Source: Bacteroidales bacterium (GTDB lineage: Bacteria > Bacteroidota > Bacteroidia > Bacteroidales > UBA932). From it: DNA of 48,918 nt. The stretch spans positions 1 through 48,918 of the forward strand of contig JAFVWT010000005.1 of NCBI GenBank assembly GCA_017501525.1. Reading direction: 5' to 3'. This document shows, in pieces, positions 1 through 48,918 of the stretch. The notes under the pieces were generated by a model. It saw only the letters and a list, made by a program, of their open reading frames with translations, made no database searches and was not told the origin of the DNA. The first letter of the stretch is position 1. Every line of letters begins with the position of its first letter. The position numbers and the translations under genes were made by a program.

Positions 1-215
1 AAGGAAACTGTCTGGACAATGCGATGATGGAGAACTTCTTTGGACTTATGAAGTCAGAGTTGCTATATTTGCAGGAGTGGGACAGCGTAGAACAGTTCGC
101 GAAGGAACTGGTCAAGTACATACGCTACTACAATAATGATAGAATCAAACTGAGGCTAAATGGAAAAAGCCCGGTGCAATACCGAGCTTTATTCCAATCT
201 AAGCGAGCCTCTTAA
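1..215 (+). CDS. IS3-type transposase, C-terminal part only
   Basis: The reading frame is open from the window edge (codons in frame with base 3) to a TAA at 213-215. It encodes the end of an IS3-family OrfB integrase. The text GNCLDNAMMENFFGLMKSE holds the last acidic residue of the DDE catalytic triad (the E of MMENFF), and it is followed by the usual tail with RYYNNDRIKLRLNGKSPVQYR. OrfB joins the element ends to target DNA. The rest of the gene lies outside the window, so intactness cannot be judged. The element appears to end just downstream, at about 246. Confidence 0.85.
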   Translation, partial: GNCLDNAMMENFFGLMKSELLYLQEWDSVEQFAKELVKYIRYYNNDRIKLRLNGKSPVQYRALFQSKRAS

Positions 216-224
216 TAATGTTAA

Positions 225-246
225 ACCGTCCAACTTTTGGGGGTCA
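225..246 (+). mobile_element. probable right terminal inverted repeat of the IS3-type element
   Basis: The bases ACCGTCCAACTTTTGGGG followed by GTCA come 10 bases after the transposase stop and end in TCA, as IS3-family right ends do. The matching left end is outside the window, so the boundary is inferred from position and the terminal bases. Confidence 0.5.
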
Positions 247-293
247 AATCAATTGTGGGTCAGAGGCTACTGTACTATATAATGTGTTTAATA

Positions 294-779
294 TTAGAAC
301 ATTATACCGAGTTTTAATTGGATAGCGCCAAATCCAACGCTGAATCCATCAGAACCAAGGTTGAATTGGTCGTATCCCAATTGTACTTTGAACATCCTTA
401 GTTGCATACCAATACCAATGTCAAATTTGAGTCCTGAAAGGTCTGTGTCATCTGCATAGATGCCATATCCCAAGTCTAAATACAAATAGGGGGCAATACC
501 TTCTCCGATGGGGTAATAACCTTTAAGGTTGATACCGATAGGGATAATGGTCTCTTCTGATTCGTGCAGATAGTCAAAGCCTATGAATGCTCCGGCTGAG
601 AAGTAGTCACCAAATCTTGCACCATGAATAGTCTGGAGATTAAGTCTGTTGAATGGATATTCTCCAACGCCAAGGGAGTAACCAACTTCCACCTCACCTT
701 GATACCAAATGTCTTGTGCTTTTGCACTAAATGAACAAAGGGCTGTAAGAAGAACAGCAATAATGATAGATTTTTTCAT
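294..779 (-). CDS. small outer-membrane beta-barrel protein
   Basis: The 161-residue protein starts with a signal peptide (MKKSIIIAVLLTALCSFSAKAQ, predicted cleavage after about residue 21). The rest alternates glycine and aromatic residues in short beta-strand-like runs such as GYSLGVGEYPF, GAFIGFDYL and YLYLDLGYGIYA, and ends with an aromatic residue (GIMF). This pattern fits an eight-strand OmpW/OprF-like or 'outer membrane beta-barrel' protein exported to the outer membrane. It stands alone between the IS end and the ATPase operon terminator. Ligand and function are unknown. The call rests on composition and length, not on a recognised family motif. Confidence 0.6.
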   Translation of the reverse strand: MKKSIIIAVLLTALCSFSAKAQDIWYQGEVEVGYSLGVGEYPFNRLNLQTIHGARFGDYFSAGAFIGFDYLHESEETIIPIGINLKGYYPIGEGIAPYLYLDLGYGIYADDTDLSGLKFDIGIGMQLRMFKVQLGYDQFNLGSDGFSVGFGAIQLKLGIMF

Positions 780-910
780 AAAAGTTAATATTTAAATTAA
801 TACTATGGTTTATGCAACAAAACTTCTACTAAGTTACTATATTTTTTCCAATATTAATGTATAAGGGGAGGAAATGTGATAAAATATTTGCAAGTTTTTG
901 GGAATAATAG

Positions 911-943
911 AAAAAAACCTGAGCCAATATACACTGACTCAGG
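911..943 (-). terminator. intrinsic terminator of the V-type ATPase operon
   Basis: On the minus strand a hairpin CCTGAG/CTCAGG (stem bases 938-943 and 918-923) is followed by seven T (911-917). It lies about 60 bases past the stop of the last ATPase gene (K subunit, 1004). Confidence 0.8.
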
Positions 944-1003
944 CATTTATTATATGGGATTACGATGAATCCCCGATTCTGACAAATTGAAATGCAGTAT
1001 CTT

Positions 1004-1456
1004 TTAGGGAAGTGCCAAGAATGCGCAGGCAAATGCCAAAATAGCATACAACTCGGGGAATACGGCAAGAATCATTGTTTTAGAGAATACATCTTGTCCG
1101 TTAGCCATTTCATTGATACCATTTGCAACAAGTCCCGATTGTTTTACTGCAGAGTAGAAACCTACAAGACCAAGTGATACTGATGCTGCGCTTATAGCAA
1201 GAGCCTGGTTCATTGTAAGAACATCAATTCCTTGAAGAGCTGATAGCATCAAGAAGAATGCAGCGAAGCCATAAAGACCTTGGGTTGAAGGCAATACGCA
1301 CAACAACATAGATTTACCAAACATTTCAGGATTCTTTTTAAGACCTGCTACTGTAGTGTTACCACCGATTGTTACCCCTATAGCACTACCTATACAGGTA
1401 AGGGTCAGCATAATTGCCATAGAGGTGTACGCTAAAATTAAAGCTGTTGTTTCCAT
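1004..1456 (-). CDS. ntpK: V/A-type ATP synthase subunit K (membrane rotor ring, Na+ site signature)
   Basis: The 150-residue proteolipid has four hydrophobic helices forming two hairpins, the usual doubled c-subunit architecture. It builds the rotor ring that carries ions across the cytoplasmic membrane. Residues L55, T58, Q59 and Y62 (in LPSTQGLYGF), Q106 and E135 (in FPELYAIL) line up with the Na+ ligands L61, T64, Q65, Y68, Q110 and E139 that I recall from Enterococcus hirae NtpK, so Na+ rather than H+ is the likely coupling ion. It is the last gene of the operon, 29 bases after subunit I, and is followed by a terminator. The family is certain; the ion specificity is inferred. Confidence 0.93.
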   Translation of the reverse strand: METTALILAYTSMAIMLTLTCIGSAIGVTIGGNTTVAGLKKNPEMFGKSMLLCVLPSTQGLYGFAAFFLMLSALQGIDVLTMNQALAISAASVSLGLVGFYSAVKQSGLVANGINEMANGQDVFSKTMILAVFPELYAILAFACAFLALP

Positions 1457-1485
1457 AAATTTTTAATTAATTGTTTGTTATTGTT

Positions 1486-3282
1486 TTATATACGTTTTCT
1501 TAAAGGGTTGAATTCGCGGCCTCCGCCGATAAATCCTGCGTTTTTATAGAATTCCACAAATGTAAGACGGACTGGGTGTACAAATGCACCCAAGCAAGAG
1601 AGTCCCATTACGGCCAGGTGTCCGAAAATAAGGAATACCACTGTCAGAACCCATCCTACATAAGGTATGCTTGAAAAGTTCATTCCAATGGAATTGATGA
1701 CGAATGCCAGAATTCCACCGGTAGTTCCAAGTCCGAACAGACGGATATATGAAAGCATATCTCCGAAGATACCTGTTATATCGTACAAGGAAACGATTCC
1801 TTTCAAGGGTCTGAGCAGGAAGTTTTTCGAGGGGCTACTGCAGAATAGTACCAATACAAGACCACAGATAGCGAGAATTTTGTTCACTATATCGGGAAGG
1901 AAGGTAGTATCCATTTGTCCGCCTGCATAGGCAAATGCGGCCCAAACGATTAACATACTCCAGCCAACTTCTGTAAGACCTTCATCCCATCTCTTCCTCG
2001 AGAATGCGAATGTAGCTCTGAGAAGTCTTGCAAATACTATCTGGAACAGACCGAAAATAATGGAGAACCAGAACATTTTGATGTCTGAGAAGAAAAGTCC
2101 TTTTATATTCTCGGGCATCGATGGGATAATTTCCGGAAGTTTCAATCCGAAAAATGTTCCCGAAAGTAATGGCATTATAATCGAGCCAACTCCAAGCCAT
2201 ACCACTAATTTGCCGTATCCGCTAAATTTTGGAGCAGCAAAAGCGACAATAAGGCCTAAGATCACCATAATCAAACCATATCCCATATCTCCGAGACAAA
2301 GTCCGAAGAAGAGCATATAGAATGGAGCGAAATATGGAGTGAGATCCAACTCGTCATAAGTGGGCAACATATAAAGTCCTCCGATAGGGTGGAACAATTT
2401 ATTGAACCAGTTGCTCTTGAGCTTGATGGGAGGGTTGTCTTCTCCTTTGGCCGCTTCTCTGAGGTAGAGAACATCACTCTTGTCGAAATATTCTTTCAGA
2501 GTATCGTCATCTTCGGTTTTTGCAAAACCTTCAAGAATGGAAATTGTTCCTTCTCCCTCTTTCTTTGAGGCTGTCTGAGCAAAGTACAGATCCAGTTCTG
2601 AGAATAGCTGCTGTGAATCTTCTCTGAGATAATCACATTTCTGGGCAATTCCCATTACTTTTCCCTGCAATTGTTTCAACTCCATGGAGAGTTGTTCAAT
2701 TTGGGCGTTGATGACTGAAATGCTCCTTTCGGGGAATTTTGTCTCTACCGCTTTGAATTTGAATTGCTCCGATTTCTCTGCAAGGATAACAAAATATACT
2801 TTGCCATTGGTTCTGTTGATGATATGCAAAGGATATTTGTTCTCCCATTCGGGGAGGAATTTGTTTTCGTTGATACTATAGAAGTGGGGTACAAAGCCAA
2901 GTGAATCAATCTTTGTGAGATCCTCATCAGAGAAATCTCCCCAAGGGGCAGCCTCTTTGGCGTCCCTGTCAAGTTGGGTAAGTAGTGATTTGATTTCAGC
3001 TATCCTTTGGAATGACTCTTCTGCACAGATTACCAATTCTTTACCTGCAGTCAGACCCGGCTCTGCCGCTTCTATCTCTTTATTTTCTGCTTTAAATGTT
3101 TCAAGTTTTGATATGATCTGATTATACCTCTTATAGAGACTCATCATATCTTTTGACACAGCATCAGTCTCGACAGTAGATCGTGTTATATCCACTACTC
3201 CAAGCTGCTGAAGTTGTGCCAAGAAGTCATTCAATTCACTACTAAGGAGAATGAATGTATATTTGGACATTTTCGTAATCAT
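1486..3282 (-). CDS. ntpI: V/A-type ATP synthase subunit I (membrane stator)
   Basis: The 598-residue protein has the two-part build of the archaeal/bacterial 'a' subunit. A soluble coiled-coil half (about 1-310) with repeated hydrophobic heptads binds the peripheral stalks. A membrane half (about 315-598) starts at PYFAPFYMLFFGLCLGDMGYG, a hallmark of the family, and contains SYIRLFGLG, the helix with the essential arginine that faces the rotor ring. The start ATG overlaps the stop of subunit D by four bases (ATGA), which suggests translational coupling. A second start at residue 5 (MSKYTF) is possible. Confidence 0.95.
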   Translation of the reverse strand: MITKMSKYTFILLSSELNDFLAQLQQLGVVDITRSTVETDAVSKDMMSLYKRYNQIISKLETFKAENKEIEAAEPGLTAGKELVICAEESFQRIAEIKSLLTQLDRDAKEAAPWGDFSDEDLTKIDSLGFVPHFYSINENKFLPEWENKYPLHIINRTNGKVYFVILAEKSEQFKFKAVETKFPERSISVINAQIEQLSMELKQLQGKVMGIAQKCDYLREDSQQLFSELDLYFAQTASKKEGEGTISILEGFAKTEDDDTLKEYFDKSDVLYLREAAKGEDNPPIKLKSNWFNKLFHPIGGLYMLPTYDELDLTPYFAPFYMLFFGLCLGDMGYGLIMVILGLIVAFAAPKFSGYGKLVVWLGVGSIIMPLLSGTFFGLKLPEIIPSMPENIKGLFFSDIKMFWFSIIFGLFQIVFARLLRATFAFSRKRWDEGLTEVGWSMLIVWAAFAYAGGQMDTTFLPDIVNKILAICGLVLVLFCSSPSKNFLLRPLKGIVSLYDITGIFGDMLSYIRLFGLGTTGGILAFVINSIGMNFSSIPYVGWVLTVVFLIFGHLAVMGLSCLGAFVHPVRLTFVEFYKNAGFIGGGREFNPLRKRI

Positions 3283-3884
3283 AGCGCTTCCTCCTCTTCT
3301 AAATCGTGCCTTGTTTTAACAATTTTCTGAGATGCCTTAGAGAGATTTTCCTCATCTTCCATAAAGCGTTTGATTTTCAGAATGGCTTCCTGGTATCCCG
3401 GAATCTGCACTTTTTCGTATAGATTTACCTTTTGGGTAGTCTTTTTTCTTGAATAGTCCAGAATTTTGCTCTTTTCTGTGCAAATCTCTGATTCTATGCC
3501 AAGTAATGCCAGTTCCTTAAGTATCTTGACTCCTTCACTGTACCAAAGGGGTTTTCTGTAGTAGTCAAATTCCTTGACTTCGTATTTTACCTCTTTGAGT
3601 TCGGGAATCTTGACACCGGCTAACTTGACAGTTTCAAGTTCTACATCCTGGATGGAGATAAGACCGGGTTCAAACTCATTCCAAAGTCCGGCAAGATATT
3701 CAAATTCTTTAAGAGAGGCGGCAAGTTGCTCCAAGAGGGCATCGGAGCGCTCTTTTGCTTTCTTCACTTCAAGACGAAGAGCAGACTCTTTGTTCTTAAG
3801 GGTAGGCAAAGCGCGTGTACGAACTTTCAACTGTTTGTTGAGCTCGTTAAGCGATGTCTTGTTGTATTGAAATTTAATAGCCAT
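3279..3884 (-). CDS. ntpD: V/A-type ATP synthase subunit D (central rotor shaft)
   Basis: This 201-residue protein is rich in charged residues and largely helical, with long predicted coiled-coil segments at both ends (roughly 10-60 and 155-201). The family forms the rotating shaft inside the A3B3 head. The N-terminal text YNKTSLNELNKQLKVRTRALPTL resembles the opening of bacterial V-type D subunits (TK..L..LK..L..A..G..LLK). It lies 11 bases after subunit B and overlaps subunit I. The family is assigned by length, helix pattern and operon position. Confidence 0.88.
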   Translation of the reverse strand: MAIKFQYNKTSLNELNKQLKVRTRALPTLKNKESALRLEVKKAKERSDALLEQLAASLKEFEYLAGLWNEFEPGLISIQDVELETVKLAGVKIPELKEVKYEVKEFDYYRKPLWYSEGVKILKELALLGIESEICTEKSKILDYSRKKTTQKVNLYEKVQIPGYQEAILKIKRFMEDEENLSKASQKIVKTRHDLEEEEAL

Positions 3885-3895
3885 CTCCTATAAAA

Positions 3896-5224
3896 TTATG
3901 CTTCTTTTTCTTTCCAGTATTTTTCAATAAGTGCCTCTTTTATACCGGTTTCAGCTTTGGTATAATATTTACCGAAAAGTTCCCAGGCTGTATCTAACAT
4001 TTCTGTAATGGAAATATTTACGTCAATGGCAAGAAGTCTGGATGAGTACTCTTTGGCAAAATCAAGACAACGGTTGTCGTAGTCACTCAAATCAAAACCG
4101 TTCTCAAGTTTGGTTTTGGCATTGGCAGCATCTGCATATAGGCGGACAGCAGTGTTCATGACTTGGGAGTGGTCTTCACGAGTCTGTTTGCCAATAACCA
4201 ATTGTTTTAGACGTGATAGCGAACGGAAAGGGTCGATAATAACTTTTCCGGTATCGGTATCGTGACGAAGATATAGCTGACCTTCAGTGATATAACCGGT
4301 GTTATCAGGAATAGCGTGTGTGATGTCTCCGTCATTGATGGTAGTCACTGCAATAATAGTGATTGAACCGCCTGTAGGGAGTTGAACCGCTTTTTCGTAA
4401 ATTTTTGCCAAGTCTGAGTAGAGTGAACCGGGCATAGAGTCCTTAGAAGGGATCTGGTCCATACGGTTACTTACGATAGACAAAGCATCGGCATAGAGGG
4501 TCATATCGGTAAGTAGTACCAATACTTTCTCATTTTTGTCCACTGCAAAATATTCAGCAGCAGTCAAAGCCATATCGGGAATAAGCAGACGCTCGACAGG
4601 GGGTTGTTCAGTAGTGTTCACAAAACTGATGATTTTGTTCATAGCACCTGCATTTTCAAATTCATTCTTAAAGTATAGGTAGTCGTCGTTAGATAGACCC
4701 ATACCTCCGAGGATAATTTTATCTACGTCAGCTCTCAGAGCTACCATTGCCATTACCTGATTATAGGGCTGGTCACTACCTGCAAAGAAAGGAATTTTCT
4801 GTCCTGATACCAATGTATTGTTAAGGTCAATACCTGCGATACCTGTAGGGATAAGTTGTGAAGGCTGTTTTCTTCTGTAAGGATTTACTGAAGGACCACC
4901 GATTTGTCTTCTTTCACCTTCTACGGCAGGACCACCATCGATAGGATTGCCGTATGCGTCAAAGAATCGTCCGGCAAGGTCTTCACTAACATTCAATGCC
5001 GGTGGTTCTCCGAAGAAAATAATTTCAGCGTTGGTAGGGATACCTTCAGTACCTTCAAAAACCTGAAGGGTAACAAGGTCTCCTTTCATTTTTACCACCT
5101 GTGCCAATCGGCCGTCTACAGTGGCAAGTTCGTCATTTGATACACCCTGTGCTCTGACTGAAACTGTAGCTTTTGTAATTGCCTCGAGCTGAGTGTAAAT
5201 TCTTTGAAATGCTTTAGTTGTCAT
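3896..5224 (-). CDS. ntpB: V/A-type ATP synthase subunit B (regulatory nucleotide-site subunit)
   Basis: The 442-residue protein alternates with subunit A in the soluble head. It contains the conserved block running from GRFFDAYGNPIDGGP through RRKQPSQLIPTGIAGID and the segment VLVLLTDMTLYADALS. The P-loop is degenerate (AGSDQPYNQ in place of a GKT-type loop), as expected of the non-catalytic subunit. It overlaps the end of subunit A by 11 bases, so the two are probably coupled in translation. The length matches the bacterial family (about 440-460). Confidence 0.96.
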   Translation of the reverse strand: MTTKAFQRIYTQLEAITKATVSVRAQGVSNDELATVDGRLAQVVKMKGDLVTLQVFEGTEGIPTNAEIIFFGEPPALNVSEDLAGRFFDAYGNPIDGGPAVEGERRQIGGPSVNPYRRKQPSQLIPTGIAGIDLNNTLVSGQKIPFFAGSDQPYNQVMAMVALRADVDKIILGGMGLSNDDYLYFKNEFENAGAMNKIISFVNTTEQPPVERLLIPDMALTAAEYFAVDKNEKVLVLLTDMTLYADALSIVSNRMDQIPSKDSMPGSLYSDLAKIYEKAVQLPTGGSITIIAVTTINDGDITHAIPDNTGYITEGQLYLRHDTDTGKVIIDPFRSLSRLKQLVIGKQTREDHSQVMNTAVRLYADAANAKTKLENGFDLSDYDNRCLDFAKEYSSRLLAIDVNISITEMLDTAWELFGKYYTKAETGIKEALIEKYWKEKEA

Positions 5225-6977
5225 AGCCGGTGTATTTATCTATTTGTTCAATGTATTTGTAGAAGTTTTCACTCTTGTATTCAGAGTAGTTCATCTGTCT
5301 GAAGATATTGATTACTTCCTTGTAGAATTTTGTGCAATCTTCAAATGATTCGAAGTTGCGTTCGGTGTTACAAACTTCCAATACTTTTGAAAGCATAAAT
5401 TCCTGTCTTTCAAACGGGGTGGTCGCGTCAATCTTATCGAAGGCATCCTGTTGAAGGATGATAAAGTCAATAAGTTCTGATTTCCAGTAACTTTCGTGAT
5501 AGTTGATGGGAACACCGTCATCTCCAAGGATATTGATTTGCTCGTATGCTTCTTTACCTCTGAGAACTAAGTTCTTAGCCTCCAATACTTTGTTTACCCA
5601 GTCGTTGGATACCTTTTCTTTCAGATATGCAATGATCTCAGGATATTCAAGATATTTGGAGTATGAATCGATAGGGTCTACAGCGGGGTAACGTTTCTTG
5701 TCTGCTCTGTTCTGAGACAATGCATAGAAACATCTTGCCGCTTTCTTTGTAGACTCAGTTACAGGTTCTTTTAGGTTACCACCTGCAGGAGATACAGTAC
5801 CGATGAATGTAACTGCACCACTATTGCCATTGTTCAGGGTAACAACACCTGCACGAGCATAGAAATTAGAAATGGTTGACGACAAATCGACAGGGAATGC
5901 GTCTGCTCCGGGAAGCTCTTCCATACGGTTACTCATTTCCCTAAGAGCTTGTGCCCAACGGGATGTCGAGTCAGCAAGGAGAAGTACTCTCAGACCCATC
6001 GAACGGTAATACTCACAAATGGTCATTGCAGTGTAAACTGATGCTTCACGTGCTGCAACGGGCATGTTGGATGTATTACAGATAATAGTGGTTCTCTCCA
6101 TTAGTGAACGACCTGTGTGAGGGTCAATAAGTTCGGGAAATTCTGTAAAGATTTCCACTACCTCATTTGCACGTTCTCCGCAGGCTGCCATAACTATAAC
6201 GTCTGCTTCACCTTGTTTTGCAATCGCGTGCTGAAGCACTGTTTTGCCACAACCGAATGGTCCGGGGATAAATCCTGTACCACCTTCGGCGATAGGATTG
6301 AAGGTGTCAATACATCTTACGCCGGTTTCCATTACGCGGTAAGGACGGGGTTTCTCTTTGTATGCAGTAATAGCCACTTTTACAGGCCATTTCTGAATCA
6401 TTGTCACATTGGTCTCTTCTCCAGAAGCATCTATCAATGTAGCAATGGTGTCTGTCACTTTATATGTGCCTTTGGCAGCTATGTTTTTAATTTTGTATTC
6501 TCCTTTAAATGAGAAAGGTACCATTATCTTATGTGATAACCAGCTCTCCTTTACTTCTCCGAGCCAGTCTGCAGCTGTAACGGTATCATTAACCTTTGCA
6601 ATAGGGGTAAATTCCCATTTCTTCTCAAAATCAATGGCTGCAGTGTACTCACCTCTTTTAAGGAATACACCCTCCATTGTTGCAAGGTTGTTTTGAAGTC
6701 CGTCGAAGTTACTTGACAAAAGTCCGGGGCCAAGGGTTACTTCGAGCATGTGTCCTTCAAATTCTACCTTATCGCCTTTTTTCAGGCCGCGAGTACTTTC
6801 ATAAACCTGAACAGAAGCGAATTTGCCATTCACTTTGATCACTTCTGCCATCAGTTTAGTCTCTCCAAGGTAGATATAGCATATCTCGTTTTGGGATACC
6901 GGTCCGTTTACCTCCACTGTAACGAGGTTGGAGATGATTCCCGTAACTATACCTGTGGTTTTATTGTTAAGGTCCAT
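5214..6977 (-). CDS. ntpA: V/A-type ATP synthase subunit A (catalytic)
   Basis: This is the catalytic subunit, 587 residues, which hydrolyses or makes ATP at the cytoplasmic head. Visible features are the N-terminal beta-barrel domain (about 1-75), the A-type 'non-homologous' insertion (about 110-200), the P-loop GPFGCGKT at 239-246, the following GERANEVVE with the catalytic glutamate, and LLADSTSRWAQALRE. The length matches bacterial A subunits. It lies between DUF2764 (14-base gap) and subunit B. Confidence 0.97.
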   Translation of the reverse strand: MDLNNKTTGIVTGIISNLVTVEVNGPVSQNEICYIYLGETKLMAEVIKVNGKFASVQVYESTRGLKKGDKVEFEGHMLEVTLGPGLLSSNFDGLQNNLATMEGVFLKRGEYTAAIDFEKKWEFTPIAKVNDTVTAADWLGEVKESWLSHKIMVPFSFKGEYKIKNIAAKGTYKVTDTIATLIDASGEETNVTMIQKWPVKVAITAYKEKPRPYRVMETGVRCIDTFNPIAEGGTGFIPGPFGCGKTVLQHAIAKQGEADVIVMAACGERANEVVEIFTEFPELIDPHTGRSLMERTTIICNTSNMPVAAREASVYTAMTICEYYRSMGLRVLLLADSTSRWAQALREMSNRMEELPGADAFPVDLSSTISNFYARAGVVTLNNGNSGAVTFIGTVSPAGGNLKEPVTESTKKAARCFYALSQNRADKKRYPAVDPIDSYSKYLEYPEIIAYLKEKVSNDWVNKVLEAKNLVLRGKEAYEQINILGDDGVPINYHESYWKSELIDFIILQQDAFDKIDATTPFERQEFMLSKVLEVCNTERNFESFEDCTKFYKEVINIFRQMNYSEYKSENFYKYIEQIDKYTGYDN

Positions 6978-6991
6978 ATTGTTATTTAAAT

Positions 6992-7588
6992 TTATTTACT
7001 GTTAAAATTAATCCCCTTGAATGTGCCTCTTACCTCATTGACAAGTTCTTCAAACAGTTTTGCGCCGGATTCCTTGTCCATATCGAGCCACCTTTTTGCA
7101 ATTTTGGCTTTAGCCAGAAAAGCCAGGATTACATCCATGTCAAAATAATGATGCATGGTCAAATCGGAGATTTTGTTCCATTTGAATTTGTCCAATTGCA
7201 ATTCTCTTTCAAAGATGTTTGCAGTTTCAAAAATATGCAACAGTTGGGGATACTCCTCATAGGAGGTATCTACCTCTCCAACAGTATATTTCTTTTCATC
7301 AAAAGACTCTTTTGAGGCCAAGAAACGAACCTGGGCATTCCTGATATTTCTATCAAAAGAGAAATACTCATTTAAAAATCGGGATTTTAGTTTCTTGATA
7401 TTATAATAGAAATGTGGTGTAAGGTTTTCAGGCTTTGAACCATATTCAAACCATTTCACCAACTGTCTGTCTTTAGGTGAAAGATTGGAGATAATCCTTT
7501 CTGAAACATCTGAATAAGAAATCTGTTGATTTCCTAAGTCGGGAATCAAATCTGGTAGTCCGGCAATTATATAGTGATAATTGTCCAT
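6992..7588 (-). CDS. DUF2764 family protein of the V-type ATPase operon
   Basis: The 198-residue protein opens with MDNYHYIIAGLPDLI, typical of DUF2764 proteins found only in V-ATPase operons of Bacteroidetes and some relatives. It is soluble and helix-rich, with several aromatic/acidic clusters (HYFDMDVILAFLAKAKIAKRW). It sits between E and A, the position where archaeal-type operons carry C and F. No C or F gene is visible here, so a role as the central-stalk socket (C/d-like) is a reasonable inference but not shown. It starts three bases after the stop of E. Confidence 0.85.
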   Translation of the reverse strand: MDNYHYIIAGLPDLIPDLGNQQISYSDVSERIISNLSPKDRQLVKWFEYGSKPENLTPHFYYNIKKLKSRFLNEYFSFDRNIRNAQVRFLASKESFDEKKYTVGEVDTSYEEYPQLLHIFETANIFERELQLDKFKWNKISDLTMHHYFDMDVILAFLAKAKIAKRWLDMDKESGAKLFEELVNEVRGTFKGINFNSK

Positions 7589-7590
7589 TT

Positions 7591-8205
7591 TTATCCAAAT
7601 AGAAGTTTTTTGGTAGCGGGTCTTAAATATTCTGCGATTAGGCGTTCGAAATCGTTGTCAGAGAAACTGATAAGATAGCCTCCATTCTTTGGACCGATTT
7701 TGAAACCACCTGCTATTTGTTTTGAGAAGGTAACATTGATTCCTTCTTGAAGTGCTCTTGTTGTCTCATTTTGAAGGAATGCTCCCTGCAATTGCTCTTG
7801 CATTGCAGCGGGGAGGATAACATTCAAATCTGAAGATTCGGCATTTGAAGCATTAAATGCTTGTGCGATGGTCATTATGACAGATTTAAGGAATTCTGCA
7901 TCTGTCAAACTTGATTTGACAGGAGATGATAGAGCTTTGGTGAGAATAATGTTCTCTACTTGTTGCTTGAGAGCGGATACGGTTTGGGCAGAAGCCATTT
8001 TAAGGTCATTTTCTACGCGAGACTTGATTTGTTCAGCCTCTTTCTGTGCCATTGCAATGATATTGGCAGCTTCATTTTTTGCATCAGCAATAATTTTTTC
8101 TGCCTCTTTTTTTGCATTTGATCTCAATTGTTCGGCTTCTTGTTTTCCTTTAGACAAACCCTCATTGTAAAGTTTGTCGGTGAGTTCTTGCAATTTGTTT
8201 TGCAT
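7591..8205 (-). CDS. ntpE: V/A-type ATP synthase subunit E (peripheral stalk)
   Basis: The protein (204 residues from this start) has a long N-terminal amphipathic helix with repeated charged heptads (KQEAEQLRSNAKKEAEKII), followed by a compact C-terminal domain. That is the usual layout of the stalk subunit E, which pairs with G or with a substitute. The frame is open to 8244, but the start at 8205 (MQNKLQELTDKLYNEGL) fits the family better. A promoter candidate with its -7 box at 8242-8249 would also place the longer start upstream of transcription. It is the first gene of the ATPase operon. Confidence 0.88.
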   Translation of the reverse strand: MQNKLQELTDKLYNEGLSKGKQEAEQLRSNAKKEAEKIIADAKNEAANIIAMAQKEAEQIKSRVENDLKMASAQTVSALKQQVENIILTKALSSPVKSSLTDAEFLKSVIMTIAQAFNASNAESSDLNVILPAAMQEQLQGAFLQNETTRALQEGINVTFSKQIAGGFKIGPKNGGYLISFSDNDFERLIAEYLRPATKKLLFG

Positions 8206-8241
8206 ATATTTAGAAATTTTTAAATAGATTTCAATAATTTT

Positions 8242-8274
8242 CAAATATTACCGGGCAAGTGAGTGAAAAGCAAA
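8242..8274 (-). promoter_or_regulatory. candidate promoter of the V-type ATPase operon
   Basis: On the minus strand TTTG (8271-8274) is followed, 21 bases later, by AATATTTG (8242-8249), one base off the Bacteroidetes -7 consensus TAnnTTTG. It leaves a leader of about 30 bases before the start at 8205. A second, exact -7 match, TATATTTG, lies further up at 8327-8334 but has no matching TTTG. Confidence 0.4.
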
Positions 8275-8335
8275 ATATCTCAAGGCTATTCACTACGAGC
8301 GCAGTAGTATTTCTATTGTAAAACAACAAATATAG

Positions 8336-8377
8336 AAAAAAAGTGCGACAGATACTTCATCTACCGCACTTTTTTTA
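8336..8377. terminator. strong bidirectional terminator hairpin
   Basis: The 12-base arms AAAAAAAGTGCG (8336-8347) and CGCACTTTTTTT (8365-8376) are perfect complements. The loop holds a further AGAT/ATCT pairing. The hairpin follows the stop of the decarboxylase beta gene (8400) on the minus strand and gives a T-run on either strand. It separates the decarboxylase operon from the ATPase operon. Confidence 0.85.
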
Positions 8378-8399
8378 TTATAAATATCGTTATTTATGA

Positions 8400-9542
8400 T
8401 TACGACAAGAATCCGAGAAGGATACCGGCTGCTACTGCACTACCGATAACACCTGCTACGTTAGGACCCATAGCGTGCATCAACAAGTAGTTGGTTTTGT
8501 CATATGACAGACCAACGTTGTTGGATACGCGGGCTGCGTCAGGTACTGCCGATACACCTGCATTACCGATAAGAGGGTTAATCTTGTTACCGGGTTTCAG
8601 GAATAGGTTGAAGAACTTCACAAACAATACACCTGCAAATGTAGCTACGACAAATGAGAATGCACCGATAACGAAGATGAAGATAGACTTAGGCTGAAGG
8701 AATTTGTCAGCCTGAGTAGAGCAACCTACTGTCAAACCGATAAGGATGGTAACGATATCCACAAGCGGACCGCGGGCAGTTTCTGCCAAACGACGGGTAA
8801 CACCGCTCTCTTTTAGAAGGTTACCGAAGAACAACATACCAAGAAGAGGAATACCTGAAGGTACGATGAAAGCTGTCAAAAGGAAACCTATGATAGGGAA
8901 TAGTTTCTTCTCTGTAGGAGAAACAGGACGGGGAGGTTTCATTCTGATAAGTCTTTCTTTCTTAGTGGTAAGAAGTTTCATGATAGGGGGCTGGATAACG
9001 GGTACCAAAGCCATATATGAATATGCTGATACCGCAATCGCACCCATCAAATCGGGAGCAAGTTTAGATGATAGGAAAATAGCTGTAGGGCCGTCAGCAC
9101 CACCGATGATACCGATAGCACCCGCTTCTGCAGGGGTAAATCCCAAATGCATAGCCAAAACATAAGCACCAAAGATACCGAACTGTGCAGCAGCACCAAT
9201 AAGGAGCAATTTAGGGTTAGATATCAATGATGAGAAGTCTGTCATCGCTCCGATTCCCAAGAAAATCAGAGGAGGGTAGAAGCCCTTCTGAACACCGTAA
9301 TAGAGGATGTTCAATACAGAGCCTTCTTCATATACTCCGACCGAAAGACCGGGGAACAAAGGAATATTACCCATTACTATACCGAATCCGATAGGGATAA
9401 GTAGCATAGGTTCCCAATCTTTCTTAATCGCCAAGTATATGAATATCAAACCGATAGCAATCATGACCAGATATGACCAGTCACCATTTGCGAAACCGGT
9501 GAATTTCCAAAATTCGCTTAAGTTGTTGAAAATAGTCTCCAT
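8400..9542 (-). CDS. mmdB: Na+-translocating decarboxylase beta subunit (membrane pump)
   Basis: This 380-residue, highly hydrophobic protein removes CO2 from carboxybiotin and drives Na+ out of the cell. It shows the two hallmark segments of the OadB/MmdB/GcdB family: GAIGIIGGADGPTAIF with the Na+-binding aspartate, and PLIGNAGVSAVPDAARVSN in the last third. It is the last gene of the decarboxylase operon, two bases after the biotin carrier, and is followed by a strong terminator. The sequence alone cannot separate methylmalonyl-CoA from oxaloacetate or glutaconyl-CoA specificity. The alpha subunit and the epimerase next door point to methylmalonyl-CoA. Confidence 0.93.
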   Translation of the reverse strand: METIFNNLSEFWKFTGFANGDWSYLVMIAIGLIFIYLAIKKDWEPMLLIPIGFGIVMGNIPLFPGLSVGVYEEGSVLNILYYGVQKGFYPPLIFLGIGAMTDFSSLISNPKLLLIGAAAQFGIFGAYVLAMHLGFTPAEAGAIGIIGGADGPTAIFLSSKLAPDLMGAIAVSAYSYMALVPVIQPPIMKLLTTKKERLIRMKPPRPVSPTEKKLFPIIGFLLTAFIVPSGIPLLGMLFFGNLLKESGVTRRLAETARGPLVDIVTILIGLTVGCSTQADKFLQPKSIFIFVIGAFSFVVATFAGVLFVKFFNLFLKPGNKINPLIGNAGVSAVPDAARVSNNVGLSYDKTNYLLMHAMGPNVAGVIGSAVAAGILLGFLS

Positions 9543-9543
9543 A

Positions 9544-9990
9544 CTATCCTATAACTGCTAATGGCGCACCTTCAAGAACAGAGTCGCCTTTATTTACTTT
9601 AATACTCTTAATAGTACCATTTTCTGTAGCCTCGATGACATTTTCCATTTTCATAGCCTCGAGAACCATGATTTTTTGACCTTTTTGAACTGCGTCACCT
9701 TCTTTTACGCTAATCTCAAGAATAACGCCCGGAAGGGGAGAGGGTACTGTAACACCACCTGCAGGAGCTGATGATGCAGCAGGAGCAGCAGCGGGTTTTG
9801 CAGCGGCAGGAGCTGCTGCAGGAGTAACTTTCTTGACAACAGGTTTTGCAGCAGTAGATTTGGTAAGAGGTTTTTCAAACTCTACAGTGTAGTTTGATCC
9901 GTTAACCTCTACTGATGCTATTGAATCTTGTACATCGTTAATGATCACATTATAATCATTACCGTTTATTTTTAATTTATATTCTTTCAT
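9544..9990 (-). CDS. mmdC: biotin carboxyl carrier subunit of the decarboxylase
   Basis: The 148-residue protein ends in a biotinyl domain with the attachment motif EAMKMEN, the biotin lysine being K114. A flexible alanine/proline linker (about 55-78) precedes it, and a short N-terminal beta domain (1-42) docks to partners. It shuttles CO2 between the carboxyltransferase (10935-12497) and the membrane beta subunit (8400-9542). The gene is packed between oadG (12-base gap) and beta (one-base gap). The length and linker are typical of MmdC/OadA-tail proteins. Confidence 0.93.
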   Translation of the reverse strand: MKEYKLKINGNDYNVIINDVQDSIASVEVNGSNYTVEFEKPLTKSTAAKPVVKKVTPAAAPAAAKPAAAPAASSAPAGGVTVPSPLPGVILEISVKEGDAVQKGQKIMVLEAMKMENVIEATENGTIKSIKVNKGDSVLEGAPLAVIG

Positions 9991-10002
9991 TTCTGTTATA
10001 AA

Positions 10003-10911
10003 TTATCTTAGGTTTTTCTTAACTGTGGGAGTCTGACGAAGGGTATAAATCTTAGAACTCCAAGGTGAATATGTTCTATCAGTGTGTTGTAGTGTCAACA
10101 TGAAGCTTTCTTCATCGTGAGCTTCATTCTCTTCTTTAAACAGGTGAAGAGCAACACCGATAGCTGCGTATGTTTCAGCAGAGGCTTCAGCCACATCTGT
10201 CTTTGTAGAACCGGTTTCAGCAGAGCTTTCGTCAGATTTTTTCTGTAGACTTCTGATAGCAATGTTTCCGGTAATCTTGAATAGGAAGAACAGAATGATA
10301 AGAGCTGAGAAAACGACAATCATAGCTACAAGTGTCATGATTAAGCCATGAGGGTCAGTTCTCTTCATAATACTGCTCTTGCTCTCCTGATCTACGCCGG
10401 AGTTGTTTGTGCTTGGAGAGGTGTATTGTCTGTATTCCCATTCTCCAAAACCATCAGTGCTGCGGCCGAATGATTTGTTTTCTTCCAAATCTTTAGGAAC
10501 ATGAATCATATCAATGATTGTTCTTCCGTCGCTGGCAACGAAAAACAATGTGTCAGAATCAGCCAATGTGAAGTTCACGTGGAAAGTACCGCGGAACGGC
10601 TGTTCGTCAGCCCAGAAAAGAATGTGTTGACGAGGAGGAATCTGAGTAAGTACATCTCCTTTGGGAATGATGTATTTTGTAAGATTGTTGCGGTCATTTG
10701 ACAGGTAGCAACCTCCTATATTCACAGTACCATAAGATACATTGAACAACTCAAACCATGCACTGTGCTGACCGAAATCGTCCTGAAAATCAGAGGTGTT
10801 GGTTACCAACAACTCATTTAGGCGCATATCGCTCTGGCTTTGTGCGTTAAGGCTGAGTACAGAAAGTGCAGTCAACGACGCCAAAATCCATATCAGTTTT
10901 AATTTGTTCAT
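10003..10911 (-). CDS. OadG-type small decarboxylase subunit fused to a lamin-tail domain
   Basis: This 302-residue protein has a signal peptide (1-24, ending LNAQS) and a lamin-tail-like beta domain (about 28-165: RLNELLVTNTSDF, WFELFNVSYGTVNIGGCYLSND, SFGRSTDGFGEWEY). A single membrane helix (189-212, GLIMTLVAMIVVFSALIILFFLF) starts a standard OadG region, and an acidic cytoplasmic tail follows. OadG/MmdD subunits are normally about 80-110 residues and hold the complex together. Here an extra periplasmic domain is attached, which I recall as common in Bacteroidales. It lies between alpha and the biotin carrier. The role of the lamin-tail part is unknown. Confidence 0.8.
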   Translation of the reverse strand: MNKLKLIWILASLTALSVLSLNAQSQSDMRLNELLVTNTSDFQDDFGQHSAWFELFNVSYGTVNIGGCYLSNDRNNLTKYIIPKGDVLTQIPPRQHILFWADEQPFRGTFHVNFTLADSDTLFFVASDGRTIIDMIHVPKDLEENKSFGRSTDGFGEWEYRQYTSPSTNNSGVDQESKSSIMKRTDPHGLIMTLVAMIVVFSALIILFFLFKITGNIAIRSLQKKSDESSAETGSTKTDVAEASAETYAAIGVALHLFKEENEAHDEESFMLTLQHTDRTYSPWSSKIYTLRQTPTVKKNLR

Positions 10912-10934
10912 TATTAACTTGGTTTGAAGTGTTA

Positions 10935-12497
10935 TTACAATGGTAGGTTGTCGTGTTTCTTGGCAGGGTTAGAAAGCTTCTTGGTAGAGAGCTGTTCCAA
11001 TGCTCTGATTACGCGGAAACGGGTGTTACGAGGTTCGATAACATCGTCAATGTAACCATAACTTGCTGCTTTGTAAGGGTTGCAGAACAAATCGTTGTAT
11101 TCTTTTTTCTTTTCTTCTGCGATTGCAGCGCGTTTAGCGGGATCTTCTTCAGCTTTGATCTCTTTAGAGTAAAGAACTTCAACAGCACCATCAGCACCCA
11201 TAACTGCGATATTTGCAGTAGGCCATGCGTAGTTGATGTCACCACGAAGTTGTTTACAGCTCATCACAATGTGGCTACCGCCGTATGATTTACGTAGGGT
11301 AACTGTAACTTTGGGAACTGTTGCTTCTCCGTATGCGTAAAGAAGTTTTGCACCATGAAGGATGATTCCACCATATTCTTGTTGTGTACCGGGCAAGAAA
11401 CCGGGAACGTCTACAAGGGTAACGATAGGAATGTTGAATGCGTCACAGAAACGGACGAAACGGGCAGCTTTACGAGAAGCGTTGATGTCAAGTACACCTG
11501 CCAGATATTTAGGCTGGTTAGCTACTATACCAACAGAGGTACCTCCCATGTGTGCGAAACCGATAATGATGTTTCTTGCGTAGTCTTTGTGGATTTCGAA
11601 GAATTCACCATCATCCACGATACCACCGATAACTTCGTACATATCGTAAGGAGCATTAGGGCTGTCAGGAATGATAGAGTTAAGAGAATCTTCAAGACGT
11701 TCGATAGGGTCTTCTGTAGGTTTGTAAGGGGGTTCCTCCATATTGTTTTGAGGAATGAAAGAGAGCAATTGGCGGATAACTTGAATAGCCTCTTCTTCTG
11801 AGTCTACTGCAAAGTGTGCAACACCACTCTTAGATGCGTGAACTGATGCACCACCGAGCTGTTCTTGTGTAACTACTTCACCTGTAACAGATTTTACAAC
11901 TGCAGGACCGGTAAGGAACATATAACTTGTACCTTTGGTCATGATGTTGAAGTCTGTAAGGGCGGGAGAGTAAACAGCACCACCGGCACATGGGCCTAAA
12001 ATTGCTGATATTTGAGGAATAACGCCGGAAGCCATGATGTTTCTCTGGAAGATTTCAGCATAACCTGCCAAAGCGTTTACCCCTTCTTGGATACGTGCTC
12101 CACCTGAGTCGTTAAGACCGATAACGGGAGCTCCCATTTTCATAGCCTGATCCATAATCTTGCAAATCTTCATTGCAAGAGTTTCTGATAGTGATCCACC
12201 GAATACGGTAAAATCTTGTGCGAAAACATAAACCAAGCGACCATCCACTGTACCGTAACCGGTTACAACACCGTCACCCAGGAAGATGTTCTTATTCATT
12301 CCGAAGTTTGTACAACGATGTGTTACAAACATATCAAATTCTTCAAAACTGCCTTCGTCAAGAAGCATATTGATTCTTTCGCGAGCAGTGAATTTACCTT
12401 TCTCGTGCTGTGCGTCGATTCTTTTTTGACCGCCGCCGAGGCGCGCTTTTTCACGGAGTTCAATCAGCGCTTTAACTTGTTCAAGCTGTTGGCTCAT
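10935..12497 (-). CDS. mmdA: methylmalonyl-CoA decarboxylase alpha subunit (carboxyltransferase)
   Basis: The 520-residue protein moves the carboxyl group of methylmalonyl-CoA to biotin in the cytoplasm. It belongs to the acyl-CoA carboxylase carboxyltransferase family, related to propionyl-CoA carboxylase beta. Two crotonase-like halves are visible. The N-half has [17 protein letters not shown] and [11 protein letters not shown]. The C-half has [21 protein letters not shown] and [17 protein letters not shown]. The neighbours (epimerase upstream; OadG, biotin carrier and beta downstream) make it part of a Na+ pump rather than a carboxylase, as no biotin carboxylase gene is present. Confidence 0.93.
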
Positions 12498-12530
12498 ATT
12501 GTTTATTGATTTATTGTTATAACTATGTTG

Positions 12531-12944
12531 TTATTCGTTGGGATTTTCACAAAGTTCGGTAAGAACACCTTGTGTAGATTTTGGATGTAGGAATGCGATG
12601 TTGAGACCTTCAGCGCCTTTGCGTGGAGCCTTGTCAATTAGTCTTACACCTTTGCCTTCAACCTCTGTAAGAGCATTCTGAACGCCATCTTTTACAGCGA
12701 ATGCAATGTGGTGGATACCTTCTCCACGTTTTTCGATAAAACTTGCGATAGTTCCTTCAGGAGAGGTGCTTTCAAGAAGTTCGATTTTGGTTTGACCAAC
12801 TTTAAAGAAAGCTGTTTTGACTTTTTGATCTGCTACTTCTTCAATAGCGTAGCATTTAAGACCAAGAATGTTTTCATAATAGGGAATAGCCTCTTCCAAA
12901 GATTTAACGGCTATGCCAAGATGTTCTATATGTGATAGTTCCAT
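12531..12944 (-). CDS. mce: methylmalonyl-CoA epimerase
   Basis: The 137-residue member of the glyoxalase/VOC fold interconverts R- and S-methylmalonyl-CoA, linking the B12 mutase product to the decarboxylase. The two beta-alpha-beta repeats show [19 protein letters not shown] with the first metal histidine (H8), [12 protein letters not shown] with the second, and the C-terminal glutamate in VLTELCE. The length is usual for the family. It directly precedes mmdA (33-base gap), which supports a succinate-to-propionate pathway. Confidence 0.93.
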
Positions 12945-12964
12945 ATTGTGTTTTGTTTTGAAAT

Positions 12965-13693
12965 TTATTCTGATAGTGACATTGTATGGTAAACGTTCTG
13001 AACGTCATCGTCATTTTCAAGTTTGTCCAGAAGTTTCATTATAGTCTCTTTTTCTTCAGCTGTAAGAGCCTTTAGAGGAACGTTGGGAATTCTTTCAAAA
13101 CCACCAGATACGATGGTGAAGGAATTTTCTTCAAGGTATTTCTGAACATTTCCGAATGATTCGAATGCACCATATATATATATAATGTCTTCCTCTTCGT
13201 CTCTGTAAACATCGTCCACCTCAAAGTCGATAAGTTCGAGTTCGAGTTCTTCCATATCGATTTCGCCCTCTTTTTTCACTTTGAAGACGCATTTATGGTC
13301 AAACATGAAACTTACACTTCCTTGTGTACCCAATGCTCCACCCACTTTTGTAAAATAACTGCGAACATTGGCAACAGTTCTCATATTGTTGTCAGTCGCA
13401 GTCTCTACCAAAATGGCAATACCATGAGGTCCGTAACCCTCATATACTATTTCTTCATAATTGCCCTGATCTTTTTCAGTCGCTCTCTTGATAGCCCTTT
13501 CGATATTTTCTTTGGGCATATTTTCGCTACGAGCTGATTGAATCAATGTCCTAAGACGCGGATTGTTGTCAGGATCGGGACCGCCCGATTTTGCAGCAAT
13601 GGTAATCTCTTTACCTAATCTTGTGAAAACGCGGGCCATATTGCCCCAACGTTTGAATTTTCTCTCTTTTCTGAATTCAAATGCTCTTCCCAT
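12965..13693 (-). CDS. yebC: YebC/PmpR family protein
   Basis: The 242-residue protein matches the family throughout: RGSSFE-like start [23 protein letters not shown], then [42 protein letters not shown] and [14 protein letters not shown]. Members bind DNA as regulators or, in recent work, help ribosomes at difficult peptide stretches. The N-terminal GHS seen in enterobacterial YebC is replaced here. It lies 20 bases upstream of mce and 8 bases downstream of the TPR gene, within one operon. Its placement with propionate genes may simply reflect a shared promoter. Confidence 0.93.
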
Positions 13694-13701
13694 AGTATAG
13701 A

Positions 13702-14382
13702 TTATTCAGCAACTTCAATTCTGTTGATGTATTTTTCAATTTCGTAACCTTCAGGAGTGGTAGGGTAGTTGTCCTTGATTCTCTGATAGTAAACAAGAGC
13801 TTCAGCGGGTTTTCCCATCTCTTCGCAGATGATACCTGCTTTTAGAAGATAGCCTGCAGCAAATACATTGTCTGCGTGGTCAGCAGCCTTCAGGTACATG
13901 TTTAATGCCTCGGTGTAGTTTTCAAGAATCGAATAAGCATCACCGGTGCATGCAATTGCGCGTGCTGTAAGAATTGCATCGTCAGTTCTGTACTTGTTAA
14001 GGTATTCAATTGCTTCAGCTGCATTTCCAAGTTGCAATTGACACAATCCTGCGTACAAATAGACAGTTTCACCTGCTTTTGAACCATATTCATCGATAAT
14101 CTGGATGAATCCCAAAGCATTTCCGTCTCCATTGAGTGCCTTGTCATAATCTTCAGCGCGGAAATATTGTTCTGCTTTGAATGTTTGGTCCTGAGCCTCT
14201 GCTTTTAGAGGATTGGCATAAAATTGGATATAGAGGATGATGATGGCAGCCACTGCAATAAGTGCTGCTCCAATATATGCCAATGTTTTGCCATAGGTTT
14301 TGAAAAATACTTCGGTCTTAGAAACGGCTTCGCCTACCGATTCAATTGTCTCTACTTTAGAGTTTTTGTTTTTAGCTGTCAT
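13702..14382 (-). CDS. membrane-anchored tetratricopeptide repeat protein
   Basis: The 226-residue protein has one transmembrane helix (about 34-53, LAYIGAALIAVAAIIILYI) behind a short cytoplasmic start. The remainder is predicted to consist of TPR helices, for example AGLCQLQLGNAAEAIEYLNKY and GDAYSILENYTEALNMYLKAA. The topology resembles the YfgM/DUF2133-like periplasmic TPR proteins that assist envelope folding. The assignment is by architecture only. It is the first gene of the operon that runs through yebC to the decarboxylase, with a good promoter at 14425-14455. Confidence 0.8.
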   Translation of the reverse strand: MTAKNKNSKVETIESVGEAVSKTEVFFKTYGKTLAYIGAALIAVAAIIILYIQFYANPLKAEAQDQTFKAEQYFRAEDYDKALNGDGNALGFIQIIDEYGSKAGETVYLYAGLCQLQLGNAAEAIEYLNKYRTDDAILTARAIACTGDAYSILENYTEALNMYLKAADHADNVFAAGYLLKAGIICEEMGKPAEALVYYQRIKDNYPTTPEGYEIEKYINRIEVAE

Positions 14383-14424
14383 TTTATCTTTTATTATATT
14401 TTTTTTATTATTTCTTCAAAGTTG

Positions 14425-14455
14425 CAAAAATACAAACAAAATACTTAAACGCAAA
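14425..14455 (-). promoter_or_regulatory. promoter of the TPR-yebC-decarboxylase operon
   Basis: On the minus strand TTTG (14452-14455) and TATTTTTG (14425-14432) are separated by 19 bases, matching the Bacteroidetes -33/-7 consensus. The start codon at 14382 follows after about 40 bases. No other promoter was seen inside the operon down to 8400. Confidence 0.65.
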
Positions 14456-14475
14456 GATAAAATCGCAAGAATTAC

Positions 14476-14483
14476 TATCTTTG
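14476..14483 (+). promoter_or_regulatory. -7 element of the recF operon
   Basis: TATCTTTG matches TAnnTTTG exactly. Transcription would begin near 14488, upstream of the ATG at 14502. This rules out the in-frame TTG at 14481 as the start. The -33 region is weak. Confidence 0.55.
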
Positions 14484-14501
14484 CTATGTAAATGTTTGAA
14501 G

Positions 14502-15596
14502 ATGTATTTAAACCGAATAATACTTTCTGATTTTAAGAATATAGAGGCTGCAGATATTGAACTTTCGCCTAAAATCAATTGTATCTGCGGCAATAACGGG
14601 GAGGGTAAAACCAACCTGCTGGATGCTGTACACTACCTCTCGATGACCAAAAGTTTTCTGAGTTCTTCAGATCGATATACCTACCGGCACGGGAAGCAGG
14701 AGTGTGTCGTAAACGGTACATTCTGCAAGGATGGCGTTACGGAAAATATTGGGATTCAGATAAAGAGCAGTGGTGAGAAAATAGTACGCAAGGATTCTAA
14801 AACTTATAAGAGAATTTCTGATCATATAGGTAGAATGCCAGTTGTAATGGTTTCTCCTTCAGATACTTCCATTATTAATGACTCGGCTGACGAGCGCAGG
14901 CGGTTTATAAATATGATGCTTTCCCAGACCGAACCCGAATACCTGTTGAGTTCTATCAATTACAACCGTCTTCTCAAGCAGCGGAACCAACTTCTCAAGC
15001 AGGACTATATATCAGATCTGTTGCTTGATACCATTTCTGAGCAGATGTCTGCTCCTGCCTTGTATATTTATACGAAAAGAAAGGAGGCTATCGAGAACCT
15101 GAGCAAATGTACCGCCGAATTTTATTCGGTCATTTCAGATGGCAAAGAAGAGGTGTCAATTGAATATGTCTCTGAGTTAAATGAAGATATGCCACTTTCG
15201 TTGTTCGAAAAATCGAAACATAGGGACAAACTCTCAAAATTTACTACTTCGGGAATCCATCGTGATGACCTGAGATTTATAATGGATGGTCATCCGATCA
15301 GGAAGTGCGCCTCTCAGGGGCAGCAGAAATCTTTTTTGATTGCACTGAAGATGGCCCAGTATAGAATCATGAACAGAATGTATGGTGTTACTCCGATGCT
15401 GTTGCTGGACGACCTTTTCGATAAATTGGACCAATCTCGGGTAACTGCTCTGATAAATATGGTGTTAAGGGAAAATTTCGGACAAGTTTTCATTACTGAT
15501 ACTGACCGTTCGAGAATTGAGGGGATTGTCAGAACCTTTACAGAAGAAGGAAAGTTTTTCAATGTTGTCTCAGGGGTATTTACCGAGGAAAAATGA
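14502..15596 (+). CDS. recF: DNA replication and repair protein RecF
   Basis: The 364-residue SMC-like ATPase binds gapped DNA and helps load RecA during gap repair. The start MYLNRIILSDFKNI is typical. The Walker A motif is GNNGEGKT (30-37). FLSSSDRYTYRHG and the signature-like SQGQQKSFLIALKMAQ are seen in the second half, followed by the Walker B segment PMLLLDDLFDKLD. A frame upstream begins with TTG at 14481 inside the -7 box, so the ATG is chosen. It heads an operon with DUF721, pdxB and DUF4301, as often in Bacteroidetes. Confidence 0.96.
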   Translation: MYLNRIILSDFKNIEAADIELSPKINCICGNNGEGKTNLLDAVHYLSMTKSFLSSSDRYTYRHGKQECVVNGTFCKDGVTENIGIQIKSSGEKIVRKDSKTYKRISDHIGRMPVVMVSPSDTSIINDSADERRRFINMMLSQTEPEYLLSSINYNRLLKQRNQLLKQDYISDLLLDTISEQMSAPALYIYTKRKEAIENLSKCTAEFYSVISDGKEEVSIEYVSELNEDMPLSLFEKSKHRDKLSKFTTSGIHRDDLRFIMDGHPIRKCASQGQQKSFLIALKMAQYRIMNRMYGVTPMLLLDDLFDKLDQSRVTALINMVLRENFGQVFITDTDRSRIEGIVRTFTEEGKFFNVVSGVFTEEK

Positions 15597-15603
15597 TAGA
15601 GAT

Positions 15604-15894
15604 ATGAAGCGAGTCGAATTCCAACCAATAGGGGCACTTCTTCAAGAATATGTGGACGAGGTAAAACTTACTGAGGCCTTCAGGAAGATAGAAATATATC
15701 AGGCTTGGGAAAATGCGGTGGGGGAGAAAATTTCCAATTGCACAATAAATCTTTTTTACAATCGTGGAATACTTTATTGTACATTGTCCTCCTCTATGCT
15801 CAGAAACAGGCTCTATTTCAATCTGGATGGTATAAAACTTAAAATTAACCAGCTTCTTGGCTACGGAGCTGTGGAGAAAATTGTATTGAAATAA
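15604..15894 (+). CDS. DUF721 (DciA-like) protein
   Basis: The 96-residue basic protein shows the DUF721 pattern: LLQEYVDEVKLTEAFRKIEI, then YQAWENAVGEKISNCT, then a beta-rich part with LYCTLSSSMLRNRLYFN. Related DciA proteins load the replicative helicase DnaB in many bacteria, and the position after recF is common. The frame extends upstream into recF, but ATG 15604, seven bases after the recF stop, gives the usual length. Its stop overlaps the pdxB start by one base. Confidence 0.85.
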   Translation: MKRVEFQPIGALLQEYVDEVKLTEAFRKIEIYQAWENAVGEKISNCTINLFYNRGILYCTLSSSMLRNRLYFNLDGIKLKINQLLGYGAVEKIVLK

Positions 15895-16988
15895 TGGCGG
15901 TAAAAGGGAAAAGAATTGAGGTGATGGCAGATGAAAACATCCCGTTTTTAAAAGGGGTGTTGGAGCCATATTGCAATGTCAAATATCTTCCTGGGAGGGA
16001 TTTCCCTTCTGGTAATCTTTTGTCAGCTGATGCTTTGCTGGTTAGAACGAGAACAAAATGTGATGCTTCGTTACTCGATGGTAGTAATGTCTCGTTTATT
16101 GCCTCTGCAACTATAGGAGTCGATCATATAGATATTGATTATCTTGACCGTCGCGGAATTATATACTCGAATGCCCCTGGGTGTAATGCGTGTGGTGTGA
16201 TGCAATATGTGATAACATCATTGTTTTATATTTTGAGTAAAAAGAAAATAGATTTTCGAGGGGCGACTCTTGGAGTAATTGGTTGCGGAAATACCGGTGA
16301 GAGGGTTGCCAGAATGGCTGAGGCGTTAGGATTGAATGTCTTGAGGAATGACCCGCCAAAAGGTGAGAAGACAGACCTTGAAACACTGCTTGAAACCTCT
16401 GATATTATAAGTTGTCATCTTCCGCTTGATGATATTACGATAAATTTGATTGATAGACACAAACTTGCTCTGATAAAAGATGGGGCAATATTTATCAATG
16501 CTTCCAGAGGGGAGGTTGTGGATGAAAAGGGGCTTATGGAGCATGTGGGTAGATTTTCGGGATTGATTCTTGATGTGTGGTGCGGTGAGCCTGATTTGAT
16601 CAATTCTGAATTATTGTCAATGTGTGATATAGCCACCCCTCATATTGCGGGTTATTCCTATGAGGGTAAAGTAAATGGTACAGCAGCTGTGGTGGGTAAA
16701 TTTGCTGAACATTTTGGCATAGATTCTCTAAAAGATTTTGTACCTTTACATTCTGCAACGCCTCAGATAGAGATTCCATGGGGAGTGTTTGATAAGAATA
16801 ATAGTGAAACTCTTTATTTTCAGATGGTTGATGCATTTTCTGATTCCCTTTTGTCAATTTTTCCTTTGCTCCGAATTGACATGAAGTTTAGAGAGTCTCC
16901 TGAAAAATTTGAAAGTATCAGAAACGGATATGATTATCGCAGGGAATTTTTGGTTCCCGAATATATATCGAAGTTAAATAACAGATAA
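15894..16988 (+). CDS. pdxB: erythronate-4-phosphate dehydrogenase
   Basis: The 364-residue D-2-hydroxyacid dehydrogenase oxidises 4-phosphoerythronate in the DXP-independent route to pyridoxal phosphate. It shows the start EVMADENIPFLKGVLEP, the NAD-binding loop GVIGCGNTGERVARMAE, NASRGEVVDEKGL with the substrate arginine, and TPHIAGYSYEGK with the catalytic histidine. The GYSYEGK text and the C-terminal dimerisation part are specific for PdxB. Its ATG overlaps the DUF721 stop by one base. Confidence 0.95.
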   Translation: MAVKGKRIEVMADENIPFLKGVLEPYCNVKYLPGRDFPSGNLLSADALLVRTRTKCDASLLDGSNVSFIASATIGVDHIDIDYLDRRGIIYSNAPGCNACGVMQYVITSLFYILSKKKIDFRGATLGVIGCGNTGERVARMAEALGLNVLRNDPPKGEKTDLETLLETSDIISCHLPLDDITINLIDRHKLALIKDGAIFINASRGEVVDEKGLMEHVGRFSGLILDVWCGEPDLINSELLSMCDIATPHIAGYSYEGKVNGTAAVVGKFAEHFGIDSLKDFVPLHSATPQIEIPWGVFDKNNSETLYFQMVDAFSDSLLSIFPLLRIDMKFRESPEKFESIRNGYDYRREFLVPEYISKLNNR

Positions 16989-16999
16989 ATATTTACATT

Positions 17000-18430
17000 A
17001 TGGAAGAGAGATTTATTGAGAATTTTAAAAATGGTTTCCCTTTTTTGAAAGTAGTTTCAGCTGCAACTCCCAGTCGTGGAATTACAGTCCTTACCGAAGA
17101 ACAGCAACAACAGGCAGTTGCCCGATACGATGCTTTTAAAGGCAAATGTGTCAAATTTGTACCAGCCTCCGGAGCCGCTTCCAGAATGTTTAAGGATTTG
17201 TTTGAGGCGAGAGAGATTTTGTCCAATGGTGGAGAGCTTCCAAAAGATTCCAAAGTAGCCAAGTTTATTGCTCAAATAGCAGATTACCCTTTTTATAATG
17301 AGGAGATGTCAACTCTTTCGGCAGCCGAGATTTTGGATTATGTAGTTGCAGATAGGGGATATGATTATGGTAACCGTCCTAAGGGTCAGATTCTTTTCCA
17401 TAAATATGAAGATGAGATCAGAACAGCCTTTGAGGAACATTTGGTGGAGGGTGCGCTCTATGCCAGATCTGAAGATGGTTCGGTAAATATCCATTTTACT
17501 GTATCTCCTGCTCATCAGGCAGGTTTTGAAAAGATACTCGAACAGACCCGTGAGAAATATGAAAAGAGATATGGGGTCAGATATAATATTTCATTCAGCG
17601 TTCAGGACCCTTCTACAGATATTATTGCTGTGAATGAGGATAATACTCCTTTTTTGTTGGCAAATGGCAAACCTTTGTACCGTCCGGGCGGTCATGGGGC
17701 ATTGCTTAAAAATCTCGATGCGATAGACGGGGATGTCATTTTCCTGAAAAATATTGATAATGTTGTATATCAAGACTATTTGGATCAAACAATTTTGTGG
17801 AAGAAGGTGTTGGCAGGTAAGTTGATCGAACTTAGAGAGAAAATTTTCAGGTATCTTGAACTTCTTACAGATTTGGTGGAAAAGGGCGCTCAGGATGACT
17901 CCTTGTATCGGGAAGTGGTCGCTTTCCTTAAAGATGAACTCTCTATTGAGTTGCCTCAGACTTCAGATGCGGACAAGTATCAGATTTTGGTAGATAAACT
18001 CAATCGTCCGATTCGTGTTTGTGGTATGGTTAAGAATGAGGGTGAACCTGGTGGTGGACCTTATATTATAGAAGAGAACGACGGGGCAAGTTCATTGCAG
18101 ATTCTCGAAGGGGCTCAGTTGGATATGAACAATCCTCATGTTGTCAAATGTGTTAAGGAGGCTTCACATTTCAATCCTGTAGATGTGGTGTGCTCTACCA
18201 AGAATTTCAAGGGAGAGAAATTTGATTTACCCAAATATGTAGACCCTCAGACAGGTTTTATCTCTTCAAAGAGTTATGAAGGGAGAACCCTTAAAGCACA
18301 GGAACTTCCAGGACTATGGAATGGCTCGATGAGTAACTGGAATACTCTTTTTGTAGAGGTTCCTCTAATTACATTCAATCCTGTCAAGACTGTTTTTGAT
18401 CTGATGCGTGCAGAACATCGTGCGAAATAG
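17000..18430 (+). CDS. DUF4301 protein, nucleotidyltransferase-like features
   Basis: The 476-residue cytoplasmic protein belongs to DUF4301, a family of unknown function widespread in Bacteroidetes. Seen in the sequence: VPASGAASRM (54-63) near the N-terminus, which resembles the glycine-rich nucleotide loop of GT-A sugar nucleotidyltransferases; PGGHGALLKNL from residue 229; and FLKNIDN around 249-255, reminiscent of the metal-binding acidic motif of UDP-sugar pyrophosphorylases. A conserved MVKNEGEPGGGPYI block lies in the last third. The activity is an inference from these motifs. It is the last gene of the recF operon, with a terminator at 18461. Confidence 0.85.
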   Translation: MEERFIENFKNGFPFLKVVSAATPSRGITVLTEEQQQQAVARYDAFKGKCVKFVPASGAASRMFKDLFEAREILSNGGELPKDSKVAKFIAQIADYPFYNEEMSTLSAAEILDYVVADRGYDYGNRPKGQILFHKYEDEIRTAFEEHLVEGALYARSEDGSVNIHFTVSPAHQAGFEKILEQTREKYEKRYGVRYNISFSVQDPSTDIIAVNEDNTPFLLANGKPLYRPGGHGALLKNLDAIDGDVIFLKNIDNVVYQDYLDQTILWKKVLAGKLIELREKIFRYLELLTDLVEKGAQDDSLYREVVAFLKDELSIELPQTSDADKYQILVDKLNRPIRVCGMVKNEGEPGGGPYIIEENDGASSLQILEGAQLDMNNPHVVKCVKEASHFNPVDVVCSTKNFKGEKFDLPKYVDPQTGFISSKSYEGRTLKAQELPGLWNGSMSNWNTLFVEVPLITFNPVKTVFDLMRAEHRAK

Positions 18431-18460
18431 TAGTCTAGGGTGGTTTCCTGAAATTTTATC

Positions 18461-18491
18461 AAGGCAGTCCATAGAAGTGGCTGCCTTTTTT
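18461..18491 (+). terminator. terminator of the recF-pdxB operon
   Basis: The stem AAGGCAG/CTGCCTT (18461-18467 and 18481-18487), with an inner CCA/TGG pairing, is followed by T residues up to 18491. It lies 30 bases past the DUF4301 stop. Confidence 0.85.
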
Positions 18492-18592
18492 TCTCATTTC
18501 CATTTCTAATCCTTAATGTAGGTTCTGTTATATCGTTTCCAAAACGATTTCTGCAACTTTTTTCATGCAATCTTTTGTTTTTTATCAATAAT

Positions 18593-18658
18593 GTCACTCC
18601 TGCAACAATTAATGTCACTTTAGTCCTACTACTATAACTTATCTTATCTGTAAATTTG
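18593..18658 (+). promoter_or_regulatory. site A: 21-bp-spaced GTCAC direct repeats plus -7 box
   Basis: GTCAC occurs at 18593-18597 and 18614-18618, exactly 21 bases apart (two helix turns), in the wider contexts AATGTCACTCC and AATGTCACTTTA. The -7 box TAAATTTG (18651-18658) follows the second copy after 32 bases. No good TTTG -33 is present, as expected for an activator-dependent promoter. The same arrangement recurs at sites B (28619-28683) and C (33349-33414). The likely binder is the hybrid regulator at 30372-33344. Confidence 0.7.
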
Positions 18659-18683
18659 TAAAAACCTTATAAATTATTGGATT

Positions 18684-19082
18684 ATGGATATAACAATCAA
18701 GTTTCAGGAAATTACAAATTTGCTAAAAAGGGTAGCAAATGCAGATGTATGTGTAAAATATATTGATACGAACTCAATTCAGGTAATTCATAATGCTCAG
18801 GAGGGTTCTGCTATTCCTTCTTTTGATGTAAAGTTGAAGTTTGAGTTTGTTGGAGAAAACAAGTTCAAATTGCATTATCAGTGTGATGAGTCTCTTTCTG
18901 CAATGGTAGTTGGTCTTCTTGCAATGGCAAATATGAGTGGGGTTGGTATCAATTCAGCTGACAAATATATTCAGATCGACCTCAATGCTGTGGAGGTGGC
19001 TGAACCTTTTGTATCGAATGCATCATTTGCAGATATTGTATTTGATGAAGAGGGATTGCTGATCAAACTCCCTATAAAGTAG
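18684..19082 (+). CDS. small soluble protein of unknown function, first gene of a surface operon
   Basis: I do not recognise this 132-residue protein. It has no signal peptide or membrane helix. A helix-like start (MDITIKFQEITNLLKRV) is followed by beta-rich text (SFDVKLKFEFVGENKFKLHY), a small-residue stretch (GLLAMANMSGVGINSA) and an acidic-hydrophobic tail. It is probably cytoplasmic. It is the first gene behind site A and is followed after 98 bases by an exported OmpA/DUF3575 protein, so it should be co-regulated with surface proteins. The reading frame and spacing are convincing; the function is open. Confidence 0.7.
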   Translation: MDITIKFQEITNLLKRVANADVCVKYIDTNSIQVIHNAQEGSAIPSFDVKLKFEFVGENKFKLHYQCDESLSAMVVGLLAMANMSGVGINSADKYIQIDLNAVEVAEPFVSNASFADIVFDEEGLLIKLPIK

Positions 19083-19154
19083 TCCTGGAGCATAGTCAAG
19101 ACCGATTGTAGAGTCAGGACCGAAAAGAAATTATTAAGTTAAATTTAAAATGGC

Positions 19155-19171
19155 GGGAATTGTATATTCCC
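19155..19171 (+). promoter_or_regulatory. small hairpin just upstream of a start codon
   Basis: GGGAAT (19155-19160) and ATTCCC (19166-19171) form a six-base stem ending nine bases before the ATG at 19181. It could mask the ribosome site of the OmpA/DUF3575 gene. Its size also allows a chance occurrence. Confidence 0.3.
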
Positions 19172-19180
19172 CTTTAATCT

Positions 19181-20434
19181 ATGTTGAGAAAATTTTTATT
19201 TATAGTTTTATGGACAATTGTCCCAGTGGGCCTTTCTGCTCAGGCATTGTCTGAAATTTGGGTTACATCTGATACCTTGCAGGTATATTTCCCTCAAGGT
19301 GAGTCAATACTTGAACCTGAGTTCCGTAATAATGGGGAGAGTCTAAAGAAGTTTACCGAGAATTTCCATCAGATGAAGGAGACAGAAGGTAGTAAAGTTA
19401 TGAGTGTTTTGATTGTTTCTGGTGCTTCCCCCGAAGGAAGAATAAGTCTTAACCGCAGATTGTCTGATGAGAGAGCTAATGCTGTTTTAGATTATTTGCT
19501 TGAGCAGGAACTTCTTGATCCGTCAGAAGTGGATGTGGAGTCAAGAGGTGTAGACTGGAAAGGGCTTTATACTATTATGGAGTATTCTGACTTGCCGTAT
19601 CGTCAGGATGTGATGGCTATAATTTCAGGCCCTGAGACCGATACAGTCAAAGGTAAAGTGATAGAGGTCAGACAGAAAGCTCTTATGAATCTTGATAATG
19701 GGAAGGTGTGGAATGAAATATACGATAACTATTTCCCAAATCTTCGTGGAACAATGGTTATGATTGTGTGGAATATCAAAAGGGAAATCAAGATACCTGC
19801 CCCTATCGTCTCTGCTCCTGAACAAGTTTCCGAGCCAGAATTGGAGACTGCTCCACAGCCTCAACCAGAAATAAAGCAGCTTCCTGAACAAAGTCCCGCT
19901 CCTGCTCCCGCGTGGTCATTTGCAATGGTGGCAAAGACAAATCTTTTATATGATGGAATGTTGATTCCCAATCTCGGTGTTGAATTTGGTATATGGAAGG
20001 GATTGGTTCTGGATATCAATTATATGCATAATATCTGGCTAAGAGTGGATTATTCTTACTGGTACAGAGTGCATGGCGCAGAATTCGGTCTTAAATATTA
20101 TTTCAATAAGGAAAAAGTTCCTTTTAAAGAGGGTCACCATGTCGGACTTTATGCACAAATGCTCACTTTTGATATTACCGGAATACTTGTTGATGCAGAG
20201 CCCTGGAAGTTTGGTCCGATGTTGACTTATGGTTATACTCTTCCTATTACCCGCAGATTGAATCTCGATTTCGAGGTTGGTCTCGGATTGCTTTTTGGCG
20301 ATGTATATAAATATGATGCGGTGGATCATTTAAGACTCCTTAGGGAGATAGAGGATTTCGCTTTTGTCCCTAAAGCAGGAGTGACACTTCAATATTTGAT
20401 AGGTAAGAATAACTATAACCAAAAGAAAAAATAA
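19181..20434 (+). CDS. exported OmpA-like / DUF3575 two-domain protein
   Basis: The 417-residue protein has a signal peptide (1-22, ending GLSAQA). It carries an OmpA-like peptidoglycan-associated domain (about 25-190, with VYFPQGESILEPEF and SGASPEGRISLNRRLSDERANAV), a proline/glutamate-rich linker (about 205-243) and a C-terminal DUF3575 domain (about 245-400, AKTNLLYDGMLIPNLGVEFGI, YYFNKE), which is predicted to form a barrel. In Bacteroidetes such proteins often accompany fimbrial or surface-lipoprotein genes. It lies 13 bases before a lipoprotein gene. Function is inferred as envelope attachment or surface assembly. Confidence 0.8.
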   Translation: MLRKFLFIVLWTIVPVGLSAQALSEIWVTSDTLQVYFPQGESILEPEFRNNGESLKKFTENFHQMKETEGSKVMSVLIVSGASPEGRISLNRRLSDERANAVLDYLLEQELLDPSEVDVESRGVDWKGLYTIMEYSDLPYRQDVMAIISGPETDTVKGKVIEVRQKALMNLDNGKVWNEIYDNYFPNLRGTMVMIVWNIKREIKIPAPIVSAPEQVSEPELETAPQPQPEIKQLPEQSPAPAPAWSFAMVAKTNLLYDGMLIPNLGVEFGIWKGLVLDINYMHNIWLRVDYSYWYRVHGAEFGLKYYFNKEKVPFKEGHHVGLYAQMLTFDITGILVDAEPWKFGPMLTYGYTLPITRRLNLDFEVGLGLLFGDVYKYDAVDHLRLLREIEDFAFVPKAGVTLQYLIGKNNYNQKKK

Positions 20435-20447
20435 TCAGAAAACAATT

Positions 20448-21338
20448 ATGAAGAATAAATATTTAAAAATAGTATTGATATTGGCTTCTGCTGCATTTGT
20501 TTCATGTACAAAGCACGACCCTTTTGATAATTATCCTCCAAAGGGACCGATATGGATCCTTTCTTGTTTTGAATCTGAAAATTATTCGGACAGGAATACG
20601 AATAACTTTTTCTCTTATGCCGATTTGGTGGATAATGGGCTTCTACAGGTTTCACAATCTAATGGAGGTGGATATTTCCGCGTTCCCACATCAGGAGAAT
20701 TGCAGATGATTTTTCCGAAATTTGAGGATATGGAGATTGTAGATCGATATAGCATCAGTTTGCCTTTAAGTTTTGAGTGGCTTCCTACAGAGGATATAAT
20801 AATATTTAATGAGACAGCCTATCTGGAGAATAATAATAATGGTTCTGTTTATAAAAACGGAGAGACAGTAAGTGGAGAAAGTAGGATTTGTTATATAACT
20901 GACCCCGATAGTCAATATTTGTTGAATTTTGCACTTCGTTTTAAGGGGACATCCCAATATGCTGCATACCGATATGAATTGAAGGAACTTTCATATAATT
21001 CTCAGTATATTTTGATAAATCTCAAAGCGAAATGGCTCAAGGCGGATGATACTTCAACGACAATGGAAGATATTGTAAAACAGGATTATTGGGATTCAGA
21101 TTATTTTGAATTAAATATCCCTCTTGAGTTCTATAATGATGGAAACAATATTTTTGCAGACAGGTGTGGACTGTTATCGTCAACATTGGAATATGGTTCA
21201 CCTGTAATTGGTTGTTACGATTGGGAACTTGCAGGAATGGATAAAGATAATTCCGAGGATCTATATAAGTATAATCTTAGAATGATAGGCTGTAATCAGG
21301 AAGGTGAACCGGTTAGTAGAATTAATGAAGGCAAATAA
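20448..21338 (+). CDS. surface lipoprotein of unknown function
   Basis: The 296-residue protein begins with a lipoprotein signal peptide (LASAAFVSC, lipid cysteine at residue 20). Two stretches recall the Bacteroidetes/Fibrobacter 'major paralogous domain' lipoproteins: FRVPTSGELQMIF and YLLNFALRFKGTSQYAAYRYEL. The rest is aromatic- and asparagine-rich beta-type sequence. It ends the operon that starts at 18684, before hairpins at 21342 and 21384. Probably anchored in the outer membrane. The ligand is unknown and the family call is tentative. Confidence 0.7.
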   Translation: MKNKYLKIVLILASAAFVSCTKHDPFDNYPPKGPIWILSCFESENYSDRNTNNFFSYADLVDNGLLQVSQSNGGGYFRVPTSGELQMIFPKFEDMEIVDRYSISLPLSFEWLPTEDIIIFNETAYLENNNNGSVYKNGETVSGESRICYITDPDSQYLLNFALRFKGTSQYAAYRYELKELSYNSQYILINLKAKWLKADDTSTTMEDIVKQDYWDSDYFELNIPLEFYNDGNNIFADRCGLLSSTLEYGSPVIGCYDWELAGMDKDNSEDLYKYNLRMIGCNQEGEPVSRINEGK

Positions 21339-21341
21339 CTC

Positions 21342-21361
21342 AACTCAATTTTAATTGAGTT
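21342..21361 (+). terminator. short perfect hairpin after the lipoprotein gene
   Basis: AACTCAATT and AATTGAGTT form a perfect inverted repeat around two T, four bases past the stop codon. It lacks a clear T-run and probably protects the mRNA end or assists the stronger hairpin that follows. Confidence 0.45.
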
Positions 21362-21383
21362 CTCAATCATGTAGGTTTATTGT

Positions 21384-21425
21384 TTTACGAGGTGCGATAT
21401 GTTATCGTAACCTCGTAAATTTTAT
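21384..21425. terminator. strong terminator of the 18684-21338 operon
   Basis: TTTACGAGGT (21384-21393) pairs perfectly with ACCTCGTAAA (21410-21419). Inside, CGAT/ATCG extends the stem. TTTTA follows. It can act on both strands. Confidence 0.75.
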
Positions 21426-21485
21426 ATGGGCACCTGTCTTTTATAACAACGATAGAGATAATTATGCTGCCCTTCAAAAATCTTA

Positions 21486-21517
21486 TTTGCGAAATTCTTG
21501 AACAAACATTAAATTTG
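21486..21517 (+). promoter_or_regulatory. promoter of the TerB-like gene
   Basis: TTTG (21486-21489), a 20-base spacer and TAAATTTG (21510-21517) match the Bacteroidetes consensus exactly. The start codon at 21563 follows after about 40 bases. Confidence 0.7.
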
Positions 21518-21562
21518 TAGACAATTAGTTGCTGCCAATTATAACCACTAAAGGATACTAAT

Positions 21563-21877
21563 ATGAATATAACTGAATTTAAAGTGATGGCATTATTGTA
21601 TGTGGCAAACATTGATGGAAATGTTAAAGCTGAGGAAGTAAGAGCTATTATTGAAAAAACTGACAAGAGTACATTCGAGAGTGTAAATGCACTTTTCTCG
21701 AAAATGAATGATGCAGAAGTTCTGGATTACATCAATAAAAACAAGCCTGCATTTATCTCTACAGCATCTGATCTTCAAGTATTGATAAACGACTGTCGCG
21801 CCATTATCTCAGCCGATAATAAAAATACAGTGATGGAAGAATATATTGTTAGAGCATTGGAGAGAATCTTAAGATAA
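21563..21877 (+). CDS. TerB-like helical protein
   Basis: The 104-residue acidic, all-helical protein begins FKVMALLYVANIDGNVKAEEVRAI, which matches the TerB/DjlA-type helix pair with its acidic DG turn. That domain binds divalent metal in tellurite-resistance and related proteins. No other ter genes are near, so a tellurite role is not implied. It is monocistronic, with its own promoter at 21486-21517. A palindromic repeat starts right after its stop codon. Confidence 0.65.
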   Translation: MNITEFKVMALLYVANIDGNVKAEEVRAIIEKTDKSTFESVNALFSKMNDAEVLDYINKNKPAFISTASDLQVLINDCRAIISADNKNTVMEEYIVRALERILR

Positions 21878-21988
21878 CTCCAATAAATTACATGTTTAAA
21901 GGATAGGATTTCAAATCTTTGCGTTCTTTATGTTTTTTCTTGTGGAAAATTCCATAAGCCTTCGCCAAGTCATTTATTGAACATCCCT
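21878..21988 (+). repeat. dispersed palindromic intergenic repeat, copy 1
   Basis: This copy aligns along its whole length with the reverse complement of the copy at 29449-29564. Shared landmarks in order are ATAAATTACA, GTTTAAAGG, TTTGCGTTCTTTATG, GAAAATTCCATAA and GAACATCCC. The centre TTTATG/CCATAA folds into a hairpin. Confidence 0.65.
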
Positions 21989-22028
21989 TAAAGTAATTTA
22001 TAATCCATTTTTAACAATAGCTGAATAA

Positions 22029-22076
22029 CCCCGTTCGTAATATTGCTCGGTGCAATAGCGGACGGGGTGATTTTTT
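22029..22076 (+). terminator. GC-rich terminator in the gene-free stretch
   Basis: CCCCGTTCG (22029-22037) pairs with CGGACGGGG (22059-22067), with one G-T pair. The inner stem TATTGC/GCAATA makes a long two-part hairpin, and six T follow at 22071-22076. It is probably the end of the TerB-like transcript. Confidence 0.7.
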
Positions 22077-22126
22077 AGAAGGGTAGTATCATTTTATAAG
22101 TAGCTTCTGTAACTCTCTAAAATTAA

Positions 22127-22180
22127 GTCATTCCAGATCTTAAGTGGAGATAGATGCTCGGTCAAGCCAAGCATGACGAT
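22127..22180. repeat. degenerate REP-like palindrome
   Basis: The text GTCATTCC, then TGGAGATAGATGCTCGG, then TCAAGCCAAGCATGACGA resembles a widespread bacterial intergenic palindrome in which ATGCxCGG and CCGxGCAT flank TCAAG. Here the second arm has drifted (CCAAGCAT). The assignment is from memory of the motif. Confidence 0.45.
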
Positions 22181-22201
22181 TTAGGTTTTATTGGCATTTA
22201 A

Positions 22202-22408
22202 GGGGATTATTGTAAATTCCACGTTTTAAAGTTATGATGATTTAACCTTAAAACGTGGAATTGAAAAGTTTTGCGTTCTTTATGGCTTTTCTTGTAATCT
22301 TCCCACCTTCCTATCACTCACATTGCACCGTTATGCTCAATCAAGAAAAATGAAAATCTTCTCGGAGAAAATTCCATAAATCCCAGCAAAGTCTTTTATT
22401 TAACATAC
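22202..22408 (+). repeat. dispersed palindromic intergenic repeat, copy 2 (with insertions)
   Basis: The same landmarks as copy 1 and the copy at 29449 appear in order: GTAAATTCCACGTTTTAAAG, TTTTGCGTTCTTTATGG, GGAGAAAATTCCATAAATC, CAGCAAAGTCTTTTAT and AACAT. Two extra parts interrupt it. One is a perfect-looking hairpin (CCACGTTTTAA at 22219-22229 with TTAAAACGTGG at 22248-22258). The other is about 60 bases between TTTATGG and the final GGAGAAAA. It abuts the stop codon of the lipoprotein gene at 22409 and may end that transcript. Confidence 0.65.
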
Positions 22409-23299
22409 CTAAATTTTGTTTGCTACGATAATATTGTCGAGTCCAAATGCAAATTGGTCTGTTACATCGTGGTGTCTGAATACAATTCTGATTGTTTTTC
22501 CTGCAAATTGTTCTAATTCTACAGATTTGAGGCTGTAATCAGCCGTACTTAATGTTTCACTGAATACTTCTGTGTCATTTTCTCCCTCTCTGATATACAC
22601 TGTGTAATGTTCTGCATACCAACTTATGTCTGTGGCAAATACAGTCCAAGAGAGTGTGTATTCTCCGCTTGGGATAGTTATCTCGGGGCTGATAAGGTAA
22701 TTGTCAGGTGTAAGTGCTGCACCTGTATCATTGCTGTATGATAATGATACTATGGCATCTGTATCATCCACTCCTACAGGTTGACGGAATATGACACTTC
22801 CCAACTCCCAATTGAATCCATCTCCATCGGCATCAACGACCTCCCATCCTTCTGAAAGTCCTGAATCAAAATTTTCAGAAAGAAGAACGTCGGTTTCCGG
22901 GTTTTCCGGGTTTTCTGGGTTTTCCGGATTTTCCGGATTTTCCGGATTGTCAGAACTTATAACATTAACCTTGAAGTATGCTTCTACTTTTTCGTAAAAA
23001 GCGGTTATGTAGGTTTCCCCTTCAGAAATACCTTCAATAGTACCATCTTCAACAGAAGCAATACTTTCGTCCTCGCTATACCATTCAAGAAGTATATTCT
23101 GGTCGGCATTTTCAGGAAGAAGCTCGTATGTGACATTGAATTCTTCCCCAATTTCTAAGGTAAGGATATCATCAATTATGTTTGTGAAGATAATCTCTTC
23201 AACCTGAACGCTCTCTTCCTTTTGTTCTTTCTTACAAGAAGAAAAGATTGCGGCACAGCAAATAATGATTGCTGTAATGATTATCATCTCTCTTTTCAT
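22409..23299 (-). CDS. Big2/choice-of-anchor-J surface lipoprotein
   Basis: The 296-residue protein has a lipoprotein signal peptide (AAIFSSC, lipid cysteine at residue 21). A bacterial Ig-like Big2 domain follows (about 35-115; IEGISEGETYITAFY). Next is a tandem PEN tract (about 117-134) and a C-terminal choice-of-anchor-J type domain (about 138-296, starting SENFDSGLSEGWEVVDADGDGFNWELG). Its Big2 domain resembles that of the 624-residue neighbour (EIIFxN near the start, ASVEDG), so the two are paralogues. It is the last gene of the six-gene operon driven from site B. Confidence 0.82.
   Translation of the reverse strand: MKREMIIITAIIICCAAIFSSCKKEQKEESVQVEEIIFTNIIDDILTLEIGEEFNVTYELLPENADQNILLEWYSEDESIASVEDGTIEGISEGETYITAFYEKVEAYFKVNVISSDNPENPENPENPENPENPETDVLLSENFDSGLSEGWEVVDADGDGFNWELGSVIFRQPVGVDDTDAIVSLSYSNDTGAALTPDNYLISPEITIPSGEYTLSWTVFATDISWYAEHYTVYIREGENDTEVFSETLSTADYSLKSVELEQFAGKTIRIVFRHHDVTDQFAFGLDNIIVANKI
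22893..22947. repeat. tandem 9-bp repeat encoding Pro-Glu-Asn
   Basis: About six units of GTTTTCCGG, or variants with ATTTTCCGG, run in frame and encode the PEN linker between the Big2 domain and the C-terminal domain of the lipoprotein at 22409-23299. Nine-base units keep the frame when copy number changes. Confidence 0.85.
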
Positions 23300-23305
23300 G
23301 GTTGT

Positions 23306-23584
23306 TTATTTTATAATCTCGTTTATTTTGTTGTCAATTGCATCATCTATTTTGTTGTCAATCTTGTTCTTGACATTTCTGATTTTGCTCTGAGCCTTAT
23401 ATTTGACCTCATCTTTGACCTCATCTATTTTCTCCTGGATATATTCTTTTCCTGCATCTTTGATCCTCTCCTTGACTGAGTAGTTGTCATAAGGGACTCC
23501 ATACTCGACTTTGTAGTATTTATGATTGCCAATGCCCAAAAGATCGAGAATCCGGTGTAGGATATTTGAGAGATATTGGCTCAT
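23306..23584 (-). CDS. small charged helical protein with a YGVP motif
   Basis: This 92-residue protein (from MSQYLSNILHRIL) is not recognised as a family. The N-terminal third (LLGIGNHKYYKVEYGVPYDNYSVK) resembles the start of the radical-SAM-associated lipoprotein at 43212-43688 (LLGISMTG..., CEYGVPHAEFEVKGK) but lacks a lipobox. The rest is a long, highly charged helix with repeats such as KIRNVKNKIDNKIDDAIDNKI. An in-frame ATG seven codons earlier would overlap the previous gene; this start lies 10 bases after that stop. It is the fifth gene of the six-gene operon. Confidence 0.65.
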   Translation of the reverse strand: MSQYLSNILHRILDLLGIGNHKYYKVEYGVPYDNYSVKERIKDAGKEYIQEKIDEVKDEVKYKAQSKIRNVKNKIDNKIDDAIDNKINEIIK

Positions 23585-23594
23585 ATTCAAAATG

Positions 23595-24527
23595 TTATTT
23601 ACCAAAATAGTAGTTCAAACTAATTCTGCATCCGATATTTTCTGTTCCGTAAAGGACTGCATTGCTACCGGGACTTACAAGTGAGTTAAATTCCATTACG
23701 CTGCCTGAGTTGGAGTTGAACCCTTCATAAACTGTCCAGGTCTGAGGTTGGAATGTGAACATGACGGGGGTAAAATTAAGGGCAAGTCCCAATGAAAGGG
23801 ATTCGGCAACAAAGCACTCAAGCCCCATATCTACCGAGAATCCGATTCCATGGATATATCCCTGGTTGTAACTTTCAACAGGACGTGCGTATGTGATTCC
23901 GTTCACTGCCATAAAGTCGTTGACTCCACCATCTTGTATGGTTCCCATCAAAGGCATTGTAGTAGGTACTCTATTATATTCGGTCATTTGATTTCCATAG
24001 GAGTAGTTGAGTTTTCCACCTGCAATGGAGTATATAACATCCCAACCCCAAACAAAGCGTACAGCTCTTTCTCCGAGTTTGTACTCGCCCCCAAGCATAA
24101 TGGAAACGCTGTTATATGCTGACGTTGCGCGGTCCACTACTTTGTTTTGTGTGTTTGGATCCAATGAGTAAGAAAGGTCATCCCTTACATATTCATTATA
24201 GTTTACAACACTACCATTGATACCTATTGTAGCTCTTAGTGCGCTTTTTTGTGAGGTCTGGTATTTGATACGGACTGCAGCCAATGGGTCTTTGGACATA
24301 ATGAACATTTGTTTTGGATTGAGGGCAAGAGATGATATATATTCTCCCGCAAAATCACCTGACTCCGGTTGGATTGCAATTCCTGAGCTGATACTTGCCG
24401 GGTTGAATGTCACTCCAATTGCCCAGTCACCCTTTTTAGGAATATAATATTTCTTCTCTTGCGCTTGCAAATTTGAAATGCTTGCAAGTATTCCCAATAG
24501 AGCAAGAATGAGTATAGTTCTTTTCAT
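23595..24527 (-). CDS. outer-membrane beta-barrel protein of the surface operon
   Basis: The 310-residue protein has a signal peptide (1-22, ending SNLQA). The rest reads as alternating amphipathic strands with Gly/aromatic pairs: GDWAIGVTFNPAS, SIMLGGEYKLGERAVRFVWGWDVIY and GFSVDMGLECFVAESLSLGLALNF. It closes with ENIGCRISLNYYFGK, a typical C-terminal barrel strand. No catalytic motif is visible. It is the fourth gene of the operon, flanked by a lipoprotein gene upstream and the small YGVP protein downstream. It may be the membrane port or anchor for the secreted partners, which is an inference from context. Confidence 0.78.
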   Translation of the reverse strand: MKRTILILALLGILASISNLQAQEKKYYIPKKGDWAIGVTFNPASISSGIAIQPESGDFAGEYISSLALNPKQMFIMSKDPLAAVRIKYQTSQKSALRATIGINGSVVNYNEYVRDDLSYSLDPNTQNKVVDRATSAYNSVSIMLGGEYKLGERAVRFVWGWDVIYSIAGGKLNYSYGNQMTEYNRVPTTMPLMGTIQDGGVNDFMAVNGITYARPVESYNQGYIHGIGFSVDMGLECFVAESLSLGLALNFTPVMFTFQPQTWTVYEGFNSNSGSVMEFNSLVSPGSNAVLYGTENIGCRISLNYYFGK

Positions 24528-24602
24528 TGTCGTTTATTTCTAATCAGTTAAAAATTTATTATTAGTTGGTTCAGTGATATTCTGAAACTTGTTTTGTTCT
24601 GC

Positions 24603-25100
24603 TTAGGGTTGTGTTAAGCCAGGTTCTCCAACATTTGCAGCAGGTAGCAGAATAAGGTCAAAATATACGATGTCTCCACTGGGGATAGTTTTAGAAACCT
24701 CTCCAAAGAGATATGCTTCTGTCATAATCATTGAACCATTGGATGTTGCTGCGTATGAATCTTCCATCATAGAAGCATTTACTTTTACTGTAATACTTTT
24801 TCCAACAGGACATCCTAATTCTACTTCAAAATATCCGTCCTTATCAGTGGTAGTACTTTTATATGCAAAGTCTATGTTTCCTTCTTTGTCAGGAGTGCCA
24901 TACATTATGTTGATAAGTGTTCCTTTGTCCACTATATCCGGTGTGGTAAGTGTTCCATCCTGTTTGACTGTGCAGAAACGTGCGTGACCGGTAACTATAG
25001 CTTTAGTAGGAAGAGTGTCTCCATTTACTTGTGTTACTTCCTTTGTGCAGCTCGAAAGTGCGATAACTGCAACTGCGATAAGTGTAAAAATCTTTTTCAT
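24603..25100 (-). CDS. small lipoprotein with carboxypeptidase-regulatory-like fold
   Basis: The 165-residue protein has a lipoprotein signal peptide (VAVIALSSC, lipid cysteine at about residue 18). The body has the look of a single Ig/CarboxypepD_reg-type beta sandwich: VTGHARFCTVKQDG, then YKSTTTDKDGYFEVELGCPVGKSITVKV. The DGYFEV text is typical of that fold. It is the third gene of the six-gene operon. Predicted to be surface or periplasmic. No function is recognised. Confidence 0.7.
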   Translation of the reverse strand: MKKIFTLIAVAVIALSSCTKEVTQVNGDTLPTKAIVTGHARFCTVKQDGTLTTPDIVDKGTLINIMYGTPDKEGNIDFAYKSTTTDKDGYFEVELGCPVGKSITVKVNASMMEDSYAATSNGSMIMTEAYLFGEVSKTIPSGDIVYFDLILLPAANVGEPGLTQP

Positions 25101-25136
25101 TGTGATGATAGATTAGTGGTTAATATTAATTGTTAT

Positions 25137-27011
25137 TTAGTCTTTTACTGTTATGTAAAAAGTGAATTCATCAGGTATAAGTAACTTTCCTGAATATCTG
25201 TCAAGAGTAAATTCGTAGGTGCCGTTAGGGGTGTTTTCTGTAATTCTGATCTGGTATCCTTGGGTATCTCCAAAATTACTGCTCCATCCATCAGGATAAA
25301 TCCACTCATAATAATCGTAGACACTTTCTGAATAGAGTTCAGATGTATAAGTGAATGCATTACATATCATGCTGAATGCTCTTACGTTTGGACTTTCAAT
25401 GCCGTAGGCTGATTTGGATACCGTAAATGTAGAACCATTGGAGATAGTCTTGTCTGTGATATAATTACTGATGGAGAGATCATAATATCGTATTGTGACG
25501 CTGTTTATCTTATTTGTAAAGGTATTTTGGATAATTTTTCCGGCTCCCATATCAATACTGAAATTATAATCTCCCGGGATAGCTGCCTCTAAGACTATCC
25601 CATAATTTCCTCCAAAAACACCGTCATTTGAAATGGATACATTGTTGGAGTTTACTGTGATAGAAGCGTCCATGAACTTAGTAGAGCATGAACCATCAGC
25701 CAGAGGGAAGAAAAGGTAGTCAGTTTCAGTCTCTCCGTTAGATTCATAAAGGGCAGCGGCATCAATGATATAGAGATCAAGATATCCTAGTACTGAGCCA
25801 AATGTAGTTCTTATTGTATAGTCCCACATACCTCTTATACATATCCAATTGAATTCGGATTCTTTAAGCGAGCGGACTCTGATTGACTCTTTAAGACCAT
25901 TTGGGGCAGTAGCAGTAATCAAGACAGTGCCATGTCCTGTCGCAGTAATGAGACCATTTTGGTCAACAGTAGCGATATTATTGTCTTCAGAACTCCAAAC
26001 CAATTGATGTTCAAATCCCTCAGGAACGGTTACAATAGTCGGTTGTACAGTTTTATTATAATTTCTTAATGAACCATCAGGACAGATGTGATAGTATATG
26101 TTTCCGTCTGAAGGATCTTCCAAACTGAATGATGTAATCTGTGGCTCTGTTATCTCCAGCTGTACTTCGTCTGTGCAATTGTCAGCTCCGATAGCTCTGA
26201 TGGTTACATTTCCAAGTCCTATACCTGTAAGTTCCAAAGATTCCTCTCCGTTTTCCTGGACTATTTCATTGCTTTGAACCAGTCCTGAAGGAATAACTTC
26301 CCAGGTTATATTTTTATTGCTGGCATTTTCAGGATAGTAATTGATTAAAGCAGTGGTGGTCTGTCCCAATCCCAGACTGTGAAGTTCCAATACGATCTCA
26401 ATATCATCAAGAGGGATATACTCTTTTATGACGATAGGACAAGATGCTGTGTGGTGCTCTGTGGCTCCAATCAATTGTGTTTCACCCTCCTGAAGTCCTC
26501 TTACATATAGAGTGTTGTTTTCCACATAGGCCTCGGCAAGACCTGTATCTTCTACTGACCACTCTATTGCGCTGACAGGAGCCATAGCCGGTTCTATTTC
26601 GCTTACTTTCACCTGAACACTATTATCCTTAGATACTTCTACTATTTCAGGTAATGTGAAATGTGTGACGACTAATTCCTCAACGATTACATCAAATGAT
26701 TCGGAAATATCTCCACAAGAGGCAGTAATCTCTGTTCTTCCTACTTTGTTTGCTGTGATGATTCCATCTTCGACAGTCGCAACAGACTTCTTGCTGCTCT
26801 GCCATGTTATCTGAGCGATATCTTCCAGCTCTTCAGGAACGATGTCGTATCTTACTTTGAATGTTTCACCTACAAACATATTCAAGTTTCCATCCACATT
26901 TTTGAAAATGATTTCTGTTACTTGAGCATCCTGAGGTGACTCTTTCTTACAGCTGTGAACAATTGTTGCCACAGACAATAAAACTAAACTTAGAAATAAT
27001 ACCCGTTTCAT
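25137..27011 (-). CDS. multi-domain Big2 surface lipoprotein
   Basis: The 624-residue protein has a lipoprotein signal (VATIVHSC, cysteine at 21) followed by at least four Ig-like Big2-type domains (about 30-110, 112-200, 200-290, 300-380). The repeated signatures are SVATVEDGIITANKVGRTEITAS, VRGLQEGETQLIGA and NIATVDQNGLITATGHGTVLITA. A unique C-terminal part (about 385-624), rich in Tyr/Trp/Asn, may be the functional head. It is the second gene of the operon from site B. Big2 proteins are commonly adhesins or surface scaffolds; the binding partner is unknown. Confidence 0.82.
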   Translation of the reverse strand: MKRVLFLSLVLLSVATIVHSCKKESPQDAQVTEIIFKNVDGNLNMFVGETFKVRYDIVPEELEDIAQITWQSSKKSVATVEDGIITANKVGRTEITASCGDISESFDVIVEELVVTHFTLPEIVEVSKDNSVQVKVSEIEPAMAPVSAIEWSVEDTGLAEAYVENNTLYVRGLQEGETQLIGATEHHTASCPIVIKEYIPLDDIEIVLELHSLGLGQTTTALINYYPENASNKNITWEVIPSGLVQSNEIVQENGEESLELTGIGLGNVTIRAIGADNCTDEVQLEITEPQITSFSLEDPSDGNIYYHICPDGSLRNYNKTVQPTIVTVPEGFEHQLVWSSEDNNIATVDQNGLITATGHGTVLITATAPNGLKESIRVRSLKESEFNWICIRGMWDYTIRTTFGSVLGYLDLYIIDAAALYESNGETETDYLFFPLADGSCSTKFMDASITVNSNNVSISNDGVFGGNYGIVLEAAIPGDYNFSIDMGAGKIIQNTFTNKINSVTIRYYDLSISNYITDKTISNGSTFTVSKSAYGIESPNVRAFSMICNAFTYTSELYSESVYDYYEWIYPDGWSSNFGDTQGYQIRITENTPNGTYEFTLDRYSGKLLIPDEFTFYITVKD

Positions 27012-27060
27012 ATTATCTTGATTTTAAATTGTTTTTAATTTCTTGTTTAATGTGAAACCA

Positions 27061-28578
27061 CTATTTAGGCAATTGGGCTCCATATCCATCAATAACTCCG
27101 TATAAGTCAAATGCTTTCATGTATGGGTATCTGTTGCCGTACATACTGACTCTTACTATTTCGGTCCCTTGTTGGTTTTGTCCGAAGAGTCTGTTGAGCT
27201 GATTGGCTGCAGAGTTTCTGTCATAGTTTTGGTATTGTGTCATATTTAGTCCGAGGTATCCTTTAAGGTATGCTTCATCGATAGCTTTCGAGAACTTTTC
27301 AACCATCTCCGCAGGCATCTCCATATTCCCTTCATATTCCACCAATTGTTCGACATCCTCAAATTGCGCAGCAGATACGAACAACCATTTTCCACCACCT
27401 GAGGGGAGCATAAGGTCTGCATTGCCCATGTAATAACCAGATTGATTGAAGTTCATGAAGAACAGATTATCGGTTGCAGTAGTGATGCGGGCAGCCTCTA
27501 CCTGGGCATTTGCGTCAACATATACTCTTTCAAGTGCAGCATGGTTTGAGCAACCTAATATGTTGTTATATACTTTTGTCGTTATTCCGGTGTGGTATCT
27601 GAAAGCAACTCCCTGACTATCCATTACTTTTGTTCGGCACCATGAAAACAGTACCGTATTGTGATGGAAATCTACCGAGCATTGGCTGTGGTCTGCCAGC
27701 ATACCCCGAACCTCACACGATGCCATTCTGTTTGCAACAAATACATTATTATATATATCAAAATGGCCCCCTTTGCATCCCATTGAGAGTGCGAAGTCGT
27801 TGGCATTTATAAATGTGCAGTTACGTATGGTCACCTGTCCCTGGACATTTCCTCTCAGTAGCGGGACACTCAGAGGTGCTCCTCCTACAGTAGGAACCAT
27901 TGGACTTTCATCTACTGATATAATACGACCTGTTTCACAGCCTTCAGGAGACCCTGATACGGGATCTGAGGGGTTGTATTTGCAATATTTGTTGTATTCT
28001 CCTTTGTCAAAGCTGATACCATCGATAAGGACGACTCCATTAGTCTTTCCCGAAACATATATATCCATACTGGCGTGGGCTCCACTTGTGGCAAGATGTG
28101 TTGCGTCGGGGCGAATCCAGGTGATGTATTTTATCGGGTTGCGTTCAGAAAAATCACTTTTGTAACCTCCGATAATTGACATATATTTATTCAGCTCTAT
28201 AAAACCTTGATCCAATGTGCCCAGATAGTTTCCTTCTGCTACAAGAATCAGAGAGCCTTCGTCAGCGATATTGATCGCTTTCTGGAGGTCTTTTATGGCT
28301 GTCTGTGGCGATAGACCATCGTTACGGTTTGAACCTGTTGCGGCATTTACGTAGTATGTTTTACCGGATGAAATATCGGATTGGTGTGCTGCTTCTTTTT
28401 CAGCCTCTTTTTGTGCCTCATTTCTGGCTTTTTCGTTCCTTACAGCATTTTCAATTCGGTGCGCATTCCCCTTAACTTTATGGTATAGTTTGTTCAATTG
28501 TCCATAGGAGAATGATAAATTACCGAAAAGCAAGAGAGTTGTCAATACTGCAATTCTTATAAAAGTTGTTTTATTCAT
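27061..28578 (-). CDS. secreted right-handed parallel beta-helix protein (DUF1565-like)
   Basis: The 505-residue protein has a signal peptide (1-26, ending SFSYG) and then a charged helical stretch (about 30-65, NEKARNEAQKEAEKEAAHQ). A beta-helix domain opens with the DUF1565 hallmark YYVNAATGSNRNDGLSPQTAIKDLQKAI (from about 72), with later turns such as IRNCTFINANDFALSMGC and FDIYNNVFVANRM. Such domains bind or cleave polysaccharide, but no lyase triad is recognised. The C-terminal part (about 400-505) is unusual. It is the first gene of the site-B operon. Confidence 0.8.
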   Translation of the reverse strand: MNKTTFIRIAVLTTLLLFGNLSFSYGQLNKLYHKVKGNAHRIENAVRNEKARNEAQKEAEKEAAHQSDISSGKTYYVNAATGSNRNDGLSPQTAIKDLQKAINIADEGSLILVAEGNYLGTLDQGFIELNKYMSIIGGYKSDFSERNPIKYITWIRPDATHLATSGAHASMDIYVSGKTNGVVLIDGISFDKGEYNKYCKYNPSDPVSGSPEGCETGRIISVDESPMVPTVGGAPLSVPLLRGNVQGQVTIRNCTFINANDFALSMGCKGGHFDIYNNVFVANRMASCEVRGMLADHSQCSVDFHHNTVLFSWCRTKVMDSQGVAFRYHTGITTKVYNNILGCSNHAALERVYVDANAQVEAARITTATDNLFFMNFNQSGYYMGNADLMLPSGGGKWLFVSAAQFEDVEQLVEYEGNMEMPAEMVEKFSKAIDEAYLKGYLGLNMTQYQNYDRNSAANQLNRLFGQNQQGTEIVRVSMYGNRYPYMKAFDLYGVIDGYGAQLPK

Positions 28579-28618
28579 GGCGTCAGATTAACTTGTAAAT
28601 TAAGGAGGGTTTCATCTA

Positions 28619-28683
28619 CAAAATTAATCTTATGGTAAATTTCAAGTTAGTAATAAAGTGACATTGATTGTTGTTAAAGTGAC
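28619..28683 (-). promoter_or_regulatory. site B: 21-bp-spaced GTCAC direct repeats plus -7 box
   Basis: On the minus strand GTCAC occurs at 28683-28679 and 28662-28658, again 21 bases apart. The contexts are AAAGTCACTTTAACAACAA and AATGTCACTTTATTA. The -7 box TAATTTTG (28626-28619) follows after 31 bases. The first gene of the six-gene operon starts at 28578, about 35 bases after the expected transcription start. Orientation and geometry equal sites A and C. Confidence 0.7.
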
Positions 28684-28736
28684 TTTAGTTATGTTATAAA
28701 TCATTTTTTTGTAAAGAATGGGAATGTATTTTAAAA

Positions 28737-28744
28737 TATGTTTG
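28737..28744 (+). promoter_or_regulatory. -7 element of the lemA operon
   Basis: TATGTTTG matches TAnnTTTG. The nearest TTTG (28708-28711) lies 25 bases upstream, longer than usual. The leader to the lemA ATG would be about 115 bases. Confidence 0.35.
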
Positions 28745-28863
28745 TATATTTACAAATGAAGGGTGGAATTGGTGTTCTACCCGTTTGGGAAGTTGAATAT
28801 TAATGGTAAGGGGCTATGTGCTTCTGCTTTTCATGGCTCCTTGAATTTTAAATTTTATAAGTT

Positions 28864-29445
28864 ATGAAAAAAGGTATAATTATTCTAATTGCAGCAATTG
28901 TAGTCATAGGCATCTGGTTTATGGGCGGCTACAATTCTATGGTATCTTCAGAAGAGAAGGTTGAGGCTGCATGGTCACAGGTTGAAAATGTCTATCAAAG
29001 AAGAATGGATTTGATTCCAAATCTTGTAGCTACGGTCAAAGGGTATGCCGAGCATGAGTCAGAAACTTTTGAAAATGTGATAAATGCACGTTCAAAAGCT
29101 ACTCAAGTGACAGTGAGTCCTGAGAATCTCTCTCCTGAAGAGTTGTCCCAATTCAATAAAGCGCAAGGGGAGATTTCAAGTGCGCTCGGCAGACTGATGA
29201 TGATTACAGAAAATTATCCCGATTTGAAGGCTAATCAGAATTTCAGCGAGCTTCAGGCTCAACTCGAAGGTACAGAAAACAGGATTACTACCGAGCGTAT
29301 GAAGTTCAACGAGTGTGCAAAAGAGTACAATACTCTAATAAGAAAGTTCCCGAGAAGTATTATTGCATCTGTTTTCGGATTTGAAAGGAAGGGGTATTTT
29401 GAAGCTCAAGAAGGTGCTCAGAATGCTCCCGTCGTAGAATTTTAA
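28864..29445 (+). CDS. LemA family membrane protein
   Basis: The 193-residue protein has an N-terminal membrane helix (4-24, GIIILIAAIVVIGIWFMGGYN). The conserved LemA core follows, with YNSMVSSEEKVEAAWSQVENVYQRRMDLIPNLVATVKGYAEHE and later ETFENVINARSKA, and it ends in a helical bundle with KFNECAKEYNTLIRKFPRSIIASVFGF. The long helices face the periplasm or outside. Function is not established. It is followed by a TPM-domain gene, its usual partner, with a palindromic repeat between them. Confidence 0.93.
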   Translation: MKKGIIILIAAIVVIGIWFMGGYNSMVSSEEKVEAAWSQVENVYQRRMDLIPNLVATVKGYAEHESETFENVINARSKATQVTVSPENLSPEELSQFNKAQGEISSALGRLMMITENYPDLKANQNFSELQAQLEGTENRITTERMKFNECAKEYNTLIRKFPRSIIASVFGFERKGYFEAQEGAQNAPVVEF

Positions 29446-29448
29446 TTA

Positions 29449-29564
29449 GGCTGGTTCTATAAAAGACTTTGCTGAGATTTATGGAATTTTCTCCGTGAAA
29501 AACCATAAAGGGCGCAGAAGTTTTGGAATTCAACCTTTAAAACGTGTAATTTATAGAATATCCC
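29449..29564 (-). repeat. dispersed palindromic intergenic repeat, copy 3 (best preserved)
   Basis: It fills the gap between lemA and the TPM gene. Read on the plus strand it is a large imperfect palindrome: AAAAGACTTTGCTGAGATTT (29461-29480) pairs with the part around GGGCGCAGAAGTTTT (29510-29524), around the inner hairpin ATGGAATTTTCTC/GTGAAAAACCAT. Outer ends GGTTCTATAAAA and TTTATAGAATATCC form an inverted pair, giving a MITE-like shape. The copies at 21878 and 22202 lie in the opposite orientation. Confidence 0.7.
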
Positions 29565-29581
29565 ATAAATATAAATAGATT

Positions 29582-30364
29582 ATGTTTGTCGGAACAAAAT
29601 TGAAGGTGGTCAAGGCAGTTTTATTGGCCACCATCTTATTCATTTCATCCATTGGCGCTCATGCAGTACCAGTTCCTCCTGTTCCTCAGCGTCTGGTCAA
29701 TGACTTTGCAGGGATTCTATCCTCAAAAGAGATTCACTCTTTAGAGCAAAGGTTGGTGGCATATGATGATACTACCTCTACCCAGATTGCAGTGGTAATT
29801 GTACCTGATCTTGAGGGAATGGATGCTGCCCAATATGCAACAGAGATAGGAGAGGAGTGGGGCGTGGGTTCAGGTGAATCCAATAATGGGGTGGTGGTCT
29901 TAGTGAAACCAAAGAATGATAATGGCTCCGGAGAGGTGTTTATCGCAGTCGGGTATGGATTGGAGGGTGCTATTCCTGATGCTCGTGTTAAAAGAATTAT
30001 AAATAATGTGATGATTCCCAGGTTTGTGGAAAATGATTACTATGGAGCAATAGCAGGTGCCTGTGAGGCTCTTATAAAATTGGCAGACGGGGAAGAGTTT
30101 GAACAATATGGAAATTCTGGTTCAGGTGAAGTACGTTTCTATCTTACAATAGTAATTACAATTCTTATTTTAATCCTTTTGGCCAAATTGTCCAGAAAGG
30201 GTGGTGGAGGAACTTCGGGAAATGGTCCTGGAGGGAATACAAGACACAGACCCAGAATGCCATATACCCATTACGGATGGGGCGGCAATTCAGGAAGTCG
30301 AGGAGGCTTTGGTGGCTTCGGAGGCGGTTCATTCGGCGGGGGAGGAGCCGGCGGCAAGTGGTAG
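29582..30364 (+). CDS. TPM domain membrane protein (YgcG-like)
   Basis: The 260-residue protein has a signal peptide (1-29), a TPM domain (about 35-175: VNDFAGILSSKEIHSLEQRL, TSTQIAVVIVPDLEG, VGYGLEGAIPDARVKRI), one membrane helix (about 184-202, FYLTIVITILILILLAKL) and a glycine-rich tail ending GGGSFGGGGAGGKW. The family, paired with LemA, is suggested to act in membrane quality control or as a phosphatase-like domain; neither is shown here. Its stop lies only 7 bases from the end of the convergent hybrid regulator gene. Confidence 0.9.
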   Translation: MFVGTKLKVVKAVLLATILFISSIGAHAVPVPPVPQRLVNDFAGILSSKEIHSLEQRLVAYDDTTSTQIAVVIVPDLEGMDAAQYATEIGEEWGVGSGESNNGVVVLVKPKNDNGSGEVFIAVGYGLEGAIPDARVKRIINNVMIPRFVENDYYGAIAGACEALIKLADGEEFEQYGNSGSGEVRFYLTIVITILILILLAKLSRKGGGGTSGNGPGGNTRHRPRMPYTHYGWGGNSGSRGGFGGFGGGSFGGGGAGGKW

Positions 30365-30371
30365 CTATCCT

Positions 30372-33344
30372 CTAACTGTTTGAACTTCTATATTGTGTGG
30401 GTGATACTCCTGTATGCTTCTTGAATATTGTACCGAAGTAGGAGATATCATCCACTCCGCATTTGTATGCTATTTCTCCGATTGGCAAGTCTGTGGAAGT
30501 GAGCAGTTCTTTTGCCATTTTTATTCTCATTCGTAGGATATATTCAGTGGTGGTCATCCCTGTTATAGCTTTGATTTTACGGTTGAGTTGTGTTCTTGTG
30601 ATACTGAATTTACAACCCAGCTCGGTATAATCTATTGAGCCTTGTTCCATTTGTTTAACAATCTCAATATTGAGTTTGTCTATAAAAAATTTGTCCTTGC
30701 AGAAACTTATACCTGTATTTACGGTTCTCTTTTCTACATCATCATTGTTGCAGTTTCCACTATCGGGTGAAAAGTTGTCCTTATAGGAATTCTCTTGATT
30801 TGGATCTGTGCTCAACTCAGAAAAATAAACCCGAAGTTTTGCCCTTTGCTCAAGTAGCATCTTTACCCTTATCGAGAGTATGTCAGAATCAAAAGGTTTT
30901 TCGATGTACGAATCAGCTCCTGCCGATAATCCCTTGATTTTATCTTCTTTGGATGTCCTTGCTGTAATCATTATCACCGGTATATGGGATAGCAGTTCGG
31001 AGTTTCTGATTCTCCGGCAGAATTCATAACCGTCTATTCCGGGCATCATGATGTCTGTAATGATAAGATCGGGGACAATCTCCTCTGCTTTCTTCAAGCC
31101 TTCCAGACCATCCATTGCAAATGAAAAATTGTATTGGGAATCAAGTTGGCGCATTTGCCAATAGGCCACTTCAGGATTGTCTTCGACAATTAGGATATTT
31201 GGTGCATCTTTATCAATGAAGGTTTCATTTTCTATTTGAATAGTTTCGCTCTCATTGTGGAAACTATCTGAGACATCCCAATCTGACATATCCAATGGCG
31301 TAGAATAGTTTTTATTGTAATTTATTGGTAATGATACGATAAACGATGAGCCTTTATCGGGTTGACTTTCAATTTCAATCTCTCCGCCCAAGGCCTCTAT
31401 TGTAAGTTTTACAAGTGAAAGGCCTATTCCTGTCCCAATGAATCCGCTATCTTCAGAGGCCTGGTAGAATGGTTTGAATATGTCTCTCCTCTGTTGTTCA
31501 TTGAGTCCGCTGCCCGTATCATGGATAATCAGTTCCAAGGAGTTTGTTCTCTGACTTGAATATTTTAATGAAATTTCTACTTGTGAATCGGGTTTGGAAA
31601 ATTTTACAGCATTGGATATAAGATTGTGCAGAATTCTGATAGTGTAATCCGGAACGAAGTTGATATCAAGACGTTCTATTTCAGATTTGAATGATATTGA
31701 AACATTTCTTTTTTCTCCGAAATGGCTGCAACCTTCGACTACCATTGTGACAAAACTTATGAAATCTCCATAGTGGTAATTCAGAGTACGGGAATATTCA
31801 GAGCGCATTTTTGATATTTCAAGCATCTGATTTACAAGGTTTAGCATAACTTTACCATTTCGGATGATGTCTGTGGCATCCTTTTTCATATGGATATCAT
31901 CAGGGGTATTGTCAATAATATCTTTTGCTGCTGCAATGATTATTGTAAGAGGGGTTCTGAATTCATGGGTTACGTTGGTGAAGAAATTTACTCTTGTTCT
32001 TTCCAACTCTTTCATTATCTGATTGTTTTTGGCACGAAGCCTTGCTGAATTCAATAGAAAGGCGATCATCAGAACAGCAAAAATTAGGATAACCATTATC
32101 AGATAGATACCCATTGTTATCCTTCTTCTTTCTTGTTGGTGCTTAGTTTTCAGATGGTTGAGTTCTGCTTCCTTTTTATCCTGCTCGTATTTTACCCTGA
32201 TATTCTGCATATGGGTAATATTCTTTTCATTATCTATCTGTTTATAGTACTCATTGCTTTTGGTCAGAGCTTCAAGTGCTTCACCTTGCCTTCCCTGCTG
32301 CTTGCGAAGCCTATGCTCCAATTCGTACACTTCTGCCAAATGACTTATGGAGTTGGTCTTTATTGCTTGTGTTTTGGCTTTGGCGAGGTAGTACTCTGCT
32401 TTCTCCAAATCATAGATGTTAAGATTGATTCTTATAATCGATATGCAGGATTCCAGCCAATGCCATATATCCGGACTGTTTTCCATAAGATTATAGGCAT
32501 TCATGTATTCCTTATATGCTTCCTCATATTCTCCCTTGATTTCATGCAGTCTTCCAAAATGAGTGTGGCAGAGAGAAAGTCCAAGATTGGAGTTTGCCCT
32601 TTTGTTGCATTCATAGGATTGTCTGTAGTAATATTCGGCTGAATCGAGCAACCCCCTGCGCTCCATTATTGCCCCGATGTTGGCGTAGTTTATTGCCTGG
32701 CCTATATCGCTACCCAGTTCTTTTTCTCCTTGAAGAGCTACTCTAAGGATGCTGTCAGCTACGACATTGTTTGAAAGGCTCATTTGTACATTTGCGATGC
32801 CATTGAGTGATATGACTTTGTTTTTTAGTGCTTTGCGGGAGATCTTATCAGAGTATGCGTCGCAATATGTTATAGCCTGATAGTGGTAGGATGAGGCTTC
32901 GTCAAGTATTCCCAATCTTCTGAAATCTGTTCCGATATTGTTGAGAGATTGGATTATCTCTATTGTATCCTTGCACTCAACTGCGACTTCCAGCCCTTTT
33001 TTATGGTATTCAAGTGCCTCTGAGAACATACTTGCATTTCTATAGCAGTTCCCCAACTCGCGCAATGTCGTCATTATGCCATAAATCTCATTTTCTTCAT
33101 AGAATAATTCGAGATATTTGTGAAGCGAGTCAATGTTGTGGTGTGCGAAGATAAGTGAGTCTATTCTTTGGACAGCCTCCGGATTCCTTTCTTGTTCTAT
33201 GTGTGAATCGGTGCAAGAGTAAAGAGTGAACAATGATATTGTCAGGAGCAATACCATATATATCTTGTATTTGAATCTATTTTGCTTAGAATAATTTTTT
33301 GGTAGCTGGTGTCTCATGTCTTTAAACATAGTGGTTGTTTTCAT
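30372..33344 (-). CDS. hybrid two-component regulator: TPR sensor, kinase, receiver, AraC
   Basis: This one-protein signalling system has up to 990 residues. An N-terminal hydrophobic segment ends in a lipobox-like LYSC (44). Extracytoplasmic TPR repeats (about 90-365), a coiled coil and a membrane helix (411-433) follow. The histidine kinase part has HEFRTP (His 460), N-box HNLISNAVKFS, DTGSGL (609-614) and GTGIGLSL (637-644). The receiver has Asp 764 in TDIMMPG and Lys 817. The AraC DNA-binding domain spans about 885-985. Most Bacteroides relatives sense sugars with beta-propellers; here TPRs replace them. The -7 box at 33349-33356 nearly touches the first ATG, so Met6 (33329) or Met10 (33317) is the likelier start. 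Confidence 0.93.
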   Translation of the reverse strand: MKTTTMFKDMRHQLPKNYSKQNRFKYKIYMVLLLTISLFTLYSCTDSHIEQERNPEAVQRIDSLIFAHHNIDSLHKYLELFYEENEIYGIMTTLRELGNCYRNASMFSEALEYHKKGLEVAVECKDTIEIIQSLNNIGTDFRRLGILDEASSYHYQAITYCDAYSDKISRKALKNKVISLNGIANVQMSLSNNVVADSILRVALQGEKELGSDIGQAINYANIGAIMERRGLLDSAEYYYRQSYECNKRANSNLGLSLCHTHFGRLHEIKGEYEEAYKEYMNAYNLMENSPDIWHWLESCISIIRINLNIYDLEKAEYYLAKAKTQAIKTNSISHLAEVYELEHRLRKQQGRQGEALEALTKSNEYYKQIDNEKNITHMQNIRVKYEQDKKEAELNHLKTKHQQERRRITMGIYLIMVILIFAVLMIAFLLNSARLRAKNNQIMKELERTRVNFFTNVTHEFRTPLTIIIAAAKDIIDNTPDDIHMKKDATDIIRNGKVMLNLVNQMLEISKMRSEYSRTLNYHYGDFISFVTMVVEGCSHFGEKRNVSISFKSEIERLDINFVPDYTIRILHNLISNAVKFSKPDSQVEISLKYSSQRTNSLELIIHDTGSGLNEQQRRDIFKPFYQASEDSGFIGTGIGLSLVKLTIEALGGEIEIESQPDKGSSFIVSLPINYNKNYSTPLDMSDWDVSDSFHNESETIQIENETFIDKDAPNILIVEDNPEVAYWQMRQLDSQYNFSFAMDGLEGLKKAEEIVPDLIITDIMMPGIDGYEFCRRIRNSELLSHIPVIMITARTSKEDKIKGLSAGADSYIEKPFDSDILSIRVKMLLEQRAKLRVYFSELSTDPNQENSYKDNFSPDSGNCNNDDVEKRTVNTGISFCKDKFFIDKLNIEIVKQMEQGSIDYTELGCKFSITRTQLNRKIKAITGMTTTEYILRMRIKMAKELLTSTDLPIGEIAYKCGVDDISYFGTIFKKHTGVSPTQYRSSNS

Positions 33345-33348
33345 ATTT

Positions 33349-33414
33349 CAAAATTACTCTAAAAATTGTGACAACTATTCTTGTTGGAGTGACGTTTTTT
33401 CTTGTTGGAGTGAC
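33349..33414 (-). promoter_or_regulatory. site C: three 21-bp-spaced GTCAC repeats and -7 box of the regulator gene
   Basis: On the minus strand GTCAC occurs at 33414-33410, 33393-33389 and 33372-33368, each 21 bases apart. The two distal copies share CACTCCAACAAGAA. The -7 box TAATTTTG (33356-33349) lies 32 bases after the middle copy, as at sites A and B. The third copy sits in the -33 region, where it could give feedback repression or tighter activation. Autoregulation by the encoded AraC domain is the simplest reading. Confidence 0.7.
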
Positions 33415-33433
33415 ATTTGACCCTTTTCTGACA

Positions 33434-33477
33434 AAAAAATAAAGGACTGCTCCGGTGTATGTGCCGGGCAGTCCTTT
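33434..33477 (-). terminator. terminator of the deoxyhypusine-synthase homologue
   Basis: On the minus strand AAAGGACTGC and CCGG pair with CCGG and GCAGTCCTTT (33441-33455 against 33463-33477). A run ATTTTTTT follows (33434-33441). It shields the regulator promoter at 33349-33414 from read-through. Confidence 0.85.
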
Positions 33478-33506
33478 ATGTAGTCCGTTATTTGATACGA
33501 CAGGTG

Positions 33507-34481
33507 TTACCAGCCGAGAACGTATGCGAAAATTAGAGGTGCAACGATGGTTGCATCAGATTCTACGATGAAACGAGGGGTGTCTTTTGACAGTTTGCCC
33601 CAAGTGATTTTTTCATTGGGAACTGCTCCTGAGTAAGAGCCGTATGAAGTGGTAGAGTCTGAGATTTGGCAGAAGTATGACCAAAGTGGAACATCAGGCC
33701 ACTCAAGGTCCTGAGCCATCATAGGAACAACGCAGATAGGGAAGTCACCTGCAGTACCACCACCGATCTGGAAGAAGCCTACACCTTCGCCACCACAGTT
33801 TTCACGATACCATTCGGTAAGGAAAATCATGGTTTCTATACCGTTTTTAATCATACTGGTTTCGTATTCTCCACGGATACAATGTGCTGTGAAAATGTTT
33901 GCTGTGGTGCAATCTTCCCATGCGGGAACTACGATAGGAATATTTTTTTCGCAAGCTGCAAGTACCCAGCTGTCTTTAGGGTCGATTTCATAGTATTGTT
34001 CGAGAACTCCGCTACGAAGAAGTTTGTAGATTACTTCCCAGGGGAAGAGTCTCTCTCCTGTAGCTTTCATTTCGTCCCAAACCTCTACAAGGTGTTTTTC
34101 AAGACGTCTGAATGCCTCTTCTTCAGGAATACAGGTATCAGTTACTCGGTTCATGTGGTTTTCAAGCAACTCATGCTCCTGTTCGGGAGTAAGGTCGCGG
34201 TAGTTTGGAACTCTTTTGTAGTGAGAGTGTGCTACCAGGTTCATTATATCCTCTTCGAGGTTGTTTGCAGAGCATGATACGATGGAAAATTTGTCTTGGC
34301 GGATCATTTCAGCCAAAGAGATTCCAAGTTCTGCAGTACTCATTGCGCCGGCCATTGCCAACATCATTTTTCCACCTCTGTTCATCAAGTCTTCGTATGC
34401 TTTTGCAGCATCTACCAGAGCGGCAGAGTTGAAGTGACGATAATGATGAGTGATAAATTTAGAAATAGGTCCTTTTTCCAT
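33507..34481 (-). CDS. deoxyhypusine synthase family protein
   Basis: The 324-residue cytoplasmic enzyme has the NAD-binding block QIGGGTAGDFPICVVPMMAQ (about 238-257) and the active-site segment SYSGAVPNEKITWGK, whose last lysine (K296) matches the lysine that forms the imine in eukaryotic deoxyhypusine synthase. Bacteria lack eIF5A, so the acceptor is probably a small polyamine, as in homospermidine synthases of this fold, or an unknown protein. It is monocistronic, with a promoter in the shared region with ffh and a terminator at 33434. Family secure; reaction inferred. Confidence 0.9.
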   Translation of the reverse strand: MEKGPISKFITHHYRHFNSAALVDAAKAYEDLMNRGGKMMLAMAGAMSTAELGISLAEMIRQDKFSIVSCSANNLEEDIMNLVAHSHYKRVPNYRDLTPEQEHELLENHMNRVTDTCIPEEEAFRRLEKHLVEVWDEMKATGERLFPWEVIYKLLRSGVLEQYYEIDPKDSWVLAACEKNIPIVVPAWEDCTTANIFTAHCIRGEYETSMIKNGIETMIFLTEWYRENCGGEGVGFFQIGGGTAGDFPICVVPMMAQDLEWPDVPLWSYFCQISDSTTSYGSYSGAVPNEKITWGKLSKDTPRFIVESDATIVAPLIFAYVLGW

Positions 34482-34521
34482 ATTATTTTGTGTTGTTTAT
34501 AATTGTTATCCTATAACTGTG

Positions 34522-34529
34522 CAAATTTA
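34522..34529 (-). promoter_or_regulatory. -7 element facing the deoxyhypusine-synthase homologue
   Basis: TAAATTTG on the minus strand, with the start codon at 34481 about 35 bases after the expected transcription start. It forms one arm of a perfect nine-base inverted repeat with the ffh -7 element. Confidence 0.5.
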
Positions 34530-34540
34530 CCAAATTTTGA

Positions 34541-34548
34541 TAAATTTG
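34541..34548 (+). promoter_or_regulatory. -7 element of ffh
   Basis: TAAATTTG on the plus strand, 24 bases before the ffh ATG. GCAAATTTA (34521-34529) and TAAATTTGC (34541-34549) are perfect inverted copies, so two -7 boxes face away from each other 11 bases apart. Confidence 0.5.
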
Positions 34549-34572
34549 CAGATTATTTAATGAAAATCTGAT

Positions 34573-35907
34573 ATGTTTGAAAATTTAACCGATAAATTAG
34601 AACGGTCGTTTAAGATTCTTAAGGGACAGGGTCGTATCACTGAAATCAATGTTGCAGAGACACTTAAAGAAGTAAGAAGAGCGTTGCTTGACGCCGATGT
34701 GAGTTATAAGATTGCCAAGTCATTCTGTGATGAAGTGAAGCAGAAGGCAATAGGACAAAATGTCCTTACTGCTGTTCGCCCTGATCAGATGATGGTTAAA
34801 ATCGTGCATGATGAGTTGACGGCGCTCATGGGTAGTTCCGCTTCAGATATAAATGTGAAAGGTAAGCCTGGTATTGTTTTAGTTTCCGGTCTTCAGGGTT
34901 CAGGTAAAACTACCTTCTGCGGAAAGTTGGCTTTGAACTGCAAAAATAAACGGGGTCTTAAGGTTATGCTTGTTGCAGGTGACGTTTATCGTCCTGCCGC
35001 TATTGACCAATTAAAGGTTCTTGCAGATCAGGTGGGTGTGTATGTTTATACCGAAGATGGGGTTAAAGATCCTGTAGGTATTGCCAAGAATGCTATCCGT
35101 TACGCCGAAAAAGAGGGATATTCATTGGTTATCGTCGATACAGCAGGACGTTTGGCTGTAGATGAACAGATGATGGATGAGATAGCGGCAGTCAAAGCTG
35201 CTATCAATCCAACAGAGACCCTTTTCGTGGTCGATGCAATGACCGGTCAGGATGCTGTTGAGACTGCTAAGGCATTTAACGACAGACTTGATTTTGATGG
35301 TGTTGTTCTTACCAAGATGGATGGTGATACCAGAGGTGGTGCAGCCCTCTCTATTAAAGCTGTTGTAAACAAACCTATCAAATTTATCAGTGCAGGTGAG
35401 AAGATGGAGGCATTGGATATATTCCATCCTTCGCGTATTGCTGATAGAATTCTGGGAATGGGTGACGTTGTCTCTTTTGTGGAGAAGGCTCAAGAGCAGT
35501 TTGATGAGGAAGAAGCTCGTAAATTGACTAAAAAATTGGCTAAAGACCAGTTCAATCTATGGGATTTCTACCAGCAGATTCAACAGATTAAGAAGATGGG
35601 AAATATCAAGGATTTGGCTTCTATGATTCCGGGAGTAGGTAAGGCGTTGAAGGATGTTGATATCGACAATAGTTCGTTTAAAGGGGTAGAGGCGATTATT
35701 TTAGCGATGACTCCTGCTGAAAGGGAAAATCCTGCAATTATAAACGGCTCTCGTCGCAAGAGAATTGCCGATGGTAGCGGAACTACAATTGCTGATGTGA
35801 ATCGTCTTCTGAAGCAGTTTGAAGGAACTCGCAAAGTTATGAAGACTGTAGCTTCGGGGGGTATGAAGAATATGATGAAGAATGCCCGTAAAATGAAAAG
35901 AAGATAA
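34573..35907 (+). CDS. ffh: signal recognition particle protein Ffh
   Basis: The 444-residue SRP54-type GTPase captures signal sequences with SRP RNA and delivers ribosomes to FtsY at the membrane. Seen are the N domain helices (1-95), the G1 loop GLQGSGKT (106-113), DTAGRL, TKMDGDTRGG, and a methionine-rich M domain at the end (PGVGKALKDV, GGMKNMMKNARKMKRR). The length is usual. The SRP RNA gene was not seen in the window. It is followed by folD after 21 bases. Confidence 0.97.
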   Translation: MFENLTDKLERSFKILKGQGRITEINVAETLKEVRRALLDADVSYKIAKSFCDEVKQKAIGQNVLTAVRPDQMMVKIVHDELTALMGSSASDINVKGKPGIVLVSGLQGSGKTTFCGKLALNCKNKRGLKVMLVAGDVYRPAAIDQLKVLADQVGVYVYTEDGVKDPVGIAKNAIRYAEKEGYSLVIVDTAGRLAVDEQMMDEIAAVKAAINPTETLFVVDAMTGQDAVETAKAFNDRLDFDGVVLTKMDGDTRGGAALSIKAVVNKPIKFISAGEKMEALDIFHPSRIADRILGMGDVVSFVEKAQEQFDEEEARKLTKKLAKDQFNLWDFYQQIQQIKKMGNIKDLASMIPGVGKALKDVDIDNSSFKGVEAIILAMTPAERENPAIINGSRRKRIADGSGTTIADVNRLLKQFEGTRKVMKTVASGGMKNMMKNARKMKRR

Positions 35908-35928
35908 TTCCCTTAAAATATTCACAAT

Positions 35929-36807
35929 ATGATATTATTAAATGGTAAAGAGACTGCTAATGCCATTAAACAGGATATAGCAGCTAAAGTTAAAGAGATG
36001 GTGGAAAGAGGGGAGAGGGCTCCTCATCTTGTTGCAATTATTGTTGGTGAAGATGGAGCCAGTAAGACCTATGTTGCCAATAAAGAGAAGAATTGCCAGC
36101 AGGTAGGTTTCCGATCTACCGTTTTGAGCTTTCCGGCAGATATTACAGAAGAGGCTCTTCTTCAGAAGGTTGCAGAGTTGAATAACGATGATGAGGTGGA
36201 TGGATTTATCGTTCAGTTACCCCTTCCAAAACATATTGATGAAGATAAGGTAATTAATGCGATCTCTCCTAAGAAGGATGTCGATGGTTTCCATCCCAGC
36301 AATGTTGGAAGAATGGTGTTGGCTGAAGAGGCTTTTGTGTCAGCTACTCCATACGGTATTATGTTGCTTTTGGAACATTATGGTATAGAGACTTCCGGTA
36401 AACATTGTGTCGTTTTGGGTAGAAGTAATATAGTTGGTCGTCCTATTGCCAATCTTCTTTCCCGCAAATCTTTACCTGGGGATTGTACTGTGACTTTGTG
36501 TCATAGCCGTACAAAAAATATCGAGAAATTTACCAAGGATGCTGATATTATCATTGCTGCAATCGGAGTTCCCGAATTCCTGAAAGGAGATATGGTGAAA
36601 GAGGGTGTTGTGGTAGTGGATGTGGGTATCACTCGGGTTCCCGCCGATAATGAAAAAGGTTATAGAATTGTTGGAGATGTGGAGTTTGAATCGGTTGCTC
36701 CTAAAGCTTCATATATTACTCCTGTACCGGGTGGTGTGGGACCTATGACTATTATTTCATTGATGAAGAATACCTTCAGAGCCAGAGAATTAAAATTGAA
36801 AAAATAA
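35929..36807 (+). CDS. folD: bifunctional methylenetetrahydrofolate dehydrogenase/cyclohydrolase
   Basis: The 292-residue cytoplasmic enzyme interconverts methylene-, methenyl- and formyl-tetrahydrofolate. Family signatures are clear: the substrate site with Y and K in [42 protein letters not shown], the NADP loop [14 protein letters not shown], and the C-terminal [11 protein letters not shown]. It lies downstream of ffh and 8 bases before a thioredoxin-like gene, so it is likely co-transcribed. Confidence 0.97.
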
Positions 36808-36815
36808 AGGGTGTT

Positions 36816-37313
36816 ATGAAAAAACTATTTTTTATCTGTATGATGGCTCTTGTCTTGTTTTCCTGTAAAGAGTCAGATGACTATGTTGTCGTAGGAGATA
36901 AAATACCTTCATTTACTCTCTCTTCAGAGGTATATGGTACCGTTTCAAGCCAGGAATTGGAAGGAAATGTTACCATGTTGTTCTTTTTTGCCACATGGTG
37001 CGGCCCTTGTCAGGATGAATTGGCAGCTATCCAACAGAGGCTTGTTCCTATGTTTGAGGGAAGAGATAATTTCAAACTTTTGGTTGTAGGTCGTGAACAT
37101 ACTGACACCCAGCTTTCTGAGTATAATGAAGTTAAAGGGTTTACCTTTCCTCTCTATCCGGATGTCGACCGTCAGGTCTATTCTAAATTTGCCAAGCAAA
37201 CGATTCCTCGAGCTTATCTTATAGACAAAGATGGCAAGGTGGTAGATTTTGCAGCAGGTTATGATAAGGACCATTTTGATTCTATGTGTGATAAAGCACT
37301 GGAACTTTTGTAA
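36816..37313 (+). CDS. TlpA-like thioredoxin-fold lipoprotein
   Basis: The 165-residue protein has a lipoprotein signal peptide with the lipid cysteine at 17 (ALVLFSC). A thioredoxin fold with FATWCGPC follows (redox cysteines 62 and 65), then the cis-proline segment QTIPRAYLIDKDG. Members of the TlpA/ResA group reduce disulfides in the periplasm, for example during cytochrome maturation. It ends the ffh-folD operon and is followed by a hairpin terminator. Confidence 0.9.
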   Translation: MKKLFFICMMALVLFSCKESDDYVVVGDKIPSFTLSSEVYGTVSSQELEGNVTMLFFFATWCGPCQDELAAIQQRLVPMFEGRDNFKLLVVGREHTDTQLSEYNEVKGFTFPLYPDVDRQVYSKFAKQTIPRAYLIDKDGKVVDFAAGYDKDHFDSMCDKALELL

Positions 37314-37376
37314 TATATGAGTAATGGCCATGTTTTAGTGAAGAAATATGGCCGGTTGTGAGTTTAAAAGGATCTC

Positions 37377-37412
37377 GGCCACGTTTAGGGTATTAAAACG
37401 TGGCCTGTTTTC
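37377..37412 (+). terminator. hairpin terminator after the thioredoxin-like gene
   Basis: GGCCACGTTT (37377-37386) pairs perfectly with AAACGTGGCC (37396-37405), and TGTTTTCC follows. A second, weaker palindrome GGCCAT/ATGGCC lies just upstream (37327-37353). The CCACGTTTT core is also found in the palindromic repeats at 22202 and 45822. Confidence 0.65.
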
Positions 37413-37481
37413 CATACCTTTTCCATTTTTTAGTAAATTTACGTATTTACCGATTAGTAGTTTAAATTTAACAAACCTTAA

Positions 37482-38345
37482 ATGGCTCTTATGAAATATA
37501 TTAAAGAATTTGCAATTATGACGGTCGGATTGGCCGTTTTCGTTTTTGGTTGGGTGGCATTTTTGAATCCCCATGAAATTACCGGTGGAGGAATAGCCGG
37601 TTTGGCTTCTGTCATCCATTACGCTTTTGATTTTATTCCTATTTCTTATGCAAAATTTGCGATAGATGCTATTTTGCTGATATTTGGATTTATTGTCCTC
37701 GGTAAGGGATTTGGAGTTAAAACCATCTATTGTGTGGTGATGAGTTTTGTCCTGTTTCACTTTATGCCGATGATTCCCGGTATAACTGAAATTTCAGCAG
37801 GAATAGCTGATAACCTTATCAATTCTGCTATCGGAGGGGCTTTTAGTGGTATCGGTATCTCTATAATCATAACCCAAGGTGGAAGTACCGGTGGAACTGA
37901 CATTATTGCGCTCACTATCAATAAGTATAAGAATATTTCCCCGGGTCGTATATATTTGGTTTGTGACTCTATAATTGTAATATCTGTATTGCTGTTGCCT
38001 GAGAAGACATTGGCTGATGTGGTGTATGGTTACATTGAGATTATCGCTTTCTCTTATACAGTTGATATGGTGATGACTGGTTCTCAACAATCTGTTCAAA
38101 CGATGATTTATTCTACCAGAAACGATGAAATAGAGTGCGAACTTAAGAATATATCAATTGAGGCTAACAGTAATATCCGTTCTATACAGTGGGTTATAGA
38201 CCAGGACAAGAAGATGCTTATGGTAGTAAGTCGCAAAAACTATTCCGGTAAAATTGCAAAGGTGGCAAAATCTATTGACCCTGATGTCTTTATGATGACA
38301 GCCCCTGTAACTGCTGTTTATGGTCTTGAAGCAAAAAAACAATAA
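37482..38345 (+). CDS. YitT family membrane protein (DUF2179 tail)
   Basis: The 287-residue protein has five or six hydrophobic helices in the first 200 residues. It shows the YitT pattern VFGWVAFLNPHEITGGGIAGLASVIHY and GISIIITQGGSTGGTDIIALTINKY. A soluble C-terminal DUF2179 domain follows (about 205-280, IYSTRNDEIECELKN, AVYGLEA). The substrate is unknown. A start four codons later (MKYIKEF) is also possible. The next gene begins 33 bases downstream. Confidence 0.9.
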   Translation: MALMKYIKEFAIMTVGLAVFVFGWVAFLNPHEITGGGIAGLASVIHYAFDFIPISYAKFAIDAILLIFGFIVLGKGFGVKTIYCVVMSFVLFHFMPMIPGITEISAGIADNLINSAIGGAFSGIGISIIITQGGSTGGTDIIALTINKYKNISPGRIYLVCDSIIVISVLLLPEKTLADVVYGYIEIIAFSYTVDMVMTGSQQSVQTMIYSTRNDEIECELKNISIEANSNIRSIQWVIDQDKKMLMVVSRKNYSGKIAKVAKSIDPDVFMMTAPVTAVYGLEAKKQ

Positions 38346-38378
38346 TTACGAATAGGTACCTTATTAAATAAAACAACT

Positions 38379-40646
38379 ATGGCAAATCGGGTAATTGATT
38401 TGATAAAGAACAACAAGTATAAATGGGAGTTTGAAAATATTGGTGGAACATCCCGTGTATGTATCACAAAAGGTGAAGATATCAAACATCTTAGTGAACT
38501 TGATATTAAGATGTGGACTGTCCTCTCTTGTCCTGTAACTGGGTTGGAAATAGAGGATAAGAGTCTGTCGTATATAGATTCTGATTCTGATGGCAAGATT
38601 AGGGTTCAGGATATTCTGACTACTGCCCAATGGATAACAGGGGTGATAAAAGATGCCGATTTGCTCCTTACTAAAAGCGATTCTTTTGATATAGATAATT
38701 TTAATGTTGAGTCTGCTGATGGTAAAAAATTGTATAATTCGGCAAAAGAGATTCTGCATAATTTAGGAAAGGATGGTAAAACAATCAGTGTTGCAGATAC
38801 AAAGGATATAGCTGCAATATTTGCAAAAACCCGTTTTAATGGGGACGGAGTGATTACTGAGGATTCTCCTGAGGATGATGCACTCAAAAATACCATTGCT
38901 TCTATAGTAAAAGTGCTTAGAGGTGTCACCGACAGAAGTGGTAAGGTCGGTATCAATGCAGAGATGGTCGAGAATTTCTATAAAGCTGCTGCAGAGTATG
39001 TTGCTTGGTGTGATTGTGCTGTAGCTCCCCCTTTTGGAGCAGATACTGAAGGCACTTTGGCAGCATATAATGCTTTGGATGCAAAGATTAAAGATTTCTT
39101 TTTGCGTTCAAAACTTGCAAAGTTTACCCCTGAAAGTGCCGCTAAACTTGATGTGCAGGTAGCTCAGATAGAGAACATCAGTTCTGCTAATTTAGTAGAG
39201 AAGGGAGCAGAGATAGCTTCGTATCCTATTGCCCGAATCAATGGTGAAGGAAACATAGATTTGACTTCTGCTATAAATCCGGCTTGGTCTGCTCAGTTTG
39301 AACTTATCAGAAAAGTGGCAATACCGGCCGATGCTAACTCCCTCACAGAACAAATGTGGAGTGAGATTGGGGCAAAATTCTCCGAGTATACAAAATGGCA
39401 AAATGCAAAGGTGGGAACTTTAGTTGAACCTCTTGGGGTCGATGCTGTCAGATCTATCCTTAACCTTTCCCAAAAGGATGCGATTCTGGACTTGATTGCA
39501 CAAGATTTGCAACTCAAGGAGGAGGCAGAAAGTATTGAAGCGGTCGATAAATTTATCCATATCTATAGAGATTTCTACAGATTGCTCAGGAACTTTATTA
39601 CTTTCCATGATTTGTACGATAAGGATCCTCAGACTAAAGCTATTTTCCAGGCCGGAACTTTGATAATCGACCAGCGTGCTTGTAAATTCTGTATTAAAGT
39701 GACAGATATGGCAAAGCATAATACATTTGCCCCGGCGAGTGGAATGTTTTTGGTGTATTGTGATTGTACAAGTAAGGTTAGTGCTGCAAAAACTCAGATT
39801 GTGGCTGCTGTAACAGTTGGTGATATAGGGGATTTGGTCGTTGGCAAAAATGCAATTTACTATGACAATGCAGGTAAAGAGTGGGATGCTGTCATTACAA
39901 AAATTATAGATAATCCTATCAGTATAGGTCAGGCTTTCTGGTCTCCATACCGTAGGATAGCAAAAGTAATTGAAAATCTGATTACTAAAAATGCAGCAGA
40001 TAAAGATGCAAAGATGATGAAGGATATGACAGATAAAATTAATACTGCTCCTGCTGCTTCAGCTGCCGCTGATCCAAAAGCTGCAACTCCGGCTCCATTT
40101 GATATAGGTAAGTTTGCCGGTATTATAGCTGCCTTAGGTATGGCTATAGGGATGATAGGTACTGCAGTAAGTTCTATTTTTGAAGATTTGGTTAAGTTGG
40201 GATGGTGGCAGATGCTGATTCTATTCTTTGGTATTATATTTATCATTTCGGGTCCTGCTATGGTTATGGCTTGGATGAAACTTCGCCGTAGAAATATTGC
40301 TCCTCTACTCAATGCAAATGGTTGGGCAATAAACGCTTCATCGAAGATTAGTATTCCATTTGGAGAAACTTTGACAGATGTCGCTAAATATCCTAAATTG
40401 AAACTGAAAGATCCTTATGCCCGTAAAGGAATGGCTCCTTGGAAGAAATGGATGATTTCACTTGTTTCGTTAGTGGTGGTATTGGTCACTTTATGGTTGG
40501 TTAACCTGCTATCGTGGGCTAAATTACCTTCTCCTCTTAAGTATTTCAATAAGGAGGAAGTTGTTGAGGTAGAGATAGTAGAAGGTACTGAATGTGCCTC
40601 AAGTACTGATACATTGGATGTAGTCTCTCCTGTTGTGGAACAATAA
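38379..40646 (+). CDS. large conserved membrane protein with an EF-hand-like loop
   Basis: The 755-residue protein belongs to no family I can name, though I recall similar proteins in other Bacteroidales. The long N-terminal soluble part (1-560) contains a clean calcium-type loop, D67-S-D69-S-D71-G-K-I-R-V-Q-D78, and a degenerate second one near GDGVITED. Its start, KNNKYKWEFENIGGTSRVCITKGEDI, is distinctive. An Ala/Pro linker (about 550-570) leads to two or three membrane helices (about 573-640) and another at about 688-708, with an acidic tail (EEVVEVEIVEGTE). No signal peptide is seen, so the large domain is probably cytoplasmic. Confidence 0.8.
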   Translation: MANRVIDLIKNNKYKWEFENIGGTSRVCITKGEDIKHLSELDIKMWTVLSCPVTGLEIEDKSLSYIDSDSDGKIRVQDILTTAQWITGVIKDADLLLTKSDSFDIDNFNVESADGKKLYNSAKEILHNLGKDGKTISVADTKDIAAIFAKTRFNGDGVITEDSPEDDALKNTIASIVKVLRGVTDRSGKVGINAEMVENFYKAAAEYVAWCDCAVAPPFGADTEGTLAAYNALDAKIKDFFLRSKLAKFTPESAAKLDVQVAQIENISSANLVEKGAEIASYPIARINGEGNIDLTSAINPAWSAQFELIRKVAIPADANSLTEQMWSEIGAKFSEYTKWQNAKVGTLVEPLGVDAVRSILNLSQKDAILDLIAQDLQLKEEAESIEAVDKFIHIYRDFYRLLRNFITFHDLYDKDPQTKAIFQAGTLIIDQRACKFCIKVTDMAKHNTFAPASGMFLVYCDCTSKVSAAKTQIVAAVTVGDIGDLVVGKNAIYYDNAGKEWDAVITKIIDNPISIGQAFWSPYRRIAKVIENLITKNAADKDAKMMKDMTDKINTAPAASAAADPKAATPAPFDIGKFAGIIAALGMAIGMIGTAVSSIFEDLVKLGWWQMLILFFGIIFIISGPAMVMAWMKLRRRNIAPLLNANGWAINASSKISIPFGETLTDVAKYPKLKLKDPYARKGMAPWKKWMISLVSLVVVLVTLWLVNLLSWAKLPSPLKYFNKEEVVEVEIVEGTECASSTDTLDVVSPVVEQ

Positions 40647-40660
40647 CTGTGTAAATACCA

Positions 40661-41134
40661 TTAAATCGGATATATCTGTGCCCCTGTGAACTCAATCAAG
40701 TCTGCAGGGGCTATTTTTATTTGCAGACCTCTTACTCCGGCACTTATATAAATGTAGTCGTGAAGGAGTGCACTTTCATGTATAAATGTAGGAAATGGTT
40801 TTTTCATCCCAATAGGGGAGCATCCGCCGCGAATGTAACCAGTGTTGGGTAGAAGTTCTTTAACGTGAAGCATCTGAGAACTTTTATTCCCCGAAATTTT
40901 TGCAGCGATTTTCAGGTCCACTTCAAAATTTCCTGGGATAACGCATACGAACAGCCCTGTCTTATCACCTCTGAGAACCAATGTTTTAAATACTTGTTCG
41001 ATGTTTTCACCCAATTGTTCTGCAACATGTTCGGCAGCAAGGTTGCTTTCGTCCACTTCGTAGGGGACAAGTTCGTATTTGATGCCTGATTTGTCAAGAA
41101 GTCTGGCGGCGTTTGTTTTTTCAATTTTATTCAT
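40661..41134 (-). CDS. ybaK: Cys-tRNA(Pro) deacylase YbaK
   Basis: The 157-residue editing protein hydrolyses cysteine wrongly attached to tRNA(Pro). It shows the YbaK/EbsC start KTNAARLLDKSGIKYELVPYEVDE, the catalytic lysine region VFKTLVLRGDKTG, and GYIRGGCSPIGMKKPFPTFI near the substrate pocket. The length is standard. It converges with the 755-residue gene (14 bases between stops). The only clear -7 box lies five bases before its ATG, hinting at a leaderless transcript. Confidence 0.94.
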   Translation of the reverse strand: MNKIEKTNAARLLDKSGIKYELVPYEVDESNLAAEHVAEQLGENIEQVFKTLVLRGDKTGLFVCVIPGNFEVDLKIAAKISGNKSSQMLHVKELLPNTGYIRGGCSPIGMKKPFPTFIHESALLHDYIYISAGVRGLQIKIAPADLIEFTGAQIYPI

Positions 41135-41139
41135 AATAT

Positions 41140-41147
41140 CAAAGATA
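41140..41147 (-). promoter_or_regulatory. -7 element directly at the ybaK start
   Basis: TATCTTTG on the minus strand, five bases before the ATG at 41134. Transcription would start at or next to the start codon. No TTTG at the usual distance. Confidence 0.4.
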
Positions 41148-41281
41148 CGAAGAATAATCCTAAGAGTGGATGCGAATTTCTGAAATATTAGTTCCCATTA
41201 TCTGGGGTTTGATAAGATTTGTGGTTTCTGTATCTGCTGTTTTTTTACTCTTTTTATGTCACAAAATTGATTTATTGGCAG

Positions 41282-41289
41282 TATATTTG
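41282..41289 (+). promoter_or_regulatory. -7 element of the lipoprotein gene at 41332
   Basis: TATATTTG matches TAnnTTTG, about 42 bases before the ATG. A single GTCAC occurs at 41258-41262, but it lacks the 21-base partner and the 32-base spacing of sites A-C. Confidence 0.45.
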
Positions 41290-41331
41290 TGAAGTAAAAT
41301 TTACAAATTATAGATAACCTAAGATAATTAT

Positions 41332-42066
41332 ATGATTATGAATAAATTAATAGTGAAATCAAGATTTATCTTTTTCGTACTGATTACTTTATCTTTAACA
41401 TCTTGTTCGCTGGCTCAAATCTATTATACCGATATTTCTGCTATTGGAAATGGTAATAATGATAATAATGATAATTCTTTTTATGTAGCTCCCAGCGAAG
41501 ATATAGAATATGATTATCTGGAATATAACGAATATATGTCTGTTCTCTCTGATAGATTGGAGCAGTTGGGATATACTCGGGCGGGAGATGGACATGCTGA
41601 TTTGAAAGTGGAGCTCAAGTATAATATAGGGGATAGATTTTTAGTAACGACCACTGATCAGGTGAAAACTGTATCTGAGGTTAAAGAGGATAAGGAACAG
41701 ACATTTAAAGGTGATACTACTATCACTAAGCAGTTGCTTTCGACAACAACTCACTCGATGGAGCATTTGTATGCAATACCTGTATATCTGGAAATTTCTG
41801 CAATTAATACAATTACCAATCTTCCTCAGTGGAGGGTAAAAGTGGAAAGTGTTGTGGAAAATAGGAGTCAGGTCCACGAAATGATGATCTGGATGATAAA
41901 TGCTTCCCAATGGTTTATAGGAAAGTCATATAATGGAAGGGCTATGGTTGGTATCGGTAGAGACTTGGAGGAGTACTTTGGACGTAAGTATAATCTATAT
42001 GGAATAAGGAAAGTTCAATCCATATATTATAAAAATTATGATGTGATTTTAAGGGAAGTTCAATAA
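41332..42066 (+). CDS. DUF4136-like lipoprotein
   Basis: The 244-residue protein has a lipoprotein signal peptide (LITLSLTSC, lipid cysteine near residue 25). An Asn/Asp-rich stretch follows (GNGNNDNNDN). The domain resembles DUF4136 in having a Tyr/Asp-rich start (IEYDYLEYNEYMSVLSDRLEQLGY), the ADLKVEL strand, and the later IPVYLEISAINTITNLPQWRV. The family is placed by pattern and is not certain. The second ATG, two codons on, may be the real start. It is monocistronic, followed by a partial palindromic repeat. Confidence 0.68.
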   Translation: MIMNKLIVKSRFIFFVLITLSLTSCSLAQIYYTDISAIGNGNNDNNDNSFYVAPSEDIEYDYLEYNEYMSVLSDRLEQLGYTRAGDGHADLKVELKYNIGDRFLVTTTDQVKTVSEVKEDKEQTFKGDTTITKQLLSTTTHSMEHLYAIPVYLEISAINTITNLPQWRVKVESVVENRSQVHEMMIWMINASQWFIGKSYNGRAMVGIGRDLEEYFGRKYNLYGIRKVQSIYYKNYDVILREVQ

Positions 42067-42100
42067 ATTCCTGCAAAGTTCTTTATAAAACATTCCTTGA
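42067..42100 (+). repeat. partial copy of the palindromic intergenic repeat
   Basis: Bases ATTCCTGCAAAG and TTCTTTATAAAACATTCC match only the last third of the family (ATTCC, CAGCAAAG, TCTTTTAT, AACAT). It lies directly after the lipoprotein stop, between two convergent genes. Confidence 0.45.
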
Positions 42101-42139
42101 GTGGAACTCTTTTGCTATAGCAATGGAAGTATCATTATG

Positions 42140-43210
42140 CTATTGTTGGAGTTTCTGCAAATGGCATAGTGTGAGATTTCCATTTTCATCGCGTAGATGC
42201 ATCCCGTTTCCGAGACAATATCTGAACCATTTACATTTTCCGCAGAGGTCTTTGTTCATCCAATCGCGATTACGATATGGTTCAAACCGCTCTTCCCATA
42301 CCTCTATAAAATCGTCACGATAGATATTTCCTTGCTTAAAATCGGAACGGATGCTTGTACAAGCAGATATCGAACCATCAATTAGGACAGATGCAACGGA
42401 TAGTCCTGCCTGGCAAGTGTATAGATGATCTCTTACATAGCCTTCGTACTCTCCAAGAAATCCTTCACAGCCATAACTGAGGTTTATTCTTCCTTCTTTA
42501 CGGGTCTTTTTGATAAATTCCATTACTCCCCTAAATCGCTCATTAGAGAGTTGCAGTTCAGGGTCGTTAGCGGCCCTTCCGTTAGGGAAAACAGTGAAGA
42601 TTCTCCAATCTTTGAGCCCTAAGGAGATGAGGTACTCTTTGAAATCCTCAAGTGACTCGTAATTTCTATTGTTGGCACAAGTGACCACATCAAATTTAAT
42701 GGAAGGCTCTTTGGCTAAAATCTCTATGGCTTTCGTTGCACACTGAAATGATAGTTCGTCTCCTCTCATCCAATTGTGGTCTTGTTCAAAGCCATCCAGA
42801 CTGATTGTTAGTGAATGGATTCCTGATGCGAGCAGTTGATCTATTTTTTTTGGGGTCATCAATCTTCCGTTTGAAACCATTCCCCAGGGAAATTCCATGT
42901 CATAAATGGCCCTTCCACATTGAATAAGATCTTCTCTTACAAGAGGCTCTCCTCCTGAAATTATCACCATTATTTTATGGGAGTCATATCTCTCTTTTAT
43001 CCTGACAAGAACTTTTCTGAAATCTTCAAATGGCATGTCGGGGTGCAATGACGATGTTTTACAATCGCTTCCGCAATGTCTGCACTTGAGATTGCATCTT
43101 AGGGTACATTCCCAAAATAGTTGTGTCAGCGGATGGCTCTGTTGAAATTCCTTTATCAATTGCCGCTGAAGTTCCAGAGCAAGGCGTTGTTTGATAGAGA
43201 TAGAACCCAT
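42140..43210 (-). CDS. radical SAM/SPASM enzyme of the rSAM-lipoprotein pair
   Basis: The 356-residue protein has the radical SAM cluster motif CNLKCRHC (Cys 39, 43, 46), GGEPLVREDL, and a C-terminal SPASM region with seven or more cysteines (CQAGLS, ACTSIRSD, CGKCKWFRYC, CHLQ) for extra iron-sulfur clusters. It matches, from memory, the TIGR04133 type that always sits next to a TIGR04134 lipoprotein in Bacteroidetes. The presumed substrate is that lipoprotein; the modification is unknown. Its start lies one base after the lipoprotein gene stop, in a three-gene operon. Confidence 0.9.
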   Translation of the reverse strand: MGSISIKQRLALELQRQLIKEFQQSHPLTQLFWECTLRCNLKCRHCGSDCKTSSLHPDMPFEDFRKVLVRIKERYDSHKIMVIISGGEPLVREDLIQCGRAIYDMEFPWGMVSNGRLMTPKKIDQLLASGIHSLTISLDGFEQDHNWMRGDELSFQCATKAIEILAKEPSIKFDVVTCANNRNYESLEDFKEYLISLGLKDWRIFTVFPNGRAANDPELQLSNERFRGVMEFIKKTRKEGRINLSYGCEGFLGEYEGYVRDHLYTCQAGLSVASVLIDGSISACTSIRSDFKQGNIYRDDFIEVWEERFEPYRNRDWMNKDLCGKCKWFRYCLGNGMHLRDENGNLTLCHLQKLQQ

Positions 43211-43211
43211 T

Positions 43212-43688
43212 TTATTCTTGTTGTGATATTTCCTTAAGTTCTATCAGTACATCAGAAGAGTAGGTTCCATTATCCCATGACCCTGTTCCCTGTTCGGTAT
43301 TTTGCAGGGATATTTCAACTACTTTTTCAGGGTAGTTGCCATCACTTTGCGTGTCGAGGTCTCTTACCTTGACAAACATTACATCGTTGGGAAATCCGTT
43401 ACCATAGAGTGTGAATTCTCCATTAGTATTTACAACGGTAGAGTCCATTGGATATTTCTCAGGAGTATTCTTTCCATTGTTGTATCTGACTTCATGCAGT
43501 GTAACACTTACACCGGTTACGGCATTTCTGGTATCGGCATCAATTACTTTTCCTTTAACTTCAAATTCTGCGTGTGGAACACCGTATTCACATTTTATCG
43601 TTTCGCAACTGTTGATAGAACATCCTGTCATAGATATTCCAAGTAGGCCGAACAACCATTTTGAGAAATTTAAAATATAACGTTTCAT
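43212..43688 (-). CDS. radical SAM-associated putative lipoprotein
   Basis: The 158-residue protein has an N-terminal hydrophobic segment (FSKWLFGLLGISMTGC, lipid cysteine at about 23). The family motif CEYGVPHAEFEVKGKV comes next, then a carboxypeptidase-regulatory-like beta sandwich (about 45-150; TGVSVTLHEVRYNNG, VVNTNGEFTLYG). Its proximity to the SPASM enzyme and the conserved YGxP text identify the TIGR04134 type. It is the presumed substrate of that enzyme, secreted to the outer envelope. It is the second gene of the operon, 25 bases after the barrel gene. Confidence 0.88.
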   Translation of the reverse strand: MKRYILNFSKWLFGLLGISMTGCSINSCETIKCEYGVPHAEFEVKGKVIDADTRNAVTGVSVTLHEVRYNNGKNTPEKYPMDSTVVNTNGEFTLYGNGFPNDVMFVKVRDLDTQSDGNYPEKVVEISLQNTEQGTGSWDNGTYSSDVLIELKEISQQE

Positions 43689-43713
43689 GATGCTGGTATT
43701 TTATGTGTGATTT

Positions 43714-44469
43714 TTATTTGTTAAACTGCCAGGCAAAACCCATACTTATGCCCCAATTTTGATTAGTTTCCCGGAGATTCAGATCAGCCGAAATGTCAAG
43801 TTGAAATCTCCTGGCAATGCTCCAGTAGAACCCGAAATCTACGGCGTAATTGTTATCTGTCGGACCAATGTTATTATAACTTTCTGCAAATATTCCTATT
43901 TTATCGGTGATGTCAGCTCCCACGCTGGCGGCTAAAAATAACGAGGGGTATGGGTTTGAACCATCCCATTGTGTACCGATATTATAACATATATAAAGCC
44001 ATTCGGTTATGAAATTTTCGAAAAGGAGGTATAATGATGGGGCAAGTGCTTGGGTTCCATACTCTTTTGTGGCAGTTCCTGGGATTGAAAGATCTGCCAT
44101 GACAGAGATGGCAGGAATCGCTCCACGACCTTCAAAACAACTTATTTTTGTACCTATATTAACTCCGGTAAATGCCGTTTTATAAGTGTCGTAATTGAAA
44201 CTTCTATCGAGAATACCATCTCCACCTATTCTTAATTCTGTATTTTGAAATAATCCAAATCTTAATAGTGTATTGCTGAAGGTGAATGTACTACTTGACG
44301 GGGTGCAGTTATATCCGAAACCTTGCTCTATTTGCAATACATTGTGCCCTACGATGCCGGGACCGGTTGCAACCCCGGGACGGTCAGCTGTAAATGGAAC
44401 TTCTTCTTGAGCTGAGATTGTTAATATGCCGATAAGTAGAGATATTAATATAGTTATAGTTTTTTTCAT
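43714..44469 (-). CDS. outer-membrane transporter-like barrel (MetA-type)
   Basis: The 251-residue protein has a signal peptide (1-20, ending ISAQ). The text FTADRPGVATGPGIVGHNVLQIEQGFGY is typical of the 'transporter'/Phenol_MetA_deg-like barrels of Bacteroidetes. Later strands (TELRIGGDGILDRSF, LFLAASVGADITDKIGIFAESY) alternate as in barrels, and it ends GFAWQFNK. The substrate is unknown. It heads the operon with the rSAM lipoprotein and enzyme, which suggests a shared envelope task, though this third partner is not a fixed member of the pair. Confidence 0.78.
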   Translation of the reverse strand: MKKTITILISLLIGILTISAQEEVPFTADRPGVATGPGIVGHNVLQIEQGFGYNCTPSSSTFTFSNTLLRFGLFQNTELRIGGDGILDRSFNYDTYKTAFTGVNIGTKISCFEGRGAIPAISVMADLSIPGTATKEYGTQALAPSLYLLFENFITEWLYICYNIGTQWDGSNPYPSLFLAASVGADITDKIGIFAESYNNIGPTDNNYAVDFGFYWSIARRFQLDISADLNLRETNQNWGISMGFAWQFNK

Positions 44470-44573
44470 AAATCCTCTAGGTTTGGCCTTATATTATCTA
44501 TGATGCAATATTAGAAAAAATGTTGCAAACATCTGCCGATTAATGGACATTAATTTCGTATATTATAGTACAG

Positions 44574-45650
44574 CTATTTAATCTCAATTAATGCAATATC
44601 GCTGCGTGTACCTATTCTGAATGGGGGTCCCCAAAGGGAAATACCACTGGATACCCAGACGTGAGAATTCTTCCATTTGCGGTAACCATGGCTTTGTGCG
44701 TACATATTTTTTACAATTATATTCAATGGCCAAACTTGCCCATTGTGGGTGTGTCCGCAGATCATAAGATTAACCCCAAGTGAGTCACCGATGTGAATTT
44801 CCCGAGGTTGATGGTCCAAGACGATTGTCCCTTTTTGTGACGGATATCTTGAAAGCAGTTCTTCAAGTGATGCTCTGGAACTATTGGACCAATCGTCCCG
44901 TCCTATTATGGTAAACCCGTTATCAATTGTAACAGCACTATCTCTTAGCATTGTAACATTTGTTTGTGCTAAGTATTTGCTACATTCCTCAATAGAACTT
45001 ATGTACTCATGATTTCCGGGGGCGAGATATATTGGAACGGTTATTCTTGATAGTTCATCTGCAAATGGGGCTTCCCATAGCGGTTTTACACTATTATCAA
45101 TCATGTCTCCGGCGATGAGTACTATATCAGGTCTGAGAGAGTTTATTTTGTTGATATATTTTCTGAGCATTTTCGGACCGGTTCCGTAACCTAAATGGAC
45201 ATCACTTATGGCCACTATTCTGAGAGGGTCATTGTTTGGACTGCTGTTGGAGAATGTCAATTTTAGTTCCTCCGTTTTTGGATTGCGGTAGTTGATATTT
45301 CCAATAACAAGAATAGCTGTAGTTAATGCAATTGCGTACCAGAATCTTCCTGTGAGTTTTGGAATGATGATGTGAAGTATGTCAAAAAACACAAGGGCAA
45401 GTACCATATAGAGAAGGAATACTAACCATACTGATCCTATGTGAAAAAGAATGCGAGGAAAAATGTCAGGAACTCTGCAATTGCTTATACCAAAGGATAT
45501 GAATAGGGAAAAGGCTGTAAACCAAAATAATATCCCAAATATCCATTTGCCCCAAAGGGGGATTTGTGTCAGAACTTGCATAGATCTCCAGAACAGATAT
45601 CCATTTCCTGCAAGGTATATAATAGGTAAAATTGTAAAAATAAGTTTCAT
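44574..45650 (-). CDS. membrane metallophosphoesterase (YkuE/YaeI-like)
   Basis: The 358-residue protein has four N-terminal membrane helices (about 2-22, 36-57, 70-95, 103-120). A calcineurin-type phosphoesterase domain follows with all metal motifs: ISDVHLG (D150, H152), GDMID (D182), GNHEY (N213, H214) and GHTHNGQ (about 299-305). Relatives such as YaeI act on UDP-diacylglucosamine-like lipids or other phosphodiesters; the substrate here is open. It is monocistronic, with a -7 box at 45667. Confidence 0.92.
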   Translation of the reverse strand: MKLIFTILPIIYLAGNGYLFWRSMQVLTQIPLWGKWIFGILFWFTAFSLFISFGISNCRVPDIFPRILFHIGSVWLVFLLYMVLALVFFDILHIIIPKLTGRFWYAIALTTAILVIGNINYRNPKTEELKLTFSNSSPNNDPLRIVAISDVHLGYGTGPKMLRKYINKINSLRPDIVLIAGDMIDNSVKPLWEAPFADELSRITVPIYLAPGNHEYISSIEECSKYLAQTNVTMLRDSAVTIDNGFTIIGRDDWSNSSRASLEELLSRYPSQKGTIVLDHQPREIHIGDSLGVNLMICGHTHNGQVWPLNIIVKNMYAQSHGYRKWKNSHVWVSSGISLWGPPFRIGTRSDIALIEIK

Positions 45651-45666
45651 TATTAATTATTTTTTT

Positions 45667-45674
45667 CAAAGTTA
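45667..45674 (-). promoter_or_regulatory. -7 element of the metallophosphoesterase gene
   Basis: TAACTTTG on the minus strand, 16 bases before the ATG at 45650. TTTG occurs 17 bases further upstream, slightly closer than the usual 19-21. Confidence 0.45.
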
Positions 45675-45821
45675 ACTATATTTTCAATATGCAAACAGTA
45701 TGGTGCACAACTTCTCTTCAATGAACATTCATCACTCAAAATTTTATAATAAACTCTCACATTTCCATCATTATCAGATGCAAAATGTCCGCAATTGTAA
45801 AAACTTCACATAGCAGATAGA

Positions 45822-45880
45822 TTTTCTTAAAGGAAGTTTTAAAATCCTCTTTTTAAACGTGGTATTTGTAGAAGTCCCCT
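45822..45880 (+). repeat. partial copy of the palindromic intergenic repeat
   Basis: Its reverse complement, GGGGACTTCTACAAATACC then ACGTTTAAAAAG and TTAAAACTTC, aligns with the first third of copy 3 (GGGATATTCTATAAATTAC, ACGTTTTAAAGG, CCAAAACTTC). The central hairpin half is absent or drifted. Confidence 0.5.
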
Positions 45881-45939
45881 CAACTATCTCAGGATTTGGG
45901 AAACCTCTGTCAGATTTTACCCAAAGGGCAATGGTGATA

Positions 45940-45978
45940 TAAAAGTGAGCCCTGCTATTCTCACGAACGGCAGGGCTC
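45940..45978 (-). terminator. terminator of the 911-residue surface protein gene
   Basis: GAGCCCTGC (45947-45955) and GCAGGGCTC (45970-45978) are perfect complements. On the minus strand ACTTTTAT follows. It lies 45 bases past the stop at 46023. Confidence 0.8.
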
Positions 45979-46022
45979 CTCAAACTTAGTTCTTTTCTTT
46001 AACTATAAATGTTTGGTTCTGT

Positions 46023-48758
46023 CTATTTTGTTAATGTAACTTCTATAAGTCCAGCTGTTGTAGATTGAAAATAAACATCTTTTGCCTCAATACCGAGTAG
46101 GTATCCCCCTGTACCCGGATTGCTGTTAGTCGTCTTAGTTAAAGCTATGTCATTTACTTTTATTCCTGATACAGAGTAACCTGCCGGAACGTCAATAAGA
46201 TTCATATAAACGTGAAGGTATTCAATCTCGTTGATAGGGATAGGCATACCAGGTTTCAATTCCAAATCTTCGCCCTTATCATCCAATATTGCCAGATGAA
46301 CTGAAACTTTGTAAGAATTCTCACTGATTGTTTCTTTTTTGATATTGCTAAAACGGAAAGTAACCGCGTCTGTAATTCTGGTATCTCCTTCAAAAACAGA
46401 GTACTTGGTAATCTGCGGATTTAGACCTACGATAGTAGACAGTTCCTTTCCAGTACTAACACCTATGTAACTGCCATAGAAAAAGTTTTTGGTCCTAACA
46501 TAATCTTTGTAATCAGCATAAGTAACAGCAAACGGACTGAACGACTTGGTGTAAATTGTCAAAACACCTGTAGCAGAATCGTAATTGTAGGTTTGGTCAG
46601 CTTTTGTGTCTGCCTGAGTCAAATCAGTTCCATTGTGTGTAACGCTGGAGATAATCTTTCCAGGGCCTACGTTCATTGCCACTTCATAGATAGTGGTTCC
46701 ATCGCTGCTCACCTGTGCATCATTTTTATACATGGTAAGGTTAAAAGAAACACTTGTTTCCCCTGTTGTAGGGTCAGTAGTTGTATTTTCATCGCTTACC
46801 TCAATTTTATATTCATCACCCTCCGATGTAACTGATGCAGGGACGGTAACCTCTATATTTCCGCCATCAAGCACAACTTCAGTGTTGTTTGCTGGAACTG
46901 TGACTGTGTTTGATTTAATGAGTTTGTTATTCTCAATAGTCACATTAGTTCCATCAGTAACTTTAATATAGTCAGCATCAGTTCCTTGATAATCTATGAT
47001 AGTATTGTCCTTAATTACAACAACAGCATCACTATTGTTCAACGAAGCACGAACAAAACGTTCTTCACCTGAAACAGAAGTATTTCCTGTAATAGTAATA
47101 TTACCTGTGTAAGTTTTATCTGGATGATATGTAACATCACTAGTAATGAGCATATCGCGTGCTTTTATACCCTTGAAAGTATTATCAGTGATAACCAAAT
47201 TATGCATTGCACGAGATTCAATCACTTGGTAAGCTCCGATAACTTCGCATCCTGAGATGGTAAGATTCTTCACTCCGGCAGTCATTACATACTCGCCTGT
47301 GGCCTTATCACTTAGTTCCTTATATCCTGAAATCTGTTGGAATACGAAACGGTTATTATTATCAGCATCGGTCATTTTACAACCAACGATATTAAGACCA
47401 TCTATACCTAGAGCAGAACCTTTAGAACCTTCAAAATTAAATACAGTTTGCTTACCACTAAAGGTTACACCTTCTACTTTAAGATTATTGATATCTATAT
47501 AACTTGCACCACTACCAGGAATCCAACCAACTTGAAAATCAAATCCGTCAACTATAGCACCTTCAGCACCAATAATGGTCAAATTTTCTATTCTTCTATA
47601 CTTCTCATTTCCTGGAGCATCTCCACCGGCATCAGTAATATCCACAACTGTACTTGAAGAATTCTTGCGGAAAATCAAAGTACCATAGTTCACTCCCGCA
47701 ACAAGTCTGATAACATCACCAGATTTAGCATTATCAAGAGCAGCCTGTGCAGCAGCAGTATTTTCAACTACCCAACTATTGTTATCATCAGAAACATTGT
47801 CACCATTTTCATCAACAAATCTATCATCAACAACAACATTGAAATCAGTGGTTGATGAAATAAGATTACCTACGATGTTGGTTCTGTAGTTTTCTCTTAC
47901 AGGAACGTTGGTAAATTTATGGTTGATTGATTGGTTATTGCTCAAAGTAATAGTAGCATCAACAGTAATCAAAGCCTGATCATCACCAACGATTGGAAGA
48001 TAATCCATTGAAACATACTCATAGTCTTCACCTGCAACCTTAATTGTTTGATCTAAAGGAAGATATGTTGAAACAGTATAATTATCCTCAGCAATAAAAG
48101 TATATACTTTTTCCTTATTTGCTTCGGTAACTGTACCAAAACCACTTACAGTATTAAAATTATCAGCAATACCTTTTACCTTTATCACAGAACTTTGCAA
48201 AGTAAAAGTTCCTGCATTATTTGTCAAACTACCTGCGGTTGTTCCCAAGTTCAATTGAGCAAAAGGACGTCTAAGGGTTACAGGTTGTGAAGTTCCTGTT
48301 GGTTGGAAATTATCCCAATAATAGAAGAACGCAGCACCAGCGTCAGTATTGTGATAATTCTTATTCATAGGGATATTCACAAGATCAAAATTATACTCAT
48401 TGTTTACCTTTTCAGATGACACATAATTGTCGCCAACTTGTGCCCAGAAGACAACATCATACAATTGACCTTGTATAAGATTTAGCTGGACCGTTGCTTT
48501 ACCTTCTGAAACCTCTGCAACTGTTCTATAAATAGGTGTTGCGTCATTTGCGGAAGCATCAGCATAAACTGCTACAAACAATTGGTTAACATTAGCAGCC
48601 GAACCTAGTGTAGGATCAGCTTTAGTTCCCATAGCGTCGGGAAGTTGTACAGTAAAAGTTGTAGGGCCTGCGATTTGAGGCTCAACAATACTTTCCTGAC
48701 ACGAAGTAGCAAACAGCCCTGCTGCCAATGCTACTAATGAAAGAAAATACTTTCTCAT
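46023..48758 (-). CDS. large fimbrillin-like/DUF6562 surface lipoprotein with beta-helix
   Basis: The 911-residue protein has a lipoprotein signal peptide (AAGLFATSC, lipid cysteine 20). An N-terminal DUF6562/fimbrillin-like domain follows (about 30-300: TFTVQLPDAMGTKADP, LIQGQLYDVVFWAQV, VNIPMNKNYHNTDAGAAFFY, PVTLRRPFAQLNLGTT, VPVRENYRTNIVGNL). Next is a right-handed beta-helix (about 335-640: AALDNAKSGDVIRLVAGVNYGTLIF, IIGAEGAIVDGFDF, VEGVTFSGK), and then a C-terminal beta domain (about 640-911). The fusion suggests a surface-exposed adhesin or matrix protein rather than a polymerising fimbrillin. It is monocistronic, with a promoter at 48839-48871. Confidence 0.85.
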   Translation of the reverse strand: MRKYFLSLVALAAGLFATSCQESIVEPQIAGPTTFTVQLPDAMGTKADPTLGSAANVNQLFVAVYADASANDATPIYRTVAEVSEGKATVQLNLIQGQLYDVVFWAQVGDNYVSSEKVNNEYNFDLVNIPMNKNYHNTDAGAAFFYYWDNFQPTGTSQPVTLRRPFAQLNLGTTAGSLTNNAGTFTLQSSVIKVKGIADNFNTVSGFGTVTEANKEKVYTFIAEDNYTVSTYLPLDQTIKVAGEDYEYVSMDYLPIVGDDQALITVDATITLSNNQSINHKFTNVPVRENYRTNIVGNLISSTTDFNVVVDDRFVDENGDNVSDDNNSWVVENTAAAQAALDNAKSGDVIRLVAGVNYGTLIFRKNSSSTVVDITDAGGDAPGNEKYRRIENLTIIGAEGAIVDGFDFQVGWIPGSGASYIDINNLKVEGVTFSGKQTVFNFEGSKGSALGIDGLNIVGCKMTDADNNNRFVFQQISGYKELSDKATGEYVMTAGVKNLTISGCEVIGAYQVIESRAMHNLVITDNTFKGIKARDMLITSDVTYHPDKTYTGNITITGNTSVSGEERFVRASLNNSDAVVVIKDNTIIDYQGTDADYIKVTDGTNVTIENNKLIKSNTVTVPANNTEVVLDGGNIEVTVPASVTSEGDEYKIEVSDENTTTDPTTGETSVSFNLTMYKNDAQVSSDGTTIYEVAMNVGPGKIISSVTHNGTDLTQADTKADQTYNYDSATGVLTIYTKSFSPFAVTYADYKDYVRTKNFFYGSYIGVSTGKELSTIVGLNPQITKYSVFEGDTRITDAVTFRFSNIKKETISENSYKVSVHLAILDDKGEDLELKPGMPIPINEIEYLHVYMNLIDVPAGYSVSGIKVNDIALTKTTNSNPGTGGYLLGIEAKDVYFQSTTAGLIEVTLTK

Positions 48759-48838
48759 AAAATCTTGATTTTAAATTAATAATAAGGTTAAATTAAATAT
48801 GTATAATAAATAATGTCACACAATTCTGCTGTTAGAAA

Positions 48839-48871
48839 CAAATTCACAAACTCCAAGTTCCATCTTACAAA
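48839..48871 (-). promoter_or_regulatory. candidate promoter of the 911-residue surface protein gene
   Basis: On the minus strand TTTG (48868-48871), 21 bases, then TGAATTTG (48839-48846), one base off TAnnTTTG. It leaves a leader of about 75 bases. A lone GTCAC-like text near 48814 does not have the paired geometry of sites A-C. Confidence 0.4.
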
Positions 48872-48918
48872 CCGTTCTTAAGTGGTAGCACTATTAATTA
48901 TGAAAAGTATTGAAACCA

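Follow-up and report, generated by a model that had tools for sequence, protein, structure and literature searches.

The hybrid regulator P0006 very probably controls a small set of genes read from four promoters, since all four carry the same repeats, equally far from the -7 box, and one of them is P0006's own. Three of these promoters lie in the window, the whole 48,918-nucleotide stretch of Bacteroidales DNA that was analysed, and precede operon 1, operon 2 and the P0006 gene, while the fourth, on contig C9 of the same genome, precedes the lipoprotein gene P0015. We consider it likely that P0006 binds the repeats and switches on operon 1, operon 2, P0015 and its own gene.

At each of the three window promoters, one GTCAC copy starts 36 or 37 bases and ends 31 or 32 bases upstream of an exact TAnnTTTG box, and neighbouring copies are spaced 21 bases apart (Table 1). 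The positions, spacing and boxes, as well as the copy-to-box distance of 31-32 bases, had been reported in a first-pass annotation of the window and were all correct on recheck. The repeat unit was present as described there, GTCAC, but alignment of the promoters revealed a longer half-site of about 16 bases (GTCACTnnAACAAgAA) with a 5-base spacer, the proximal copies being less clear. Outside the repeats and the -7 box, the four promoters have little in common. GTCAC-N16-GTCAC pairs occur four times in the window versus 0.03 expected (mean of 100 dinucleotide-preserving shuffles, the largest count being 1), in agreement with the annotation's view that coincidence was improbable.

Table 1. Promoter elements and genes of the proposed regulon within the window (distances are from the start of the -7 box).
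Feature	Coordinates	Strand	Remarks
Promoter 1 repeat pair	18593..18618	+	GTCAC starts 18593/18614, at -58 and -37
Promoter 1 -7 box TAAATTTG	18651..18658	+	exact TAnnTTTG
Promoter 2 repeat pair	28658..28683	-	GTCAC starts 28683/28662, at -57 and -36
Promoter 2 -7 box TAATTTTG	28619..28626	-	exact TAnnTTTG, start 28626
Regulator promoter, three GTCAC copies	33368..33414	-	starts 33414/33393/33372, at -58, -37, -16
Regulator promoter -7 box TAATTTTG	33349..33356	-	exact TAnnTTTG, start 33356
P0001, operon 1 first gene	18684..19082	+	132 aa; without a family match or, by eye, a signal peptide
P0002, operon 1	19181..20434	+	DUF3575; OmpA-like stretch below cut-off
P0003, operon 1	20448..21338	+	lipoprotein-like by eye; no family
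P0004, operon 2	27061..28578	-	exported by eye; weak beta-helix match
P0005, operon 2	25137..27011	-	lipoprotein-like, Big_2 domains
P0008, operon 2	24603..25100	-	lipoprotein-like
P0007, operon 2	23595..24527	-	exported by eye; no family
P0009, possibly operon 2	22409..23299	-	295-base gap; Big_2 and Cleaved_Adhesin
P0006, hybrid regulator	30372..33344	-	TPR, HisKA, HATPase_c, receiver, AraC-type HTH

The genome searched (1,527,634 bases, 82.8% complete) holds seven GTCAC-N16-GTCAC pairs: the four of the window, two on contig C5 and one in the C9 promoter. The C5 pairs were rejected as promoter sites, as was a two-mismatch site on contig C7, all lying within open frames. The C9 promoter turned up when the -7 box was not required, and the Big_2 lipoprotein gene that it precedes, P0015, is paralogous to P0005 in the Big_2 part. 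In a whole-genome scan, the repeats stood in register with a -7 box at these four promoters only; elsewhere in the family, five of 397 other genomes have one such site each and the remaining 392 have none. The annotation had described a self-contained regulon of three promoters, and a single regulon is indeed supported; its self-containment fails because the C9 promoter, outside the window, had been missed. Given the completeness of the assembly, sites and regulators may be missing.

P0006 combines a kinase, a receiver and an AraC-type HTH in one chain (HisKA, HATPase_c, Response_reg and HTH_18, all over cut-off), and TPR repeats were found in its sensor part, as the annotation had claimed. 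Residues 713-989, the receiver-AraC part, match the solved HTCS chain 12aw at 1.3e-43, and the HTH_18 stretch is the strongest of five in the genome, four of which are over cut-off. By eye, the N-terminus appears signal-like, with one hydrophobic stretch. The listed start and that of the -7 box are 12 bases apart, and the true start may therefore be a later ATG. The products of the putative target genes are mostly of exported or surface type, as the annotation had it, with the exception of P0001, which looks cytosolic though first in operon 1, and P0009 may be a member of operon 2. Family scans found no SusC/SusD families in P0001-P0005, P0007-P0009 or P0015, and no fimbrillin among the window targets, where DUF3575 and Big_2 were found instead.

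Some relatives seem, from their sequences, to have the same promoter layout with partly different letters. In G290, which holds the closest orthologue found, the AraC recognition segments are near-identical to those of P0006, and the promoter of a Big_2 lipoprotein gene adjoining the regulator has a 12/16 repeat with GTCACT at -36, GTCAC being kept in the proximal copy only. The search of that genome for further repeats of this type yielded one two-mismatch site, without the layout. A site with GTC at about -37 and -58 also occurs in G290, upstream of a SusC-like gene that neighbours another hybrid regulator. No full GTCAC pair was found near the G014 orthologue, and the repeat in register is also absent from several relatives' loci scanned. 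GTC-N18-GTC pairs in relatives' loci concentrate at -36/-37 (5 versus 0.12 expected), at a P of 1.5e-7 that is too good, because the test was designed after several sites had been seen and the word GTC picked after some of its own. In a table of all trinucleotides, which served as a guard, TCA (4 versus 0.23 expected) and GCT (3 versus 0.04) were likewise raised. A control of 80 loci and 181 boxes contained six pairs, all in loci fetched with GTCAC (L112, L114-L117 and L121), and none in the remaining 74.

Of several further candidates, a box of a relative that scored 12/16 in the first register scan (L109:4823) sits in an open frame, and an AAGTCC pair (G157, G176, G250 and G277) is no commoner in whole genomes than its reversed control (16 versus 60 rows). 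A 20-letter pattern matched once in genome_contigs, at L121, where a -7 box precedes a small lipoprotein-like gene. We judge this match to be chance: the repeats fall within the end of an open frame, about one match was expected by our own arithmetic, and inspection by eye of the frames listed for its 8 kb revealed no regulator. A protein search of genome_contigs found no relatives of the TPR part. The P0004 family is present in 77 of 398 genomes and a TPR relative in 21, both occurring together in seven versus about four expected, a weak co-occurrence. Among 30 loci with P0004 relatives, a search that did not require a -7 box gave seven with a repeat of at least 12/16 in the 500 bases upstream of the aligned start. 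Judging by eye, we credit just two of these seven, L164 (G157) and that of the window itself. Regulators similar to P0006 adjoin fimbrial operons in G584 (FimA, Mfa2), G507 and G687 (Mfa_like_1 in both), by neighbourhood only.

We propose that the TPR part of P0006, probably outside the inner membrane, would sense a signal and that the kinase part would phosphorylate the receiver. Two P0006 chains would bind the direct repeat through their AraC-type domains, its two 16-base half-sites being 21 bases, or two helical turns, apart. Starting 36-37 bases upstream of the -7 box, the proximal half-site abuts the -33 region, and it would help the polymerase at promoters that, by eye, lack TTTG at -33. 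P0006 would in this manner turn on its own gene, the distant P0015, operon 1, which includes DUF3575, and operon 2, which includes P0004 and the Big_2 lipoprotein. The regulator promoter's additional copy, at -16, might limit P0006's own expression, which we are inclined to doubt. That copy falls within the core promoter and would suit the opposite mechanism, whereby P0006 would occupy the sites as a repressor and be released by a signal. We regard repression as unlikely, given that both copies are upstream of the core at promoter 1, promoter 2 and the C9 promoter, where activators usually bind, and that by eye TTTG is lacking at -33.

Slightly less likely still, the repeats could be operators of another regulator, P0006 being merely one of its targets, as four further HTH_18 stretches (three over cut-off) exist elsewhere in the genome and the assembly lacks about 17% of it. 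Against this, the P0006 gene has sites at its own promoter in the same window as operons 1 and 2, the 21-bp repeat spacing is the published HTCS layout, and in G290, whose recognition segments are near-identical, GTCACT stands in register next to the regulator. Together with its HTCS domains, these sites and this spacing make P0006 the likeliest binder, as the annotation had predicted for the AraC-type hybrid regulator. It is very improbable that the repeats are shared only through duplication of paralogous genes together with their promoters: P0005 and P0015 are related in their Big_2 parts, but the first genes at the four promoters (P0001, P0004, P0006 and P0015) differ, and little besides the repeats and the -7 box is shared. 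Chance can be dismissed almost entirely, for although GTCAC alone is common (52 copies on both strands of the window), four pairs were reached in none of the 100 shuffles and four in-register sites contrast with at most one in any other family genome.

We also offer, tentatively, a wider reading that we rate at somewhat below even: TPR hybrid regulators may form a separate class, spread thinly across the order and controlling surface fibres and adhesin-like lipoproteins by a fixed promoter code. GTC would stand about 37 and 58 bases upstream of the -7 box start and the rest of the half-site would change with the AraC recognition segments, so that each lineage would write a private version; the code is possibly general to HTCSs. 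Many hybrid regulators in this group are without known targets; were one register rule to apply across families, the targets of uncharacterised ones could be predicted from sequence.

The motifs published for Bacteroides HTCSs consist of direct repeats with an average of 21 bp, and HTCS_Man has 16-bp sites and a 5-bp spacer (PMC3878776). The repeats described here resemble both, and P0006 likewise unites a kinase, a receiver and an AraC-type HTH in a single chain. That set was selected beside sugar-uptake genes (PMC3878776), control of a SusC/SusD locus being its selection criterion rather than a strict definition. P0006 differs in its TPR sensor part, in the absence of sugar-uptake gene families among the targets scanned, and in the fixed repeat-to-box distance, which we did not find stated in the available part of PMC3878776. 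P0006 would be a variant HTCS in which a TPR sensor governs genes for surface proteins instead of genes for sugar uptake. The receiver-DNA-binding part of a Bacteroides HTCS (PMC11253607; 12aw) has the same domain pair as P0006, whereas the EMSA promoters of that study drive SusCD homologues. FimS/FimR of Porphyromonas gingivalis (PMC11053733, PMC1974823) likewise ties a TPR-containing sensor kinase to surface-fibre genes, with the difference that FimR is a separate protein, whereas the output of P0006 is fused and AraC-type, and no fimbrillin was found among its putative window targets. P0006 matches the FimS model at 5.1e-30 (104.3 bits), far below the equivalog cut-off of 600 and behind other kinase and TPR models. 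The present case unites the sensor type of P. gingivalis fimbrial control with a fused AraC-type output and non-fimbrial surface operons.

A recount in the window bore out the repeat coordinates of the first-pass annotation: GTCAC-N16-GTCAC occurs four times, against a mean of 0.03 and a maximum of 1 in 100 dinucleotide-preserving shuffles, and at three promoters the copies stand at matching distances from the -7 box, TAnnTTTG. PMC7366714 gives the Bacteroides consensus as TAnnTTTG at -7 and TTTG near -33. The half-site spans ~16 bases (GTCACTnnAACAAgAA), with a spacer of 5 bases; its second box is weaker in the proximal copies and missing from the -16 copy, which lies inside the core promoter of the regulator gene.

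Repeat sites, target genes and comparison loci (G, genomes; L, extracted loci; offsets count from the first base of the -7 box)
Feature	Location	Observation
Promoter of gene 18684	window	GTCAC starts -58/-37
Promoter of gene 28578	window	GTCAC starts -57/-36
Regulator promoter	window, 33344	GTCAC starts -58/-37/-16
Site facing P0015	C9:60523	GTCAC -57/-36
P0001	operon 1	no family found; no signal peptide by eye
P0002	operon 1	DUF3575 8.7e-23; OmpA match under cut-off
P0003	operon 1	lipoprotein-like by eye
P0004	operon 2	weak beta-helix match
P0005	operon 2	Big_2
P0008, P0007	operon 2	P0008 lipoprotein-like; P0007 exported by eye, no family
P0009	may belong to operon 2	Big_2, Cleaved_Adhesin
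AAAAGTCC-type repeats, G157/G176/G250	L140/L143:149 (-) and 455 (+); L133; L135; L144:1501	
Fifth GTC pair, G290	L096:10206 (+)	-36/-57; promoter of a gene that looks SusC-like by eye; a different hybrid regulator lies next to it
Words between regulator and facing gene, G014	L062:7345-7581	by eye, GGACA/AGACA at spacings of ~22 and 33 bases
Linker-like frame, G290 contig C30	L175:5825-6499	224 aa; start like kinase-receiver linker, 45.5% to P0006 over 101 aa; end unlike
Close P0004 relative, G161	L177:5232-9647	56%; faces separate kinase-like and response-regulator-like genes

The window makes up the entire contig C2 of an assembly of 1,527,634 bases that is 82.8% complete. When this whole genome was searched with the fuller pattern GTCACTNNNNCAANAANNNNNGTCAC, allowing three mismatches, 18 matches were obtained versus 13 for the reversed control: four exact, all in the window, one with a single mismatch and 13 with two or three. 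The one-mismatch site, on contig C9, was found by a search that asked for no -7 box and carries TAAATTTG; it sits between open frames, facing P0015, which has Big_2 domains and a weak FISUMP match. Since this site is in register before P0015, the genome holds four such promoters, and a genome-wide scan with GTCACN16GTCACN30-33TANNTTTG returned only these four sites combining repeats and -7 box. The same pattern occurs once each in five of 397 other family genomes, with almost identical sequence in G157, G176 and G250; a stricter version had one match, L121, in a broader contig database from which our genome is possibly absent.

The candidate binder is the hybrid regulator P0006, in which TPR_12, HisKA, HATPase_c, Response_reg and HTH_18 all score over cut-off, and which over residues 713-989 matches 12aw, an HTCS protein of solved structure, at 1.3e-43. 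Its HTH_18 is the strongest of five such stretches in the genome, four being over cut-off. We infer that P0006 binds the repeats, activates the genes behind them and controls its own; that the -16 copy might limit the regulator's synthesis is possible, if somewhat unlikely. Because the listed start lies only 12 bases from the start of the -7 box, a later ATG is the likelier one. Of 15 aligned regulators, that of G277 is truncated; the other 14 (P0006 and orthologues in L062, L096-L100 and L102-L108) keep their N-terminus, and all have a cysteine behind a hydrophobic stretch, resembling a lipoprotein signal, though they are sensor kinases.

P0006 found matches in all 19 genomes of the genus (E 0.001 or better), the only long one beyond its own genome being in G014 (554 bits; best E among the other 17, 1.8e-20). 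The words seen in the G014 locus are perhaps a site of that lineage's own. The TPR half matched 21 of 398 family genomes (23 rows), with 15 rows in 14 genomes having frames of at least 900 aa, a length at which they probably carry the AraC end. Across the order it matched 12 of 393 genomes, in 14 rows of which 10 have such frames; our genome and G014 count in both sets. Its best relative, in G290, shares 49% over the TPR half and 46% over 971 aa (TPR 53, kinase 42, receiver 64, AraC 55%), and both AraC recognition segments (TRTQLNRKIKAITG; GVDD) are nearly equal. Immediately behind that regulator lies the repeat GTATCCCAATTCATAA-N5-GTCACTTAATTCATAA, which overlaps the regulator's end and precedes a Big_2 lipoprotein gene. 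GTCACT stands at -36 from TAATTTTG, and of the two copies just the proximal one retains GTCAC; ~0.0005 of mixed pairs are as good, and 264 boxes were scanned. GTCACT at -36/-37 was found at five of 292 boxes (22 loci): the three in the window, C9 and G290. On another G290 contig, a Big_2 lipoprotein gene, with a start resembling that of the regulator-adjacent one, stands in a row with relatives of P0008, P0007 and P0004 (43, 49, 61%); the two contigs may or may not adjoin. This second Big_2 copy and the linker-like frame suggest recombination around the locus.

A looser form of the layout recurs among relatives. In 29 loci chosen by protein similarity, our genome excluded (314 boxes), GTC-N18-GTC occurs five times at -36/-37 versus three times at 52 other offsets, and GTC heads the trinucleotide table (5 versus 0.12 expected; next TCA, 4 versus 0.23, and GCT, 3 versus 0.04). 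The Poisson P, 1.5e-7, is too good, because GTC was chosen after several sites had been seen. Four of the five pairs adjoin TPR hybrid regulators (G584, G713, G294, G253), and many of the 29 loci have no GTC pair in register. Among 80 control loci there were six pairs, all in loci fetched with a GTCAC pattern, and none in the other 74. Promoters before P0004-type genes in G157, G176 and G250 carry AAAAGTCC repeats 21-22 apart, with no exact TAnnTTTG in register; AAGTCC pairs were not enriched over whole genomes. In G250 the repeats form a facing pair, and G157 has a further one before a stretch that is Big_2-like by eye and lacks a long frame.

P0004 relatives directly follow the regulator in G176 and G437, and in G600 with a Big_2 lipoprotein in between. 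The P0004 family occurs in 77 of 398 genomes, versus 21 for the TPR relative, with both in 7 (~4 expected); being so much wider, it is linked to the regulator locally, not obligately. The G161 arrangement looks as if a split pair stood in place of the hybrid.

Among 10 neighbour proteins from four loci, the G584 regulator is flanked by DUF3575, DUF3868, FimA (PF06321, PF22492) and Mfa2, and those of G507 and G687 by DUF3575 and Mfa_like_1. According to PMC11053733, FimS of P. gingivalis has a TPR sensor that lies in the periplasm; its signal is unknown, and the authors suggest a polypeptide. The resemblance of P0006 to FimS (5.1e-30) stays under the cut-off of the FimS model, and other kinase models outscore it; when just the TPR part is compared, FimS ranks second (5.2e-10), after another TPR model. 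TPR kinases of ~640 aa beside separate response-regulator-like genes (by eye; L109, L110 and L111, from G037, G075 and G117) are like the split FimS/FimR type. We take P0006 for an HTCS whose sensor is of a FimS-like type and would face the periplasm and sense there, and for a putative surface-protein regulator. Among titles and abstract openings, subscription journals being little covered, we recognised no report of hybrid regulators that sense through TPRs, of surface regulons or of this repeat, nor of HTCS sites or footprints. PMC3878776 gives predicted motifs for 16 of 36 HTCSs of B. thetaiotaomicron, all direct repeats at distances averaging 21 bp, and for HTCS_Man a pair of 16-bp sites separated by 5 bp, a layout that the 21-bp direct repeats of the window fit.
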